DNA of 64,000 nucleotides from Rhodoferax sp. WC2427 (GTDB lineage Bacteria > Pseudomonadota > Gammaproteobacteria > Burkholderiales > Burkholderiaceae_C), in NCBI RefSeq assembly GCF_040822085.1, contig NZ_CP162006.1, positions 1,054,001 to 1,118,000 on the forward strand, read 5' to 3'. Below the pieces are notes generated by a model. The model saw only the letters and a program-made list of their open reading frames with translations, searched no databases and was not told the origin of the DNA. Positions 1 through 64,000 of this stretch are shown here, piece after piece (positions within the stretch are counted from its first letter, which is position 1; each line of letters begins with the position of its first letter). A program made the position numbers and the translations under genes.

Positions 1-1
1 C

Positions 2-2338
2 ACTCCAGTCTGTAAAGAGAGAATACTTATCAAAACGACCAGCCACACCAGCGGCCTGCTGGACGAGATCGAAGGCACCATCCAGGGTCACCGCGATGGA
101 CACGGGTTTGTACTGCGCGACGACGGCGAGTCCGACATTTACTTGCCTTCCAACGAAATGCGCGCCGTACTGCACAAGGACCGGGTCAAGGTCAACATTG
201 TGCGCAGCGACCGCAAAGGTCGCCCTGAAGGCCGGGTTTTGGAAATTGTCGAGCGCCCCCCGCAGCCCATCATTGGCCGTCTGCTGCAAGAAAGCGGTAT
301 TTGGCTCGTAGCCCCTGAAGACAAGCGTTACGGCCAGGACGTATTGATTCCCAAGGCCGGTATCGGCAGCGCCAAAGCCGGGCAGGTGGTGGTGGTCGAG
401 CTGACCGAGCCGCCCGCGCTGTTTGGCCAGCCCGTGGGCCGCGTCAAGGAAGTGCTGGGCGAGGTGGACGACCCCGGCATGGAAATCGAAATCGCGGTGC
501 GCAAATATGACGTGCCGCATATTTTTTCCGACGCCTGTATCGCCTTGGCCCGCACCCTGCCCGACAAGGTGCGCCCGCAGGACAAAAAGAACCGTGTCGA
601 TCTGACCGACGTGCCGCTGGTCACCATCGACGGCGAGGACGCCCGCGACTTCGACGATGCCGTCTACTGCGAACCCGCCAAGGTCGGCCGTGGCAAGGGC
701 TGGCGCCTGCTGGTCGCGATTGCCGACGTGAGCAACTATGTGGAAACCGGCTCGGCCATCGACGTGGATGCCTACGACCGCGCCACCAGCGTGTACTTTC
801 CGCGCCGCGTGATTCCCATGCTGCCTGAGAAGCTGTCCAACGGCCTGTGCTCGCTGAACCCCGATGTGGAGCGCCTGTGCATGGTCTGTGACATGCTGGT
901 CACCGCCAAGGGCGATGTGCACGCCTACCAGTTCTACCCGGCGGTGATGTTCAGCCATGCGCGCTTCACCTATACCGAAGTGGCGGCGATTCTGGCCAAC
1001 ACCCGGGGCCCCGAGGCCACGCGCCGCAAAGACCGCGTGAACGACCTGCTCAACCTGCAAGATGTCTACCACGCCCTGCTGGTCGCCCGCAAGGTGCGCG
1101 GCGCGGTGGACTTTGAAACCGTTGAGACCCAAATCGTGTGTGACGAAGGCGGACGCATCGAAAAGATCGTGCCCCGCACCCGCAACGAAGCCCACAAGCT
1201 CATCGAAGAGGCCATGCTGGCCGCCAACGTCTGCAGCGCCGATTTCATCGCCCAGGGCAAGCACCCCGGCCTGTTCCGCGTGCACGAGGGCCCCACGCCC
1301 GAGAAGATCGAAATGCTGCGCAACTACCTGAAGGCCACCGGCGTAGGTATGTCGATTAGCGACGACCCGAAAACCGCCGAATTCCAGGCCATTGCCAACG
1401 CCACCAAAGACCGGCCCGACGCGCAGCAAATCCACTCCATGCTGCTGCGCTCCATGCAGCAGGCCATCTACACGCCCATGAACGGCGGGCATTTCGGGTT
1501 GGCGTTCGATGCCTACACCCATTTCACCAGCCCGATCCGGCGCTACCCCGATCTGCTGGTGCACCGCGTCATCAAGGCCATCCTGGCGCACCGCAAGTAC
1601 CAGTTGCCCACCTTGCCCACCCCCGGTGAGGCGCATGCCAAGCTGGCCAAACGCCTGAGCAAGGGCGCGGCCTCCAAGCTGCAAGGCAAGGTCGGCGAGC
1701 CCGACATGAAGATCAAGAAGGTCAGCCCCGAAACGCTGGCCTGGCAGGCGGCGGGCCTGCATTGCAGCGCCAACGAGCGCCGCGCCGACGAGGCCAGCCG
1801 CGATGTGGAAGCCTGGCTGAAGTGCAAATACATGCGCGAGCACCTCGGCGAGGAATTTGGTGGCACGGTCACTGCCGCCACCGGCTTCGGCATCTTCGTC
1901 ACGCTGGACGCGATGTATGTCGAAGGCCTGGTGCACATCACCGAGCTGGGCGGCGAGTACTTCAAGTTCGACGAAGCCCGGCAAGAGCTGCGCGGCGAGC
2001 GCACCGGCATCCGCTATGCCATCGGCACCCGCGTGCAGGTCCAGGTCAGCCGCGTCGATCTGGACGGCCGCAAGATCGACTTCCGCCTGATCCGCGAGGG
2101 CGAAGAGCTGGTCAACCGTGCCATGAAAGACAAGGGCGTGCAGCGCGAAGGCGGCAACCGGTCCGGCAATGAGGCCCCAGCCCCTAAACGCTCGGGTCGC
2201 AAGGCCGGAGCGGGTGCCCCCCGCGACCGCGACCATGCCGAGCGCGGGCCCATCCAGGCCAGCGCCGCCGCCAAAGCCCCGGGCAAGACCCCCGCCAAGG
2301 GCGGTGCGGCCAAGAAGAAAACCCGTACCCGCCGCTAG
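2..2338 (+). CDS. rnr: Ribonuclease R (5'-truncated by window edge)
   Basis: 3'-5' processive exoribonuclease that degrades structured RNA and takes part in rRNA and tmRNA quality control. The frame is open to the left edge, so the start lies outside; 778 residues are visible. In order: cold-shock/OB fold ([10 protein letters not shown] at about residues 30-40), the RNB catalytic domain with its acidic metal-binding run [10 protein letters not shown] near residue 210, a C-terminal S1 domain (GFGIFVTLD, near residue 625), then a Lys/Ala/Pro-rich basic tail typical of RNase R. The N-terminal winged-helix part is mostly missing because of the cut. An SDR gene follows 13 bp downstream on the same strand. 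Identity is secure; the exact 5' end cannot be stated. Confidence 0.95.
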
Positions 2339-2351
2339 AGGAAGCCCAGCC

Positions 2352-3107
2352 ATGGAAAACCACCCCAAAGTCGCCATCGTCACCGGCGCAGGCAGCGGCA
2401 TTGGCCGCGCCGTTGCCCTGGCGCTGCTGGCCGCCGGCTACCGCGTTGCGCTGGCCGGCCGCCGTGCGGAACCCCTGCACGCGGTGGCGCTGGAGTCCGG
2501 TGCCGCAGAGCGTGCCTTGGCCGTGCCTACCGACGTGACCGATGCCGCCGCCGTGCAGGCTTTGTTCGATGCCACGGTGGCCCAGTTTGGCCGGGTCGAT
2601 CTGCTGTTCAATAACGCCGGTACCGGCACGCCTGCCGTGCTGCTGGAAGATCTGAGCCTGGCCCAATGGCAGAGCGTGGTGAACGTGAACTTCACCGGCA
2701 TGTTTTTGTGCATCCAGCAGGCGTTTCGGGTGATGAAGGCGCAAAGCCCGCAGGGCGGGCGCATCATCAACAACGGCTCCATCTCCAGCACCACGCCGCG
2801 CCCGAACTCGATTGCCTATACCTCCACCAAGCACGGTGTGCGCGGCATGACCAAGGCCGCTGCGCTGGATGGCCGCAAGTACAACATCGCCGTGGGCCAG
2901 ATCGACATCGGCAATGCCGCTACCGACATGACCAAGCGCATGACCACCGGCATCCTGCAACCGAATGGCGAGATGGTGGTCGAGCCGGTGATGGACGTGG
3001 CCATCGTCGGCAAGTCGGTGCTCTACATGGACAGCCTGCCGCCGGAGGCCAACGTGCTGTTCCACACCGTCATGGCCACCAAGATGCCCTTCGTGGGTCG
3101 CGGCTAG
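2352..3107 (+). CDS. SDR-family NAD(P)-dependent oxidoreductase
   Basis: Classical short-chain dehydrogenase/reductase of 251 residues. The Rossmann glycine motif TGAGSGIG is at residues 11-18, NNAG at 87-90, a catalytic Ser around 143-146, and YTSTK gives Tyr156 and Lys160. I chose the ATG at 2352: the glycine motif then sits at the usual distance from the N-terminus, and rnr ends 13 bp upstream. The frame stays open further upstream inside rnr, but that part has no family similarity. The substrate cannot be read from the sequence. Its stop codon overlaps the stop of the convergent NAD(P)HX repair gene in a shared CTAG. Confidence 0.9.
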
Positions 3108-4582
3108 CTTCTTGCCAGCGCGCTGGCCGTCAGCGGCTGGCCCGCGGGCCAATGGTCTGCCGCCAGCCCGTGCGCAAATACCGCCTCGCAGGCGGCCACC
3201 ACCGCATATTGGCCCATCGCCAGCCGGGCACCGACCATGCCGGCCAGCACATCCCCCGTTCCCGCCGTCGCCAGCCGTCCATTACCGGTGGGGTTGATGT
3301 GGGGCGTCTGGCTCGGCGCGGCGATGACCGTGCCCGAACCCTTGAGCACCGCCACGCAGGCGAAACGGTCGGCCAGTTGCTGGGCGGCCCCCAGCCGGTC
3401 GGCCTGGATCTGCGCGGTGCTGCAGCCCAGCAGGCGGGCGGCTTCCAGCGGATGCGGGGTGAGCACCGTGGGCAGGCTTTGGGTGGCGCGGGCGCGCAAC
3501 TGGGCTTGCAGGGCGGTGTCGGCGGCGATGGCGTTCAGCGCGTCGGCATCCAGCACCAGCCGGGCGGCCTCAGCCAGTACCCGGGGCAGCAGGGCGCGCA
3601 CCGCCTCGCCGCCGCCACAGCCGCACACCACGGCCAGCGCGTGCAAGGCCAGGGCGCTGGGCGCGCGGAACATCAGTTCGGGCTGTTGCGGGTGTACGCC
3701 CAGGCTGCCGCCGTCCAGCAGCCCGACGAAGACCCGCCCGGCGCCCGTGTGCAGCGCGGCGCTGGCGGCCAGCAGGGCGGCACCGGTCATGCCCGGTGCG
3801 CCGCCGAGGATGGCCACGTCACCGTAACTGCCTTTGTGGCTGGCATGGGTGCGGCTGGCCGAAAGCGGTGCGCCTACCAGTTGGGCCGTGGCGCCATGGG
3901 CCGTGGGGATGCCCAAGTCGTCCAACCAGACCTGGCCTGCGGCATCGCGGCCATGGCCGGTAAACAGACCTGGCTTGAGGCTGAGTAGGCACAGCGTGTT
4001 TTGTGCATAAATGATGCTGATAGCGCTTATTCCATCGGCGCTACCAGCTACTGATTGCATAGCAAAACTACCGGTGTCGGCTTGCAGGCCGGTGGGTAAA
4101 TCGATAGCCAGGATGGGGGCCGGGCTGGCGTTCATGGCGGCAATCCATGCGGCCATGGTGCCTGCCGGGGCGCGGCTGCTGCCGATGCCCAGGAGTGCAT
4201 CGATGCACAGGTCCTGGGTGGTCAGGGCGGTGGGCGGCGTATCGGCGAAAAGCACGCCTGCGGCGCGGGCGCGGGCCAGCGCGGCCAGGCTGTCGGCGGG
4301 GGCGCTGGCTTCTGTGCCCAGCCAGGTCACCACCACGGCGGTGCCGCGCAGATGCAGCTGGGTGGCGGCTTCCAGCCCGTCGCCGCCGTTGTTGCCGGGG
4401 CCGCAGGCAATCCACACGGTGCGGGCGTGCGGTGCCAGCGCCCGGGCCAGCCGGGCCACGGCCAGCCCGGCGCGCTGCATCAGGGTGTGGGGCGGCAGGT
4501 CGGCCATGGCGGCCTGCTCAATGCGGCGCGTGGCCGCGGTGTCAAACAGGGGGTGGGCGCGGTCAGGTGTGATGCGTTGCAT
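3104..4582 (-). CDS. nnr: Bifunctional NAD(P)H-hydrate epimerase / ADP-dependent NAD(P)H-hydrate dehydratase
   Basis: Repairs NADHX and NADPHX, damaged hydrated forms of NAD(P)H. The N-terminal YjeF_N epimerase half shows GPGNNGGDG (residues 61-69) and [11 protein letters not shown] (161-171). The C-terminal ribokinase-like dehydratase half has [25 protein letters not shown] and the late GTGDVLAG loop. At 492 residues it matches the usual bifunctional length. The start at 4582 ([13 protein letters not shown]) is preferred; an in-frame upstream extension to 4633 would overlap the upstream gene. Residues about 172-195, between the two halves, are encoded by a copy of the dispersed palindromic repeat read antisense. 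It follows the DadA-like gene by 23 bp, probably as an operon. Confidence 0.93.
4013..4068 (+). repeat. Dispersed palindromic repeat copy 1, inside nnr (antisense to it)
   Basis: AT-richer block carrying the family core GCGCTTATTCCAT followed by GGCGCTACCAGCTAC and the small terminal hairpin GCTA...TAGC ending at 4065. The nonapeptide frame (4039-4065, plus strand) would read A-L-P-A-T-D-C-I-A but lies opposite the coding strand. Here nnr reads the element in another way, as [15 protein letters not shown], in the link between the two enzyme halves. Confidence 0.7.
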
Positions 4583-4605
4583 GGCCGAATTGTGCGCCCG
4601 GGATC

Positions 4606-5859
4606 TCAGTGCCGCAGGCGCTCCAGTCCCCAACCGTCGATGTCCAGCTCCGGCACGCGGCCTGCCACCAGGTCGGCGGTGGCGCGGGCGCTGCCGCTGG
4701 CCAGTGCCCAGCCGTAGGCGCCGTGCCCCAGGTTCAGCCAGATGCCGGGCCGGCCGCTGGGGCCGATCACCGGGGTGCCGTCGGGCAGGGTGGGGCGGGC
4801 GCCTTTCCAGATCTGCACATTGCTGGCGAGCTGGGCCGCGCCGGGGAACCAGTCGTACAGCACCTGGTACAGGCGGGCGATGGCGGCTGGGTTTTTGGCA
4901 TCGGCGCGGCTGCCCATGTCAAATCCGCCCGCCACGCGCACGCGCTGGCCCATGCGGGCAATCGAGATCTGGTGCTGGCCGTCGACCACCGCGCTGACCG
5001 GGGCGTTCAGGGGTTCGCGGATGGCGGCCGACAGCGAGTAGCCGTACACCGCCGCCAGCGGAATCTGCACGCCTAGCGGCCGCAGCAGCGCAGCCGAGGC
5101 CAGCCCGGCGCAGACCACCACCGCGTCAAAGCGGCGCGGCGTGGCCTCGTTTGCTATGGAAACGGTAGCTGCTGGCGCAGGTTCGATGTGCGCTACCGTG
5201 CGATTGAACTCAAATTGCACGCCAAGCTGCTGGGCTTCCGCCTTGAGCAGCATGGTGAACTGGCGGCAGTTGCCCACGGCATCGCCGGGCAGGTGGATGG
5301 CGGCGGCTAGGGGGGTGTCGGCGTTCAGGGCGGGTTCGTGCAGGCGGGCGGCCGGGGCATCGAGCTGTTGCCAGGCCACACCCGCCTCGCGCAGCCATTG
5401 CAGACCGGGCTGGGCCTGGTCCCGTTCTTTGGCGGTGCGCAGCAGCAGCAGGCTGCCCTCGATGCGGTCGTAGTCCAGATGCAGGTGGTGGGTCAGGGCT
5501 TGCAGGCGTTCGGCACTGTATCCGGCCAGGCGGTGCAGCCGGGCGCGGTGGTCTAGGTAGACGGCGGGTTGCTGGGCACTGCGGCATTTCCACAGCCAGG
5601 CCAGTTCGTTACCCGTCAGGCCCCAGCCCAGTTGGACGGGCGCGTTTCGGCTGAACAGACCCTGCAGCACGCTGCCGACCAGGCCGGGCGGGGCACTGGG
5701 CAAGGCGGTGCCCAGGGTGAGCAGGCCCGCACTGGCAAAGCTGGCCTCCTCGGCGGCGGCGCTGTGGCGCTCAAATACGGTGACCTGGTGGCCGTCGGCG
5801 GCCAACTCGTATGCGGTGCTGACGCCCACCACCCCCGCGCCAATCACGGCGACCTTCAT
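4606..5859 (-). CDS. DadA-like FAD-dependent D-amino-acid dehydrogenase
   Basis: DAO/DadA-family flavoprotein of 417 residues. It starts with the FAD-binding beta-alpha-beta motif IGAGVVGVSTAYELA (residues 6-20) and ends with the second FAD-contacting segment LNLGHGAYGWALASGSA typical of D-amino-acid dehydrogenases. Such enzymes oxidise D-amino acids to 2-oxo acids and ammonia and pass electrons to the respiratory chain. It is probably co-transcribed with nnr 23 bp downstream. Residues 228-236 (A-P-A-A-T-V-S-I-A) come from a copy of the dispersed repeat. DadA itself is the closest match I can name, but a paralogue with another amino-acid preference is possible, so no symbol is given. Confidence 0.88.
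   Translation of the reverse strand: MKVAVIGAGVVGVSTAYELAADGHQVTVFERHSAAAEEASFASAGLLTLGTALPSAPPGLVGSVLQGLFSRNAPVQLGWGLTGNELAWLWKCRSAQQPAVYLDHRARLHRLAGYSAERLQALTHHLHLDYDRIEGSLLLLRTAKERDQAQPGLQWLREAGVAWQQLDAPAARLHEPALNADTPLAAAIHLPGDAVGNCRQFTMLLKAEAQQLGVQFEFNRTVAHIEPAPAATVSIANEATPRRFDAVVVCAGLASAALLRPLGVQIPLAAVYGYSLSAAIREPLNAPVSAVVDGQHQISIARMGQRVRVAGGFDMGSRADAKNPAAIARLYQVLYDWFPGAAQLASNVQIWKGARPTLPDGTPVIGPSGRPGIWLNLGHGAYGWALASGSARATADLVAGRVPELDIDGWGLERLRH
5150..5200 (-). repeat. Dispersed palindromic repeat copy 2, in-frame inside the DadA-like gene
   Basis: Contains the terminal hairpin GCTA-tggaaacgg-TAGC and the core TAGCTGCTGGCGC. On the coding strand, 5178-5152 reads GCG CCA GCA GCT ACC GTT then TCC ATA GCA, giving A-P-A-A-T-V-S-I-A. 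The frame and orientation are the same as in dxr, lpxB and metG. Confidence 0.72.
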
Positions 5860-5904
5860 GCGGCAAACACCCGCATCTTCTCAAACAACATGCAAACCTT
5901 AGAT

Positions 5905-5967
5905 TTATAGAAAAAATGCTGCTTGCGCTTATTGGATAAGCGTAAGCAGCTATTAAAACTGTAGTGT
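5905..5967 (+). repeat. Dispersed palindromic repeat copy 3, intergenic, near-perfect palindrome
   Basis: Arms at 5918-5932 (GCTGCTTGCGCTTAT) and 5936-5950 pair over 15 bp with one mismatch around the loop TGG. The nonapeptide frame at 5940-5966 reads GCG TAA GCA GCT ATT AAA, so a stop replaces the usual CAA codon. It occupies most of the 93-bp gap between the amidase and the DadA-like gene. Confidence 0.85.
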
Positions 5968-7320
5968 AGCCTCGGCGAGCAATGCCAGGTTCAACAGGGT
6001 GTCGTCGTGCAGGGCGGCATGCCACAGCATCAGCCCGACCGGCAGTTCATCGGCGGTGTGGCAGGGCAGGGAGATGGCGCAGCCGTCCAGCATGTTGACC
6101 ACGCTGGGGTTGCGCAGCAGCAGGCCGTTGGTGTGGAAGAAGGCGTCGTCGCGCTCCACGCCGGGGGCCACATTGGCGATGGGTGCGGCCACGGCGGGCA
6201 CCGTGGGCGACAGCACGGCATCAAAGCCCTGCAGGGCGGTTTCCATCTTGGCGATCCAGGCAGTGCGGGCGGCGACCAGCTCGGCATATTCAAAGGCACG
6301 CATTTGCGATCCACGCTCGATACGGGCCAGCACGCGCGGGTCGTAGGCGGCGCGGATGTGCGGGCCGCGGGCCAGCAGCGGACGGTGCCAGATGTAGGCC
6401 TCCACCGCCGAAAAGCCGCCGGTCGCCTGGATGCCGTGCAGCTCGCGCACTTCTTCCAGCGGGATGTCCACCAGGGTTGCGCCCGCGTCGCGCAGGCGCT
6501 GCAGGCTGCGCTCGAAGGCGCGGGCCACCGTGTGGTCCATGCTGTCCAGAAAGCCGCTGCGCGCCACGGCCAGCCGGTAGCTGGAGAGTGGGGCGGCGCT
6601 GCGCGGCACCTGGCGCTGGGCCAGAATTTCATGCGCCAGAACTGCGTCGCGCACGGTCCGGGTCAGGGCGCAGGCCGTGTCCAAGGTGCTGGACAGGGGT
6701 ACCGCACCCGCCGTGGGCACCAGGCGGGCGGTGCTTTTGAAGCCGACGATGCCATTCAGCGCCGCCGGAATACGGATCGAGCCGCCGGTGTCCGAACCCA
6801 GCCCGATGAAGGCCGCCCCGGTGGCCACCGACACCGCCGCGCCGGACGAGGAGCCGCCCGGAATCCGGGGCACCGTGCCGTAGATACGGGCACCGGCTGC
6901 CTGGTCGTAGCGCCCGTCCCAGGCGACCGGGGTGCCGTGGTGCGGGTTCACGCCCACGCCCGAGAAGGCGAACTCCGTCATGTTGGTGCGCCCCAGGATG
7001 CCGCCACCGGCCGCGCGCAACCGGGCCACGGCCGGGCTGTCGGCGGTGGCGGGGGCACGGTCGGCCAGGACCCGCGAGCCTGCGGTGGTCACCTCACCGG
7101 CCACGTCGAACAGGTCTTTGACCGAGATGGCCAGGCCGCCCAGCGGGCTGGCCAGGTTGGCCTGCGCCGCCTGGGATTGGGCGGGGTCGAATCGGGTCTG
7201 CAAAAAGGCATTGCGGCAGGCGGGCGACTGGGCAATGGCGATGGACCGGGCCATCTCTGCCGCCGAAGTGGTGTGCCCGGACTGCAGGGACTGGAGGGTG
7301 GAGGTCAGGTCTGGGCGCAT
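5953..7320 (-). CDS. Amidase signature family protein (AS amidase)
   Basis: Amidase-signature hydrolase of 455 residues. The Ser-cisSer-Lys triad is visible: Lys68 in ISVKDLFDVAG, Ser157 in PGGSSSG and the nucleophile Ser181 in GSDTGGSIRIPA. Family members hydrolyse amides such as allophanate, aryl amides or Glu-tRNA(Gln) intermediates. The absence of gatB/gatC neighbours and the lone position favour a general amidase over GatA. I chose the start at 7320 (MRPDLTSTL). The frame is open far upstream, but that is antisense to rpsB and has no amidase similarity. The 3' end runs into the tail of the intergenic repeat copy. Substrate unknown. Confidence 0.88.
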   Translation of the reverse strand: MRPDLTSTLQSLQSGHTTSAAEMARSIAIAQSPACRNAFLQTRFDPAQSQAAQANLASPLGGLAISVKDLFDVAGEVTTAGSRVLADRAPATADSPAVARLRAAGGGILGRTNMTEFAFSGVGVNPHHGTPVAWDGRYDQAAGARIYGTVPRIPGGSSSGAAVSVATGAAFIGLGSDTGGSIRIPAALNGIVGFKSTARLVPTAGAVPLSSTLDTACALTRTVRDAVLAHEILAQRQVPRSAAPLSSYRLAVARSGFLDSMDHTVARAFERSLQRLRDAGATLVDIPLEEVRELHGIQATGGFSAVEAYIWHRPLLARGPHIRAAYDPRVLARIERGSQMRAFEYAELVAARTAWIAKMETALQGFDAVLSPTVPAVAAPIANVAPGVERDDAFFHTNGLLLRNPSVVNMLDGCAISLPCHTADELPVGLMLWHAALHDDTLLNLALLAEATLQF

Positions 7321-7497
7321 GCGGGTAGGAGGGAGTGTGCTAGACTCCTTGGGTTTTGCTGATCGGTCAAACTTGTTTTGATTGTTGGTTAAAACAAATC
7401 GCAAACCAGTCCATTCAAGGTGTTGTCCTGTCATATTTTGTATATGAAACAGTGGCAAATCGGGCTGAATTTTAGACGCAACCTTAAGGAAAATACC
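7321..7497. promoter_or_regulatory. Divergent promoter/leader region, amidase | rpsB
   Basis: 177 bp, AT-rich relative to the genes, between the leftward amidase and rightward rpsB. It should hold the start signals of the whole rpsB-tsf cluster. A TAGACT at 7341-7346 resembles a -10 box, but no convincing -35 sits at the right spacing. The last 15 bases include TTAAGGA, the rpsB ribosome binding site. The long leader could host S2 autoregulation as known for some rpsB operons; that is inference only. Confidence 0.4.
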
Positions 7498-8256
7498 ATG
7501 TCCGTCAACATGCGCGAAATGCTCGAAGCCGGTGTCCATTTTGGCCACCAAACCCGTTTCTGGAACCCCAAGATGGCCCCGTTCATCTTCGGTCACCGTA
7601 ACAAGATCCACATCATCAACCTGGAAAAATCGCTGCCGATGTTCCAGGAAGCGGCCAAGTTTGCCAAGCAACTGACCGCCAACCGTGGCACCATTTTGAT
7701 GGTCGGCACCAAGCGCCAGGCCCGCGAAATCGTGGCCGGTGAAGCCGCCCGTGCCGGCGTGCCTTTCGTCGACCAGCGCTGGCTCGGCGGCATGCTGACC
7801 AACTTCAAGACCGTCAAGACCTCGATCAAGCGTCTGAAGGACATGAAGATCCAGCAAGAAGCCGGTCTGGACGCCATGAGCAAGAAAGAACAGCTGATGT
7901 TCGCCCGCGAAATGGTCAAGCTGGAAAAAGACATCGGTGGCATCCAGGATATGGTCACCCTGCCGGACGCCATCTTCGTGATCGACGTGGGCTTCCACAA
8001 GATCGCCATCCTTGAAGCCCGCAAGCTGGGCATCCCGCTGATCGGCGTGGTCGATACCAACCACTCCCCAGAAGGCATCGACTACGTGATCCCTGGCAAC
8101 GACGACTCCTCCAAGGCTGTCGCTCTGTACGCTCGTGGCATCGCCGACGCGATCATCGAAGGCCGCAACAGCGCTGGCAATGACGTGGTCAAGGCCGTAG
8201 CCGCTGCGGAAAGCGCCGACGAATTCGTGGAAGTGAACGAGGCTGCTGCAGCCTAA
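7498..8256 (+). CDS. rpsB: 30S ribosomal protein S2
   Basis: Small-subunit protein S2, 252 residues, with the canonical N-terminus [20 protein letters not shown] and the conserved segments [16 protein letters not shown] and [14 protein letters not shown]. It binds 16S rRNA near the 3' domain and helps recruit S1. The ATG at 7498 follows an AAGGAAA binding site; an upstream in-frame extension to 7420 lacks similarity. It heads the rpsB-tsf pair, with a Rho-independent hairpin between the two genes that probably sets their ratio. Confidence 0.98.
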
Positions 8257-8290
8257 GCGTTCCCCATGGCGCGGCGCACTGCCGCGATCA

Positions 8291-8318
8291 AAGAGGGGCG
8301 CAAGCCCCCTTTTTTTTA
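8291..8318 (+). terminator. Rho-independent terminator/attenuator between rpsB and tsf
   Basis: GGGGC (8295-8299), loop GCAA, GCCCC (8304-8308), then a run of eight T. A short but strong stem with a stable tetraloop. Its place between two co-regulated translation genes suggests partial termination. Confidence 0.85.
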
Positions 8319-8348
8319 CTAATTTAAGACGTTAAGACGGAGAAATAT

Positions 8349-9272
8349 ATGGCTGCAATTACCGCAAGCATGGTCGCTGAACTGCGTGGCAAAACCGACG
8401 CCCCCATGATGGAGTGCAAGAAGGCATTGACCGAAGCCGAAGGCGACATGGGCAAGGCTGAAGAGCTGCTGCGCGTCAAGCTCGGTAGCAAGGCGGGCAA
8501 GGCCGCTTCGCGTATCACCGCCGAAGGCGTGGTCACCAGCTACTTTGACGGCACCACCGGTGCTTTGCTCGAAGTCAATTGCGAAACCGACTTCGTGACC
8601 AAGAACGACAGCTTCCTGGCACTGGCCCAGGGCGCGGTCGAACTGATCGCCAAGAACAACCCTGCCGACGTGGCCGCCCTGAGCGCCCTGGCCTACGCCC
8701 AAGACGGTTTCGGCCCCACCCTGGAAGACGTGCGCAAGGGTCTGATCGGCAAGATCGGCGAAAACATGACGTTCCGCCGCTTCAAGCAGTTCAGCACCGG
8801 CGCCAAGCTGGCCGGCTACCTGCACGGCACGCGCATTGGCGTGGTGGTCGAGTTTGAAGGTGACGACGTGGCTGCCAAAGACGTGGCCATGCACATCGCC
8901 GCCATGAAGCCCGTGGCCCTGTCCAGCGCCGACGTGCCTGCCGACCTGATCGCCAAAGAGCGTTCGGTGGCAACTGCCAAGGCTGCAGAAGACGCTTCGG
9001 TGGCCGTGGCCGCTGGCAAGCCGGTCCAGTCCGACGAAATCGTTGCCAAGCGCATCGAAGGCGGCGTGCAGAAGTACCTGAAGGAAGTCTCCTTGTTCAA
9101 CCAGTCTTTCGTCAAGAACGACAAGCAAACGGTTGAGCAGATGCTCAAGGCCACCGGCACCACCGTGAAAGCATTCACGATGTTTGTGGTGGGCGAAGGC
9201 ATTGAGAAGAAGGTCGACGACTTCGCTGCCGAAGTGGCTGCCCAAGTGGCTGCTGCCAAGGCTACCGCCTGA
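8349..9272 (+). CDS. tsf: Translation elongation factor Ts
   Basis: Guanine nucleotide exchange factor for EF-Tu, 307 residues. The N-terminal UBA-like segment ([20 protein letters not shown]) is followed by the core signature [16 protein letters not shown] and the C-terminal dimerisation part. A GGAGAAATAT binding site precedes the ATG. It follows rpsB across an intergenic terminator, the usual bacterial arrangement. Confidence 0.98.
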
Positions 9273-9345
9273 TTTTTCTGACGCAGTACTGACCTATTTT
9301 GCCCCTACCATTAGCCACTTTTCCACCATTACGAGGACTCTCCCC

Positions 9346-10068
9346 ATGACCCAAGCCCAACCAGCCTACAAGCGCATTTTGCTCAAGCTGTCGGGGGAGG
9401 CGTTGATGGGCGACGACCAGTTCGGCATCAACCGCGACACCATCGTGCGTATGGTGGAGGAGGTTGCCGACATCACCCGTCTGGGTGTGCAGGTGGCGGT
9501 GGTGATCGGTGGCGGCAATATTTTTCGCGGCGTAGCGGGGGGTTCGGTCGGTATGGACCGCGCCACCGCCGACTACATGGGCATGCTGGCCACGGTGATG
9601 AATGCGCTGGCCCTGGCCGATGCCATGAACAAGGCCGGTCTGACCGCCCGCGTCATGTCGGCCATCGCCATCGACCAGGTGGTTGAACCCTATGTGCGCC
9701 CCAAGGCCTTGCAGTACCTGGAAGAGGGCAAGGTGGTGGTGTTTGCGGCCGGTACCGGCAACCCGTTTTTCACCACCGACACGGCTGCGGCCCTGCGCGG
9801 TGCCGAGATCGGTGCCGAGATCGTGCTCAAGGCCACCAAGGTGGACGGTGTCTACACCGCCGACCCCAAGAAAGACCCCAGCGCGACCCGTTACACCACG
9901 CTGACCTTCGACCAGGCGATGTCGCAAAATCTGGGCATCATGGATGCGACCGCCTTTGCGCTGTGCCGCGACCAGAAATTGCCGATCAAGGTGTTCTCGA
10001 TCTTCAAACACGGTGCGCTACAACGCGTGGTGATGGGCGAAGACGAAGGTACCTTGGTCCACGCGTGA
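9346..10068 (+). CDS. pyrH: Uridylate kinase (UMP kinase)
   Basis: Amino-acid-kinase-fold UMP kinase of 240 residues that makes UDP for pyrimidine nucleotide synthesis. Motifs: [14 protein letters not shown] at the N-terminus, [11 protein letters not shown], the acidic site segment [16 protein letters not shown], and the C-terminal [14 protein letters not shown]. The start at 9346 is set by the AGGACTC site and by the family N-terminus; an in-frame upstream opening overlaps tsf and is spurious. It is likely allosterically controlled by GTP and UTP as in other proteobacteria. Confidence 0.98.
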
Positions 10069-10092
10069 GCCGGACTTCCGAGGAGAAACCAC

Positions 10093-10653
10093 ATGACCAT
10101 TGCCGACGTTAAAACCAATCTGCAGGCCCGGATGGAACAGTCCATCGTGGCCTTCAAAAACAACCTGTCCAAGATCCGCACAGGCCGCGCCAACCCCGGT
10201 TTGCTCGACACCGTGCACGTCGACTACTACGGCTCCATGGTGCCCATCAGCCAGGTGGCGAATGTGTCGCTGATCGACTCGCGCACCATCGGTGTGCAGC
10301 CCTGGGAAAAGAGCATGGCGGCCAAGGTGGAAAAAGCCATCCGCGACAGCCATCTGGGCCTGAACCCCGCGTCCATGGGCGACCTGATCCGGGTGCCCAT
10401 GCCCGCCATGAGCGAAGAGCGCCGCAAGGAACTCACCAAGCTGGCCCGCACCGAAGGCGAAAGCGCCAAGATCATCGTGCGCAACGTGCGCCGTGATGCC
10501 AACGAAGCCATCAAAAAGCTGGTCAAGGACAAATTGGCCTCGGAAGACGACCAAAAGCGCGCCGAAGCCGAAGTCCAGAAGATCACCGACCGCCACATCG
10601 CCGAAGTGGACCAACTCGTAGTCGCCAAAGAAGCCGACATCATGGCCGTCTAG
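10093..10653 (+). CDS. frr: Ribosome recycling factor
   Basis: RRF, 186 residues, splits post-termination ribosomes together with EF-G. It shows the typical [17 protein letters not shown] segment, the middle [16 protein letters not shown] and the helical C-terminal half with RREL-like and [15 protein letters not shown] motifs. A GAGGAGAAACC binding site precedes the ATG. 24 bp separate it from pyrH, 14 bp from uppS. Confidence 0.98.
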
Positions 10654-10667
10654 GCCTGGCTGCGCCG

Positions 10668-11390
10668 ATGGCTACTCCTGTTCCCCACCACATCGCCATT
10701 GTCATGGACGGCAATGGCCGCTGGGCGAACCGGCGCTTCATGCCGCGCCTGGCCGGGCACCACCAGGGGGTGGATGCGCTGCGCCGTTGCGTCCAGGCCA
10801 GCCTGGACCGGGGCGTGGGCGTGTTGACCGTGTTTGCGTTTTCGTCTGAAAACTGGGACCGGCCGGCCGAAGAAGTCTCGGGCCTGATGTCGCTGATGGT
10901 CAGCGTGCTGGCCAAAGAGGTGGTCAAGCTCAAAGCCAACGGTGCGCAACTGCACTTCGTGGGCAACCTGTCGGCGCTGTCCGACAAGGTCCGCAACGGC
11001 CTGCTGGAAGCTGAAAAAGAAACCGCGGGCAACCACAAGCTGGTGCTCAACATCTGCTTCAACTACGGTGGCCGCTGGGACATTACCCAGGCGGCGCAAA
11101 AACTGGCAGCCAGCGGCGAGCCCATCACCGAAAAAAGCATGGACCGCGCCATGGCCCTGGCCCATTCGCCCGACCCGGATCTGTTGATCCGCACCGGCGG
11201 CGAATTCCGTATCAGCAACTTCCTGCTGTGGCAGGCGGCTTATTCGGAGCTGGTGTTCAGCGACAAACTCTGGCCTGAATTTGACGAGGCCGCGCTGGAC
11301 GAGGCGATCGCCGTCTACAACGGCCGCGAACGCCGATTTGGCAAAACCTCGGCCCAGGTCGCACCTGCAGCTGCCGGCCCCATCACCTGA
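10668..11390 (+). CDS. uppS: Isoprenyl (undecaprenyl) diphosphate synthase
   Basis: Cis-prenyltransferase, 240 residues, that makes the C55 lipid carrier diphosphate for cell-wall and LPS assembly. Motif IVMDGNGRWANRR carries the catalytic Asp; FAFSSENWDRP and PDLLIRTGGEFRISNFLLWQ are the conserved substrate-binding regions. It lies between frr and cdsA, as in most proteobacteria. Confidence 0.97.
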   Translation: MATPVPHHIAIVMDGNGRWANRRFMPRLAGHHQGVDALRRCVQASLDRGVGVLTVFAFSSENWDRPAEEVSGLMSLMVSVLAKEVVKLKANGAQLHFVGNLSALSDKVRNGLLEAEKETAGNHKLVLNICFNYGGRWDITQAAQKLAASGEPITEKSMDRAMALAHSPDPDLLIRTGGEFRISNFLLWQAAYSELVFSDKLWPEFDEAALDEAIAVYNGRERRFGKTSAQVAPAAAGPIT

Positions 11391-11399
11391 GTCTTCCCT

Positions 11400-12251
11400 A
11401 TGCTGCTGCAACGCGTTATCACGGCCCTGGTTTTGCTGGCCCTACTTTTGCCTGCGTTGTTCTATCCTGCGCCCGAGCCCCTGTGTCTGCTGGCCATTGT
11501 GGCCATCGCCGCGGCAACCTGGGAATGGGGCCGTATGAATGGCATGGCGCAACCCAAGTCGGTGGCACTGGCTATGGCCATGGTGTTCGCCTGCCTGCTG
11601 TCGTGGATCATGGGCCTGCTGACGGCGCACACGCCCACGCTGTGGACTATCGCTGGCGCGGCCTGGGTGCTGGTGGGCGGCTGGCTGCTGCGCAACGGCG
11701 CGCGCGGCTGGGCCAACATCGACAAGATCGTGCGCGGCATCGTCGGTTTTGCCGCCCTGTGGCTGGCCTGGCTGGCAATTTGCCAGGCGCGGGTCATCGG
11801 CACCAATTTTTTGCTGTCGGTGCTGCTGCTGGTCTGGGTGGCCGACATTGGAGCCTACTTTGCGGGCCGGGCGTTCGGCACGAAGTTCTTCAAAAACAAG
11901 CTCGCCCCCGCCATCAGCCCCGGCAAAAGCTGGGAAGGTGTGTGTGGCGGCATGCTGGGTGTGCTGGTGCTGGCGGGCGTGTGGGTCTGGGCCGACCACG
12001 CCTGGGCTTCCCCGGTGGCCAGCCTGTACACCCGGCTGGCACAGCACAGCGGTATTCTGTTGGTGGTGGCCGTGCTGTTCATGGCGGCCATGAGCGTGGT
12101 GGGGGACCTGGTCGAATCGCTGATCAAGCGCAGCGCCGGGGTCAAAGACAGCAGCGGCCTGCTGCCCGGCCACGGTGGCGTGCTGGACCGGGTGGATGCG
12201 CTTTTGCCCACCCTGCCGCTGGCGATGATGCTGGTATCGATAGTCGGCTAA
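11400..12251 (+). CDS. cdsA: Phosphatidate cytidylyltransferase
   Basis: Integral membrane CDP-diacylglycerol synthase of 283 residues with several hydrophobic segments. The C-terminal family signature is complete: KRSAGVKDSSGLLPGHGGVL followed by DRVDALLPTLP. It makes the CDP-DAG precursor of all phospholipids. It begins 9 bp after uppS and is probably translationally linked to it. Confidence 0.97.
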   Translation: MLLQRVITALVLLALLLPALFYPAPEPLCLLAIVAIAAATWEWGRMNGMAQPKSVALAMAMVFACLLSWIMGLLTAHTPTLWTIAGAAWVLVGGWLLRNGARGWANIDKIVRGIVGFAALWLAWLAICQARVIGTNFLLSVLLLVWVADIGAYFAGRAFGTKFFKNKLAPAISPGKSWEGVCGGMLGVLVLAGVWVWADHAWASPVASLYTRLAQHSGILLVVAVLFMAAMSVVGDLVESLIKRSAGVKDSSGLLPGHGGVLDRVDALLPTLPLAMMLVSIVG

Positions 12252-12261
12252 GGACGGACGC

Positions 12262-13434
12262 ATGCGACAGGTTTTGACGATTTTGGGTTCCACCGGCTCG
12301 GTAGGGACCAGCACACTCGACGTGGTGTCCCGCCACCCGGACCGGTTTGAAGTATTTGCGCTTACCGCGGCGACCCAGGTGGATTTGATGCTGCAGCAAT
12401 GTGCGCAGTTCAAACCCCGCTTTGCGGTCATGGCCAGCCTGCAGCATGCAGAACTGTTGGCCGAAAAAATTAAGCAAAATAGCATTCCCACGCTTGTTCT
12501 ATCAGCGCAAGCAGCTATTGAAATGGTAGCGTCTCACCCCGAGGTCGATGCGGTCATGGCGGCGATCGTCGGCGCGGCCGGCCTGGCCCCGTGCCTGGCC
12601 GCAGCCCGTGCTGGCAAACGCCTGCTGTTGGCCAACAAAGAGGCGCTGGTGGTGGGCGGCGAGGTGTTTCTGGCGGCCGTGAAGCAAGGCGGCGCCTTGC
12701 TGCTGCCGATTGACAGCGAGCATTCGGCTGTGTTCCAGTCGCTGCCCGAAGATCCGGCGGTCTGGCCCCGGCGCATCGAGAAAATTATGCTGACTTCGTC
12801 GGGCGGCCCGTTCCGCACCCGCGATCCCGCAACGCTGCGCGACGTGACCCCCGAGCAGGCCTGCGCCCACCCGAACTTCGCCATGGGCCGCAAGATTTCG
12901 GTGGATTCGGCCACCATGATGAACAAGGCGCTGGAGGTGATCGAGGCCAAATACCTGTTTGGCGTGACGCCCGAGCAGATCGAGGTGGTGATCCATCCGC
13001 AGCAAATCATCCATTCGATGGTGCAGTTCCACGATGCCTCGGTGATGGCCCAGCTGGGCACACCGGACATGCGGGTGCCGATTGCCTATGGCCTGTCCTG
13101 GCCCGAGCGCATCGAGAGTGGCACGGCGCGGTTGGACTTTTCCAAAATGGCGGCCATGACGTTCGAGGTGCCGGATTTCCAGCGCTTTCCCTGCCTGCAA
13201 CTGGCCTGGGAAAGCCTGCGTGCCCCGTCGGGCACCTGCGCGGTGCTGAATGCGGCCAACGAGGTGGCAGTGGCCGCCTTTTTGGACCGGCGCATCCGCT
13301 TTGACCAGATCCATGCGATCAATCTTGCAACTTTGGCGGCGGTAAGCCCCTCCAAGCCCCAGACGCTGGAAGATTTGCTGGCGTTGGACGCGGAATCCCG
13401 CGCTGTTGCGCAGCAGGCCCTACCCTGTCTGTAG
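12262..13434 (+). CDS. dxr: 1-deoxy-D-xylulose 5-phosphate reductoisomerase
   Basis: Second step of the MEP isoprenoid pathway (DXP to MEP, NADPH-dependent), 390 residues. The NADPH motif GSTGSVGTSTLDV is at residues 9-21, LLLANKEALVVGG in the middle, IDSEHSAVFQ and the catalytic segment KISVDSATMMNKALEVIEA follow. Residues 82-90 (A-Q-A-A-I-E-M-V-A) and the AT-rich stretch before them derive from a dispersed repeat copy. They lie in the NADPH-binding domain ahead of the conserved VDAVMAAIVGAAGL, so the insertion is evidently tolerated. Placed between cdsA and rseP as in other betaproteobacteria. Confidence 0.98.
   Translation: MRQVLTILGSTGSVGTSTLDVVSRHPDRFEVFALTAATQVDLMLQQCAQFKPRFAVMASLQHAELLAEKIKQNSIPTLVLSAQAAIEMVASHPEVDAVMAAIVGAAGLAPCLAAARAGKRLLLANKEALVVGGEVFLAAVKQGGALLLPIDSEHSAVFQSLPEDPAVWPRRIEKIMLTSSGGPFRTRDPATLRDVTPEQACAHPNFAMGRKISVDSATMMNKALEVIEAKYLFGVTPEQIEVVIHPQQIIHSMVQFHDASVMAQLGTPDMRVPIAYGLSWPERIESGTARLDFSKMAAMTFEVPDFQRFPCLQLAWESLRAPSGTCAVLNAANEVAVAAFLDRRIRFDQIHAINLATLAAVSPSKPQTLEDLLALDAESRAVAQQALPCL
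12472..12531 (+). repeat. Dispersed palindromic repeat copy 4, in-frame inside dxr
   Basis: Core CTATCAGCGCAAGCAGCTA with the terminal hairpin GCTA-ttgaaatgg-TAGC ending at 12530. The frame at 12505-12531 reads GCG CAA GCA GCT ATT GAA then ATG GTA GCG, i.e. A-Q-A-A-I-E-M-V-A. The block is clearly AT-richer than the flanking dxr sequence. Confidence 0.85.
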
Positions 13435-13468
13435 ATTTCCGCCTGTAAATGCACCCATAAGGATTGCC

Positions 13469-14830
13469 ATGCTGACCATAGTGGCTTTTATCGTTGCGCT
13501 GGCCTTGCTGATTGCGGTGCACGAGTACGGCCACTACCGCGTCGCGGTGGCCTGCGGTGTCAAGGTGCTGAAGTTCTCCATCGGTTTCGGCCAGACGGTG
13601 CTGCGCTGGCGGCCCAAGGGGTCGCCGACCGAATTTGTCATCAGCGCGTTTCCGCTCGGCGGCTTCGTGAAGATGCTGGACGAGCGCGAAGCGCCAGTGG
13701 CCGCCGAGGAGCGCCATCTGGCCTTCAATACCCAGTCTTTGCCCAAGCGGGCGGCCATCGTGGCGGCAGGGCCGGTGGCGAATCTGCTGCTGGCGGTGTT
13801 GTTGTACGCGCTGGTCAACTGGAGCGGGGTGGAGGAGCCCAAAGCCATTCTGGCCAGCCCCACCATCGGCTCGGTGGCCGAAAAAGCCGGCATCCAGGGC
13901 GGCGAGACCGTCACCCGGGCGGCCTGGGACGGCGAAGCTTTGGAAGAGGTTGCCTCGTTTGACGAACTGCGCTGGCTGCTGACCCGTGGCGCGCTGGACA
14001 GCCGCGATGTACGTCTGGAACTGGCTACGTCCGCGCAAGGGGCCCGGCGCGAGGTGGTGATGGCGCTGGCTCCACTGCATGCCCAGGAGGCCGATGCCCA
14101 GCTGTTTCGCGCCATCGGTGTGCTCGGACCCTGGACGCGTCCGGAGCTGGGCGAGGTCAAGCCCGAGGGCGCAGGCGCCCGCGCGGGCCTGCTCCGTGGC
14201 GACCTGGTGCTGCGGGTGGGTGATACACCCATCGTGGACGGCCAGCAACTGCGCGACACCATCCGTGGCTCCTTGTCGGGTGGGCAGGCGTTGGCGCAGG
14301 TGTGGCAGGTTGACCGTAACGGCCAGCGGCTGGCCCTGACCGTCACCCCGGATGTGGCACCCGACGGGCTGCAGTCGATTGGCCGCATTAACGCTTTTGT
14401 GGGTGCCATGCCCGAGATGCTGACCGTGCGCTACGGCCCGCTGGATGGCCTGTGGCGCGGCGTGGAGCGCACCTGGGAGGTATCGGGCCTGACCCTGCGC
14501 ATGATGGGCCGCATGCTGGTGGGCGAGGCCTCCATCAAGAATTTGAGCGGCCCCTTGTCGGTGGCCGAGTACGCGGGCAAGTCGGCCAGCCTGGGCTTTA
14601 CCCAGTACCTGGTATTTTTGGCCCTGATCAGCGTTAGCCTTGGGGTCTTGAACCTGTTGCCGATCCCGATTTTGGACGGTGGGCACCTGTTGTATTATCT
14701 TTGGGAGGCTGTCACAGGCAAACGCGTATCCGATGCCTGGATGGAACGCTTGCAGCGCGGAGGCGGTGCAGTGCTGTTGTTGATGATGTCCATTGCACTG
14801 TTTAACGATGTCCACCGCCTGTTTGGCTAA
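13469..14830 (+). CDS. rseP: Site-2 intramembrane zinc metalloprotease RseP
   Basis: Inner-membrane protease that cleaves anti-sigma-E after DegS and clears signal peptides. 453 residues: the first transmembrane helix holds the zinc site HEYGH (residues 18-22), two PDZ regions lie in the periplasmic middle, and the C-terminal membrane part carries NLLPIPILDGGHLLYY with the third zinc ligand. The start at 13469 is set by the AAGGA site and the family N-terminus MLTIVAFIVALALLIAVHEY. It is followed by bamA, matching its envelope-stress role. Confidence 0.97.
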   Translation: MLTIVAFIVALALLIAVHEYGHYRVAVACGVKVLKFSIGFGQTVLRWRPKGSPTEFVISAFPLGGFVKMLDEREAPVAAEERHLAFNTQSLPKRAAIVAAGPVANLLLAVLLYALVNWSGVEEPKAILASPTIGSVAEKAGIQGGETVTRAAWDGEALEEVASFDELRWLLTRGALDSRDVRLELATSAQGARREVVMALAPLHAQEADAQLFRAIGVLGPWTRPELGEVKPEGAGARAGLLRGDLVLRVGDTPIVDGQQLRDTIRGSLSGGQALAQVWQVDRNGQRLALTVTPDVAPDGLQSIGRINAFVGAMPEMLTVRYGPLDGLWRGVERTWEVSGLTLRMMGRMLVGEASIKNLSGPLSVAEYAGKSASLGFTQYLVFLALISVSLGVLNLLPIPILDGGHLLYYLWEAVTGKRVSDAWMERLQRGGGAVLLLMMSIALFNDVHRLFG

Positions 14831-14878
14831 TATTCACCCGACTTACCGCCTGGCGCGGTTCCAGTCCCACCATATTCC

Positions 14879-17176
14879 ATGAAAAATCATTTCAATAGCT
14901 TTCGCCTGCGGTCCATGTCGGCTGCCGTGGCGCTGGTACTGGCTGCCAATACGGCCTGGGCCGTGACCCCTTTTGCCGTGCGCGACATCCGCATCGAAGG
15001 TCTGCAGCGCGTCGAGCCGGGCACCATTTTTGCGTCTTTGCCATTCCGTGTGGGCGACACCTACAACGACGACCAGGGCTCGGCGGCCATCCGCTCCCTG
15101 TTCGCCCTGGGGTTGTTCAAGGACGTGCGGCTGGAGGTAAGCGGCGACGTGTTGGTGGTCGTGGTGGAAGAGCGCCCCACGATTGCCGATGTCGAGTTTG
15201 TTGGCTCCAAGGAGTTTGACAAGGACGCGCTCAAAAAGTCCATGCGCGATGTGGGTCTGACCGATGGCCGCCCGTTTGACAAAGCCCTGGCCGACCGCGC
15301 AGAGCAGGAACTCAAGCGCCAGTACATCAACAAGAGCCTGTACGCCGCCGAAGTGCAGACCACGGTGACCCCGATAGAGCGCAACCGCGTCAACCTGACC
15401 TTCACCATCACCGAAGGCGAGCCCGCCAAGATCAAGGACATCCACATCGTGGGTGCCAAGGCCTTCAGTGAATCCACGCTGCGCAACCAGTTCGAGCTGG
15501 ACACCGGTGGCTGGCTCAGCTGGTACACAAAATCCGACCGTTACACCCGCGCCAAGCTCAACGCCGACATCGAAACCCTGCGCTCCTACTACCTGTCGCG
15601 CGGTTACCTGGAATTCAAGGTCGACTCCACCCAGGTGGCGATTTCGCCGGACAAGCAAAGTATGTCGGTCACCATCAACGTGACCGAAGGCGAGCGTTTT
15701 GTGGTGTCGGCGGTGCGCCTGGAAGGCAACTACCTGGGCAAGGACGATGAGTTCAAGTCGCTGGTCAGCATCCAGCCCGGCGAGGCCTATAACGCCGACC
15801 TGGTCGCCAAGACCACCAAGGCCTTCAAAGACAACTTCGGCAGCTTCGGCTTTGCCTTTGCCCAGGTCGAGGCCAAACCGGAAATCGACCGCACCACCAA
15901 CCGTGTGGTGCTGGTAATGCAGTCCGAGCCCTCGCGCCGCGCCTATGTGCGCAAGGTCAACGTGGCGGGCAACAGCCGTACCCGCGACGAAGTCATCCGC
16001 CGCGAATTCCGCCAGTTGGAATCGTCGTGGTACGACGGTGACAAGATCAAGCTGTCGCGCGACCGGGTCGACCGCCTGGGCTTCTTCAAGGAAGTCAACG
16101 TGGAAACCCAGGACGTGGCCGGTTCGCCCGACCAGGTGGATGTGCAGGTCAATGTCGAAGAAAAATCCAGCGGCAGCATCCAGCTGGGGGCCGGTTTCTC
16201 CAGCGCCGACAAGCTCTCGCTGTCGTTCAGCATCAAGCAGGAAAATGCTTTCGGTTCGGGCAATTACCTGGGCCTGGAAGTCAATACCAGCAAATACAAC
16301 CAGGTGGTGGTGGTCAGCACGGTGGATCCGTATTTCACCGAAAGCGGCATTTCCCGCTCCATCGACATCTTCCACCGCGCCACCAAGCCCTATAACGACC
16401 AGGGCGGCAACTACGAGCTGGTCACCCAGGGCGCGGGCCTGCGCTTTGGCGTGCCGTTCAGCGAGCTCGATACGGTGTATTTCGGTGGCAGCCTGGAACG
16501 CACCACCATCAAGCCGGGCACCAACATCCCGGCTGCCTACCTGGCCTATGCCGAAGAGTTTGGCTACACCAGTCTGGCCATCCCGTTAACCATTGGCTGG
16601 TCACGTGACGACCGTGACAGCACCTTGGCCCCGAGCACCGGCGTATACCAGCGCCTCAACACCGAAGCCGGTCTGTTTGGCGATGCGCATTACCTGCGCG
16701 CCAACTACCAGTACCAGCAGTACGTGCCCCTGACCAAGCAATTCACGCTGGCCTTCAATGGCGAAGTGGGCTTTGGCAAAGGCCTGGGCGGCCGGGCTTT
16801 CCCGGTGTTCAAGAACTTCTACGGTGGCGGTCTGGGCTCGGTGCGTGGCTTTGAGCAGGGCACCCTGGGCCCGCGCGACGTGACCGGCTCGGTCATCGGT
16901 GGCCCCAAGAAATTCACCCTCAATACAGAAATCCAGTCCCCGTTCCCCGGTGCGGGCAACGACCGTACCCTGCGCCTGTTCGCCTTTGGTGACATCGGCA
17001 ATGTGTACGGTGAAAATGAAAAAATCCGCTTTGGCGAAATGCGGGCCTCGGCCGGTGTGGGTCTGAGCTGGATTTCTCCCGTCGGCCCTCTGCGTTTGGC
17101 TTACGCCAAGCCCATTCGCAAGTTTGCTGGCGATAGAATCCAATCCTTGCAATTCCAAATAGGTACGTCTTTCTAA
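14879..17176 (+). CDS. bamA: Outer membrane protein assembly factor BamA
   Basis: 765 residues: a signal peptide (to about residue 23, ending AANTAWA), five POTRA repeats and a C-terminal 16-strand barrel ending in a phenylalanine (QFQIGTSF), the usual outer-membrane sorting signal. The barrel contains GGGLGSVRGFEQGTLGPRD, the conserved VRGF motif of loop 6. It folds and inserts beta-barrel proteins. Its stop overlaps the skp start by one base. Confidence 0.98.
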   Translation: MKNHFNSFRLRSMSAAVALVLAANTAWAVTPFAVRDIRIEGLQRVEPGTIFASLPFRVGDTYNDDQGSAAIRSLFALGLFKDVRLEVSGDVLVVVVEERPTIADVEFVGSKEFDKDALKKSMRDVGLTDGRPFDKALADRAEQELKRQYINKSLYAAEVQTTVTPIERNRVNLTFTITEGEPAKIKDIHIVGAKAFSESTLRNQFELDTGGWLSWYTKSDRYTRAKLNADIETLRSYYLSRGYLEFKVDSTQVAISPDKQSMSVTINVTEGERFVVSAVRLEGNYLGKDDEFKSLVSIQPGEAYNADLVAKTTKAFKDNFGSFGFAFAQVEAKPEIDRTTNRVVLVMQSEPSRRAYVRKVNVAGNSRTRDEVIRREFRQLESSWYDGDKIKLSRDRVDRLGFFKEVNVETQDVAGSPDQVDVQVNVEEKSSGSIQLGAGFSSADKLSLSFSIKQENAFGSGNYLGLEVNTSKYNQVVVVSTVDPYFTESGISRSIDIFHRATKPYNDQGGNYELVTQGAGLRFGVPFSELDTVYFGGSLERTTIKPGTNIPAAYLAYAEEFGYTSLAIPLTIGWSRDDRDSTLAPSTGVYQRLNTEAGLFGDAHYLRANYQYQQYVPLTKQFTLAFNGEVGFGKGLGGRAFPVFKNFYGGGLGSVRGFEQGTLGPRDVTGSVIGGPKKFTLNTEIQSPFPGAGNDRTLRLFAFGDIGNVYGENEKIRFGEMRASAGVGLSWISPVGPLRLAYAKPIRKFAGDRIQSLQFQIGTSF

Positions 17177-17694
17177 TGAAGAACTTTCTACGCCAATGCG
17201 GATCTGGCATTTTGTTCGGGGCTATCCTCCTGTCGGCCCATGCGCAGGCGGACGAGTTCCGCGTCGGGTTCGTCAATACCGACCGTATCTTCCGTGAGTC
17301 TGCCGCCGCCAAGACGGCCCAGGCCAAACTGGAGCAAGAATTCGCCAAGCGTGAAAAAGAACTCAGCGACGCCGGTGCGGTGCTGAAAACCGCCTCGGAC
17401 AAGTTCGAGCGCGAAGCTGCCACCCTGGCGGAAAGCCAGCGCGTCTCGCGCCAGAAAGTGCTGGTCGACCAGGACCGCGACTTCCAACGCAAGCGCCGTG
17501 AATTCCAGGAAGACCTGAACTCCCGCAAGAACGAAGAACTGCAGCAAGTGCTGGAAAAAGCCAACAAGGTGATCAAGCAAGTGGCGGAAACCGAAAAGTA
17601 CGATGCCGTGCTGCAAGAAGCGGTCTACATCAACCCCAAGCACGACATCACCGACAAGGTCATCAAGGCCTTGAACGCCATTCCCGCCAAGTAA
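17176..17694 (+). CDS. skp: Periplasmic chaperone Skp (OmpH)
   Basis: 172 residues. A signal peptide (about residues 1-25, ...LLSAHAQA) is followed by [19 protein letters not shown], typical of OmpH/Skp, then a long charged helical arm that would form the trimer tentacles. It holds unfolded outer-membrane proteins for BamA. The one-base overlap with bamA (TAATG) indicates translational coupling. Confidence 0.95.
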
Positions 17695-17714
17695 ACCCAC
17701 CAGAGGACTCCAGC

Positions 17715-18713
17715 ATGGCGCTGCGTCTAGGCGCGATAGTGGAAGCCCTCGGAGGGGCGTTGCACGGAGACGCGGAGCTGTCGATCGACGGCATCGCGCC
17801 GCTGGAGTCGGCAGGCCCATCGCAGCTGGCTTTCCTCAGTAATCCCAAGTACCAGCAGCAGCTCGCCCGGTCCCAGGCGGGTTGCGTGATCGTGGGTCCC
17901 GCCCAGGCCGATATGGCCCTGGCCCGCGGTGTCTGTATCGTCGCCGACGCGCCGTACCTGTACTTCGCTAAAGTCACCCAGCTCTGGAAGCGCCAGCGTC
18001 CGGCACCTGCCGGCCCGGCCATCCACCCCAGCGCGGTGGTCGACCCCAGTGCCCAGATCGACCCCAGCGCCCGTATTGGCCCACTGTGCGTGGTCGAGCG
18101 CGGAGCCTGCATTGGTGCCAACACGGTGCTCAAGTCGCGCGTCACGGTGGGTGAAGATTGCCGCATCGGCGACCGTTGCCTGCTGCATGCGGGCGTGGTC
18201 ATCGGCGCCGACGGCTTTGGCTTTGCGCCCCATGCAGGTGCCTGGGAAAAGATTGAGCAACTCGGGGCGGTATGCATCGGCAACGATGTGGAAATTGGTG
18301 CCAACACCTGCATAGACCGGGGCGCGCTGCTGGATACCGTGATATCCGACGGGGTCAAGCTCGACAACCTGATCCAGATCGGCCACAACGTCTTCGTGGG
18401 TGCCCACACCGCCATGGCGGGCTGCGTCGGCGTGGCGGGCAGCGCCCACATTGGCGCGCATTGCACCGTGGGTGGTGGCGCAATCGTGCTGGGGCATTTG
18501 ACCCTGGCCGATGGTGTCAACATCTCGGCCGGCACGGTAGCCACCCGCTCCATCACCCAGCCCGGCCATTACACCGGCATGTTTCCGATTGACGACAACG
18601 CCAAGTGGGAAAAAAATGCCGCCTCCCTCAAGCAGTTACATAGCCTGCGCGACCGCCTGAAAGCGGTTGAGAAAACCTTAGAACAACTCCAACAGAGCCC
18701 CGAAAAACCATGA
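17715..18713 (+). CDS. lpxD: UDP-3-O-(3-hydroxyacyl)glucosamine N-acyltransferase
   Basis: Third step of lipid A synthesis, 332 residues. An N-terminal uridine-binding domain ([16 protein letters not shown]) precedes a left-handed beta-helix of hexapeptide repeats ([20 protein letters not shown]) and a C-terminal helix. The catalytic His region is in [15 protein letters not shown]. The stop overlaps the fabZ start. Confidence 0.97.
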
Positions 18714-19150
18714 TGGACATCCACCAAATCCTCAAGCAACTGCCACACCGCTATCCTTTCCTGATGGTGGACCGGGTGCTGAGCATCGAAAAATCCAAGT
18801 CCATCCGCGCGTTCAAAAACGTCACCATCAATGAGCCTTTTTTTGAAGGCCACTTTCCGCGCCGCCCGGTCATGCCCGGTGTGCTGATGCTGGAAGCCCT
18901 GGCCCAGGCCGCTGCCTTGCTGGCCTTCGACGCTCTGGGTAAATCGCCCGAGGACGACACCGTGTACTACTTTGCGGCCATCGACAATGCCCGCTTCAAG
19001 CGCCCGGTCGAACCCGGCGACCAGCTGATGCTGGACGTGGAGCTGGTGCGCATGAAGTCCGGCATTTTCAAGTTCAAGGGCAAGGGCACCGTGGGCGACG
19101 AGCTGGCGGTCGAAGCCGAGCTGACCTGTGCCATGCGCACCATCGCCTGA
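18710..19150 (+). CDS. fabZ: 3-hydroxyacyl-[acyl-carrier-protein] dehydratase FabZ
   Basis: 146-residue hot-dog-fold dehydratase of fatty-acid synthesis. [12 protein letters not shown] and [20 protein letters not shown] contain the catalytic His and Glu. Two adjacent ATGs (18710 and 18713) are possible; the first overlaps the lpxD stop by four bases. Grouped with lpxD/lpxA/lpxB, which share the hydroxyacyl-ACP pool. Confidence 0.97.
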
Positions 19151-19161
19151 GTGTTGCCCCC

Positions 19162-19950
19162 GTGACCGCCATCCACGCCACCGCCCTGGTTGATCCGTCC
19201 GCGCAGCTGGACGCGTCGGTGACCATCGGCCCCTACACAGTGGTCGGCCCGCACGTGAAGATCGGCGCGGGCACCACGGTGGGGCCGCACTGCGTGCTGC
19301 AGGGCCACACCACCATTGGCCGCGACAACCGTATCTTCCAGTTCAACTCCCTCGGGGCCGACCCACAGGACAAGAAGTTCGCAGGCGAGCCCACCGAGCT
19401 GGTGATTGGCGACCGCAACACCATCCGCGAGTTTTGCACCTTTAACCTGGGTACGGTGCAGGACGCGGGCGTGACCCGCATCGGCAGCGACAACTGGATC
19501 ATGGCCTACGTGCACATCGCGCACGACTGCCTGCTGGGCGACCAGATCACCATGGCCAACGGCGTCACCCTGGCTGGCCATGTGCAGGTAGGCGACTGGG
19601 CCACCGTGGGCGGCCTCACCGGCGTGCTGCAACGCATGCGCATCGGCGCGCATTCCATGGTCGGCTTTGCCAGCCACATCGGCAAAGACGTGCCGCCCTT
19701 CATGGTGGTGGACGGCAACCCGCTGGCGGTGCGTGCCGTCAACCTGGTCGGCCTGAAGCGGCGCGACTTTTCCGATGCGCGCCTCAAAGCCATCCGCGAG
19801 ATGCACAAGCTGCTCTACCGCCAGGGCAAGACGCTGGACGAGGCCCGCAGCGCCATCCAGGCCTTGGCTGCCGAGGTGCCCGAAGCTGCTGCCGACGTGG
19901 CCCTGATGGATGGCTTCCTGGGCAGTTCCGTCAGCGGTATCGCCCGCTAG
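19162..19950 (+). CDS. lpxA: Acyl-ACP--UDP-N-acetylglucosamine O-acyltransferase
   Basis: First committed step of lipid A synthesis, 262 residues, GTG start. Hexapeptide-repeat beta-helix ([20 protein letters not shown]), the conserved [20 protein letters not shown], and the catalytic His in [14 protein letters not shown], with a C-terminal helical domain. The GTG is preferred because the first repeat begins right after it and fabZ ends 11 bp upstream. Confidence 0.97.
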
Positions 19951-19952
19951 CC

Positions 19953-21110
19953 ATGTCCGATCCCCGCGTCGCCATGGTGGCCGGAGAGGCCTCTGGCGAC
20001 TTGCTCGCAGGCCTGGTGCTGGACGGCCTGCGGGCCCGCTGGCCCGACCTGCAATCCAGTGGCATTGGCGGGCCGCAGATGGCCCGGCGCGGCTTCCAGG
20101 CGCAGTGGCCCAGCGAGCGGCTGGCGGTGCACGGCTACAACATGGACGTGTTTCGCCGCCTGGCCGAGCTGCTGCGTATCCGCAAACAGCTGCGTGAGCG
20201 CCTGCTGCGCGAGCGGCCCGGCGTGTTCATCGGCGTGGATGCGCCCGACTTCAACCTGGGGCTGGAAACGGCACTGAAAGCCGCTGGCATCCCCACCGTG
20301 CACTTCGTCTGCCCGTCGATCTGGGCCTGGCGCGCCGACCGGGTGGACAAAATCCGCCGCGCCGCCGACCACGTGCTGTGCATTTTTCCGTTCGAGCCCG
20401 ATCTGCTGGCCCAGCACGGCATTGCCGCCACCTACGTGGGCCATCCACTGGCCAATGTGATCCCCCTGCAGCCCGACCGCGCCGCCGCGCGGCAGAAGCT
20501 GGGGCTGGCCCCCGAAGACACCGTGGTCGCCATCCTGCCCGGCAGCCGCCAGTCGGAAATCAAATACCTGGCTTTAAGGTTCTTTCAGGCTGCAGCGCTT
20601 ATTCTGGAAGCGCAACCAGCTATAAAATTTGTAGTACCCGCGGTGCCTACGCTGCGCACGCAAATTGAAGCCCTGGCCACCGAGGCGGGCATGGCCGGGC
20701 GCATCCAGATGGTTGCGGGCCAGTCGCATACCGTGCTGGCCGCCTGCGACCTGACCCTGATTGCCAGCGGCACGGCCACGCTGGAGGCCGCGCTGTTCAA
20801 GCGGCCCATGGTGATTGCCTACAACATGCACTGGTTTTCGTGGCGCATGATGCAGCGCAAGCAGCTCCAGCCCTGGGTGGGCCTGCCCAATATTTTGTGC
20901 CGCGACTTCGTGGTGCCCGAGCTGCTGCAGGACGCGGCCACGCCCCAGGCCCTGGCCGATGCCTGCCTGCAGTGGCTGGCGCCGTCCGCCTCTGCGAGAA
21001 TCGCGGCCCTTGAAGCCACATTCACCGCGCTGCACCACAGCCTGCAGCGCGATACTGCCCAGTTAGCCACCGATGCCATCCAAAAAATTATCGCCACCCG
21101 TGCAAGCTGA
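19953..21110 (+). CDS. lpxB: Lipid-A-disaccharide synthase
   Basis: GT19 glycosyltransferase joining lipid X and UDP-diacylglucosamine; 385 residues. [15 protein letters not shown] at the N-terminus and [31 protein letters not shown] and [20 protein letters not shown] are diagnostic. Residues 220-228 (A-Q-P-A-I-K-F-V-V) are encoded by a dispersed repeat just after the GSRQSEI motif. It starts 2 bp after lpxA and overlaps rnhB by 38 bp. Confidence 0.97.
20582..20637 (+). repeat. Dispersed palindromic repeat copy 5, in-frame inside lpxB
   Basis: Left end TTTCAGGCTGCAGCGCTTAT, core GAAGCGCAACCAGCTA, tail GCTA-taaaatt-tgTAG. The frame at 20610-20636 reads GCG CAA CCA GCT ATA AAA then [18 protein letters not shown]. 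The block contrasts with the GC-rich gene around it. Confidence 0.82.
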
Positions 21111-21717
21111 GTTGACCTGGCCCACCCGGGGCCTGGTGGCCGGGGTGGACGAGGCCGGGCGCGGCCCGCTGGCCGGGCCGGTGGTAGCCGCCGCCGTGAT
21201 CCTGGACGAACGCCAGCCGATTGCCGGCCTGGCCGACTCCAAGAAGCTCACCGCCAAGCGCCGCGCCCAGCTGTACGACGAAATCCTGGCCAAAGCCCTG
21301 TGCTGCTCGATCGCCGAGGCCAGCGTGGAAGAAATCGAAACACTCAACATCCTGCAGGCCACCATGCTGGCCATGCAGCGGGCAGTGCTTGGCCTGCGGC
21401 TCAAGCCCGGCCACGTGCTGGTGGACGGCAACCGTGTGCCGGTGCTGGCCATGACCAGCGAGGCCATCGTCCAAGGCGATGCCCTGGTGCCCGCGATATC
21501 GGCCGCGTCCATCCTGGCCAAGGTCACCCGCGACCGCTGGTGTGCCCAGGTGGATGCCGACTATCCGCAGTACGGGTTTAAAGGGCACAAGGGCTATGGC
21601 ACGGCCGCGCACCTGGCGGCGCTGCAGGCGCACGGGGCCTGCCCCTTGCACCGCAGGACGTTTGCTCCCGTCACCCAGGTGATGGCACGTATGGCTTTGA
21701 CGGCGGTGCTGGCATGA
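21073..21717 (+). CDS. rnhB: Ribonuclease HII
   Basis: Removes ribonucleotides from DNA and RNA primers; 214 residues. The active-site motif [19 protein letters not shown] carries the first Asp-Glu pair; [14 protein letters not shown] and LVDGNRVP follow. The ATG at 21073 overlaps lpxB by 38 bp. A later TTG at 21112 is possible, but the longer start fits family length. Confidence 0.95.
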
Positions 21718-22487
21718 GCTCGGACCCCATCACCCACCTCCAGTCGCGCGACAACCCACTGCTCAAGGAACTGCGCCGCCTGTCGCAAGACAGCACCGCC
21801 TACCGCAAACAAGGCCGTGTGTGGCTGGAGGGCGACCACCTGTGCCGCGCCGCGCTGGCCCGGGGCTGGAAACCGGCCATGGCGATTTTTTCAGAGTCTT
21901 TTTGGCCTCTAGCGCCCGTGGAATGGGCGAGAGCAGCTACGAAAGTAATAGTAATCAAGGATGCTTTGTTTGCCGACCTGAGCAGCCTGGAATCACCCGC
22001 CCAGATGGGTTTTGTGGTCGATTTGCCGAGCACCGCCGCGCTGGACCCGGCCGCCGCCAGCGTCATCCTCGACCGGGTGCAGGATGCCGGCAACGTGGGC
22101 TCCATCCTGCGCAGCGCCGGGGCTTTCGGTTTCCAGCAGATCATCGCCCTCAAGGGCACGGCGGCGCTGTGGAGCCCCAAGGTGCTGCGCGCGGGCATGG
22201 GCGCGCATTTCGGCCTGCGCCTGGTCGAGGGCGTGGAGCCCGAGGCGCTGGAGGCCCTGACCGTGCCGCTGGTCGTCACCAGCTCCCACCAGGGCGCGCT
22301 GCTGCAAGACCAGACGTTGCCATACCCCTGCGCCTGGGCCATGGGCCACGAAGGGCAGGGCGTGGGCCCGGCCCTGCTGGCGCGCGCCACCGTGTCGGTG
22401 CGCATCGGCCAGCCGGGGGGGGAAGAGTCGCTGAACGTGGCCGCAGCGGCGGCGATTTGCCTGCACGCGTCCTCTGTGGGGCGCTGA
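21714..22487 (+). CDS. TrmH/SpoU-family RNA methyltransferase
   Basis: 257-residue SPOUT methyltransferase. An N-terminal substrate-binding half ([33 protein letters not shown]) is followed by the knotted catalytic domain with [34 protein letters not shown] and [17 protein letters not shown]. It methylates a ribose in rRNA or tRNA; the target is not evident. Residues 72-80 (A-R-A-A-T-K-V-I-V) are repeat-derived and lie between the two domains. ATGA overlap with rnhB. Confidence 0.92.
21884..21955 (+). repeat. Dispersed palindromic repeat copy 6, in-frame inside the TrmH-like gene
   Basis: Carries the left segment TTTTTTCAGAGTCTTTTTGG, the alternative core CGTGGAATGGGCGAGAGC and AGCTAC. The frame at 21927-21953 reads GCG AGA GCA GCT ACG AAA then [18 protein letters not shown]. 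The GGAATGGGCG core is shared with the intergenic copies near 35.5 and 57.6 kb. Confidence 0.8.
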
Positions 22488-22678
22488 CGGGCGCAACCCA
22501 GGTTCAGGGTTTGCCCGTGGTTTGGGCCAGGATCTGCAACAGTGCTCGGCTATAATCGTGGGCTTTCCCGCATCCACGTACGCCTAGCGCCGGTCTTACC
22601 GAACCCCCTTCCAGAGCATTTGCAAGAGTTTTACTCTTGGACCGCTTGGGCGTACCCGTAACTATTTCGGAGAACCCA
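22488..22678 (+). promoter_or_regulatory. carA promoter and leader
   Basis: 191-bp gap upstream of carA. TATAAT at 22551-22556 is a consensus -10 box; no clear -35 is seen at 16-18 bp. A leader of about 115 nt follows, with a small AAGAG-tttta-CTCTT hairpin around 22624-22638 and CGGAG before the GTG start. A pyrimidine- or arginine-responsive control would be expected for carAB, but I see no named operator. Confidence 0.55.
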
Positions 22679-27093
<4,415 letters not shown>

Positions 27094-27114
27094 GCCGTAT
27101 TTGGAGTTGTAACC

Positions 27115-27591
27115 ATGTCTACCCTACCTATTACCAAACGCGGCGCAGAGTCCCTCAAAGCCGAATTGCACAAGCTCAAGACGGTGGAACGCCCCTGGGT
27201 GATCAACGCCATCTCTGAAGCCCGCGCCCAAGGCGATCTGAGCGAAAACGCCGAATACGAAGCCGCCAAGGACCGCCAGGGCTTCATCGAAGGCCGTATC
27301 CAGGAGGTCGAAGGCAAGTTGTCGGTGGCCCAGATCATCGACCCCGCCACGCTGGACGCCGGTGGCCGTGTGGTCTTTGGCGCTACCGTCGATCTGGAAG
27401 ACGAAGACAGCGGCCAAGCCGTGCAGTACCAGATCGTGGGTGAAGACGAGGCCGACCTCAAGCTGGGCCGCGTCAACGTCTCCAGCCCGATTGCCCGTGC
27501 CCTGATCGGCAAGGAAGTGGGCGATACCGCCGAGGTGAATGCGCCCGGTGGCATCAAGCGCTACGAAGTCATGGCCGTCAGCTACATCTGA
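27115..27591 (+). CDS. greA: Transcription elongation factor GreA
   Basis: 158 residues. The N-terminal coiled coil starts [20 protein letters not shown] and has the acidic tip [18 protein letters not shown]; the C-terminal FKBP-like domain ends with [18 protein letters not shown]. It rescues backtracked RNA polymerase by stimulating transcript cleavage. It follows carB by 21 bp with a GGAG site. Confidence 0.98.
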
Positions 27592-27596
27592 TCACG

Positions 27597-28010
27597 ATGC
27601 GCCAACGCCTGCCCGTGCTCTTGGCCGCCCTCTGGTGGGGCAGCCTGAGCACGCTGGGCTTCATGGTGGTGCCGATGCTGTTTGCGGTGCTGCCCACCCC
27701 GGCCATGGCCGGTGGCATGGCGGCCAAGCTGTTCACGGCGCAGACCTGGCTGTCCATGGCCTGCACGCTGATTCTGTTGATGTTTTCCAGGTCAAAACAG
27801 GGTCTTGTGCCGATAGCACAAGCGCAGGCAGCTACTATTTTTGTAGCATTTGGATTCTTGGCTGCGGTGTTGGTGGAATTTGCCATCTCGCCGCACATCG
27901 TGGCGCGGGAGAACTTGAAACTGTGGCACGGCCTGGGCAGTGCCTTGTACTTGCTGCAATGGCTAGCAGCGGGCGCGACACTGTGGAAAGTGTCGGCCCA
28001 ACGCGCCTAG
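27597..28010 (+). CDS. Small membrane protein, DUF4149-like
   Basis: 137 residues with about four hydrophobic segments (LLAALWWGSLSTLGFMVVPM, WLSMACTLILLMF, ATIFVAFGFLAAVLVEFAI, ALYLLQWLAAGATLW). It resembles the DUF4149 family often found beside yhbY/greA in betaproteobacteria. Function unknown. Residues 76-84 (A-Q-A-A-T-I-F-V-A) come from a dispersed repeat copy and run into the third hydrophobic segment. Its stop lies 1 bp from the convergent yhbY stop. Confidence 0.8.
   Translation: MRQRLPVLLAALWWGSLSTLGFMVVPMLFAVLPTPAMAGGMAAKLFTAQTWLSMACTLILLMFSRSKQGLVPIAQAQAATIFVAFGFLAAVLVEFAISPHIVARENLKLWHGLGSALYLLQWLAAGATLWKVSAQRA
27784..27850 (+). repeat. Dispersed palindromic repeat copy 7, in-frame inside the DUF4149-like gene
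   Basis: Perfect 7-bp stem CTTGTGC (27804-27810) / GCACAAG (27816-27822), then GCGCAGGCAGCTAC and the terminal hairpin GCTAC-tattttt-GTAGC (27831-27847). The frame at 27822-27848 reads GCG CAG GCA GCT ACT ATT then TTT GTA GCA: A-Q-A-A-T-I-F-V-A. Confidence 0.87.
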
Positions 28011-28011
28011 A

Positions 28012-28494
28012 TCAGGTCTGGCTGCGTTTTTTCAGGCTGGTTTTGGGCTTCGGCTTGGCGCGTTTCACCGTGCCTCCAGCTGTCAGGCGCTGGTTGCCCA
28101 GCACGCGCAGCGTTTTCACTTCAGGGCGTTGGCCACCGCGGGTGCTGTGCTTGAGCACCTTGAAATCGCGTGGACCGGCCATGCGGTCTTCGTCCACCCG
28201 GCGCTCCTTGATGATTTCGGGTTGCGGGCGCCACAGCACCAGCAGTTTGCCGATGTGCTGGATGGGGGCCGCGCCAAGTTCGTCGGCCAGGGCCAGGAAC
28301 ATCGCTTCGCGGGCGACGCGGTCGTCCGAGAAAACGCGGACCTTGATCAGGCCGTGGGAATTCAACGCGAGGTTGATTTCTTTGGTGACAGCGGGGGTTA
28401 GGCCGTCGCTGCCCACCATCACCACAGGGTTTAAATGGTGGGCTTCGGCGCGGTGCACCTTGCGCTGGGCAGGGGTAAGTTGTATTTGAGACAT
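28012..28494 (-). CDS. yhbY: CRM-domain (CRS1-YhbY) RNA-binding protein
   Basis: 160 residues: an N-terminal CRM domain (LTPAQRKVHRAEAHHLNPVV, then VTKEINLALNSHGLIKVRVF and IQHIGKLLVLWRP) with a basic C-terminal tail rich in Lys/Arg (VKRAKPKPKTSLKKRSQT) longer than in E. coli YhbY. The family binds pre-50S ribosomal particles. I chose the start at 28494 (MSQIQLTPAQ), 21 bp from the divergent rlmE start. The further open frame opposite rlmE is spurious. Confidence 0.93.
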   Translation of the reverse strand: MSQIQLTPAQRKVHRAEAHHLNPVVMVGSDGLTPAVTKEINLALNSHGLIKVRVFSDDRVAREAMFLALADELGAAPIQHIGKLLVLWRPQPEIIKERRVDEDRMAGPRDFKVLKHSTRGGQRPEVKTLRVLGNQRLTAGGTVKRAKPKPKTSLKKRSQT

Positions 28495-28515
28495 GTGCGT
28501 ATTATCAAGGCCAAG

Positions 28516-29235
28516 ATGAAAGTTAAAACACAAAGTAAAAAAGTCAACAAGGCGTGGTTGAACGACCACGTCAACGACCCCTATGTCGTGTTGGCCAAAC
28601 GCGAGGGCTACAGGGCCCGCGCGGCCTATAAATTGAAGGAAATTGACGAGACTTTCCACCTCATCAAGCCCGGCCATCTGGTGGTCGATCTGGGATCCAC
28701 GCCTGGGGCCTGGTGCCAGTACGTGCGGCGCAAGCTGTCGCCCAAGACGGCGGCGGGCGGCGGTGCGGCGGTGGGTGCGCTCAATGGCAGCATCATCGCC
28801 ATCGACCTGCTGCCCATGGAGCCGGTGGAAGGTGTGGTGTTTTTCCAGGGCGATTTTCGCGAAGACGAGATGCTGGGCAAATTGACCCAGGCCATGGACG
28901 GCCGACTGGCCGACGTGATTCTGTCGGACATGGCGCCCAACCTGTCGGGCATTCACGCCGCCGATGCCGCGCGCATCGAGGGTCTGGTCGAGCTGGCGGT
29001 GGATTTCTGCCAGGGCCACTTGAAACCGCAGGGCGCGCTGGTGGTCAAGCTGTTCCATGGTGGGGCCTACGACCCGCTGGTGAAGCTGTTCAAGCAGACC
29101 TTCCACCTGGTCAAGCCCATCAAGCCCAAAGCTTCGCGCGACAAATCGACCGAAACCTTTTTGGTTGGCGTGGGCTTGAAAAATGCAACCAAAACCGCAC
29201 AAATAGAGCCTGAAAACAGCCCGGAAACGCCCTAA
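28516..29235 (+). CDS. rlmE: 23S rRNA 2'-O-methyltransferase RlmE (FtsJ/RrmJ)
   Basis: 239-residue SAM-dependent methyltransferase that modifies U2552 of 23S rRNA. REGYRARAAYKLKEIDE carries the first catalytic Lys, VVDLGSTPGAWCQYV is the SAM-binding loop, and ILSDMAPNLSG and VVKLFHGGAYDPL complete the K-D-K-E set. It has an internal Gly/Ala-rich insert (PKTAAGGGAAVGALNG) and a low-complexity tail that may contain a partial repeat. It diverges from yhbY and precedes ftsH, the usual rlmE-ftsH pairing. Confidence 0.96.
   Translation: MKVKTQSKKVNKAWLNDHVNDPYVVLAKREGYRARAAYKLKEIDETFHLIKPGHLVVDLGSTPGAWCQYVRRKLSPKTAAGGGAAVGALNGSIIAIDLLPMEPVEGVVFFQGDFREDEMLGKLTQAMDGRLADVILSDMAPNLSGIHAADAARIEGLVELAVDFCQGHLKPQGALVVKLFHGGAYDPLVKLFKQTFHLVKPIKPKASRDKSTETFLVGVGLKNATKTAQIEPENSPETP
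29190..29232 (-). repeat. Possible partial copy of the dispersed repeat at the 3' end of rlmE
   Basis: GAGCCTGAAAACAGCCCGG resembles the outer arm of the copy near 49.24 kb (TGCCTGAAAAATAGCCCTG). The palindromic core and nonapeptide region are absent. It encodes the end of the RlmE tail. Weak; similarity of one arm only. Confidence 0.35.
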
Positions 29236-29270
29236 ACCCTTGTTGGCGCAATGGCCGCCATAGTCAAGAA

Positions 29271-29302
29271 TTGCCGTATGGGCACTTGAAACGCCTAAAA
29301 TA
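29271..29302 (+). promoter_or_regulatory. Candidate ftsH promoter(s)
   Basis: TAAAAT at 29296-29301 resembles a sigma-70 -10 box, with TTGCCG at 29271-29276 (19-bp spacing). CTTGAAA at 29285-29291 matches the -35 of heat-shock (sigma-32) promoters, but the following -10 region is poor. ftsH is heat-inducible in E. coli; here this is inference. Confidence 0.4.
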
Positions 29303-29342
29303 GTACGCACTTACGTTGAAGTCTTTCCTACCGGAGCCTTGC

Positions 29343-31265
29343 TTGAAAAATCCGTGGTTTTCCAAAATTGCCGTCTGGCTCGTCATTGCGATGGTGCTAT
29401 TCACGGTTTTCAAACAGTTCGACACCCGCGCGGGTGTGAGTTCTGGTTATGTGGGCTATTCGGACTTTTTGGACGAAGTACGCAGCAAACACATCAAATC
29501 CGTCACCATCCAGGAGGGCCAGGGCGGCACGGAGATTGTGGCCGTCACCAATGACGACCGCCGTATCCGCACCAATGCCACCTACCTCGACCGCGGCCTG
29601 GTGGGCGACCTGATCGCCAACAACATCAAGTTCGATGTCAAACCCCGCGAAGAAGGCTCCCTGCTCATGACCTTGTTGGTCAGCTGGGGCCCGATGCTGC
29701 TGTTGATCGGCGTGTGGGTGTACTTCATGCGCCAGATGCAGGGCGGCGGCAAGGGCGGTGCGTTCAGCTTCGGCAAGAGCAAAGCCCGCATGATGGACGA
29801 AAACAACAACGTCGTGACGTTTGCCGACGTGGCCGGTTGCGACGAAGCCAAGGAAGAAGTCAAGGAAGTCGTCGATTTCCTGAAAGACCCGGCCAAGTTC
29901 CAGAAGCTCGGCGGCCGTATTCCCCGCGGTCTGCTGCTGGTCGGCCCTCCTGGCACCGGTAAAACCCTGTTGGCCAAGAGCATTGCTGGCGAGGCCAAAG
30001 TGCCTTTCTTCAGCATCAGCGGCTCCGATTTCGTGGAAATGTTCGTTGGCGTGGGCGCTGCCCGGGTCCGCGACATGTTCGAGAATGCCAAAAAGAACGC
30101 ACCCTGCATCATCTTTATCGATGAAATCGATGCCGTAGGCCGCCAACGCGGTGCCGGCCTGGGTGGTGGCAACGACGAGCGCGAACAAACCCTGAACCAG
30201 ATGCTGGTCGAGATGGACGGTTTTGAAACCAACCTGGGCGTGATCGTGGTGGCTGCCACCAACCGCCCCGACATCCTGGACGCGGCTCTGCTGCGCCCCG
30301 GCCGTTTTGACCGCCAGGTTTATGTCACGCTGCCCGATATCCGGGGCCGTGAGCAGATTCTGGTTGTCCACATGCGCAAGATTCCGGTCAGCCAGGACGT
30401 GAACCCCAACGTGATTGCCCGCGGCACACCCGGCATGTCCGGTGCCGACTTGGCCAACCTGTGCAATGAAGCCGCGCTGATGGCGGCCCGCCGCAGTGCC
30501 CGCGTGGTGGAAATGCAAGACTTCGAGAAGGCCAAGGACAAGATCCTGATGGGCCCCGAGCGCAAGAGCATGGTCATGCCCGAGGAAGAGCGCCGCAACA
30601 CGGCCTACCACGAGTCCGGCCACGCCCTGATCGGCAAGCTGCTGCCCAAGTGCGACCCGGTGCACAAGGTCACCGTGATCCCCCGTGGCCGCGCCCTGGG
30701 TGTCACCATGAGCCTGCCTGCCCAAGACCGCTACAGCTACGACAGCGAATACATGCTGAGCCAGATCAGCATGTTGTTCGGTGGCCGTATCGCCGAAGAA
30801 GTCTTCATGAACCAGATGACCACCGGTGCCAGCAACGACTTCGAGCGCGCCACCTCCATCGCCCGCGATATGGTGACCCGTTACGGTATGACCGATGCGC
30901 TGGGCCCCATGGTCTACGCCGAGAACGAAGGCGAAGTGTTCCTGGGCCGCTCGGTCACCAAGACCACCAACATGAGCGAGCAGACCATGCAAAAGGTCGA
31001 CAGCGAAGTGCGCCGCATCATCGACCAGCAGTACGCCCTGGCGCGCAAGCTGATCGAAGACAACAGCGACAAGATGCACGCCATGGCCAAGGCCCTGCTC
31101 GAATGGGAAACCATCGACGTGGAGCAGATTGACGACATCATGGCCGGCCGCGAACCCCGTCCACCGAAAGACTGGACCCCCCGCACGCCCACTGGTGGCG
31201 GCAGCAACGGTGGCAGCGGTGGCGCCCCTGTGGTGGCGGTTGAGCCTGCACACACTGCTGCATAA
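29343..31265 (+). CDS. ftsH: ATP-dependent zinc metalloprotease FtsH
   Basis: 640 residues: two N-terminal transmembrane helices flank a periplasmic domain, then an AAA+ ATPase with Walker A GPPGTGKT (from residue 201), the pore loop [11 protein letters not shown], Walker [10 protein letters not shown] and an SRH ending RPGRFDRQ. The zinc protease motif HESGH is at 423-427. It degrades sigma-32, LpxC and damaged membrane proteins. The TTG at 29343 is the likely start: GGAG lies 6 bp upstream and the protein then begins [16 protein letters not shown] as in relatives. A TTG 27 bp further upstream has no site. Confidence 0.97.
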
Positions 31266-31280
31266 ATTGCAGTGATCTCG

Positions 31281-31312
31281 ACAACGGGGCCTTTTGGGGC
31301 CCCGTTTCCGTT
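31281..31312 (+). terminator. Rho-independent terminator after ftsH
   Basis: AACGGGGCC (31283-31291) pairs with GGCCCCGTT (31298-31306) around a 6-nt loop, followed by the interrupted T tract TTTCCGTTTT. It separates ftsH from folP, although folP starts only 20 bp later, so readthrough is plausible. Confidence 0.8.
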
Positions 31313-31332
31313 TTCCACCATTTCGCAACCCC

Positions 31333-32190
31333 ATGCTCTGGCAAACCACCCGCTTTCGTATCGACCTGGCCCAGCCCCAGGTGATGGGCATCGTCAATGC
31401 CACCCCCGACTCCTTTTCCGACGGCGGGCGGCACGCCAGCACCGCGGCGGCCCTGGCGCACTGCGAGCAGTTGCTGCGCGACGGTGCCCACATCCTGGAC
31501 ATCGGCGCGGAATCCACCCGCCCCGGTGCCCAGCCGGTGCCGGTGGAGGAAGAACTGGCCCGTCTGCTGCCCGTGCTGCGGGCCGCCACCACGCTGGGCG
31601 TGCCGATTTCGGTGGACACCTACAAGCCCCAGGTCATGCGGGCCGCGCTGGACGCCGGAGCAGACATCCTCAACGACATCTGGGCCCTGCGCTGGACCGA
31701 CCCGGCCCATCCGCTGGCCGCCACGGACGTCGTGGCGCAGCACCCGTCGTGCGGCGTGTGCCTGATGCACATGCACCGCGAGCCGCAAACCATGCAGGCC
31801 GAGCCCATGCAAGGCGACGTGGTGGCACAGGTGCTATTATTTTTAGAGCGGAATGTGCAGGCCCTATCAGCGCAAGGCATAGAAAAGACCCGCATCGTCC
31901 TGGACCCGGGCGTTGGCTTTGGCAAAACCGTGGCCCAAAACTTTGCCTTGTTGGCACGGCAGCAGGCGTTCCTGGCCCTGGGTTACCCGCTGCTGGTGGG
32001 GTGGTCGCGCAAATCATCGCTGGCGGGCATGGGCTCTATGCCCGGTTTGCCCCTGGGCCCTACCGAGCGCCTGGTGCCCAGCGTGGCTGCGGCCTTGTTG
32101 GCCGTGGAGCGGGGCGCACGCATCGTGCGGGTCCATGACGTGGCCGCAACCGCGCAAGCCCTCAAGGTGTGGGCTGCGGCGGGCGGGTAA
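31333..32190 (+). CDS. folP: Dihydropteroate synthase
   Basis: Condenses p-aminobenzoate with dihydropterin diphosphate in folate synthesis; target of sulfonamides. 285 residues with VMGIVNATPDSFSDGG, DIGAESTRPGAQPV and ILDPGVGFGKT-like (IVLDPGVGFGKT) and the C-terminal RIVRVHDVAAT. The ATG at 31333 is chosen because the upstream in-frame TTG lies inside the terminator stem. Residues from 180 (A-Q-G-I-E-K) contain a shortened repeat signature. Followed by glmM as in most proteobacteria. Confidence 0.97.
   Translation: MLWQTTRFRIDLAQPQVMGIVNATPDSFSDGGRHASTAAALAHCEQLLRDGAHILDIGAESTRPGAQPVPVEEELARLLPVLRAATTLGVPISVDTYKPQVMRAALDAGADILNDIWALRWTDPAHPLAATDVVAQHPSCGVCLMHMHREPQTMQAEPMQGDVVAQVLLFLERNVQALSAQGIEKTRIVLDPGVGFGKTVAQNFALLARQQAFLALGYPLLVGWSRKSSLAGMGSMPGLPLGPTERLVPSVAAALLAVERGARIVRVHDVAATAQALKVWAAAGG
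31833..31888 (+). repeat. Degenerate dispersed repeat copy 8, in-frame inside folP
   Basis: Shares CTATCAGCGCAAG exactly with the dxr copy (13 bp) and reads L-S-A-Q-G-I-E-K in the same frame, one residue shorter than the usual nonapeptide. GCTATTATTTTTAGAGC at 31833-31849 resembles the terminal hairpin in the opposite order. AT-rich against its surroundings, but the family signal is weaker. Confidence 0.55.
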
Positions 32191-32290
32191 GCTCAAGCAT
32201 TTCTCAAAGATGCCGCATGCTGCGGTGTAATCTCCCACCGGCTTCTTCAGCGTGCGCTGTACAGGCCGTGTCTCTATAAAAAGGAAAACA

Positions 32291-33646
32291 ATGTCCCGTC
32301 AATATTTCGGTACCGATGGCATCCGCGGCACCGTAGGCAAGCACCCCATTACCCCCGATTTCATTCTGCGCCTGGCCCATGCGGTCGGCCGCGTGCTCAA
32401 GCAAACCGAAGCCCGCCCCACGGTGCTGATCGGCAAAGACACCCGTATCTCTGGCTACATGCTGGAAAGCGCGCTGGAATCCGGCTTCAACTCCGCCGGT
32501 GTGGACGTGGTGCTGCTCGGCCCCCTGCCCACGCCGGGCGTGGCCTACCTCACCCGTGCGCAGCGCGCCAGCCTGGGCGTGGTTATCAGTGCCAGCCACA
32601 ACCCATATCCAGACAACGGCATCAAGTTCTTCAGCGCCGAAGGGGCCAAGCTGCCCGATGCCTGGGAGCAGGCGGTCGAAGCCGCGCTGGAAACACCGCC
32701 CGTGTGGGCCGATTCCGCATCGCTTGGCAAAACCCGCCGCCTGGAGGACGCCTCCGGGCGCTACATCGAATTCTGCAAAAGCACCTTCCCCAATGCCCTA
32801 ACGCTCAAGGGCGTGCGCATTGTGGTCGATGGTGCGCACGGCGCGGCCTACCAGATCGCGCCCAAGGTATTCCACGAGCTGGGTGCCGAAGTCATCGCCA
32901 TCGGTTGTGCGCCCGACGGCATCAACATCAACGAAAACGTTGGCGCCACCCATCCCCAGGCGCTGGTCGATGCCGTCAAAGCCCACCGTGCCGACTTCGG
33001 CGTGGCGTTGGACGGCGATGCCGACCGCCTGCAAATGGTCGATGCCGATGGCCGCCTGTTCAACGGCGATGAAATTCTGTACCTGATGGTCAAGGAGCGC
33101 CTGTCACGGGGGGGTAAAAATGCCAGCAAACGCGCCGCCGATGCCGTACCCGGCGTGGTTGGCACGCTGATGACCAATATGGCCGTCGAACTGGCGTTGA
33201 AAGACAAGGGCGTGGAACTGGTCCGCGCCAAGGTGGGCGACCGCTACGTACTGGAAGAGCTGGAAAAGCGCGGCTGGTTGCTGGGCGGCGAAGGCTCCGG
33301 CCACCTGCTGGCGCTGGACAAGCACACCACCGGCGACGGCCTGGTCAGCGCCCTGCAGGTGCTGCAGGCCTGCGTGCGCACCCACCAGACCCTGGGCGAG
33401 CTGCTAGCCGACCTGACCCTGTTCCCGCAAACCCTGATCAACGTGCGCCTGCAGCCCGGCCAGGACTGGAAAGCCAATACCCAGCTCCCCCTGGCCACCC
33501 AAGCCGCCGAAGCCGAGCTCGGCAATAACGGCCGCGTACTGATCCGCGCCAGCGGCACCGAGCCGCTGGTCCGCGTGATGGTCGAGGCCCGGGATGCCGC
33601 CATGGCCAAGTCCTGCGCGGAGCGGATCGCGGCTACGCTGCGTTAA
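32291..33646 (+). CDS. glmM: Phosphoglucosamine mutase
   Basis: Converts glucosamine-6-P to glucosamine-1-P for UDP-GlcNAc synthesis. 451 residues: [12 protein letters not shown] at the N-terminus, the phosphoserine loop [13 protein letters not shown] with Ser102, the metal loop DGDADR and the sugar-specificity loop EGSGH. An AAGGAAAA site precedes the ATG at 32291. It feeds peptidoglycan and the lipid A genes seen earlier in the window. Confidence 0.98.
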
Positions 33647-33755
33647 TCCGCGCCGCAACGGGTCCCTGAAGGGGCCTGTCACACAACCGCCACGCAACCT
33701 ACACACCCGCGTCACACCCGGGTTTCAGACTCTCTCCTACACACAGGAGAAGTCC

Positions 33756-34634
33756 ATGAAAGAACTGCCCACCCCCACCTTCGCGCTGTCGCCTATTTCG
33801 CTGGTGTCGGCGTTCAACCCGGCCCATTTGCTGCGCGGGGCGCTGCACCGGCGCGACGAGCGGGTGGTGGCGCCCATCCCCCGCGTCGAGGCCCAGCCTG
33901 TGGCTGCTGTGGGCGGCATTGCCGTGTCCTGGGCGCGGCACCAGGACGAGGTGCGCGAAGCCCAGCGCCTGCGCTACCAGGTCTTTGCGGTCGAGATGGG
34001 CGCACGCCTGTCCACCCGGCTGCCCGGGCACGATGTGGATTTGTTTGACGATTTTTGCGAGCACCTGCTGGTGCGCGACGTGGCCAGCAACGCCGTGATC
34101 GGCACCTACCGGGTGCTGACCCCGGTGCAGGCCCGGCGCGTGGGCAGCACCTACAGCGATATGGAATTTGACCTGGTGCGCCTGCGCAACCTGCGCAGCC
34201 GCATGGTGGAGCTGGGCCGCAGCTGCGTGCACGCCGACCACCGCCACGGCGGCGTGATTCTGGCCCTGTGGGGCGCGCTGGCCGAGTTCATGCAGCGCAA
34301 CCAGCTCGACACCATGGTGGGCTGCGCCAGCATCCCCATGCTGCACAACGGCGTGGTGGGCGGTGACGCGGCGGCCAGCATCTGGCACCAGTTGCAAAAA
34401 ACCCACATGGCCCCGATCGAATACCACGTGCAGCCCCGCCTGCCGCTGCCGATTGAGCAGTTCGACAGCACGCTGGCCATCGAGCCACCGGCCTTGATCA
34501 AGGGCTATTTGCGCCTGGGCGCCAAGGTGCTGGGCGCGCCCGCCTGGGACCCGGATTTCAACACCGCCGACCTGCCCATGCTGCTGCGCATTACCGATCT
34601 ACCCGCCCGCTACCGCAAGCACTTTGGCGGCTAA
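33756..34634 (+). CDS. OlsB-like GNAT-fold N-acyltransferase
   Basis: 292 residues; the central domain matches the OlsB/hemolysin-type acyltransferase family (Acetyltransf_5): EAQRLRYQVFAVEMGARLST, DDFCEHLLVRD, VIGTYRVLTP, VELGRSCVHADHRHGGVILA. OlsB acylates ornithine with 3-hydroxyacyl-ACP to give lyso-ornithine lipid. No olsA-type second acyltransferase lies alongside, so ornithine lipid synthesis is not proven and a related N-acyl-amino-acid role is possible. ATG at 33756 has an AGGAGA site. The stop overlaps the convergent scpA stop (CTAA). Confidence 0.82.
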   Translation: MKELPTPTFALSPISLVSAFNPAHLLRGALHRRDERVVAPIPRVEAQPVAAVGGIAVSWARHQDEVREAQRLRYQVFAVEMGARLSTRLPGHDVDLFDDFCEHLLVRDVASNAVIGTYRVLTPVQARRVGSTYSDMEFDLVRLRNLRSRMVELGRSCVHADHRHGGVILALWGALAEFMQRNQLDTMVGCASIPMLHNGVVGGDAAASIWHQLQKTHMAPIEYHVQPRLPLPIEQFDSTLAIEPPALIKGYLRLGAKVLGAPAWDPDFNTADLPMLLRITDLPARYRKHFGG

Positions 34635-35455
34635 GCGACCGAGACGGGGGAGTAGGCCAGGCGCACATAGATCGGTGCAAAGGCTTCCGCCTGGACGATC
34701 TCCACCAGCGTCTCCTTGGCCAGCTCCAGCAGGGCGATGAAGGTCACCACCAGCACCGACATGCCCTTGGCGGCATCGAACAGCTCTTCAAACTCCACAA
34801 ACTTGCGGCCTTGCAGGGTCTTGAGCAGGTAGCTCATGTGCTCGCGCACCGACAGCTCCTCGCGGGTGATGGTGTGGTGCTGGATGAGTTTGGCGCGGCG
34901 CAGAATGTCGCGCCAGGCCTCTTGCAGGTCGGCCACGTGCACCTCGGGCAGCCGCGGCTGCAGCGCCTGCTCGATGAACACCTGGGCCTTGAGAAAGTCG
35001 CGGCCAAACTGGGGCAGGGCGTTGAGCCGGGCTGCTGCCAGCTTGATCTGCTCGTATTCCAGCAGGCGGCGCACCAGGGCGGCGCGCGGGTCTTCGGCCT
35101 CCTCGCCCTCGGCGGCCTTTTTGGGCGGTAGCAGCATGCGCGACTTGATCTCGATCAGCATCGCCGCCATCAGCAGGTAGTCGGCCGCCAGCTCCAGATT
35201 GCGGCTGCGGATCTCGTCCACGTACACCAAGTACTGGCGCGTCAGGGCCGCCATGGGGATGTCGAGGATGTTGAAGTTTTGCCGCCGTATCAGGTACAGC
35301 AGCAGGTCCAGCGGGCCCTCGAAAGCGTCGAGAAACACCTCCAGCGCATCCGGCGGGATGTACAGATCCACCGGCATGGCAAACATCGGCTCGCCATACA
35401 GGCGGGCCCGTGCCACCGGATCCAGAACCTCGGAAAGTGCCAGCGCTTCAACCAC
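34631..35455 (-). CDS. scpA: Segregation and condensation protein A
   Basis: Kleisin subunit that bridges SMC heads with ScpB in chromosome condensation. 274 residues with the N-terminal SMC-neck-binding part AFEGPLDLLLYLIRRQNFNI and ADYLLMAAMLIEIKSRMLLP, and a C-terminal winged helix (FIALLELAKETLVEIVQAEA). The GTG at 35455 is the only long-family start: the repeat upstream supplies an in-frame TAA seven codons before it. An internal ATG would give a shorter protein (MFAMPVDLYIPP). scpB is not adjacent. Confidence 0.93.
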   Translation of the reverse strand: MVEALALSEVLDPVARARLYGEPMFAMPVDLYIPPDALEVFLDAFEGPLDLLLYLIRRQNFNILDIPMAALTRQYLVYVDEIRSRNLELAADYLLMAAMLIEIKSRMLLPPKKAAEGEEAEDPRAALVRRLLEYEQIKLAAARLNALPQFGRDFLKAQVFIEQALQPRLPEVHVADLQEAWRDILRRAKLIQHHTITREELSVREHMSYLLKTLQGRKFVEFEELFDAAKGMSVLVVTFIALLELAKETLVEIVQAEAFAPIYVRLAYSPVSVA

Positions 35456-35460
35456 TGCGG

Positions 35461-35526
35461 TTGCTATAAATTAAATAGCTTGTCGTGCTGATGGAATGGG
35501 CGCTAACTGCCAATTTGGCTACTTAT
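35461..35526 (-). repeat. Dispersed palindromic repeat copy 9, between DUF3460 gene and scpA
   Basis: Terminal hairpin GCTATaaattaAATAGC, then GTGCTGATGGAATGGGCG, an 18-bp core shared exactly with the copy after fdsD. On the minus strand 35488-35462 reads A-R-Q-A-I-stop-F-I-A. The TAA closes the frame just upstream of scpA. Confidence 0.8.
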
Positions 35527-35729
35527 TTGTTGTTGGTCTGGTAGACGTACGGGTTTTGTGCCACGCGGCCTTCGCGGTACTCTTCCTGGGCGCTACGGTC
35601 TACCTTTGGCTCCCACAGCAGGGCACGGCCCGCCAGTTGCTCGGCTTCGAGCGTGGGCCGCTTCTCTTTCAGTTGCTCGATGAACTGGGTGGTTTCGGAT
35701 GTGTAATCGGGACGGCGAAAGATGGACAT
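35523..35729 (-). CDS. DUF3460 family protein
   Basis: 68-residue hydrophilic protein, MSIFRRPDYTSETTQFIEQL at the N-terminus, with the conserved motif ALLWEPKVDR. This matches the short DUF3460 family of betaproteobacteria, of unknown function and often near scpA/panC genes. The ATG at 35729 has a purine-rich upstream sequence. Its stop abuts the repeat copy; it is probably co-transcribed towards scpA unless the repeat terminates. Confidence 0.82.
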   Translation of the reverse strand: MSIFRRPDYTSETTQFIEQLKEKRPTLEAEQLAGRALLWEPKVDRSAQEEYREGRVAQNPYVYQTNNK

Positions 35730-35774
35730 AGACTGGACCTTTGGTTTGGCTTGATTTTACGGGGGCAGCAAGCG

Positions 35775-36272
35775 ATGTTGAAAAGATGGGCAGGTTTAAT
35801 GGGTTTCGTAGGTGTCGTGCTGGCTTTGGCGGCCTGCGACCCGCAGCGCATTGACAAATTGGAAGAGGGCGTGGCCACCGAGGCCGATGTGCGGGCCCAG
35901 TTTGGCGAGCCCGAGAAAATCTGGGACGCCCCTGAAGGGGGCCGCACCTTCGAATACAACCGCCAGCCTGCGGGCCATGTGAACTACATGATCACCATCG
36001 GCGCAGATGGCAAGATGAGCGCCCTGCGCCAGGTGCTGACCCCGCAAAATTTCGCCAAGGTCCAGCCCGGCATGGCGATGGAAGACGTGCGCAAGATGCT
36101 GGGCAAGCCGATGAAAGTCACGCCCTTTCAGCTGAAGAAAGAGGTGGACTACGACTGGCGGTATCTGGAGCCGCCCAACACCTCCAAGGTCTTCACCGTG
36201 GTGTTCGACCCCGATTACCGGGTGCTGCGCACCCTGTCCGTGCCCGACCCCGAGGCCGAACACAACCGCTAG
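35775..36272 (+). CDS. SmpA/OmlA (BamE-like) family lipoprotein
   Basis: 165 residues. A lipoprotein signal peptide ends in LALAAC, with Cys21 for lipid attachment. The mature part shows two BamE-like repeats (VATEADVRAQFGEPEKIWDA and VQPGMAMEDVRKMLGKP). Proteins of this family are outer-membrane lipoproteins, some in the BAM complex. Whether this is BamE itself is unclear. ATG at 35775. Diverges from the DUF3460 gene and ends in a shared CTAG with the LysR gene. Confidence 0.83.
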   Translation: MLKRWAGLMGFVGVVLALAACDPQRIDKLEEGVATEADVRAQFGEPEKIWDAPEGGRTFEYNRQPAGHVNYMITIGADGKMSALRQVLTPQNFAKVQPGMAMEDVRKMLGKPMKVTPFQLKKEVDYDWRYLEPPNTSKVFTVVFDPDYRVLRTLSVPDPEAEHNR

Positions 36273-37183
36273 CCGGGCGTGAAATGGGCCGCCACGTAGT
36301 CCAGAAAGCAGGCGATGCGCGACACCAGCGCGGTGTTGCGGTAGTACACGGCGTGGATGGGCTGGCGCACTTCCACCGTGGCGCCGGGCAGCAACTGCAC
36401 CAGATCGCCGCGCGCGCGGTCGCCCTCGGTCATGAAATCGGCCAAACACACCACACCCGCGCCCGCCAGGGCCAGTTGCCGCAGGCTCTCGCCGCTGGAG
36501 GCGCGCAGCGAGGGTGCAATCACCAGTCGGTCGCCTGTGGGGTTGCCTGATGGGTTGCCTGATGTGGTGCGTAAAGGCCAGGCGTTCAGGCTGTCGGGCT
36601 GGGTAAAGCCCAGCAGGCTGAGTTTTTCCAGGTCTTCCACCGTGCGGGGCCGTCCCGCCGCCTTCAGGTAGGCCGGGCTGGCCAGCACGCGCAGCAGGCA
36701 GCTGCCCAGGGCGCGGGCGTGCAGGCTGGAGTCGACCAGGGGGCCGATGCGGATCGCCACGTCGGTGCGGTGCTCCAGCAGGTCGATGATCTGGTCGCTG
36801 CTGTTGAGCTCCAGCGTGATGTCCGGGTAGGCCGCCCGAAAGCCCGCCACCAGCGGCACCAGTACATGCAACAGGAAGGGCGACGCGGCGTTGACCCGCA
36901 AGCGCCCGGCGGGCCGGTTGCGGCGCAGGGCCATCTGCTCCTCGGCCTGCTCCACCGCGCCCAGGATCTTGCGGGCCTGGGCCAGAAATACGGCGCCTTC
37001 CTCGGTGAGCTCCAGGCGGCGGGTGGTGCGGCGCAGCAGGGTCACGTCCAGCTTTTTCTCCAGGCGGCCCAGCGAGCGGCTGATGGCCGACACGGTTTGG
37101 CCTAGGTGATCGGCGGCTGCGGTGATGGAGCCCGCGTCAATCACGGTGGCAAAGGCCTGCAGTTCGTCCAGTGTGGTTTTCAT
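36269..37183 (-). CDS. LysR-family transcriptional regulator
   Basis: 304 residues: N-terminal winged HTH (LQAFATVIDAGSITAAADHL, then SAISRSLGRLEKKLDVTLLR) and a periplasmic-binding-like effector domain. Its divergent partner is an MFS exporter 98 bp away, the usual layout for a regulator controlling an efflux gene. Unusually, the effector domain contains the short repeat GNPSGNPTG. Inducer unknown. Confidence 0.92.
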   Translation of the reverse strand: MKTTLDELQAFATVIDAGSITAAADHLGQTVSAISRSLGRLEKKLDVTLLRRTTRRLELTEEGAVFLAQARKILGAVEQAEEQMALRRNRPAGRLRVNAASPFLLHVLVPLVAGFRAAYPDITLELNSSDQIIDLLEHRTDVAIRIGPLVDSSLHARALGSCLLRVLASPAYLKAAGRPRTVEDLEKLSLLGFTQPDSLNAWPLRTTSGNPSGNPTGDRLVIAPSLRASSGESLRQLALAGAGVVCLADFMTEGDRARGDLVQLLPGATVEVRQPIHAVYYRNTALVSRIACFLDYVAAHFTPG

Positions 37184-37281
37184 TCTTGAATCATAAGCAA
37201 GTATCTTGTGCCGATATAGCGCTTTTTCTGCAAAGGTAAGTCACCCAGAATCCAGGCTTCTGTGACTATTTGAGGTGCTTT
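37184..37281. promoter_or_regulatory. LysR/MFS divergent control region
   Basis: 98 bp between the divergent genes. CTTGAATCATAAGCAAG (37185-37201) is an interrupted dyad right next to the LysR start, compatible with autoregulation. TCTTGTGCCGATA (37204-37216) is also found in the repeat inside the DUF4149-like gene, perhaps a chance match or a decayed repeat. GAGG before the MFS ATG is its binding site. Confidence 0.4.
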
Positions 37282-38469
37282 ATGCCACTTGCCTTGCTTG
37301 CGCTGACCATCAGCGCCTTTGCCATCGGCACGACCGAGTTCGTGATCGTCGGCCTGATTCCCACTATGGCCGCCGACCTGGGGGTCAGCATTCCTTCCGC
37401 GGGCCTGCTGGTCAGCCTGTACGCGCTGGGCGTGGCCGTCGGCGCGCCGGTACTGACGGCAATGACCGGCAAAGTGCCGCGCAAGATGCTGCTGCTGGGC
37501 CTGATGCTGCTGTTCACCATCGGCAACCTGGTGGCCTGGCAGGCCCCGGGCTACACCGCGCTGGTGGTGGCGCGGGTGCTGACGGGCCTGGCCCACGGCG
37601 TGTTCTTTTCGATCGGCTCCACCATCGCCACCAGCCTGGTGCCCAAGGACAAAGCCGCCAGCGCGATTGCAACCATGTTCTCGGGCCTCACTGTGGCCCT
37701 GGTCACTGGCGTGCCGTTGGGCACCTTCATCGGTCAGCACTTTGGCTGGCGTGCCACATTTTTGGCGGTGGCCGCGCTGGGTGTGGTGGCGATGCTGATC
37801 AGCCTGGTCTTCATACCGTCCACTCTGAAGCACAGCAAGCCCGCCAGCGTGCTGCAGCAGCTGCAGGTGCTTCAACAGCCGCGCCTGCTGCTGGTCTACG
37901 CCATGACGGCGGTGGGCTATGGCGGCTCGTTTATCGCCTTTACCTATCTGGCACCCATCCTGCAGGAGCTGTCGGGCTTTGGCACCACTGCGGTCAGCGC
38001 GGTGCTGATGGTCTACGGCGTATCGGTGGCGTTTGGCAACATCTGGGGTGGCCAACTGGCCGACCGGCGCGGCCCGATCAGCGCCTTGAAAATCCTGTTC
38101 CTGGGCCTGGCCGCCGTGCTGTTCGTGCTGTCGCTCACCGCCTCCAGCCCCTGGTTGGCCGTGGCCACCGTGCTGGTGTGGGGCGCATTTGCCTTTGGCA
38201 ATGTGCCGGGCTTGCAGGTCTATGTGGTGCAGCAAGCCCAGCGGGTTGCGCCGCACGCGGTAGACGTGGCCTCGGGCCTGAACATCGCGGCCTTCAACCT
38301 GGGCATTGCCGGGGGCGCCTGGGGCGGCGGCTGGGTCGTGACCCACCTGGGCCTGGCCCATACCCCCTGGATTGGCGGCCTGGTGGTGCTGGGGGCCGTG
38401 GCCCTGACGGCCTGGAGCGGCAGCCTGGACCGGGCCCGCACTCAGAGCGCAGCCGCTGCGCTGGTCTGA
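37282..38469 (+). CDS. MFS transporter, AraJ/sugar-efflux type
   Basis: 395-residue 12-helix major facilitator. Typical of the DHA1 AraJ/YdhP-like group: ALTISAFAIGTTEFVIVGLI at the N-terminus, GLLVSLYALGVAVGAPVLTA and the motif ADRRGPISALK between helices. It probably exports a small hydrophilic compound or drug. The ATG at 37282 has GAGG 6 bp upstream. Likely controlled by the divergent LysR gene. Its last 28 bp overlap the 3' end of the convergent SulP gene. Confidence 0.9.
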   Translation: MPLALLALTISAFAIGTTEFVIVGLIPTMAADLGVSIPSAGLLVSLYALGVAVGAPVLTAMTGKVPRKMLLLGLMLLFTIGNLVAWQAPGYTALVVARVLTGLAHGVFFSIGSTIATSLVPKDKAASAIATMFSGLTVALVTGVPLGTFIGQHFGWRATFLAVAALGVVAMLISLVFIPSTLKHSKPASVLQQLQVLQQPRLLLVYAMTAVGYGGSFIAFTYLAPILQELSGFGTTAVSAVLMVYGVSVAFGNIWGGQLADRRGPISALKILFLGLAAVLFVLSLTASSPWLAVATVLVWGAFAFGNVPGLQVYVVQQAQRVAPHAVDVASGLNIAAFNLGIAGGAWGGGWVVTHLGLAHTPWIGGLVVLGAVALTAWSGSLDRARTQSAAAALV

Positions 38470-40094
38470 AAGTCTTTGAGCCGGCCCGCAAAGCCCGAGC
38501 GCTCCATCAGCGCCCGGGGCTGGTCGTTCAGGTCGTTGATGTAGAGCTGGCCGCCCCGGTGCACGATGGCTTTGAACAGCTGTTCCAGCGCGTCCAGCCC
38601 GCTGGCATCCAGCGAAATCAGCTGGGACGCGTCCAGCACCACGCGGGTGCCGTGGTGGCGGCTTTCCACGGCCTGCACGATGGGGTCGATCTTGGCCACC
38701 GCCCCGAAGAACAGCGCGCCGTACAGCTTGTAGACCAGCGCGCCATCGCCCTCGGCCACTGCGTCCACATGGAACAGCGTGCTCATGCGGCGGATGAAGA
38801 AAGCGCAGGCCAGCAGCATGCCCACCTCCACCGCCACCGTCAGGTCGAACACCACGGTGAGGAAGAACGTGCCCAGCAACAGCATGCGGTAGTGGTTGCT
38901 GAACTGCCGCAGGCGCACAAACTCATGCCATTCGCCCATGTTCCAGGCCACAAACAGCAAGATGCCCGCCAGCACCGCCAGCGGGATGTACAGCGCCAGC
39001 GGCGCGGCCACCAGCACCACGGCGGCCAGCACCACGGCGTGCACGATGCCGGCGATGGGAGAGGTGGCCCCGGAGCGGATATTGGTCACGGTGCGGGCAA
39101 TCGTGCCGGTGGCGGGCATGCCGCCAAAGAAGGCCACGGTGAAGTTGGCCAGACCTTGCGCCATCAGCTCCTGGTTGGGGTCGTGCTTCGTGTGGTGCGG
39201 GTCGCTGGCGAGCTGGTCGGCCACGCGGGCGCAGAGCAGCGACTCCACCGCGCCCAGCAGGGCGATGGTCAGCGTGGGCGTGACCAGCAGGCGCACCGTG
39301 TCCCAGCTGAAGGCGGGCAGTTCGAACGCGGGCAGGCCGCTGGGGATGCTGCCAAACCGGGTGCCCAGCGTTTCCACCGGCAGGTCCAGGGCCCAGGCCA
39401 GCAGCGACAGCGTGACCAGCGCCACGATGGGGCCCGGCACCCGTGCAAAGGTGCGCACCGAGCGGCCCTCCAGCAGGCGGATCAGCGGCGAGCCCTGCAC
39501 AAACACCTTGGGCCACACAAACAGCCCTAGCACGCACATTGCCCCCAGCGCCAGGGCAAAGAAATTCAGCGTGTGGATGTGCCCGGCAATGGCTTTGATC
39601 TGCGAAAAGAAGTCGCCCGGCATCTTGGCGATCTCCAGCCCCAGCAGGTCTTTCACCTGCGACAACCCGATCAGCACCGCGATGCCGTTGGTAAAGCCAA
39701 TGACGATGCTCACCGGCACGTAGCGCACCAGCGTGCCCAGCTTGAACAGGCCCAGCGCAAACAGCAGCACGCCTGCGCAGGCGGTAGAAATCAGCAGGTT
39801 TGCCACGCCGTAGCGCTCGACAATGCCGTAGACGATGACGATGAAGGCCCCCGCCGGGCCGCCGATCTGTGCCGTGGTGCCGCCCAGCGCCGAAATGATG
39901 CAGCCGGCGATGATGGCCGTCCACAGCCCAGCCTCGGGCTTGAGGCCGCTGGCAATCGCAAACGCCATGGCCAGCGGCAGGGCGACGATGCCCACCGTGA
40001 GCCCGGAGCCCACATCCTTGCCCAACCTCTCCCGGTTGTAGCCCTGCAATGCATCAAGCAGGCGGGGGTGGAAGCGGGCGAGGGGCGAGGTCAT
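38442..40094 (-). CDS. SulP-family inorganic anion transporter
   Basis: 550 residues. An N-terminal hydrophobic core of 10-14 helices (VGIVALPLAMAFAIASGLKP is the conserved SulP entry segment; FFGGMPATGTIARTVTNIRSG the second signature) is followed by a C-terminal STAS domain (VVLDASQLISLDASGLDALE). SulP carriers move sulfate, bicarbonate or dicarboxylates; no carbonic anhydrase lies alongside to point to bicarbonate. It starts 24 bp after metG on the same strand. Confidence 0.93.
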   Translation of the reverse strand: MTSPLARFHPRLLDALQGYNRERLGKDVGSGLTVGIVALPLAMAFAIASGLKPEAGLWTAIIAGCIISALGGTTAQIGGPAGAFIVIVYGIVERYGVANLLISTACAGVLLFALGLFKLGTLVRYVPVSIVIGFTNGIAVLIGLSQVKDLLGLEIAKMPGDFFSQIKAIAGHIHTLNFFALALGAMCVLGLFVWPKVFVQGSPLIRLLEGRSVRTFARVPGPIVALVTLSLLAWALDLPVETLGTRFGSIPSGLPAFELPAFSWDTVRLLVTPTLTIALLGAVESLLCARVADQLASDPHHTKHDPNQELMAQGLANFTVAFFGGMPATGTIARTVTNIRSGATSPIAGIVHAVVLAAVVLVAAPLALYIPLAVLAGILLFVAWNMGEWHEFVRLRQFSNHYRMLLLGTFFLTVVFDLTVAVEVGMLLACAFFIRRMSTLFHVDAVAEGDGALVYKLYGALFFGAVAKIDPIVQAVESRHHGTRVVLDASQLISLDASGLDALEQLFKAIVHRGGQLYINDLNDQPRALMERSGFAGRLKDFQTSAAAAL

Positions 40095-40118
40095 GGCATG
40101 GGCATGGCGTAGAGGTCG

Positions 40119-42197
40119 TTAGCCGATGCGCATACCGGGTTGCGCGCCGGGGAAGGGCTCCAGCACGTAGATGCCCGGCTGGGCCTTTTCGTCGGCGTGG
40201 CTGGCGGCCAGCACCATGCCTTCGCTGAGGCCGAATTTCATCTTGCGCGGGGCGAGGTTGGCCACCATGACGGTGAGTTTGCCTATGAGTTGGTCTGGCT
40301 GGTAGTGTGCTGCGATACCGCTGAACACGTTACGGGTCGAACCCTCGCCCACGTCCAGCGTCAGGCGCAGCAGCTTGGTGGAGCCGTCCACCGCTTCGCA
40401 GTTCAGGATCTTGGCGATGCGCAGGTCGATCTTGGCGAAGTCGTCGATGGCGATGACGGGCGCAATCGCCTCACCGCCGGGCACTACAGTTTCTGTAGCT
40501 GCTTGCGCTGATTCTGCGGGCGCTGGGGGCTCAAACAATGCATCCAATTGCTTGACGTCCACGCGCTGCATCAGGTGCTTGTAGTCGCCAATGGTGTGGC
40601 CCGCGCCCAGCAGGGCGTCGGCGTCGGCAAAGCACAGGGGGGCGACGTTCAAAAACGCTTCCACCTGGGCCGCCAGCGCGGGCAGCACGGGCTTGAGGTA
40701 GATGGTCAGCAGGCGGAAGGCTTCGATGCAGGTGCTGCACACGTCTTGTAGGCGCGCGTCGGCACCTTCTAGCTTGGCCAGTTCCCAGGGCTTGTTGGCA
40801 TCCACGTAGGCATTCACGCGGTCGGTGAGCAACATGGTTTCGCGCAGGGCCTTGGCGTATTCGCGCTGCTCGTACAAACTGGAAATGCTCTCTTTTTGAG
40901 AGCTTATTGCGCTTATCAGATCAGCGCTGGAGGCCGATAAGGCACTTAACTTGCCAGCAAAGCGCTTGGCCAGAAAACCAGCGGCCCGGCTGGCGATGTT
41001 TACGTACTTGCCGATCAGGTCGCTGTTCACCCGGGCCATGAAGTCGTCGGCGTTGAAGTCGATGTCTTCGTTGCGGGCAGACAGCTTGGCGGCGATGTAG
41101 TAGCGCAGCCACTCGGGGTTCATGCCCAGGCCCAGGTATTTGAGCGGGTCCAGGCCGGTGCCGCGGCTCTTGCTCATCTTTTCGCCGTTGTTCACGGTCA
41201 AAAAGCCGTGCACAAAGATCGAATCCGGCGTCTTGCGGCCGCTGAACTTCAGCATCGCGGGCCAAAACAGGGTGTGGAAGGTGACGATGTCCTTGCCGAT
41301 GAAGTGGTACTGCTCCAGCGCAGGGTTGGCCATGTAGGCCTCGAAGTCTTCGCCGCGTTTGTCGAGCAGGTTTTTCAGCGATGCCAGGTAGCCCACGGGC
41401 GCGTCCAGCCACACATAGAAGTATTTGCCGGGCGCGTCAGGGATCTCGATGCCGAAGTAGGGCGCGTCGCGGCTGATGTCCCAGTCGCCCAGGCCTTCAC
41501 TGGTGCTGCCGTCCGGGTTGGTGCGCACGGTGAACCATTCCTTGACCTTGTTGGCCACCTCGGGCTGCAGGCGGCCGTCTTGCGTCCAGCCCTCCAAAAA
41601 CTCCACGCAGCGCGGGTCGGACAGCTGGAAGAACAGGTGCTCCGAGCTCTTCAGTTCGGGCGTGGCACCGGACAGGGTCGAGGTGGGATTGATCAGGTCG
41701 GTAGGCGCGTAGACCGAGCCGCAGACCTCGCAGTTGTCGCCGTACTGGTCCTTGGCATGGCACTTGGGGCACTCGCCCTTGATGAAGCGGTCCGGCAGGA
41801 ACATGTTCTTGGCGGGGTCGAAGAACTGCTCGATCACCTTGCTGGAGATCAGGCCGTTGGCCTTCAGGTCGCGGTAGATCTGTTGCGCCAGCGCGTGGTT
41901 TTCCGGCGCGTCGGTGCTGTGCCAGTTGTCGAAGGCAATGTGGAAGCCGTCCAGATACGGCTTGCGCCCGGCGGCGATGTTGGCCACGAACTGCTGGGGC
42001 GTGACGCCGGCCTTTTCAGCCGCAATCATGATGGGCGCGCCGTGCGTGTCGTCGGCCCCGACAAAGTTCACATGGTTGCCCTGCATGCGTTGGTGCCGCA
42101 CCCAGATGTCGGCCTGGATGTACTCCATGATGTGGCCGATGTGGAAATTGCCATTGGCGTAGGGCAGGGCGGTGGTGACGAAGAGTTGGCGTGGCAT
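40119..42197 (-). CDS. metG: Methionyl-tRNA synthetase
   Basis: 692 residues. Class I catalytic core with the HIGH motif ([20 protein letters not shown]), a zinc knuckle with four cysteines (CPKC...CEVC), the KMSKS loop ([11 protein letters not shown]), an anticodon-binding helical domain and a C-terminal EMAP II-like tRNA-binding domain ([17 protein letters not shown]). Two repeat copies are inserted: residues 564-572 (A-Q-A-A-T-E-T-V-V) in the linker before the C-terminal domain, and around residues 418-437 between the core and the anticodon domain. Both lie in inter-domain positions. Confidence 0.98.
40480..40535 (-). repeat. Dispersed palindromic repeat copy 10, in-frame inside metG (linker)
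   Basis: CTACAG-ttt-CTGTAG terminal hairpin and TAGCTGCTTGCGCTGATTC core. The minus strand 40508-40482 reads GCG CAA GCA GCT ACA GAA then [18 protein letters not shown]. Confidence 0.86.
40886..40945 (-). repeat. Dispersed palindromic repeat copy 11, second copy inside metG
   Basis: Terminal hairpin GCTCTC-ttttt-GAGAGC (40887-40903), then TTATTGCGCTTATCAGATCAGCGC. The nonapeptide frame would contain a TAA (A-Q-stop-A-L-K-K-R-A). metG reads the element in a different frame, giving [12 protein letters not shown], which avoids the stop. Confidence 0.8.
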
Positions 42198-42229
42198 GGG
42201 GGAGCGGGCTTTCAGAACAGCCTTCGATT

Positions 42230-43465
42230 TTAGTCTGGCAGTTCAGGATCAACCCAGCCAAAAAACCGGCATACCTCCGCCCGTTGCGCTTGCGCATCGG
42301 CGTAGCCCAGGGCCATCAGTTCGCGGGTGAAACTGGCCTCGAACAGCAGGTAGCTGGCCAGGGCCGCACCCTTGGCGGCATCGGTGCGGGGGGCACCGCC
42401 CAGGCCGCCAAGCAGGGTGCGGATGGTGGGCGGCAGGTGTTGTACGTGGCGGGCGGCAATGGTGTCGATGCGCTCCGACGGGGCGATCAGCAGCAGATCG
42501 ACCGGGCGCAGCGGGCTGTTGTGGCGCAACTCGGGCGGTATCAGGGCTAGCGTGGTGTTGATGCGGCGCACCCGCTCCACGTCCACCGCCAGTGCGTCCA
42601 GAAAGATGCTGGACAGTGCGTGGCCCGCGATCTGCGCCAGCGAGGGGTAGCTGTCTGCCGCCAGGGTCGGGGCTTCGCCCTTGGGCTCCACCATGCGCCC
42701 CGCGCCGACCACCAGGACCTTTGTAGCGCCTAAATGGATAGCGGCGGCCACCGGGGCCGATTGCCGCATGGAGCCGTCGCCAAAGTACTCCTGGTGGCCG
42801 TTCAAGGCCAGCGGCATGGCCGGAAACACGAAGGGAATGGCCGACGAGGCCAGCAGATGGTCCAGCGTGAGCGGCTGGCGCAGCCCCTGGCGCTGGGACC
42901 GGGTCCAGGGCAGCAGGGATGCGCTGCCCTGGAAAAAGGTCAAGTGTTCGCCCGAACTGTAGCTGGACGCGGTGACTGCCAGCGCCTGCACATGGCCTTG
43001 CTGGATGAGGCCGGGCAGGCGCTCCAGCGGCACCAGGTGCGCCAACAGCTCGCGCAGCGGGCGGTTGTCCAGCAGCGAGCGGGGTTGCACCTTGCGCCAC
43101 TTGGCCAGCATCCAGCCCATCGACAGCAGGGTGAGCCAGCGTGCGCCGCTGCGCATCACACCGATGGGGTCGGTGCGGTAAACCTGCCCGGCTTCCATGT
43201 TTTGCCACAGGCCCACCATGCGCCGCACCGCGGTGTCGAAGTCGTCCGCCCCGCAGGCCAGGGCGGCGGCGTTCAGCGCGCCCGCCGAGGTGCCGGTGAT
43301 GATGGGAAAGGGGTTGCCCGTACCTCCGGCCCCGCAGGCCAGGCGCAGGTCGGCAATGGCCTCGAGCACGCCCACCTGGTAGGCCGCGCGGGCACCGCCG
43401 CCGGTGAGCAACAGGGCGACAGGGGCTGCGGTAGGGGGTGCGGTAGGGAGTGGTGCGTCTGCCAT
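42230..43465 (-). CDS. Patatin-like phospholipase family protein
   Basis: 411 residues. Patatin fold with the oxyanion motif [14 protein letters not shown], nucleophile Ser in [11 protein letters not shown] and the catalytic Asp in [12 protein letters not shown] (DGS in place of the usual DGG). Hydrolyses acyl lipids. I chose the start at 43465 ([11 protein letters not shown]) because it follows the upstream gene stop and has an AAGG site. Sits 8 bp downstream of the MocR gene, possibly as one unit. Confidence 0.9.
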
Positions 43466-43472
43466 GGTGGCC

Positions 43473-44930
43473 TTATGCAAGCGGGCCACCGCGCTGGCGC
43501 AGTTGCTCCAGGGTGGTGGCCAGCCAGGCCAGCATGCCGGGGTCCTGGCTGGTGGCGATGTTGATGCCCATCCACGGGCTGGGGGTTTGCCGCATCGAAA
43601 ACAGCGCGCCCGGGCGCAGCAGGTAGCCCGCCTCCAGGCCCAGGGCGGCCAGGTGGTTGGTGTCTACCCCGGTGTTAAACCAGCCCAGGAAACCGGCCTG
43701 CGGCTGGCAAAAGGCCTGCAGCCCCAGGTCCTGCATGCGTTTGAAGGCGGGCTCGCGCAGGCTGTCCAGGGTGGCGTGCACCCGCTGGCAGTGCTTGCGG
43801 TAGCTGCCCTCGGTCAGGGCTTTGTAGACGATGCGTTCGTTGATCTCGGGGGTGGTCAGCGCGGTCAGCAGCTTGTGGGTGGTCAGGGTGTCCACCAGCT
43901 CGGCCGGGCCCGCCAGGTAGCCCACGCGGATATTGGGCGCGAGCATCTTGGAATAGCTGTTCACGTAGACCACCCGGCGCAGCTGGTCCAGGCTGGCCAA
44001 CCGCGTCACGGCCATGCCCTGGGGCAGAAAGTCGGAATAGATGTCGTCTTCGATGACCAGGATGTCATGGGCCTCGGCCAGCCGCAGGATCTGGTAGGCC
44101 GTGGCGGCGCTCAACAGGGTGCCGGTGGGGTTGTGCAGCACGGGGTTGAGGAACATCAACTTGGGTTTGTGCTGCTCCACCAGCGCGGTGAGGGCCTGCA
44201 CGTCCAGCCCTTGCGGCGTGTAGGGCACGCCCACCACCTCCACGCCTTGCAGCCACAGCAGCGGGTTGCACCAGCCGGGCTCCCCCACCAGCACGGTGTC
44301 GCCCGGGCGCAGCAGCATGCGAAAAACCAGGTCGATAGCCTGGGCCGCACCGGTGGTGGTGAGGATTTGCGACGGATGGGCTTCAATGTCCCGCTCGGCC
44401 AGGGTGCGCTGGATTTGCGCCCGCAACGGGGCATAGCCCTGGGCCGAAGCGCCCTGCGCCAGCTGCTGGCTGGTGCTGTGGTTGGCCAGCGCCCGCAGGC
44501 CCAGTTTGAGCAGGTCGCCACCGCACAAGTCGGGCGGCAGATAGCCCGAGCCCGGCGACAGGTGGGCCGGGATGCCGCTGGTCATGTTGCGCACCATCCA
44601 GCCCATATTGATGGCCGGCTGCGGTTTGGCGCGTGCGGGGGCCGACCGGGCGCGCGTGCTGGCGGGGGCCGCCGCTTCGCGCACAAAGAACCCCGCACCC
44701 CGCCGCGCCAGCAGGTGCCCTCGCGCCACCAGCCGCTCGTAGGCGGCCACTACGGTAAAGCGCGACACCCCGCGCTCCTGCGCCAGCTCCCGCACCGAGG
44801 GCATGCGCATGCCGGGGCGAAACACCTGCTGCTGGATACGCTGCTCGGCCCACTGCACCAGCTGGTCGACCAGGGTGGTCTGCGCGCCCAGGGTGGCGCT
44901 GTGGTCGGCCGGGAGCGTGGTGGTGGACAT
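43473..44930 (-). CDS. MocR-family PLP-dependent transcriptional regulator (GntR HTH + aminotransferase fold)
   Basis: 485 residues: N-terminal GntR winged HTH ([20 protein letters not shown]) joined by a linker ([17 protein letters not shown]) to a fold-type I aminotransferase domain with [10 protein letters not shown] and the PLP-lysine segment [19 protein letters not shown]. Such proteins regulate vitamin B6, GABA or amino-acid genes. Two ATGs are possible (44930 or 44948); neither has a clear binding site. The divergent gene is a DUF2917 protein, and direct repeats in between fit MocR operators. Confidence 0.9.
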
Positions 44931-44932
44931 GG

Positions 44933-45000
44933 ACTGTATTGGTGGCATTAGCAGGCCAGTGGCGGTATCTATTTGGTTAACTGTATTGGTACTGTACAGG
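44933..45000. promoter_or_regulatory. Direct-repeat operator candidate for the MocR regulator
   Basis: ACTGTATTGGT occurs at 44933-44943 and again at 44980-44990, followed at once by ACTGTAC (44991-44997). MocR proteins bind paired direct repeats in divergent promoter regions. The 47-bp spacing would put the sites on about the same face of the helix only approximately. If 44948 is the true start, the first copy lies in the coding sequence. Confidence 0.5.
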
Positions 45001-45066
45001 TGACAAGATTACAGTGAATGCCACTCCACCGCAAGCCGTGGTGGGGGAATTTTGTAGGAGATGGCC

Positions 45067-45366
45067 ATGGTCAGAATTGAACATTTCGAACTGCGCACAC
45101 CGGACGTGGTGGCGCTGCGTTTGCCCGCCGGTGCGGTGGTTCGCGTGGGCACCGGCCGCCTGTGGTTGACGCAGGAAGGCCGCAGCGAAGACGTGTGGCT
45201 GCAGGCCCACGGCAGCTGGACCGCGCCGCAGGCGGTCAGTGTGCGGCTGAGCGCCGAGCCGTCGGTGGATTTTCAGATTGCGCAGCCCGCTGCGGTGCGC
45301 CGGGCCCCCCGCATCCGGCTGACCCGGCCGGGGCTGGACATGGCCGGGGCAGTGGGCGCCGCCTGA
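45067..45366 (+). CDS. DUF2917 domain protein
   Basis: 99-residue protein with the DUF2917 pattern (LPAGAVVRVGTGRLWLTQEG, then DVWLQAHGSW) predicted as a small beta-rich fold; function unknown. AGGAG at 45056-45060 leaves no spacing for the ATG at 45061 but a good 6-nt spacing for the ATG at 45067, so the latter is chosen. Divergent from the MocR gene and ends 1 bp from the convergent NhaR-type gene. Confidence 0.82.
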   Translation: MVRIEHFELRTPDVVALRLPAGAVVRVGTGRLWLTQEGRSEDVWLQAHGSWTAPQAVSVRLSAEPSVDFQIAQPAAVRRAPRIRLTRPGLDMAGAVGAA

Positions 45367-45367
45367 C

Positions 45368-46258
45368 TTACGGTTTGCCCGGCAGCAGCCGCTGCACCAG
45401 CGGGTGCTGCACCTTCTTTTCGGTGCCAATCGCGTAGAAGCGCTCTTCCACCCCGTCGCAGGGGGCGATGTACGCCACGCCGTAGCGGGCGGTGAGTTGC
45501 TCGTGCACCCATTCGGCGGCGGCAAACACGCCCATGCCGCCCGCGCCAAACGTGACCAGCAAGGCGCTGTCTTCAAATTCGCCCACGATGTTGGGTTTGA
45601 CCCCCACCCGTTCAAACCACTGGTCCAACCGGGGCCGCACCGCCGCGTGGGTGGTGGGCAGCAGCACGGGCACGCGGGCCAGCGAGCGGGGGAAGTCCTG
45701 CTGCACCGCCTCGGCCAAGTGCGGCGGGGCGTACCAGGCCATGGGCGAGGACCCCAGCGAGTGGCTATACACCTTGATATTCGGGTTGGGGGCGGCGGGG
45801 CGGTCGGCCAGCACCACGTCCAGCCGGTGCAGGGCCAGGTCGCCCAGCAAGTCGTCGAACTCGTCTTCGTGGCAGAGCAGGCGCAGGTGCGGCTCGGGCA
45901 TCACCGGTTGCAGCAGGCGGTGCACCACCAGCTTGGGCAGGCCCTCCGAGATGCCCACCGCCAGCCGCACCGACGGCGCGCTGATGGCATCGCGCACCAC
46001 GCTGGGCAGCTCTTCGCCCAGCTGGAAGATCAAATCGGCCTGGCGCATGGCGGCCACCCCGGCTTCGGTCAGCACCAGGCCGCGGCCCACGGGTTTGAGC
46101 AGGGTCACACCCAGCGAGCGCTCGAGTTCGCGCACCTGGGTGCTCACGGTTTGCACCGCCATGCCTAAGCGGTCGGCGGCGCGGGCCATGCCACCCTCGC
46201 GGGCAACGACCCAGAAGTAATGCAGGTGGCGGTAGCTGAAGGCTTCGGTCATTGTCAA
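45368..46258 (-). CDS. LysR-family regulator, NhaR-like
   Basis: 296 residues. The N-terminus FSYRHLHYFWVVAREGGMAR and AVQTVSTQVRELERSLGVTL match the NhaR subgroup of LysR activators, which respond to sodium in enterics. The C-terminal part (FGAGGMGVFAAAEWVHEQL) also fits that group. No sodium/proton antiporter lies next to it; its divergent neighbour is a Bax-inhibitor-1 membrane protein 90 bp away, a possible target. Starts at 46258 and 46252 are both possible. Confidence 0.88.
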   Translation of the reverse strand: MTMTEAFSYRHLHYFWVVAREGGMARAADRLGMAVQTVSTQVRELERSLGVTLLKPVGRGLVLTEAGVAAMRQADLIFQLGEELPSVVRDAISAPSVRLAVGISEGLPKLVVHRLLQPVMPEPHLRLLCHEDEFDDLLGDLALHRLDVVLADRPAAPNPNIKVYSHSLGSSPMAWYAPPHLAEAVQQDFPRSLARVPVLLPTTHAAVRPRLDQWFERVGVKPNIVGEFEDSALLVTFGAGGMGVFAAAEWVHEQLTARYGVAYIAPCDGVEERFYAIGTEKKVQHPLVQRLLPGKP

Positions 46259-46348
46259 CTTTTAAGGGATGAATACTTCACGATTCTCTGCTTTTTTAGT
46301 AGCCGTGGCGCGCGTATGGTTGGGTTTTCTGCCACTTAGGAGCAATCC

Positions 46349-47038
46349 ATGGAACACATTTCCCCCTCCGGTCGCCCGGACCCCGCGCTGATCACCCAGA
46401 CACCTTCCACACTGCCCGGCGCCGCCCACCGCGTGCTGCGCAACACCTACGCGCTGCTGTCGATGACGCTGCTGTTCAGCGCCGCCGTGGCCACCGCGGG
46501 CATCGTGCTGCAGGCCCCGGCTCCCGGTCTGATCGTGATGCTGGTGGGCATGTTTGGCCTGCTGTTTGCCGTGCACAAGCTCAAAAACAGCGGCTGGGCC
46601 ATTCCCGCCGTGTTTGCCTTCACCGGCTTCATGGGCTACACACTGGGCCCCATCGTGGCGCGTTCGCTGTCCATGCCCGGCGGTGCCCAGGTGGTGATGC
46701 TGGCGCTGGCCGCTACCGGCGCAACCTTTTTGGCCTTGTCGGCCTGGGCGGTCACGTCCAAGCGCGACTTCAGCTTCATGGCGGGCTTTTTGTTTGCCGG
46801 TATGGTGATCGCGATTCTGGCTGGCCTGGCCGCGGTGTTCATGGAGATCCCTGCGCTGAGCCTGGCGGTGTCGGCCATGGTGGCCCTGCTGTCAGCCGGT
46901 TTGATCCTGATGGATACCAGCCGCATCGTCAACGGCGGTGAAACCAACTACGTGATGGCCACGGTGGGCTTGTACCTGTCGATCTTCAACCTGTTCACCA
47001 GTTTGTTGAGCCTGTTCGGCATCGGCGGCGACGAATAA
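46349..47038 (+). CDS. Bax inhibitor-1/YccA family membrane protein
   Basis: 229 residues with seven hydrophobic segments and the BI-1 pattern: LRNTYALLSMTLLFSAAVAT, a central FTGFMGYTLGPI, and the C-terminal MDTSRIVNGGETNYVMATVG. Bacterial YccA modulates FtsH and can act as a pH-sensitive calcium leak; ftsH is elsewhere in this window (29.3 kb). An AGGAGC site precedes the ATG. Confidence 0.93.
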   Translation: MEHISPSGRPDPALITQTPSTLPGAAHRVLRNTYALLSMTLLFSAAVATAGIVLQAPAPGLIVMLVGMFGLLFAVHKLKNSGWAIPAVFAFTGFMGYTLGPIVARSLSMPGGAQVVMLALAATGATFLALSAWAVTSKRDFSFMAGFLFAGMVIAILAGLAAVFMEIPALSLAVSAMVALLSAGLILMDTSRIVNGGETNYVMATVGLYLSIFNLFTSLLSLFGIGGDE

Positions 47039-47099
47039 GCCTACCGGGATAGGGCGCAAAGTTTTGGGCATAGACTACGCGCCCCCACAGGAGTTATGC

Positions 47100-48191
47100 A
47101 TGCCTTTCTCAGAACAACAGGTGCTGGACGCGGTTAAAAGCGTCATCGATCCCAACACCGGCACCGATTTCGTCTCCACCAAAGCCATCCGCGGCCTGAG
47201 CGTGCAGGGGGCCGATGTCCGCTTCGGCATCGAGCTGGGCTACCCCGCCCAAAGCCAGCACGCCGCCCTGCAAGCCGCACTGGTGGCCGCCGTACAGGCC
47301 CTGCCCGGTGTGGGCCAGGTCAGCGTGACCATTACCACCAAAATCTCCGCCCACGCGGTGCAGCGCGGCGTGCAGCTCCTGCCCGGTGTGAAGAACATTG
47401 TGGCCGTGGCTTCGGGCAAGGGCGGCGTGGGCAAGAGCACCACCGCCGTGAACCTGGCGCTGGCGCTGGCGGCTGAGGGGGCCCGCGTGGGCCTGCTGGA
47501 TGCCGACATCTACGGCCCCAGCCTGCCCATGATGCTGGGTATCCAGGGCAAGCCCGAGAGCCTGGACGGCAAGAACATGGAACCCATGCAAAACCACGGC
47601 GTGCAGGCCATGTCGATCGGTTTCCTGGTGGACCAGGACCAGGCCATGGTCTGGCGCGGCCCCATGGCCACCCAGGCGCTGGAGCAGTTGCTGCGCCAAA
47701 CCAACTGGAAAGACCTGGACTACCTGGTCGTCGACATGCCGCCCGGCACCGGCGACATACAGCTCACACTGAGCCAGCGCGTGCCCATGACCGGCGCGGT
47801 CATCGTCACCACGCCGCAAGACATTGCCCTGCTGGATGCGCGCAAGGGCATCAAGATGTTTGAAAAGGTGGGCGTGCCGATTCTGGGTATCGTGGAAAAC
47901 ATGGCCGTGCACGTGTGCAGCCAGTGTGGCCACGTGGAGCACATCTTCGGCGCCGATGGCGGCAAGAAGATGGCGGCCGAATTCGGTATGGACTACCTGG
48001 GTGCCCTGCCGCTGAACCTGCAGATCCGGGTGCAGGCCGACGGTGGCCAGCCCACCGTGGTGGCCGAGCCGGACGGCGAGATTGCCGGCCTGTACAAGGC
48101 CATTGCCCGCCAGGTGGCGGTGTCGATTGCGGGCAAGAACAAAGACTTTTCGTCGAAATTCCCCACCATTTCCATCAGCAAAGATACCTGA
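47100..48191 (+). CDS. apbC: Mrp/ApbC iron-sulfur cluster carrier P-loop ATPase
   Basis: 363 residues. N-terminal MIP18/DUF59 domain, then a deviant Walker A GKGGVGKSTTAVNLALALA, DADIYGPSLPMMLG and the C-terminal CxxC pair in VCSQCGHVEHIFG that binds a bridging Fe-S cluster. It carries Fe-S clusters to apo-proteins. The ATG at 47100 has AGGAG 7 bp upstream. The adjacent formate dehydrogenase needs many Fe-S clusters, a suggestive but unproven link. Confidence 0.95.
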   Translation: MPFSEQQVLDAVKSVIDPNTGTDFVSTKAIRGLSVQGADVRFGIELGYPAQSQHAALQAALVAAVQALPGVGQVSVTITTKISAHAVQRGVQLLPGVKNIVAVASGKGGVGKSTTAVNLALALAAEGARVGLLDADIYGPSLPMMLGIQGKPESLDGKNMEPMQNHGVQAMSIGFLVDQDQAMVWRGPMATQALEQLLRQTNWKDLDYLVVDMPPGTGDIQLTLSQRVPMTGAVIVTTPQDIALLDARKGIKMFEKVGVPILGIVENMAVHVCSQCGHVEHIFGADGGKKMAAEFGMDYLGALPLNLQIRVQADGGQPTVVAEPDGEIAGLYKAIARQVAVSIAGKNKDFSSKFPTISISKDT

Positions 48192-48199
48192 CCCAAGCC

Positions 48200-49156
48200 A
48201 TGAACCTCATGGCCGCCATGCGCTACTTCTCGGCGCTGCACGAGCACAAGCACTTTGGCCGCGCCGCCCTGGCCTGCCACATCACCCAGCCCGCCCTATC
48301 GAACGCGCTCAAGGCGCTGGAGGACGAGTTTGGCGTGGTCATCGTGCGCCGGGGCCGTACCTACGAGGGGCTGACGCCTGAGGGCGAGCAGGTGCTGCTG
48401 GCCGCGCACCGCATGCTGCACGAGCACGAGGTGCTGCAGCAGGCGCTGAAAAGCGAGGCCGACTACCCCCGGGGCCGCCTGCGCATGGGGGCCATTCCCA
48501 CGGCGGTGCCCGTGCTGTCGCGGTTTGCGGCCATGCTGCAGGCCCGCCACCCGGGCATCCAGCCGGTGGTGCTGTCGCTGAGCTCGCTGGAGCTGGAGAC
48601 GCGGCTGGAAGACCTGTCGCTGGACCTGGCCCTGGGCTACACCGACCGCATGCACCAGCGCGCCGTCAAGCTGCAGGCCTGGCCGCAGTACGACGAGTAC
48701 TACTTTCTGGTGCGCCGCGCCGCGCAGCCCCACCCCGACGGCCTGCAGATGCGCGACCCGGTGGCCTGGCAGACCCTGGCCGATCTGCCGCTGTGCCTGC
48801 TGACCCCCGAAATGCACAACCGGACCATCATGGACGCGGCCTTTGCTGCCGCGGGCATCCAGGTGGTGCCCGCCATCGAGACCAATTCCATCTTCTCGCT
48901 GGTGCTCAGCGTGGTGGACGGCAGCGTGTGCAGCGTGCTGCCCGGCGGCTTGTTGGCGGCCGTGCTGGCCTACCGCGAACTGGAAGCGCTGCCGCTGGTC
49001 GCGCCCGAGGTGCGCACCCCCATCGGCTTCATGGCACCCGCCGTGGTGCGCCACTCGCGCGCCATGCAGGCCGCCCTGGCGCTGGCCGAGTCGCCCGACT
49101 GGCTGCGCCACGTCAGCGCCCACAGCGGGCAATTGGCTGGGACTTGGCCGCTGTAA
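48200..49156 (+). CDS. fdsR: LysR-family regulator, probable formate dehydrogenase regulator
   Basis: 318 residues with the winged HTH AMRYFSALHEHKHFGRAALA and LSNALKALEDEFGVVIVRRG, and a LysR effector domain. It precedes the formate module on the same strand, separated from fdsG by the OFA carrier. The symbol follows from context and resemblance to FdsR of Cupriavidus. It starts 9 bp after apbC, so it may also be read from that promoter. Confidence 0.82.
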   Translation: MNLMAAMRYFSALHEHKHFGRAALACHITQPALSNALKALEDEFGVVIVRRGRTYEGLTPEGEQVLLAAHRMLHEHEVLQQALKSEADYPRGRLRMGAIPTAVPVLSRFAAMLQARHPGIQPVVLSLSSLELETRLEDLSLDLALGYTDRMHQRAVKLQAWPQYDEYYFLVRRAAQPHPDGLQMRDPVAWQTLADLPLCLLTPEMHNRTIMDAAFAAAGIQVVPAIETNSIFSLVLSVVDGSVCSVLPGGLLAAVLAYRELEALPLVAPEVRTPIGFMAPAVVRHSRAMQAALALAESPDWLRHVSAHSGQLAGTWPL

Positions 49157-49422
49157 TCCGGGTGGACTGTTGCTATTGTTTTTAAGTATAAAAATAGTAG
49201 CTTCTCATGCTGATTGAATTAGCGCAGAGTGCTGATTTAATGCCTGAAAAATAGCCCTGAAATGCCCAAACAGGCAGGGGCTGCTGCGCTGCACCATTCG
49301 CACTTTGAATCACCCCATGTAGAGATTCCATTGGACCCACCCGGGCCGCGCCTGTACAAACCGCTCCGACACGATGAAATCCGCCGCATACCCGGGGGAT
49401 AAAAAAAACGGAGACACATCTC
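49157..49422 (+). promoter_or_regulatory. Intergenic region between fdsR and the OFA carrier
   Basis: 266 bp. The first part holds a dispersed repeat copy (49171-49262). The rest should contain the promoter of the formate operon; TTGGAC (49331-49336) with TGTACA (49353-49358) at 16 bp is the only weak candidate. The run GATAAAAAAAACGGAGAC supplies the carrier's binding site. Confidence 0.4.
49171..49262 (-). repeat. Dispersed palindromic repeat copy 12, downstream of fdsR
   Basis: GCTATTGTTTTTAAGTATA and AATAGTAGC form the terminal hairpin, followed by TAGCTTCTCATGCTGATTG, then ATTAGCGCAGAGTGCTGATTT and the outer arm GCCTGAAAAATAGCCCTGAA. The minus frame from 49210 reads A-stop-E-A-T-I-F-I. 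Confidence 0.82.
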
Positions 49423-51054
49423 ATGGCAGGATTCCTGGACAAGGAAGGCACCATCGCGGGCCCTGGATTCAACCGCTGGTTGGTCCCCCCCGCAGCGCTG
49501 GCCATCCATCTGTGCATCGGCATGGCCTATGGTTTTTCGGTCTTCTGGCTGCCGCTATCCAAGGCGCTAGGGATCAAGGAAAGTATCAAATGTGGACCCG
49601 AAATTGGCTTCTTCCAGGAGCTGTTTGTCACTAACTGCGATTGGAAGATTTCTACCCTGGGCTGGATGTACACCCTGTTTTTTGTGCTGCTGGGCTCGTC
49701 GGCGGCGCTGTGGGGCGGCTGGCTGGAGCGTGCCGGTCCGCGCAAGGCCGGTGTGGTGGCCGCGCTGTGCTGGTGCGGCGGCATGCTGATCTCTGCGTTG
49801 GGTATCCACCTGCACCAGTTCTGGCTGATGCTGCTGGGCTCGGGCGTGATCGGCGGCATCGGCCTGGGGTTGGGCTACATCTCGCCCGTGTCCACGCTGA
49901 TCAAGTGGTTCCCCGACCGGCGTGGCATGGCCACCGGCATGGCCATCATGGGCTTTGGCGGCGGTGCCATGATCGGCAGCCCGCTGGCGGCGGATTTGAT
50001 GAAGCATTTCGCTAGCCCCACCGACGTCGGCGTGATGCAGTCCTTCATCGTCATGGCGCTGGTGTACTTTGTGTTCATGCTGGCCGGTGCCCTGGGCTAC
50101 CGCGTGCCCGAAACCGGCTGGAAACCCGCCGGTTGGACCCCACCCGCGCCCAATACCAGCAACAACATGATCACCCAGCGCCACGTGCACGTCAGCAAGG
50201 TCTGGAGCATTCCACAGTTTTGGCTGGTGTGGATGGTGCTGTGCATGAACGTCAGCGCCGGTATCGGCGTGATCGGCATGGCATCGCCCATGCTGCAAGA
50301 GGTGTTTGGCGGCTCGCTGATTGGCCTGACGCAAAAGTACGGCGAGCTGGACAAAACCCAGCTGGCGGCCATTGCCACGGTGGCGGCGGGGTTTACCGCG
50401 CTGCTGAGCCTGTTCAACATTGGTGGGCGCTTTGTGTGGGCCAGCCTGTCCGACAAGCTGGGCCGCAAGATCACCTATGTGGTGTTCTTCGTGCTGGGCG
50501 GTGCCATGTACTTCAGCGTGCCCGGCAGCGCGGCAGCAGGCAGCATCCTTTTGTTTGTGGCCGCACTGTGCGTGATTTTGAGCATGTACGGCGGTGGTTT
50601 TGCCACCGTGCCCGCCTACTTGGCCGACCTGTTTGGAACGCAAATGGTGGGTGCCATCCACGGCCGCCTGCTAACCGCCTGGGCCACCGCCGGTGTGCTG
50701 GGCCCGGTAGTGGTGAATTACATGCGGGAATACCAGCTGGGCCTGGGCTTGCCGCGCGAACAGGTTTATAACCAGACCATGTACATCTTGATGGGCATGC
50801 TGGCGGTGGGCCTGGTGTGCAACCTGCTGATCCGCCCGGTGGCCGACAAGTACTTCATGACCGATGCCGAACTCGCCGTAGAAAAACGCCTGGCGCATGA
50901 AAAAGCCGCCGGTTCCGAGCTGCGCGGCAGTGGCACCGGCAGCAGCGCTGCGGTGAACCCGGCCTTCGTGGCGATGGCCTGGATGGCGGTGGCTTTGCCC
51001 CTGGGTTGGGGCATCTACCGCACGCTGCTCAGCGTGGCCAAATTCTTCCATTGA
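49423..51054 (+). CDS. OFA-family (oxalate/formate antiporter) MFS transporter
   Basis: 543 residues, 12 or more helices plus a hydrophilic loop and a C-terminal extra helix (FVAMAWMAVALPLGWGIYRT). It resembles the OFA group: LCIGMAYGFSVFWLPLSKAL, GGIGLGLGYISPVSTLIKWF, PDRRGMATGMAIMGFGGGAM. Known members exchange oxalate and formate, though many relatives carry other acids. Its position right before fdsGBACD makes formate or oxalate the best guess. 47 bp before fdsG. Confidence 0.88.
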   Translation: MAGFLDKEGTIAGPGFNRWLVPPAALAIHLCIGMAYGFSVFWLPLSKALGIKESIKCGPEIGFFQELFVTNCDWKISTLGWMYTLFFVLLGSSAALWGGWLERAGPRKAGVVAALCWCGGMLISALGIHLHQFWLMLLGSGVIGGIGLGLGYISPVSTLIKWFPDRRGMATGMAIMGFGGGAMIGSPLAADLMKHFASPTDVGVMQSFIVMALVYFVFMLAGALGYRVPETGWKPAGWTPPAPNTSNNMITQRHVHVSKVWSIPQFWLVWMVLCMNVSAGIGVIGMASPMLQEVFGGSLIGLTQKYGELDKTQLAAIATVAAGFTALLSLFNIGGRFVWASLSDKLGRKITYVVFFVLGGAMYFSVPGSAAAGSILLFVAALCVILSMYGGGFATVPAYLADLFGTQMVGAIHGRLLTAWATAGVLGPVVVNYMREYQLGLGLPREQVYNQTMYILMGMLAVGLVCNLLIRPVADKYFMTDAELAVEKRLAHEKAAGSELRGSGTGSSAAVNPAFVAMAWMAVALPLGWGIYRTLLSVAKFFH

Positions 51055-51101
51055 TACTGCAACCAGAAAAGAGCGCCTAGCGCCCCACCGGCAAGCCCAC
51101 C

Positions 51102-51581
51102 ATGACACCTGACCACACCTTTGATGCCGTTGCCACGGCAGTTGCTGCCCACCAGCACCTGCCCGGCGCGCTGATGCCCATCTTGCACGCCGTGCAGGAC
51201 GCGCTGGGCCACATCCCCGCCGATGCCGTGCCCAGCATCGCCAAAGCGCTGAACCTGTCCACCGCCGAGGTGCACGGCGTGGTCACCTACTACCACCACT
51301 TCCGTTCCGCGCCTGCGGGCCGCCAGGTGGTGCAGATCTGCCGGGCCGAGTCCTGCCAGTCCATGGGGGGCGAGCAGCTCTGGGCCCACGCCTGCGTGCG
51401 CCTGGGCCTGCATGGCGACCACCCCGGCACCACGCCAGACGGCGCGGTCACGCTGGAGCCGGTGTACTGCCTGGGCCTGTGCGCCTCGTCCCCGGCCATG
51501 GTGGTCGATGCCAAGCTGCATGCGCGCATGAATATCCAAAAATTCGACCGCCTGGTCGCCCAGGCCGGGAGCGCAGCATGA
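51102..51581 (+). CDS. fdsG: NAD-dependent formate dehydrogenase gamma subunit
   Basis: 159 residues; NuoE-like thioredoxin-fold subunit with a [2Fe-2S] cluster. HAVQDALGHIPADAVPSIAK and VVTYYHHFRSAPAGRQVVQI, then the cluster cysteines in ICRAESCQSMG and YCLGLCASSPAMV. It mediates electron flow near FMN in the soluble, oxygen-tolerant FdsABG enzyme. The ATGA overlap couples it to fdsB. Confidence 0.95.
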   Translation: MTPDHTFDAVATAVAAHQHLPGALMPILHAVQDALGHIPADAVPSIAKALNLSTAEVHGVVTYYHHFRSAPAGRQVVQICRAESCQSMGGEQLWAHACVRLGLHGDHPGTTPDGAVTLEPVYCLGLCASSPAMVVDAKLHARMNIQKFDRLVAQAGSAA

Positions 51582-53104
51582 TCATCTATGTCCCCTGTGA
51601 TTCCGCCGCGTTGGCCGTGGGTGCCGACGAAGTCGCTCTGGCCGTCCAGGCCGAGGCCGACCGGCGTGGCCTGGCCATCGAGCTGCGCCGCAACAGTTCG
51701 CGCGGCCTGTTCTGGCTGGAGCCGCTGGTCGAAGTGGTTACGCCCGCAGGCCGCATCGCCTTTGGCCCGGTGGCCGAGGAAGACGTGGCCAGCCTGTTCG
51801 ATGCCGCCTGGGGCGCCAGCCACCCGCTGCACCTGGGCCGCCCGGAAGACATGCCTTTCCTGCAAAAGCAGGAGCGCTTGACCTTTGCCCGCATGGGCAT
51901 CACCCGCCCGCTGTCGCTGGCCGACTACGAGGCGCATGAAGGCTTTGCCGGTCTGCGCAAAGCCCTGCAACTCAGCCCCGCCGAGGTGGTGCAGCAGGTG
52001 CTGGACTCCGGCCTGCGGGGCCGGGGCGGCGCGGCCTTTCCGGCAGGCATCAAATGGAAGACGGTGGCTGCGGCCCAGGCCGCGCAAAAGTACATCGTCT
52101 GCAACGCCGACGAGGGCGACTCTGGCACCTACTCTGACCGCATGACCATGGAAGGCGACCCCTTCATGCTCATCGAGGGCATGGCGATTGCGGCGGTGGC
52201 CACCGGGGCTACCCAGGGCTATGTGTACATCCGCTCCGAGTACCCGCACGCCGTGGCCACCATGCGCAGTGCGATCGAATTGGCCACCGCCGCAGGCTTT
52301 TTGGGCGAGCAGATGCTGGGCAGCGCGCACAGCTTTCATCTGCACGTGCGCATGGCCGCCGGGGCCTATGTCTGCGGCGAAGAAACCGCCATGCTGGAGA
52401 GCCTGGAGGGCAAACGCGGCATCGTGCGCGCCAAGCCGCCGCTGCCTGCGCTCAGCGGCCTTTTTGGCAAGCCCACCGTCATCAACAACGTGATCACGCT
52501 GGCCTCCGTGCCCATCATCCTGGCGCGCGGTGCGGCCTTCTACCGCAACTATGGCGTGGGCCGTTCGCACGGCACCTTGCCGATCCAGCTGGCGGGCAAC
52601 ATCTTGCACGGCGGCCTGGTGGAAAAGGCCTTTGGCGTGACCCTGCGCGAGCTGATGTATGACTTTGGCGGGGGCTCGGCCAGCGGCCGCCCCATCAAGG
52701 CGGTGCAGGTGGGCGGGCCGCTGGGCGCGTACGTGCCCGAGTCGCAGTGGGACATTCCGCTGGACTACGAGGCCTATGCAGCCGTAGGCGCGGTGGTGGG
52801 CCACGGCGGCATCGTGGTGCACGACGACCGGGCCAACATGGCGCGGCTGGCCCGCTACGCCATGGAGTTCTGCGCCATCGAGTCCTGCGGCAAGTGCACG
52901 CCCTGCCGCATTGGCTCCACCCGCGGTGTCGAGGTGATCGACCGCATCCGCGATGGCGAAAACCGGCCCCAGCAGGTCCAATTGCTGCGCGACCTGTGCG
53001 ACACCATGGTCCACGGCTCGCTGTGCGCCATGGGCGGCATGACGCCGTTTCCGGTGCTGTCGGCACTGAACCACTACCCCCAAGACTTCGGTCTGCCCGT
53101 TTAA
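51578..53104 (+). CDS. fdsB: NAD-dependent formate dehydrogenase beta subunit
   Basis: 508 residues; NuoF-like with an N-terminal thioredoxin-like part. The NADH/FMN region shows GLRGRGGAAFPAGIKWK and the [4Fe-4S] motif ESCGKCTPCRIGSTRG. It passes electrons from the Fe-S chain to NAD. The ATG at 51578 overlaps fdsG (ATGA). It ends 71 bp before fdsA; that gap contains an inverted repeat. Confidence 0.96.
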   Translation: MIIYVPCDSAALAVGADEVALAVQAEADRRGLAIELRRNSSRGLFWLEPLVEVVTPAGRIAFGPVAEEDVASLFDAAWGASHPLHLGRPEDMPFLQKQERLTFARMGITRPLSLADYEAHEGFAGLRKALQLSPAEVVQQVLDSGLRGRGGAAFPAGIKWKTVAAAQAAQKYIVCNADEGDSGTYSDRMTMEGDPFMLIEGMAIAAVATGATQGYVYIRSEYPHAVATMRSAIELATAAGFLGEQMLGSAHSFHLHVRMAAGAYVCGEETAMLESLEGKRGIVRAKPPLPALSGLFGKPTVINNVITLASVPIILARGAAFYRNYGVGRSHGTLPIQLAGNILHGGLVEKAFGVTLRELMYDFGGGSASGRPIKAVQVGGPLGAYVPESQWDIPLDYEAYAAVGAVVGHGGIVVHDDRANMARLARYAMEFCAIESCGKCTPCRIGSTRGVEVIDRIRDGENRPQQVQLLRDLCDTMVHGSLCAMGGMTPFPVLSALNHYPQDFGLPV

Positions 53105-53112
53105 CTTGAAAC

Positions 53113-53157
53113 AACTTTCATGGCTCGGCGTGCCCTGCACCCAAATCCATGAAAGTT
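53113..53157 (+). promoter_or_regulatory. Inverted repeat between fdsB and fdsA
   Basis: AACTTTCATGG (53113-53123) and CCATGAAAGTT (53147-53157) are a perfect 11-bp inverted repeat around a 23-nt spacer, itself able to pair GTGC/GCAC. It lies 19 bp before the fdsA ATG, inside the only sizeable gap of the fds operon. It may set fdsA translation or protect the downstream mRNA. Confidence 0.7.
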
Positions 53158-53175
53158 AGGCTCCAGGAGTACACC

Positions 53176-56046
53176 ATGCACAACCACACAGAAATTGACT
53201 TTGGCACCCCCCTGCGCACCTCCACGCAAGAGGTCACGCTGGAGATCGACGGCGAGTCCGTCACCGTGCCTGCGGGCACCTCGCTGATGCGCGCGGCGGT
53301 GGACGCGGGCATCAACGTGCCCAAGCTCTGCGCCACCGACAGCCTGGAGCCGTTTGGCTCCTGCCGCCTGTGCCTGGTGGAAGTGGAGGGCCGCAAGGGC
53401 TACCCCGCTTCGTGCACCACGCTGGTCGAGTCGGGCATGAAAGTGCGCACCCAAAGCCCCAAGCTGCAAGAGCTGCGCAAGGGCGTGATGGAGCTGTACA
53501 TCTCTGACCACCCGCTGGACTGCCTGACCTGCGCCGCCAACGGCGACTGCGAGCTGCAAGACATGGCGGGCGTGACCGGTTTGCGCGAAGTGCGTTACGG
53601 CATGGAAGGGGCCAACCACTTCCATGCCAAGAAGGACGAGTCCAACCCGTACTTCACCTACGACCCGGCCAAGTGCATCGTCTGCAACCGCTGCGTGCGC
53701 GCCTGCGAAGAAACCCAGGGCACGTTTGCGCTGACGATCTCGGGCCGGGGCTTTGAATCCCGCGTGTCGGCGGGGCAAGACCAGCCGTTCATGGAATCCG
53801 ACTGCGTGAGCTGCGGTGCCTGCGTCTCGGCCTGCCCCACCGCCACCCTGACGGAGAAGACCGTCATCATGATGGGCCAGCCCGAGCACAGCAAGATCAC
53901 CACCTGCGCCTACTGCGGCGTGGGCTGCGCCTTCAAGGCCGAGATGAAGGGCAATGAAGTGGTGCGCATGGTGCCCTGGAAAGACGGCAAGGCCAATGAA
54001 GGCCACTCGTGCGTCAAGGGCCGCTTCGCCTGGGGCTACGCCACCCACAAGGACCGCATCACCACCCCGATGATCCGCAAGAGCATCACCGACCCCTGGC
54101 AGGTGGTGGGCTGGGACGAAGCCATTGGCTACGCCGCCAGCGAGTTCCGCCGCATCCAGGCCAAGCACGGGCGCGATTCCATCGGCGGCATCACCTCGTC
54201 GCGCTGCACCAACGAAGAAACCTACCTGGTGCAAAAGCTGGTGCGCGCCGCCTTTGGCAACAACAACGTGGACACCTGCGCCCGCGTCTGCCATTCGCCC
54301 ACCGGCTACGGCCTGGGCCAGACCTTTGGCACCTCGGCCGGTACCCAGACCTTCAAGTCGGTGGAGCAGGCCGACGTGATCATGGTCATCGGTGCCAACC
54401 CCACCGACGGCCACCCGGTATTTGCCTCGCGCATGAAGAAGCGCCTGCGCGAAGGTGCCAAGCTGATCATCATCGACCCGCGCACCATCGACATGGTGCG
54501 TTCGCCCCACGTGCAGGCCGACTACCACTTGAAGCTCAAGCCCGGCACCAACGTGGCGGTGATCTCCGCCCTGGCCCACGTGGTGGTCACCGAGGGCCTG
54601 CTGGCCAGCGCCTACATTGCCGAGCGCTGCGACGACAAGTCCTTCCAGCAGTGGCGCGACTTTGTCGCCAAGCCCGAGAATTCGCCCGAAGCGCTGGAGC
54701 AGGTCACCGGCGTGCCCGCTGCCGAGCTGCGCGCTGCCGCCCGCCTGTACGCCACCGGTGGCAACGCGGCCATCTACTACGGCCTGGGCGTGACCGAGCA
54801 CTCCCAGGGCTCCACCATGGTGATGGGCATTGCCAACCTGGCCATGGCCACCGGCAACGTGGGCCGTGAAGGCGTGGGCGTGAACCCGCTGCGCGGCCAG
54901 AACAACGTGCAGGGCGCGTGCGACATGGGCTCGTTCCCGCACGAGCTGCCGGGCTACCGCCATATCTCCGACTCCACCGTGCGCGGCGAATTCGAAGCTG
55001 CCTGGGGCGTGTCGCTGCAGGCCGAACCGGGCTTGCGCATCCCCAACATGTTCGATGCCGCGCTGTCGGGCAGTTTCATGGGCCTGTACTGCGAAGGCGA
55101 GGACATCGTGCAGTCCGACCCCAACACCCAGCACGTGGTGGCGGCACTCAGCGCCATGGAATGCATCGTGGTGCAAGACATCTTTTTGAACGAAACCGCC
55201 AAGTACGCCCATGTGTTCCTGCCCGGTGCGTCCTTCCTGGAAAAAGACGGCACCTTCACCAATGCCGAACGCCGCATCTCCCGTGTGCGCAAGGTCATGC
55301 CACCCAAGGCCGGCCTGGCCGACTGGGAAGTTACCGTCAAATTGGCCAACGCCCTGGGCTACCCCATGGCCTACAGGCACCCGCGCGAAATCATGGCCGA
55401 GATCGCCTCGCTGACCCCCACCTTCCACGGTGTGAGCTACGAGAAGATCGACCAGCACGGCAGCGTGCAGTGGCCCTGCAACGAAGACACCGCCGAGCTG
55501 GGCACCGAGACCATGCACCACGACCAGTTTGTGCGCGGCAAGGGGCGCTTCATCATCACCCAGTACGTGGCCACCGAAGAAAAGGTCACCCGCAAGTTCC
55601 CGCTGCTGCTGACCACCGGGCGCATCCTGTCGCAGTACAACGTGGGCGCGCAAACCCGCCGCACCGAAAACGTTCAATGGCACAGCGAAGACCGGCTGGA
55701 AATCCACCCGCACGACGCCGAAGAGCGCGGTATCAAGCCCGACGACTGGGTGGGCATCCAAAGCCGTGCGGGCTCCACCGTGCTGCGCGCGCTGGTTACC
55801 GAGCGCATGCAGCCCGGCGTGGTCTACACCACCTTCCACTTCCCCGAGTCGGGGGCCAACGTCATCACCACCGACAACTCCGACTGGGCCACCAACTGCC
55901 CCGAGTACAAGGTCACCGCCGTGCAGGTGATGCCGGTGGCGCAGCCGTCCGAATGGCAAAAGTCCTACGCGACGTTCAACCAGAACCAGCTGGACCTGCT
56001 GCAGGCAGCGTCCAAAAAGCCGGTGCTGGCCGACGCCATCAAGTAG
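53176..56046 (+). CDS. fdsA: NAD-dependent formate dehydrogenase alpha (molybdenum) subunit
   Basis: 956 residues. N-terminal NuoG-like ferredoxin segment ([2Fe-2S], FGSCRLCLVEVEGRKG; His/Cys [4Fe-4S] region; two further 4Fe-4S motifs CIVCNRCVRACEE and CVSCGACVSACPT), then the bis-MGD domain with CAYCGVGCAFKAEMKG and the Mo ligand Cys372 followed by His in ARVCHSPTGYG. Oxidises formate to CO2. Cysteine, not selenocysteine, coordinates Mo. AGGAG 6 bp upstream picks the ATG at 53176 over one at 53149 that lies inside the inverted repeat. Confidence 0.97.
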   Translation: MHNHTEIDFGTPLRTSTQEVTLEIDGESVTVPAGTSLMRAAVDAGINVPKLCATDSLEPFGSCRLCLVEVEGRKGYPASCTTLVESGMKVRTQSPKLQELRKGVMELYISDHPLDCLTCAANGDCELQDMAGVTGLREVRYGMEGANHFHAKKDESNPYFTYDPAKCIVCNRCVRACEETQGTFALTISGRGFESRVSAGQDQPFMESDCVSCGACVSACPTATLTEKTVIMMGQPEHSKITTCAYCGVGCAFKAEMKGNEVVRMVPWKDGKANEGHSCVKGRFAWGYATHKDRITTPMIRKSITDPWQVVGWDEAIGYAASEFRRIQAKHGRDSIGGITSSRCTNEETYLVQKLVRAAFGNNNVDTCARVCHSPTGYGLGQTFGTSAGTQTFKSVEQADVIMVIGANPTDGHPVFASRMKKRLREGAKLIIIDPRTIDMVRSPHVQADYHLKLKPGTNVAVISALAHVVVTEGLLASAYIAERCDDKSFQQWRDFVAKPENSPEALEQVTGVPAAELRAAARLYATGGNAAIYYGLGVTEHSQGSTMVMGIANLAMATGNVGREGVGVNPLRGQNNVQGACDMGSFPHELPGYRHISDSTVRGEFEAAWGVSLQAEPGLRIPNMFDAALSGSFMGLYCEGEDIVQSDPNTQHVVAALSAMECIVVQDIFLNETAKYAHVFLPGASFLEKDGTFTNAERRISRVRKVMPPKAGLADWEVTVKLANALGYPMAYRHPREIMAEIASLTPTFHGVSYEKIDQHGSVQWPCNEDTAELGTETMHHDQFVRGKGRFIITQYVATEEKVTRKFPLLLTTGRILSQYNVGAQTRRTENVQWHSEDRLEIHPHDAEERGIKPDDWVGIQSRAGSTVLRALVTERMQPGVVYTTFHFPESGANVITTDNSDWATNCPEYKVTAVQVMPVAQPSEWQKSYATFNQNQLDLLQAASKKPVLADAIK

Positions 56047-56048
56047 CC

Positions 56049-56885
56049 ATGCAGCGCACCGAGCCCAACCACCCCGTGCCCGGCGGCCGCCCCGCCGCCG
56101 TGGTGGGCGTGCGCGCGGGCAAAGTGTTTGCCGCCACCGACTGGGTGGCCGATGAGGTGGCCGTGGCGCTGGAATACAACGGCATCTCGCACGCGGTGAT
56201 GATGGCCAGCCCCACCGACCTGGAAGACTTTGCCCGCGGCTTCTCGCTTACCGAGGGCATCGTGGACACGGTGGACCAGATCCGCGACATCGAGCTGGTG
56301 GAGTCGCCACAGGGCCACACGCTGCAAATCGAGATTGCCGCCGCCTGCTTTGCCCGCCTCAAAGACCGCCGCCGCAGCCTCACCGGCCGTACCGGCTGCG
56401 GCCTGTGCGGCACCGACAGCCTGGCCCACGCCGTGCGCCGTCCCGCGCCCGTGGCCGCGCCCGCCACCCCTTTTGCCATAGCGGCAGTCGCCCGTGCCCT
56501 GGCCGCCCTGCGCAGCCAGCAGCACCTGCTGGACGCCACTGGCGCCACCCATGCTGCCGCCTGGTGCCATGCCGACGGTCGCATCGCCCTGGTGCGCGAA
56601 GATGTGGGCCGCCACAACGCGCTGGACAAGCTGGTCGGCGCGTTGCAGGTGGCCCGTCTGGATGCACCCAGCGGCTTCATCGTGGTCACCAGCCGCGCCA
56701 GCTTCGAGATGGTGCAAAAAGCCGCCTGCGCCGGTGTCGCCCTGCTGGCCGCCATCTCCGGCGTCACCGCCCTGGCCATCGACGTGGCCCAGGCCGCAGG
56801 CATCACCTTGTTGGGCTTTGCCCGCGGCGACAACGCCAGCGTGTACAGCCACCCCGAACAGATCCAACTGGAACCGCCCCCATGA
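56049..56885 (+). CDS. fdhD: Formate dehydrogenase accessory sulfurtransferase FdhD
   Basis: 278 residues; called FdsC in Cupriavidus. It sulfurates the bis-MGD cofactor before insertion into FdsA. The catalytic CxxC is in TGCGLCGTDS (Cys117, Cys120); VREDVGRHNALDKLVGAL and VVTSRASFEMVQKAA are the conserved FdhD segments. It begins 2 bp after fdsA and overlaps fdsD by four bases. Confidence 0.95.
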   Translation: MQRTEPNHPVPGGRPAAVVGVRAGKVFAATDWVADEVAVALEYNGISHAVMMASPTDLEDFARGFSLTEGIVDTVDQIRDIELVESPQGHTLQIEIAAACFARLKDRRRSLTGRTGCGLCGTDSLAHAVRRPAPVAAPATPFAIAAVARALAALRSQQHLLDATGATHAAAWCHADGRIALVREDVGRHNALDKLVGALQVARLDAPSGFIVVTSRASFEMVQKAACAGVALLAAISGVTALAIDVAQAAGITLLGFARGDNASVYSHPEQIQLEPPP

Positions 56886-57118
56886 AAGCCGACAACCTCA
56901 TCCACATGGCCAACCAGATTGGCGATTTCTTCGAGACCATGCCCGAGCGCGAAGAAGCCCTGGACGACCTCGCCACCCACATCCGCAAGTTCTGGGAACC
57001 CCGCATGCGCCGCGCCCTGCTGGCCGCCCTGGACACCGAAGAAGCCCAAGGCATGCACGACATCGTCCAGGCCGCGCTGCGCAAGCACCGGGCGGATTTG
57101 CAACCTGCTACGAATTAA
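56882..57118 (+). CDS. fdsD: Formate dehydrogenase delta subunit
   Basis: 78 residues, MKADNLIHMANQIGDFFETM then EEALDDLATHIRKFWEPRMR, the FdsD pattern. Needed for assembly of the mature enzyme; catalytic role not known. The ATGA overlap with fdhD couples it. The last codons and the TAA stop (57116-57118) fall inside a dispersed repeat copy, which may have replaced the original C-terminus. Confidence 0.93.
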   Translation: MKADNLIHMANQIGDFFETMPEREEALDDLATHIRKFWEPRMRRALLAALDTEEAQGMHDIVQAALRKHRADLQPATN

Positions 57119-57168
57119 GTACCTGGTTGTGCTGATGGAATGGGCGGTGGAGGCTGATTTGGCTTAGA
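57106..57168 (-). repeat. Dispersed palindromic repeat copy 13, overlapping the end of fdsD
   Basis: GTGCTGATGGAATGGGCG is identical to the copy before scpA; terminal hairpin GCTACgaattaaGTACC. The minus frame 57132-57106 reads A-Q-P-G-T-stop-F-V-A. The copy supplies the stop codon of fdsD. Confidence 0.82.
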
Positions 57169-57177
57169 GCGGCGCTA

Positions 57178-57265
57178 GCCAATGGGGGTCGGATCCCAAT
57201 TGCGCGAAGCTTGCTGGCGGGTCGAGCACGGTGTACCCCGCATTTGGGCTCCGACCCCTATTGGC
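57178..57265. repeat. REPIN-like inverted repeat
   Basis: Arms 57178-57199 and 57244-57265, each 22 bp, pair with two mismatches. Each arm contains GGGGTCGGA-type sequence (GCCAATGGGGGTCGG and CCGACCCCTATTGGC). Two inverted REP-like units around a 44-bp spacer fit the REPIN architecture mobilised by RAYT transposases. No RAYT gene is in this window. Confidence 0.75.
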
Positions 57266-57330
57266 GGGTTGACGTTGACGGTTTCTGGGTGGCATGAGCA
57301 TCCCCGGCCGGGTGGTGCGCCCGGCGGCGC

Positions 57331-57575
57331 AGTATCTTTTCTTTTGCGCAAAAGAAAAGACACCAAAAGAAAGGCGCCCCAACTGTCTGCGCCCTCCGCT
57401 AGCGCTACGGGAACCTGCGGTGCTCGCTTTGGGCGGGGTCTGGCTAAACTCGCTGGCGCTCAAACAACGCCAGCCCTGATCCGCCCAAAGCTGTGCTCCT
57501 CGGCGCATACAGATGGGGACCCCGGGGAGCGGGATCGGCCCGGCTGCGCCGGGCATCGCGCCTAGAGCGCGAGCT
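57331..57575. repeat. Long structured intergenic repeat with perfect palindrome
   Basis: A 26-bp perfect palindrome at 57335-57360 (left half TCTTTTCTTTTGC). Then CTTTGGGCGG (57427-57436) pairs with CCGCCCAAAG (57481-57490), and inside it GCTGGCG (57452-57458) pairs with CGCCAGC (57468-57474). The look is that of a repeat I recall from other Comamonadaceae genomes; that memory cannot be checked here. Confidence 0.65.
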
Positions 57576-57596
57576 GGGTGGGCAATTTGCCTGTTT

Positions 57597-57694
57597 GAGA
57601 ATTTCAGGCCGTTTTTAAGGTACCAAATCAGCCATTTGTGCTTATGGAATGGGCGTGAGCAGCTCCTGTTTTTTACTACATTAAAAGTAGCAAT
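57597..57694 (+). repeat. Dispersed palindromic repeat copy 14, intergenic
   Basis: Longest copy: outer arm GAGAATTTCAGGCCG, then ACCAAATCAGCC, the core GTGCTTATGGAATGGGCG, TGAGCAGCT and the terminal hairpin with CTACATTAAAAGTAGC. The frame from 57653 begins GCG TGA GCA GCT, a stop at codon 2 as in other intergenic copies. Confidence 0.82.
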
Positions 57695-57891
57695 ACGTGT
57701 CTGGCGTATGGGTGGCGATTCGTTCAGAGGCAATGGATCGAGTCCCGTCAATGGGGGCTGCACATTGGTTCTATTGCGAATGTGGGCACTCCTGCTCTTC
57801 TTGTAGAGTCTTGGCGCTGTTCAATCTTGTATGCCGGCGCGATCGCCTTTTTATGCGACGCGCGGCAGATGAATCACATACACCTTGCCCT

Positions 57892-58346
57892 ATGAATATC
57901 CAAGTTGCCACCCCTGCCGATGCGCACAAGCTGGTCAGTTTGGCGGTCCCTTTTCGCGAGCATCTTGCGCGGCTTGCGCCTTCGAACTCCGAATTTAGCG
58001 CGAGTATTCGCCTGCTGCTTGCCGCCCACGATGCAGAGTTCTACATTGCGAGTGCCGAAGGGCAGCCGGTGGGTTACGTGCTGCTGCGGTATCGCCATTC
58101 CATGTGGGCAAATGGCCTGGAGGCCACCATCGAAGACCTCTTCGTGACCCCCACGCTGCGCAAGCAAGGCACGGGCAAAGCACTCATCCAGTTCGCGCTG
58201 GCCCGAGCAAACCGTGCGGGTTGTAAGTCTGCTTGTCTCGACACCAATGAGTTCAATGTGGCCTCTACAAAAATCTACTCCGACCTTGGGTTCAATGCGG
58301 TGTCCAAACGCTGGAACGGGCGTCAAATTTTCTTTCGCAAGGAGCT

Positions 58347-58350
<4 letters not shown>
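57892..58350 (+). CDS. GNAT-family N-acetyltransferase
   Basis: 152 residues with the acetyl-CoA-binding pattern LEATIEDLFVTPTLRKQGTG then KALIQFALARANRAGCKSAC and a C-terminal LGFNAVSKRWNG. Substrate unknown. The ATG at 57892 gives the usual GNAT length; no strong binding site is seen. Follows the repeat-rich gap, so it is likely transcribed on its own. Its TAA overlaps the SMP-30 stop in TTAA. Confidence 0.85.
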
Positions 58351-59291
<941 letters not shown>

Positions 59292-59453
59292 GGGGGGCTT
59301 TCGGGAGGAAGGTGGGCGGTGCGGGAGGGAGGCCACGGTATACCGTTGACCATCATCAATCTACCAGTAAAAGTTGTGTACTTTTGCTATCGGTGAAAGT
59401 CATTTCCTGTTGAAATCTACCGCAAACCGACTGAATGCTGATTGAGGGGATTT

Positions 59454-61250
59454 ATGGTTTGTGCTGCTGAACGCTACCGCATATTCCGTTGGATGGGTGC
59501 GTGGATGCTCGCCTGGATGTGTCTTTGGAGTAGCGCAGCCCGGGCGGCAGAGGTGCCTACCGTGGTGCTGACCAGCGCCGCGACCGGCGTGTCATTGGTA
59601 GGCCGTACCGGGGTGCTGGTCGATACGCAGGGGGATATGGACATTGCCAGCGTGCGCACGACTGCCGTCGATGCCCTGTTTGCCGTGCCAGGCAAACTCA
59701 TCCAGCAGGCGGGCCTGGACGGGCATGCGCGCTGGTTCAAGTTCCAGTTGCGCCAAACCGGCGAAGAGGGCGCATGGCTGATCGACAGCAACCAGTCTGC
59801 AGCGCGGGAGATCCAGGTCTTCGGCCCGTTTGATGCGCAGGGGCGGGCGCTGGCCGCGCCGGTGGATATCGGGTTCCTGTCGGCCTCGGCCATGTCGTCT
59901 TTGGGTGGCAACCGGGCGGTCTACCGGTTCAGCCTGGAGCAGCCCGGCGATTACACGGTCTACCTGCGGGTGGCATCCTACTTTCCGGAGTATTTTGCGT
60001 TTACCGTCTGGGACGCCGCGGTATTCGGGCAAGCCGAGCAGGGGTGGTCGCTGTTCCATGGCATCTGCTACGGTTTTTTGCTGGCCATGGTGGCCACCAA
60101 TTTGGTGCTGCTGCTGGTGTTCCGCGATGCCATGTACAGCCACAATTTCTTGGCCAGCATGTTCGCCCTGCTCACGTTGACGGCCATCAACGGCCATCTG
60201 GCGCGGTATCTTTTGCCGGGCGCCCGGTCCTGGGTCCCCTACATCCTGTCGGCGGCGATTCCGCTGTGGGTGACTTTTGCGGGGCTGTTCAGTCTGCGCT
60301 TTCTGGCCTTGGAGGAACACGCCCGGCGCCTGGACCAGTGGACCCGGCGGGTGCTGGTGCTGGGCCCGGTGGCGGCGGTGCTGGCGCTGATGGGCTGGTT
60401 TCCACTGTCGCTGCTGTTGACCCAGGCGATCGGCTTGTTCGTGCCGTGCCTGATGTGGTGGGGCGGCTTTGTGGTGCTGCGCCGCGGCGGCCCGCCCGCC
60501 CGCTGGTACTTTGCGGGGTTGACCTTGCTGGACCTCTCGGCGGTGGGTACGGTGCTGAACATCTATGGCGTGCTGAAATTGTCGTTTCCCTACCTGCTGC
60601 TGCAACTGGGGGCGGTGGTGGAGACCCTGGTGTTTGCCATCGCCATCGGCAGCCGGATCCTGCGCATCCACCGGCTCAACGGGGAACTGGGCCTGCGCAC
60701 CCAACAGCTCAGCGCCGCCGCGCACACCGATGCCTTGACCGGCATCTACAACCGCGCGGGCTGGACCCAGCATGCGCCACAGCTGATCGCCCATGCGGGC
60801 AGTTCTGCCTTGCTGCTGATCGACCTGGACCATTTCAAGCCCGTGAACGACCAGTTTGGGCACGCGGCGGGCGACGCGGTGCTGTGCAGTGTGGCCAAGC
60901 GGCTGGGCACCGAGGTGCGGGGCCGGGGCATCGTGGCCCGGCTGGGCGGTGACGAATTTGTGGTGCTGCTGTCGGGGCGGCTTGACCGCAAACAGTTGGT
61001 GCTGCAGGCCCAGAACCTGATTCTGCTCATCTCCCAGCCGGTGCCCTACCAGGGGCAGTTGCTCAACGTGGGCGCCAGCGTGGGGATTGCCCGCTATCCG
61101 AAGGACGGTGCGGCATTGCCCGAGCTGATGAACGCCGCCGACCGCGCCATGTACTACGTGAAGGAGCGCGGCCGGGCTGGCTTCGCCTTCATGGAGGACG
61201 TGAAAGCCGCCGCGTCCATGCCCGCCGGGCTGGAATCGGCCACCGGATAG
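59454..61250 (+). CDS. 7TM-DISM sensor diguanylate cyclase
   Basis: 598 residues. A signal segment, then a periplasmic 7TMR-DISMED2-like beta domain (residues about 30-190), seven hydrophobic helices (about 195-400) and a C-terminal GGDEF domain with TDALTGIYNRAGW, LIDLDHFKPVNDQFGHAAGD and RLGGDEFVVLL (GGDEF from residue 498). It should make cyclic di-GMP in response to a periplasmic ligand, perhaps carbohydrate. The inhibitory RxxD site five residues before GGDEF is replaced by RGRG. GAGGGG site before the ATG at 59454. Confidence 0.92.
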   Translation: MVCAAERYRIFRWMGAWMLAWMCLWSSAARAAEVPTVVLTSAATGVSLVGRTGVLVDTQGDMDIASVRTTAVDALFAVPGKLIQQAGLDGHARWFKFQLRQTGEEGAWLIDSNQSAAREIQVFGPFDAQGRALAAPVDIGFLSASAMSSLGGNRAVYRFSLEQPGDYTVYLRVASYFPEYFAFTVWDAAVFGQAEQGWSLFHGICYGFLLAMVATNLVLLLVFRDAMYSHNFLASMFALLTLTAINGHLARYLLPGARSWVPYILSAAIPLWVTFAGLFSLRFLALEEHARRLDQWTRRVLVLGPVAAVLALMGWFPLSLLLTQAIGLFVPCLMWWGGFVVLRRGGPPARWYFAGLTLLDLSAVGTVLNIYGVLKLSFPYLLLQLGAVVETLVFAIAIGSRILRIHRLNGELGLRTQQLSAAAHTDALTGIYNRAGWTQHAPQLIAHAGSSALLLIDLDHFKPVNDQFGHAAGDAVLCSVAKRLGTEVRGRGIVARLGGDEFVVLLSGRLDRKQLVLQAQNLILLISQPVPYQGQLLNVGASVGIARYPKDGAALPELMNAADRAMYYVKERGRAGFAFMEDVKAAASMPAGLESATG

Positions 61251-61296
61251 CCCCCACACTGCGGGGTCGGTGCGAAATCGAATAAGGTACGGCCCC

Positions 61297-63828
61297 ATGC
61301 ATACCCCATTCTGGCGCCTTGGCTGGCGCACCCTCTGGCGCGACCTGCGCTCCGGCGAATTACGCCTGCTCATCGTGGCCGTGACCTTGGCCGTGGCCGC
61401 GCTCAGCGCCGTCGGCTTCTTTGCCGATCGCCTGCAAGGCGGCCTGCAGCGCGATGCCCGCCAACTGCTGGGCGGTGACGCGGTGGTCTCCAGCGACAAC
61501 CCCACCCCTGCCGCGTTCCTGGCCCAAGCCCAGGGATTGGGCCTGCAAACCGTGGGCACGCTGACCCTGGCCACCATGGGCCGGGCGGACGACGCGCAGG
61601 GCGGGGCCAGCAAGCTGGTGGCCCTGAAAGCCGTGGTGCCCGGCTACCCGCTGCGCGGCAGCTTGCGCATTTCCGAGGTGGCCGACGTCGCCGATGAAAA
61701 GGCCGCCCACGCCACCCGTGACATCCCAGCGCCGGGCACGGCCTGGGTCGATCCGTCGCTGCTGGAGTCGCTGGACCTGAAGATCGGCGACAGCCTGCTG
61801 CTGGGCGACAGCCGTTTGCGCATCACCCAGACCATCGTGACCGAGCCCGACCGGGGCGGCGGCTTTATGTCGTTTTCGCCGCGGGTGATGGTGAACCAGA
61901 GCGATATGGCCGCCACTGGCCTGGTCCAGCCCGCCAGCCGGGTCAACTACCGCTTTGCCGTGGCCGGAGCCGACCCCGCCGTGCAGCGCTACGTGCAGTG
62001 GGCCACCGAAGAGGTCAAAAAGCCCGACAGCCACGGCGTGCGCATCGAATCGCTGGAAACCGGCCGCCCCGAGATGCGCCAAACCCTGGACCGCGCCAAC
62101 AAATTCCTGAACCTGGTGGCCCTGCTGTCGGCCCTGCTGAGTGCCGTGGCCGTGGCCCTGGCCGCGCGCGGCTTTGCGGCCAACCACCTGGACGACTGCG
62201 CCATGCTGCGCGTGCTGGGCCTGAGCCAGCGCACCATCGCGCTGAGCTACGCCTTTGAGTTCGCGCTGGTGGGCATCTTTGCCAGCGCGCTGGGCGTGGC
62301 CATCGGCTACGGCGTGCACAACCTGTTCGTGCTGCTGCTGGCCGGCCTGGTGGATTCCAGCCTGCCTGCGGCGACCCTGTGGCCGGCGGCGCTGGGCATG
62401 GGCATGGGGCTGACGCTGCTGTTCGCCTTTGGCCTGCCGCCGGTGTTGCAGCTGGCCGCGGTGCCGCCGCTGCGGGTGATCCGCCGCGACGTGGGCGGCT
62501 TGAAGCCCGCCTCCGTGGGCGTGCTGGGCCTGGGCGTGCTGGGCTTTGCCGCGCTGCTGCTGGCGGCCAGCAGCGACATCACGCTGGGCCTGATTGCGGT
62601 GGGTGGCTTTGCCGCCGCCGTGCTGGTGTTTGCGGGCCTGGGCTGGGTGGCGGTGAAGCTGCTGCGCCGCAGCGTGAACGAGGCCACCGCCCCGCGCTGG
62701 CTGGTGCTGGCCACGCGCCAGGTCTCGGCCCGCCCGGCCTATGCCGTGGTGCAGATCAGCGCGCTGGCCGTGGGCCTGCTGGCGCTGATTCTGCTGGTGC
62801 TGCTGCGCACCGACCTGATCCAGAGCTGGCGCCAGGCCACGCCGCCTGACGCCCCGAACCGCTTCGTCATCAATGTCATGCCCGACCAGGCGGCAGACTT
62901 CCAAAAGAACCTGGCCACCGCGGGTGTGAAAAACTACGACTGGTACCCCATGTTCCGGGGCCGCCTGGTGGCCGTCAACGGCGCGGCGGTGTCCCCCGAG
63001 AACTATGTGGACGACCGCGCCAAGCGCCTGCTGGACCGCGAATTCAACCTGTCTTACAGCGCCACCCGGCCGCCGCACAACCCGCTGGTGGCAGGCCGCT
63101 GGACACCCGAAGAAAAAGGCGCCGTCAGCGTGGAGGAGGGCATCGCCAAATCCCTGAACCTGAAGCTGGGCGACAGCCTGCGCTTCGACATCGGCGGCGT
63201 GCAGAGTGACGCCAAGATCACCTCGCTGCGCAAGGTGGACTGGGGCTCGATGCGGGCCAACTTCTTCGTCATCTACCCTGTAGGCCAGATGGCCGAGGTG
63301 CCGGTGACCTTCCTGGGCGCATTCAAGGCCCCCGCCACCAAGGGCTTCGACAACCAGTTGGTGCGCCAGTTTCCCAACATCACCGCGGTGGACCTCAGCA
63401 GCACCCTGGGCCAGTTGCAGCGCGTGCTGGACCAGGTGATCCGGGCGGTGGAATTCCTGTTTGGTTTCACCCTGGCGGCCGGGCTGGTGGTGCTGTTTGC
63501 CGCCATCACCGCCACCCGCGAAGAGCGCGCCCGCGAATTCGCCATCATGCGGGCCCTGGGCGCGCCGGGCAGCCTGCTGCGCCAGGTGCAGCGTGCCGAA
63601 CTGGCGGGCGTGGGTCTGCTGGCGGGCTTTCTGGCCAGCCTGGTGGCCGTGGCCGTGGGCTGGGCGCTGACCCGTTTTGTCTTTGAATTTGAGTGGCACG
63701 GCTCCCTGTGGGTGCCGCTGTTCGGGGCCATCGCCGGTGCGCTGCTGGCCCTGGCCGCAGGCTGGTGGGGGCTGCGCGACGTGCTGCGCCGCCCGGTGGT
63801 AGAGACGCTACGGCGGGCTACGGCTTAG
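61297..63828 (+). CDS. FtsX-like ABC transporter permease (YbbP type)
   Basis: 843 residues. Four-helix MacB/FtsX blocks are duplicated: an N-terminal helix (LRLLIVAVTLAVAALSAVGF), a large periplasmic domain, helices near residues 270-400, a second periplasmic domain and C-terminal helices containing ATREERAREFAIMRALGAPG, the coupling-helix motif. Similar to E. coli YbbP, partner of the ATPase YbbA. No ATPase gene is adjacent in the visible part. The ATG at 61297 follows an AAGG site. Confidence 0.9.
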   Translation: MHTPFWRLGWRTLWRDLRSGELRLLIVAVTLAVAALSAVGFFADRLQGGLQRDARQLLGGDAVVSSDNPTPAAFLAQAQGLGLQTVGTLTLATMGRADDAQGGASKLVALKAVVPGYPLRGSLRISEVADVADEKAAHATRDIPAPGTAWVDPSLLESLDLKIGDSLLLGDSRLRITQTIVTEPDRGGGFMSFSPRVMVNQSDMAATGLVQPASRVNYRFAVAGADPAVQRYVQWATEEVKKPDSHGVRIESLETGRPEMRQTLDRANKFLNLVALLSALLSAVAVALAARGFAANHLDDCAMLRVLGLSQRTIALSYAFEFALVGIFASALGVAIGYGVHNLFVLLLAGLVDSSLPAATLWPAALGMGMGLTLLFAFGLPPVLQLAAVPPLRVIRRDVGGLKPASVGVLGLGVLGFAALLLAASSDITLGLIAVGGFAAAVLVFAGLGWVAVKLLRRSVNEATAPRWLVLATRQVSARPAYAVVQISALAVGLLALILLVLLRTDLIQSWRQATPPDAPNRFVINVMPDQAADFQKNLATAGVKNYDWYPMFRGRLVAVNGAAVSPENYVDDRAKRLLDREFNLSYSATRPPHNPLVAGRWTPEEKGAVSVEEGIAKSLNLKLGDSLRFDIGGVQSDAKITSLRKVDWGSMRANFFVIYPVGQMAEVPVTFLGAFKAPATKGFDNQLVRQFPNITAVDLSSTLGQLQRVLDQVIRAVEFLFGFTLAAGLVVLFAAITATREERAREFAIMRALGAPGSLLRQVQRAELAGVGLLAGFLASLVAVAVGWALTRFVFEFEWHGSLWVPLFGAIAGALLALAAGWWGLRDVLRRPVVETLRRATA

Positions 63829-63885
63829 CGCTATTGTTTTGGTAGCTTCTCACGCTGATTCCATCAGCGTGAGAAGCTGATTTTT
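63829..63885. repeat. Dispersed palindromic repeat copy 15, perfect 16-bp palindrome
   Basis: AGCTTCTCACGCTGAT (63844-63859) pairs perfectly with ATCAGCGTGAGAAGCT (63863-63878) around TCC and is followed by GATTTTTTA. On the minus strand the nonapeptide frame 63855-63829 reads A-stop-E-A-T-K-T-I-A. Confidence 0.9.
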
Positions 63886-63886
63886 T
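63844..63886 (+). terminator. Likely terminator of the YbbP-type gene, made from the repeat
   Basis: The perfect 16-bp stem with a 3-nt loop is followed by TGATTTTTTA, so it can act as a Rho-independent terminator for the rightward gene. It sits between convergent genes and may also impede leftward transcription. Confidence 0.7.
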
Positions 63887-63898
63887 ATAAATTTTCGG

Positions 63899-64000
63899 TT
63901 AGTTTCCCAGAAACTCCCCTACCGGCTTGAGGTCTTCGATGCGGTCGCAGACCGCCTTCACCACTACCAGGATGGGCACGCCCAGCAGCAGGCCCCACAA
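63899..64000 (-). CDS. AI-2E family transporter, C-terminal end (cut by window)
   Basis: The last 33 residues read LWGLLLGVPILVVVKAVCD then RIEDLKPVGEFLGN and a TAA stop. This matches the C-terminal end of AI-2E/PerM-family membrane proteins. The gene continues beyond the right edge. Too short to classify further. Confidence 0.75.
   Translation of the reverse strand: MWGLLLGVPILVVVKAVCDRIEDLKPVGEFLGN

Follow-up and report, generated by a model that had tools for sequence, protein, structure and literature searches.

The peptide shared by unrelated proteins in the analyzed DNA of Rhodoferax sp. WC2427 (the window, i.e., the whole 64-kb stretch) is part of one imperfect-palindromic DNA unit of ~64 bp. 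The unit consists of an AT tract, a GC-rich imperfect dyad around GCGCTTATTCCATNAGCG, the motif AGCTAY, another AT tract, and RTAGCA. We regard as fairly probable that this repeat is an ancient, chromosome-borne, double-stranded DNA recognition site, maintained by purifying selection and served by a putative reader that varies among lineages.

Using 12 window copies as seeds (6/12 in genes), we built a weight matrix that was then iterated; the DadA, FolP and second MetG copies were outside the seed set. There are 202 copies in 864 kb and 1 in the control, for which the reversed sequence was scanned on both strands. Another chromosomal stretch of 200 kb contained 40 copies. Judging from the sequence counts, the chromosome probably harbors many hundreds of copies, and genomes in which the element is present would have about a thousand each. 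Fifty of the 202 copies lie wholly within genes, as called by our own simple codon-model caller, which seems to under-call low-GC regions. Among the 140 intergenic copies in the 864 kb, 47 are located between convergent genes and 14 between divergent genes, and the median distance of copies to the 3' end of a gene is 6 nt. The density of the element is lower in low-GC DNA (1.00 versus 2.53 copies per 10 kb, n = 10 and 76, respectively; p = 0.0016).

The window contains 15 copies, and nine of these are within genes. Six genic copies are in the frame and orientation in which the shared peptide is read: 12468..12531 (plus strand, score 65) in the Dxr gene 12262-13434; 20573..20636 (plus, score 55) in the LpxB gene 19953-21110; 21890..21953 (plus, score 59) in the SpoU/TrmH-like methylase gene 21714-22487; 27785..27848 (plus, score 62) in the DUF4149 gene 27597-28010; 5152..5215 (minus, score 47) in the DadA-like (DAO) gene 4606-5859; and 40482..40545 (minus, score 45) in the linker of MetG, gene 40119-42197. 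The other three are in other frames or in the opposite orientation: the second MetG copy, 40886..40949 (minus, score 64), is in another frame, while the copy 4001..4064 (plus, score 61) in the minus-strand gene 3104-4582, with YjeF_N and Carb_kinase domains, and a weak copy, 31832..31895 (minus, score 30), in the FolP frame 31333-32190 have the opposite orientation. The remaining copies are classified as intergenic. The highest-scoring one, 5903..5966 (plus, score 82), is between the genes 4606-5859 and 5953-7320 and overlaps the end of the latter; the copy 57106..57169 (minus, score 53) overlaps the end of the gene 56882-57118, and the copy 63829..63892 (minus, score 75) separates the convergent genes 61297-63828 and 63899-65080. 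Three more are found at 35462..35525 (minus, score 70), 49184..49247 (minus, score 65) and 57616..57679 (plus, score 48).

The preliminary description reported a nonapeptide in six unrelated proteins, encoded in one frame and orientation by codons that looked uncommon. All six peptides are present at the residues given, a single DNA unit read in one frame encodes them, and the protein names are borne out: DAO, SpoU methylase, DUF4149 and pterin-binding (FolP) domains were found, and for LpxB, Dxr and MetG there are matches to solved structures of the same name. The related peptide AQGIE of FolP is present in the frame 31333-32190 and not in the open reading frame 31272-32138. The codons are uncommon indeed: compared to their genome frequencies, ATA is enriched 29 times in element codons, TCA 18 times, GCT 10 times, and GCA and GTA 6 times each; the GC3 of element codons is 0.42, versus 0.83 across the remainder of the same genes. 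The single frame and orientation is a strong preference with exceptions and not a rule. In the 864 kb, it is used by 26 of the 50 coding copies (the remaining frames have 12, 8, 3 and 1), versus 4.2 copies expected from the stop-free frames of intergenic copies. All 47 coding copies tested, of the 50, outscore all 2000 synonymous shuffles, in a test that is partly circular because the copies had been chosen by score.

The sites are shared across relatives. In 80 related loci, picked by LpxB similarity and scored using the matrix trained on this genome, 139 of 150 copies occupy the same four codon positions (in Dxr, LpxB, TrmH and DUF4149), and these shared sites are at identical codons across genera. 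A score above 14 was found at this codon in 27 of 68 loci for Dxr, 45 of 80 for LpxB, 43 of 80 for TrmH, and 24 of 48 for DUF4149; none of the 150 copies maps to the weak FolP site. The DadA site scores above 14 in 8 of 14 element-rich genomes and 0 of 15 others (29 loci in total, L232 having been excluded from the 30 retrieved). For MetG, the best-match locus was readable in 30 of 60 genomes; the linker site exceeds a score of 14 in 9 of 12 element-rich genomes and in none of the 18 others, and the second MetG site does so in 3 of the 30 (G000, G002 and G050). The distribution over loci is close to all-or-none: among the 47 loci in which all four genes were scored, 18 carry four sites and 19 carry none, versus 3.2 and 2.7, respectively, under independence. 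The Dxr, DadA and second MetG sites are absent from several element-rich genomes. Among 150 genomes of the family, 36 have at least 12 matches (24 of these at least 34), 13 have 1-5, and 101 have none. The distribution is patchy also on a quick tree of 81 rows, built without bootstraps, which requires at least 15 changes. The tendency of the sites to be retained together or lost together in a lineage suggests one trans-acting reader.

Conservation is seen at the DNA level as well. At element-bearing loci (score above 25), identical residues share their codon at a frequency of 0.67-0.69 inside the site versus 0.46-0.54 outside in all four genes, whereas at loci scoring below -20 this frequency is no higher inside (0.43-0.52) than outside (0.47-0.55); pairs more than 88% identical were dropped. 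For the intergenic copies shared with the relative G007, high-information columns are 0.917 identical and low-information columns 0.719. Overall identity to G007 is 0.820 for intergenic copies and 0.834 for their surroundings, and 0.897 and 0.903 for coding copies and theirs; the copies thus differ from their surroundings in the column pattern only. We compared the presence of copies in 400 kb of each of G007 and G004, using only the copies for which both flanks were found (68 of 202 and 24 of 202, respectively). G007 retains 42 of 43 intergenic and all 22 coding copies among the comparable ones; G004, which has 32 copies in its 400 kb, retains 3 of 10 and 9 of 13. The copies are stable over short times, and the intergenic copies turn over more, within the genus. 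One of the coding copies in G007 adjoins a 1.1 kb length difference.

Under the recognition-site reading, selection on the DNA itself would keep the site, both between and within genes. Inside genes, the site would impose codons that are AT-rich and rare elsewhere, together with certain amino acids, and unrelated proteins would therefore display the same short peptide; upon loss of the reader, the codons would drift back toward the GC-rich norm. The site would be read by a protein and would serve the cell, with chromosome organization as our leading guess for its purpose. The joint loss could also reflect the loss of a drive instead of a reader. Further points against this reading are the lack of half-built sites, the intergenic turnover in G004, an overall identity to G007 that is no higher in the copies than around them, the possible part of a hairpin in the conservation of intergenic copies, the two coding sites of variable length, the sites missing from several element-rich genomes, and the failure of either reader candidate, Y1 transposase and ComP_DUS, to track the element. 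A wider claim, to which we give about even chances, is that the Comamonadaceae have a chromosome-wide recognition system, with a ~64 bp site in about a thousand copies per genome where present and a putative lineage-variable binding protein, whose importance was great enough for the site to replace codons and residues at common positions of core enzymes such as LpxB, Dxr, TrmH and MetG and to persist there across genera.

The preliminary description took the shared codons as evidence of a mobile coding element, not convergence. Its first half stands: a repeat in the DNA, and no convergence of the proteins, accounts for the codons shared by unrelated folds. The mobile insert is, for most sites tested, not supported. 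Rickettsia palindromic elements are palindromic repeats found in frame within unrelated genes, where they add residues to the host protein; the present element, too, is a palindromic repeat that occurs in frame in unrelated genes, but most of the sites tested add no residues. An old mobile element of this type, inserted long ago and leaving the peptides as remnants, is in our view an improbable source of the sites. It would be consistent with a discrete, imperfectly palindromic unit lacking intermediates and with the variation of intergenic copies seen in G004. However, when clearly negative loci (score below -20) were aligned, no gap was found at the site in any of the 33 Dxr, 21 LpxB and 24 TrmH loci, which have GC-rich synonymous codons instead; 12 of the 17 DUF4149 loci are gap-free and 5 have a gap (loci scoring between -20 and 25 were excluded: 10 Dxr, 22 LpxB, 15 TrmH and 12 DUF4149). 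The DadA site has no gap in 11 of 15 element-poor genomes, and the alignments with the solved LpxB (5w8n) and Dxr homologues are gap-free through the element site. The identical codon positions across genera, the conserved codon choice within the unit and the near lack of presence/absence differences from G007 also argue against mobility. Two sites do vary in length among lineages: 11 of 18 element-poor genomes have a MetG linker that is shorter by at least 5 residues, and 39 nt of the site 4001-4064 are absent in G004; these exceptions fit insertion or deletion. We infer that the copies in genes arose by substitution or same-length replacement and not by insertion. Gradual building through point mutation is hard to reconcile with the lack of half-built sites in the 864 kb, where 18 positions outside copies score above 0, versus 18 and 11 in the controls, i.e., there is no excess of intermediates.

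Another alternative involves natural transformation. Uptake sequences of the DUS/USS type are short words, about 9-12 bp, that occur singly and in very high copy. A similar uptake signal, held in place by biased uptake and recombination (a drive), appears rather unlikely here, though less so than a mobile insert. Like uptake sequences, partly as described in the abstract of PMC2346458, the element is an abundant chromosomal word in and outside genes, with a codon imprint, a strongly preferred frame in genes, and inverted pairs at gene ends; its 3'-end and convergent intergenic placement, the weak intergenic hairpin and the scarcity of copies in low-GC DNA are compatible with this view. According to the consulted part of PMC4212676, natural transformation occurs in Acidovorax temperans and A. 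facilis, and DNA from a different Acidovorax species gave no detectable transformation of any Acidovorax tested; A. facilis DSM 649 (L011) has all four gene sites. In the same part of that paper (PMC4212676), Verminephrobacter eiseniae is reported as competent, yet its relative V. aporrectodeae (L067), the species from which our count comes, has 0 copies in the 10 kb locus. The presence of the ComP_DUS family (144 of 150 genomes) does not depend on that of the element; the family does not discriminate and was rejected as a reader. The absence of intermediate sites also speaks against uptake, and, unlike short uptake words, the element is a single unit of ~64 bp and shows no clear half-site excess. 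At scores above 12, 5 of 226 right-arm matches lie outside known copies, versus 7 in the two-strand control, and 16 of 293 left-arm matches, versus 12; half-sites were therefore rejected as the real unit. Only when the cut-off is relaxed to 8 does the left arm show a small excess (67 outside copies versus 46 in the two-strand control).

REP/REPIN sequences, associated with RAYT, are imperfect palindromes at gene 3' ends. The element shares this form and placement, near stop codons and between convergent genes, and its intergenic copies are more stably folded than column-shuffled versions of them (z = -6.2); a hairpin may therefore account for part of their conservation. The coding copies show no extra folding (z = -1.4), and pairing between palindromic columns is slightly above the shuffled level. 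As the selected feature, the hairpin is weakly supported between genes and not supported within them; pairing is at best weakly maintained, and in genes undetectable. The sole Y1 transposase gene is flanked by the element on one side, with a copy at its stop and none near its other end. As a cognate enzyme, the Y1 transposase was also rejected: the family is found in 113 of 150 genomes, versus 49 of 150 for the element, which it does not track, and no Y1 gene of the element-rich G105 and G146 is among the matches listed. We regard a REP/REPIN-like family of hairpins, with a RAYT-type Y1 transposase acting on it, as very improbable.

The core motif of the element is already published, without the gene-site behavior. 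The available text of PMC5217627 (Table 7) lists for Acidovorax ebreus TPSY a short spaced motif pair, GCTTAT(N)5AAGCG, with 114 copies, 5 of these in genes; it is mostly intergenic and rich in convergent locations, and has no assigned function. The element consensus GCTTAT-TCCAT-AAGCG fits this pair as published for A. ebreus, and the element has an excess between convergent genes too, whereas that text makes no mention of a unit of 64 bp, an imprint on codons, gene sites that are shared, or their joint loss. We guess that the pair ATAGCT(N)22CAAAAG, given there for Polaromonas naphthalenivorans CJ2, belongs to the same family. The beta-proteobacterial repeat element BRE, as described in the consulted part of PMC3110155, also has some copies within coding sequences but is 69% G+C, 75-91 bp long, often tandem and present in at most 29 copies, whereas our element is AT-flanked, dispersed and randomly spaced; BRE is set apart by this description only. 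The gene-site behavior is not described in the consulted parts of PMC3110155, PMC5217627, PMC4212676 and PMC2346458, and a term look-up in PMC3733652 returned no matches. The exact string GCGCTTATTCCAT had no match in the literature searched, the scope of which excluded most subscription journals.

The recognition site would be a clear example of a site in the DNA, and not a protein, dictating codons and certain residues in core enzymes throughout long evolution. Because the sites were lost jointly and repeatedly in sister lineages, the putative reader should be findable by comparing proteomes; pairs with and without the element include Polaromonas OV174 and JS666/CF318, Comamonas testosteroni SWCO2 and C. 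koreensis, Acidovorax and Paracidovorax, and element-rich genera and Hydrogenophaga. Should the reader organize the chromosome or act as a filter on incoming DNA, such biology would become accessible in the family; we found neither site nor reader described in the literature searched. A caution also follows: peptides common to unrelated proteins can be mere reflections of signals in the DNA.

Searches with the element consensus, a single query that misses diverged copies, gave 0 matches in 50,697 phage records and one match in 72,556 plasmids, which is in line with a chromosome-borne site. No Rfam RNA family matched the 64 kb window at the gathering score. The window copies appear evenly spaced, but spacing in the 864 kb is random (CV 0.95, compared to 0.99 for random placement), and regular spacing was rejected. 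Over-representation of k-mers did not pick out the element in the window and grouped loci, probably owing to homologous genes; on the 864 kb, the element tops the lists, with 24 copies of the highest-ranked exact 12-mer.

The nonapeptides reported for six proteins in the preliminary description were recovered from the window translations at exactly the positions claimed, each encoded by the right-hand portion of a larger DNA unit, an imperfectly palindromic element of about 64 bp. Using a weight matrix seeded with 12 window copies and iterated over a contiguous 864 kb (the window plus 400 kb to each side), we detected 202 copies, compared to 1 in the control, i.e., the reversed sequence searched on both strands at the equal cut-off. 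A separate 200 kb stretch at 3.2–3.4 Mb contains 40 copies, and by extrapolation the whole 4.78 Mb chromosome would carry roughly 950–1,100. A 50-copy alignment gives the consensus AATTTAnAnnAAATAnGCCTCTnGCGCTTATTCCATnAGCGTAAGCAGCTATTAAATnnGTAGCAAn; about 33 bp at its centre make up an imperfect dyad, A runs and T runs of the outer AT tracts often swap for one another, and conserved columns are largely alike in coding and intergenic copies. Half-units showed no clear excess over chance in the 864 kb. The consensus fits GCTTAT(N)5AAGCG, a possible new motif of Acidovorax ebreus in a motif survey of 2017 (PMC5217627), which counts 114 copies (107 between genes, 5 within genes and 2 overlapping; by orientation, 44 convergent, 4 divergent and 59 co-oriented); judging by this pattern, we take the two to be one family. 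BRE, as described in PMC3110155, is unlike the element in being GC-rich and often tandem. The literature searches found no account of in-gene conservation across genera, codon imprint or joint loss of the element.

The shared peptide had been ascribed to a mobile coding element, and comparison with orthologues does not support this at most of the sites tested. We used the best 80 of 582 loci by LpxB, nearly all from Comamonadaceae by title or tree, spanning the Dxr-to-DUF4149 neighbourhood as far as each contig extends. The site score exceeds 14 at orthologous codons in 27/68 (Dxr), 45/80 (LpxB), 43/80 (TrmH) and 24/48 (DUF4149) loci. Among loci scoring below −20, a gap was found in 0/33, 0/21, 0/24 and 5/17 cases, respectively, and those codons contain GC-rich synonyms (GC3 0.76–0.85). 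The Dxr site of two Polaromonas reads GCGCAAGATGCTATTGAAATGATAGCATCACAT in one and GCGCCCGACGCGCTGGAGATGATTGCCTCGCAC in the other. Across the site, LpxB and Dxr also align without gaps to their best solved homologues, 5w8n and 1k5h respectively, both from E. coli. The DadA site is present in 8/14 element-rich versus 0/15 other genomes, 11 of these 15 being gap-free. The second MetG site is gap-free in 25/30 genomes; it scores above 14 in the genome under study, in G002 and, half decayed, in G050, and its right arm is partly retained at codons ~434–438 of G067 (L175) as CAAAAAGAGAGC, likely a fossil, this genome being scored as element-poor. Two observations count against the absence of inserts: the MetG linker, whose site scores above 14 in 9/12 element-rich genomes, is at least 5 residues shorter in 11/18 element-poor ones, and 39 nt of the copy at 4001–4064, inside a minus-strand YjeF_N/Carb_kinase gene, are missing in the relative G004. 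Of 13 comparable coding copies, G004 keeps 9 and lacks 4 (length differences −39, 0, 0 and +12); it keeps 3 of 10 comparable intergenic copies. The site would have entered genes mostly at unchanged gene length. Partial sites show no excess bridging element copies and background scores in the 864 kb, and the missing intermediates speak against gradual assembly and favour same-length replacement or an ancient burst.

The claim of one frame and orientation held for 26 of 50 coding copies in the 864 kb, the other frames accounting for 12, 8, 3 and 1; in the window, 3 of the 9 coding copies lie outside that frame. Stop-free frames in 124 intergenic copies predict ~4/50 (chi-square p ~1e-26); the preference is therefore genuine and probably reflects the tolerability of the Ala-rich peptide so encoded. 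The AQGIE of FolP, previously mentioned beside the nonapeptides, is not the same thing, since a weak copy in the opposite orientation encodes it. The uncommon codons noticed earlier were confirmed by codon usage: GCA, GCT, GTA, ATA and TCA occur at 6 to 29 times their genome frequency, and GC3 is 0.42 in coding copies versus 0.83 elsewhere in the same genes. All 47 coding copies tested (of 50) outscore 2000 synonymous shuffles, a test that alone is partly circular because copies were originally found by score.

In each of the four genes, codons at identical residues of element-bearing loci agree more often inside the element (0.67–0.69) than outside it (0.46–0.54), an increase not seen in element-free loci. 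Between the genome under study and its relative G007, overall identity is not above that of the surroundings (intergenic copies, 0.82 versus 0.834; coding copies, 0.897 versus 0.903). Intergenic substitutions steer clear of consensus columns: identity is 0.917 in high-information versus 0.719 in low-information columns (correlation 0.72), with a slight favourable bias, as only pairs with a copy in both genomes were used and 1 of 43 intergenic pairs was dropped as absent. Palindromic column pairs show only a slight excess over shuffled pairing. Folding of intergenic copies is more stable than that of column-shuffled versions (mean −16.85 versus −15.05 kcal/mol, z −6.2), which is not the case for coding copies (z −1.4); we read the element as a double-stranded site with a minor additional hairpin role near stop codons.

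Our own gene caller (737 genes in 864 kb) places 140 copies between genes, and 12 partly and 50 wholly within coding sequence. Convergent genes flank 47 of the 140 intergenic copies and divergent genes 14, opposite to the 381 gaps longer than 60 bp (51 convergent, 94 divergent); for the 155 gene 3′ ends lying no more than 300 nt away, the median distance is 6 nt. Strands are balanced (103 versus 99) and spacing is random. Low-GC 10-kb blocks average 1.00 copies (n = 10) versus 2.53 in the remainder (n = 76). G+C is below 0.59 in three of the six longest gaps free of copies. These stretches of 18–34 kb, outside the window at −400000..−366193 (truncated by the edge of the analyzed sequence), −252635..−226985 and 361513..379588 in window coordinates, have G+C of 0.47–0.58 versus 0.63 overall, and are possibly acquired islands.

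Where all four genes were scored (47 loci), the sites are absent altogether from 19 loci and complete in 18, compared to 2.7 and 3.2 expected under independence. Presence at one or more sites requires at least 15 changes on a quick tree built without the element's columns (49 rows with, 32 without). The element is absent from nine Hydrogenophaga, three Paracidovorax, the Comamonas koreensis group and Brachymonas. Three Delftia (L029, L032, L061) retain a faint LpxB site alone (score 13–15), and the TrmH site of two Polaromonas (L017, L019) scores near zero (0 and 7); these scores, intermediate between element-bearing and element-free genera, look as if the sites were decaying. Of 150 family genomes, 36 have at least 12 matches, 13 have 1–5 and 101 none, counting at most 34 matches per genome under strict filters that drop weak ones. 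One locus, L012 (NZ_CACSJA010000011.1), titled Pantoea sp. 18069, falls within Comamonadaceae in the protein tree; its name or sample looks wrong.

A recognition site with a putative trans-acting reader is the reading favoured by the shared positions, the constraint on synonymous positions and the all-or-none fate. A chromosome-structuring protein would be the first-ranked candidate, and uptake specificity ranks second as a possible role. Of the two families examined as possible readers, Y1 transposase and ComP_DUS, neither has a distribution tracking the element in the 150 genomes. A single consensus query, which diverged copies would escape, gave 0 matches in 50,697 phage records and 1 in 72,556 plasmids, in a Comamonadaceae member. 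One metagenomic viral contig (L202) matches 19 nt of the element core exactly. The sole Y1 transposase match of the studied genome (C1:719515-719841) lies upstream of a putative glutamate synthase gene; its stop codon is overlapped or abutted by one element copy, and 3.7 kb separate it from the next copy on the opposite side.
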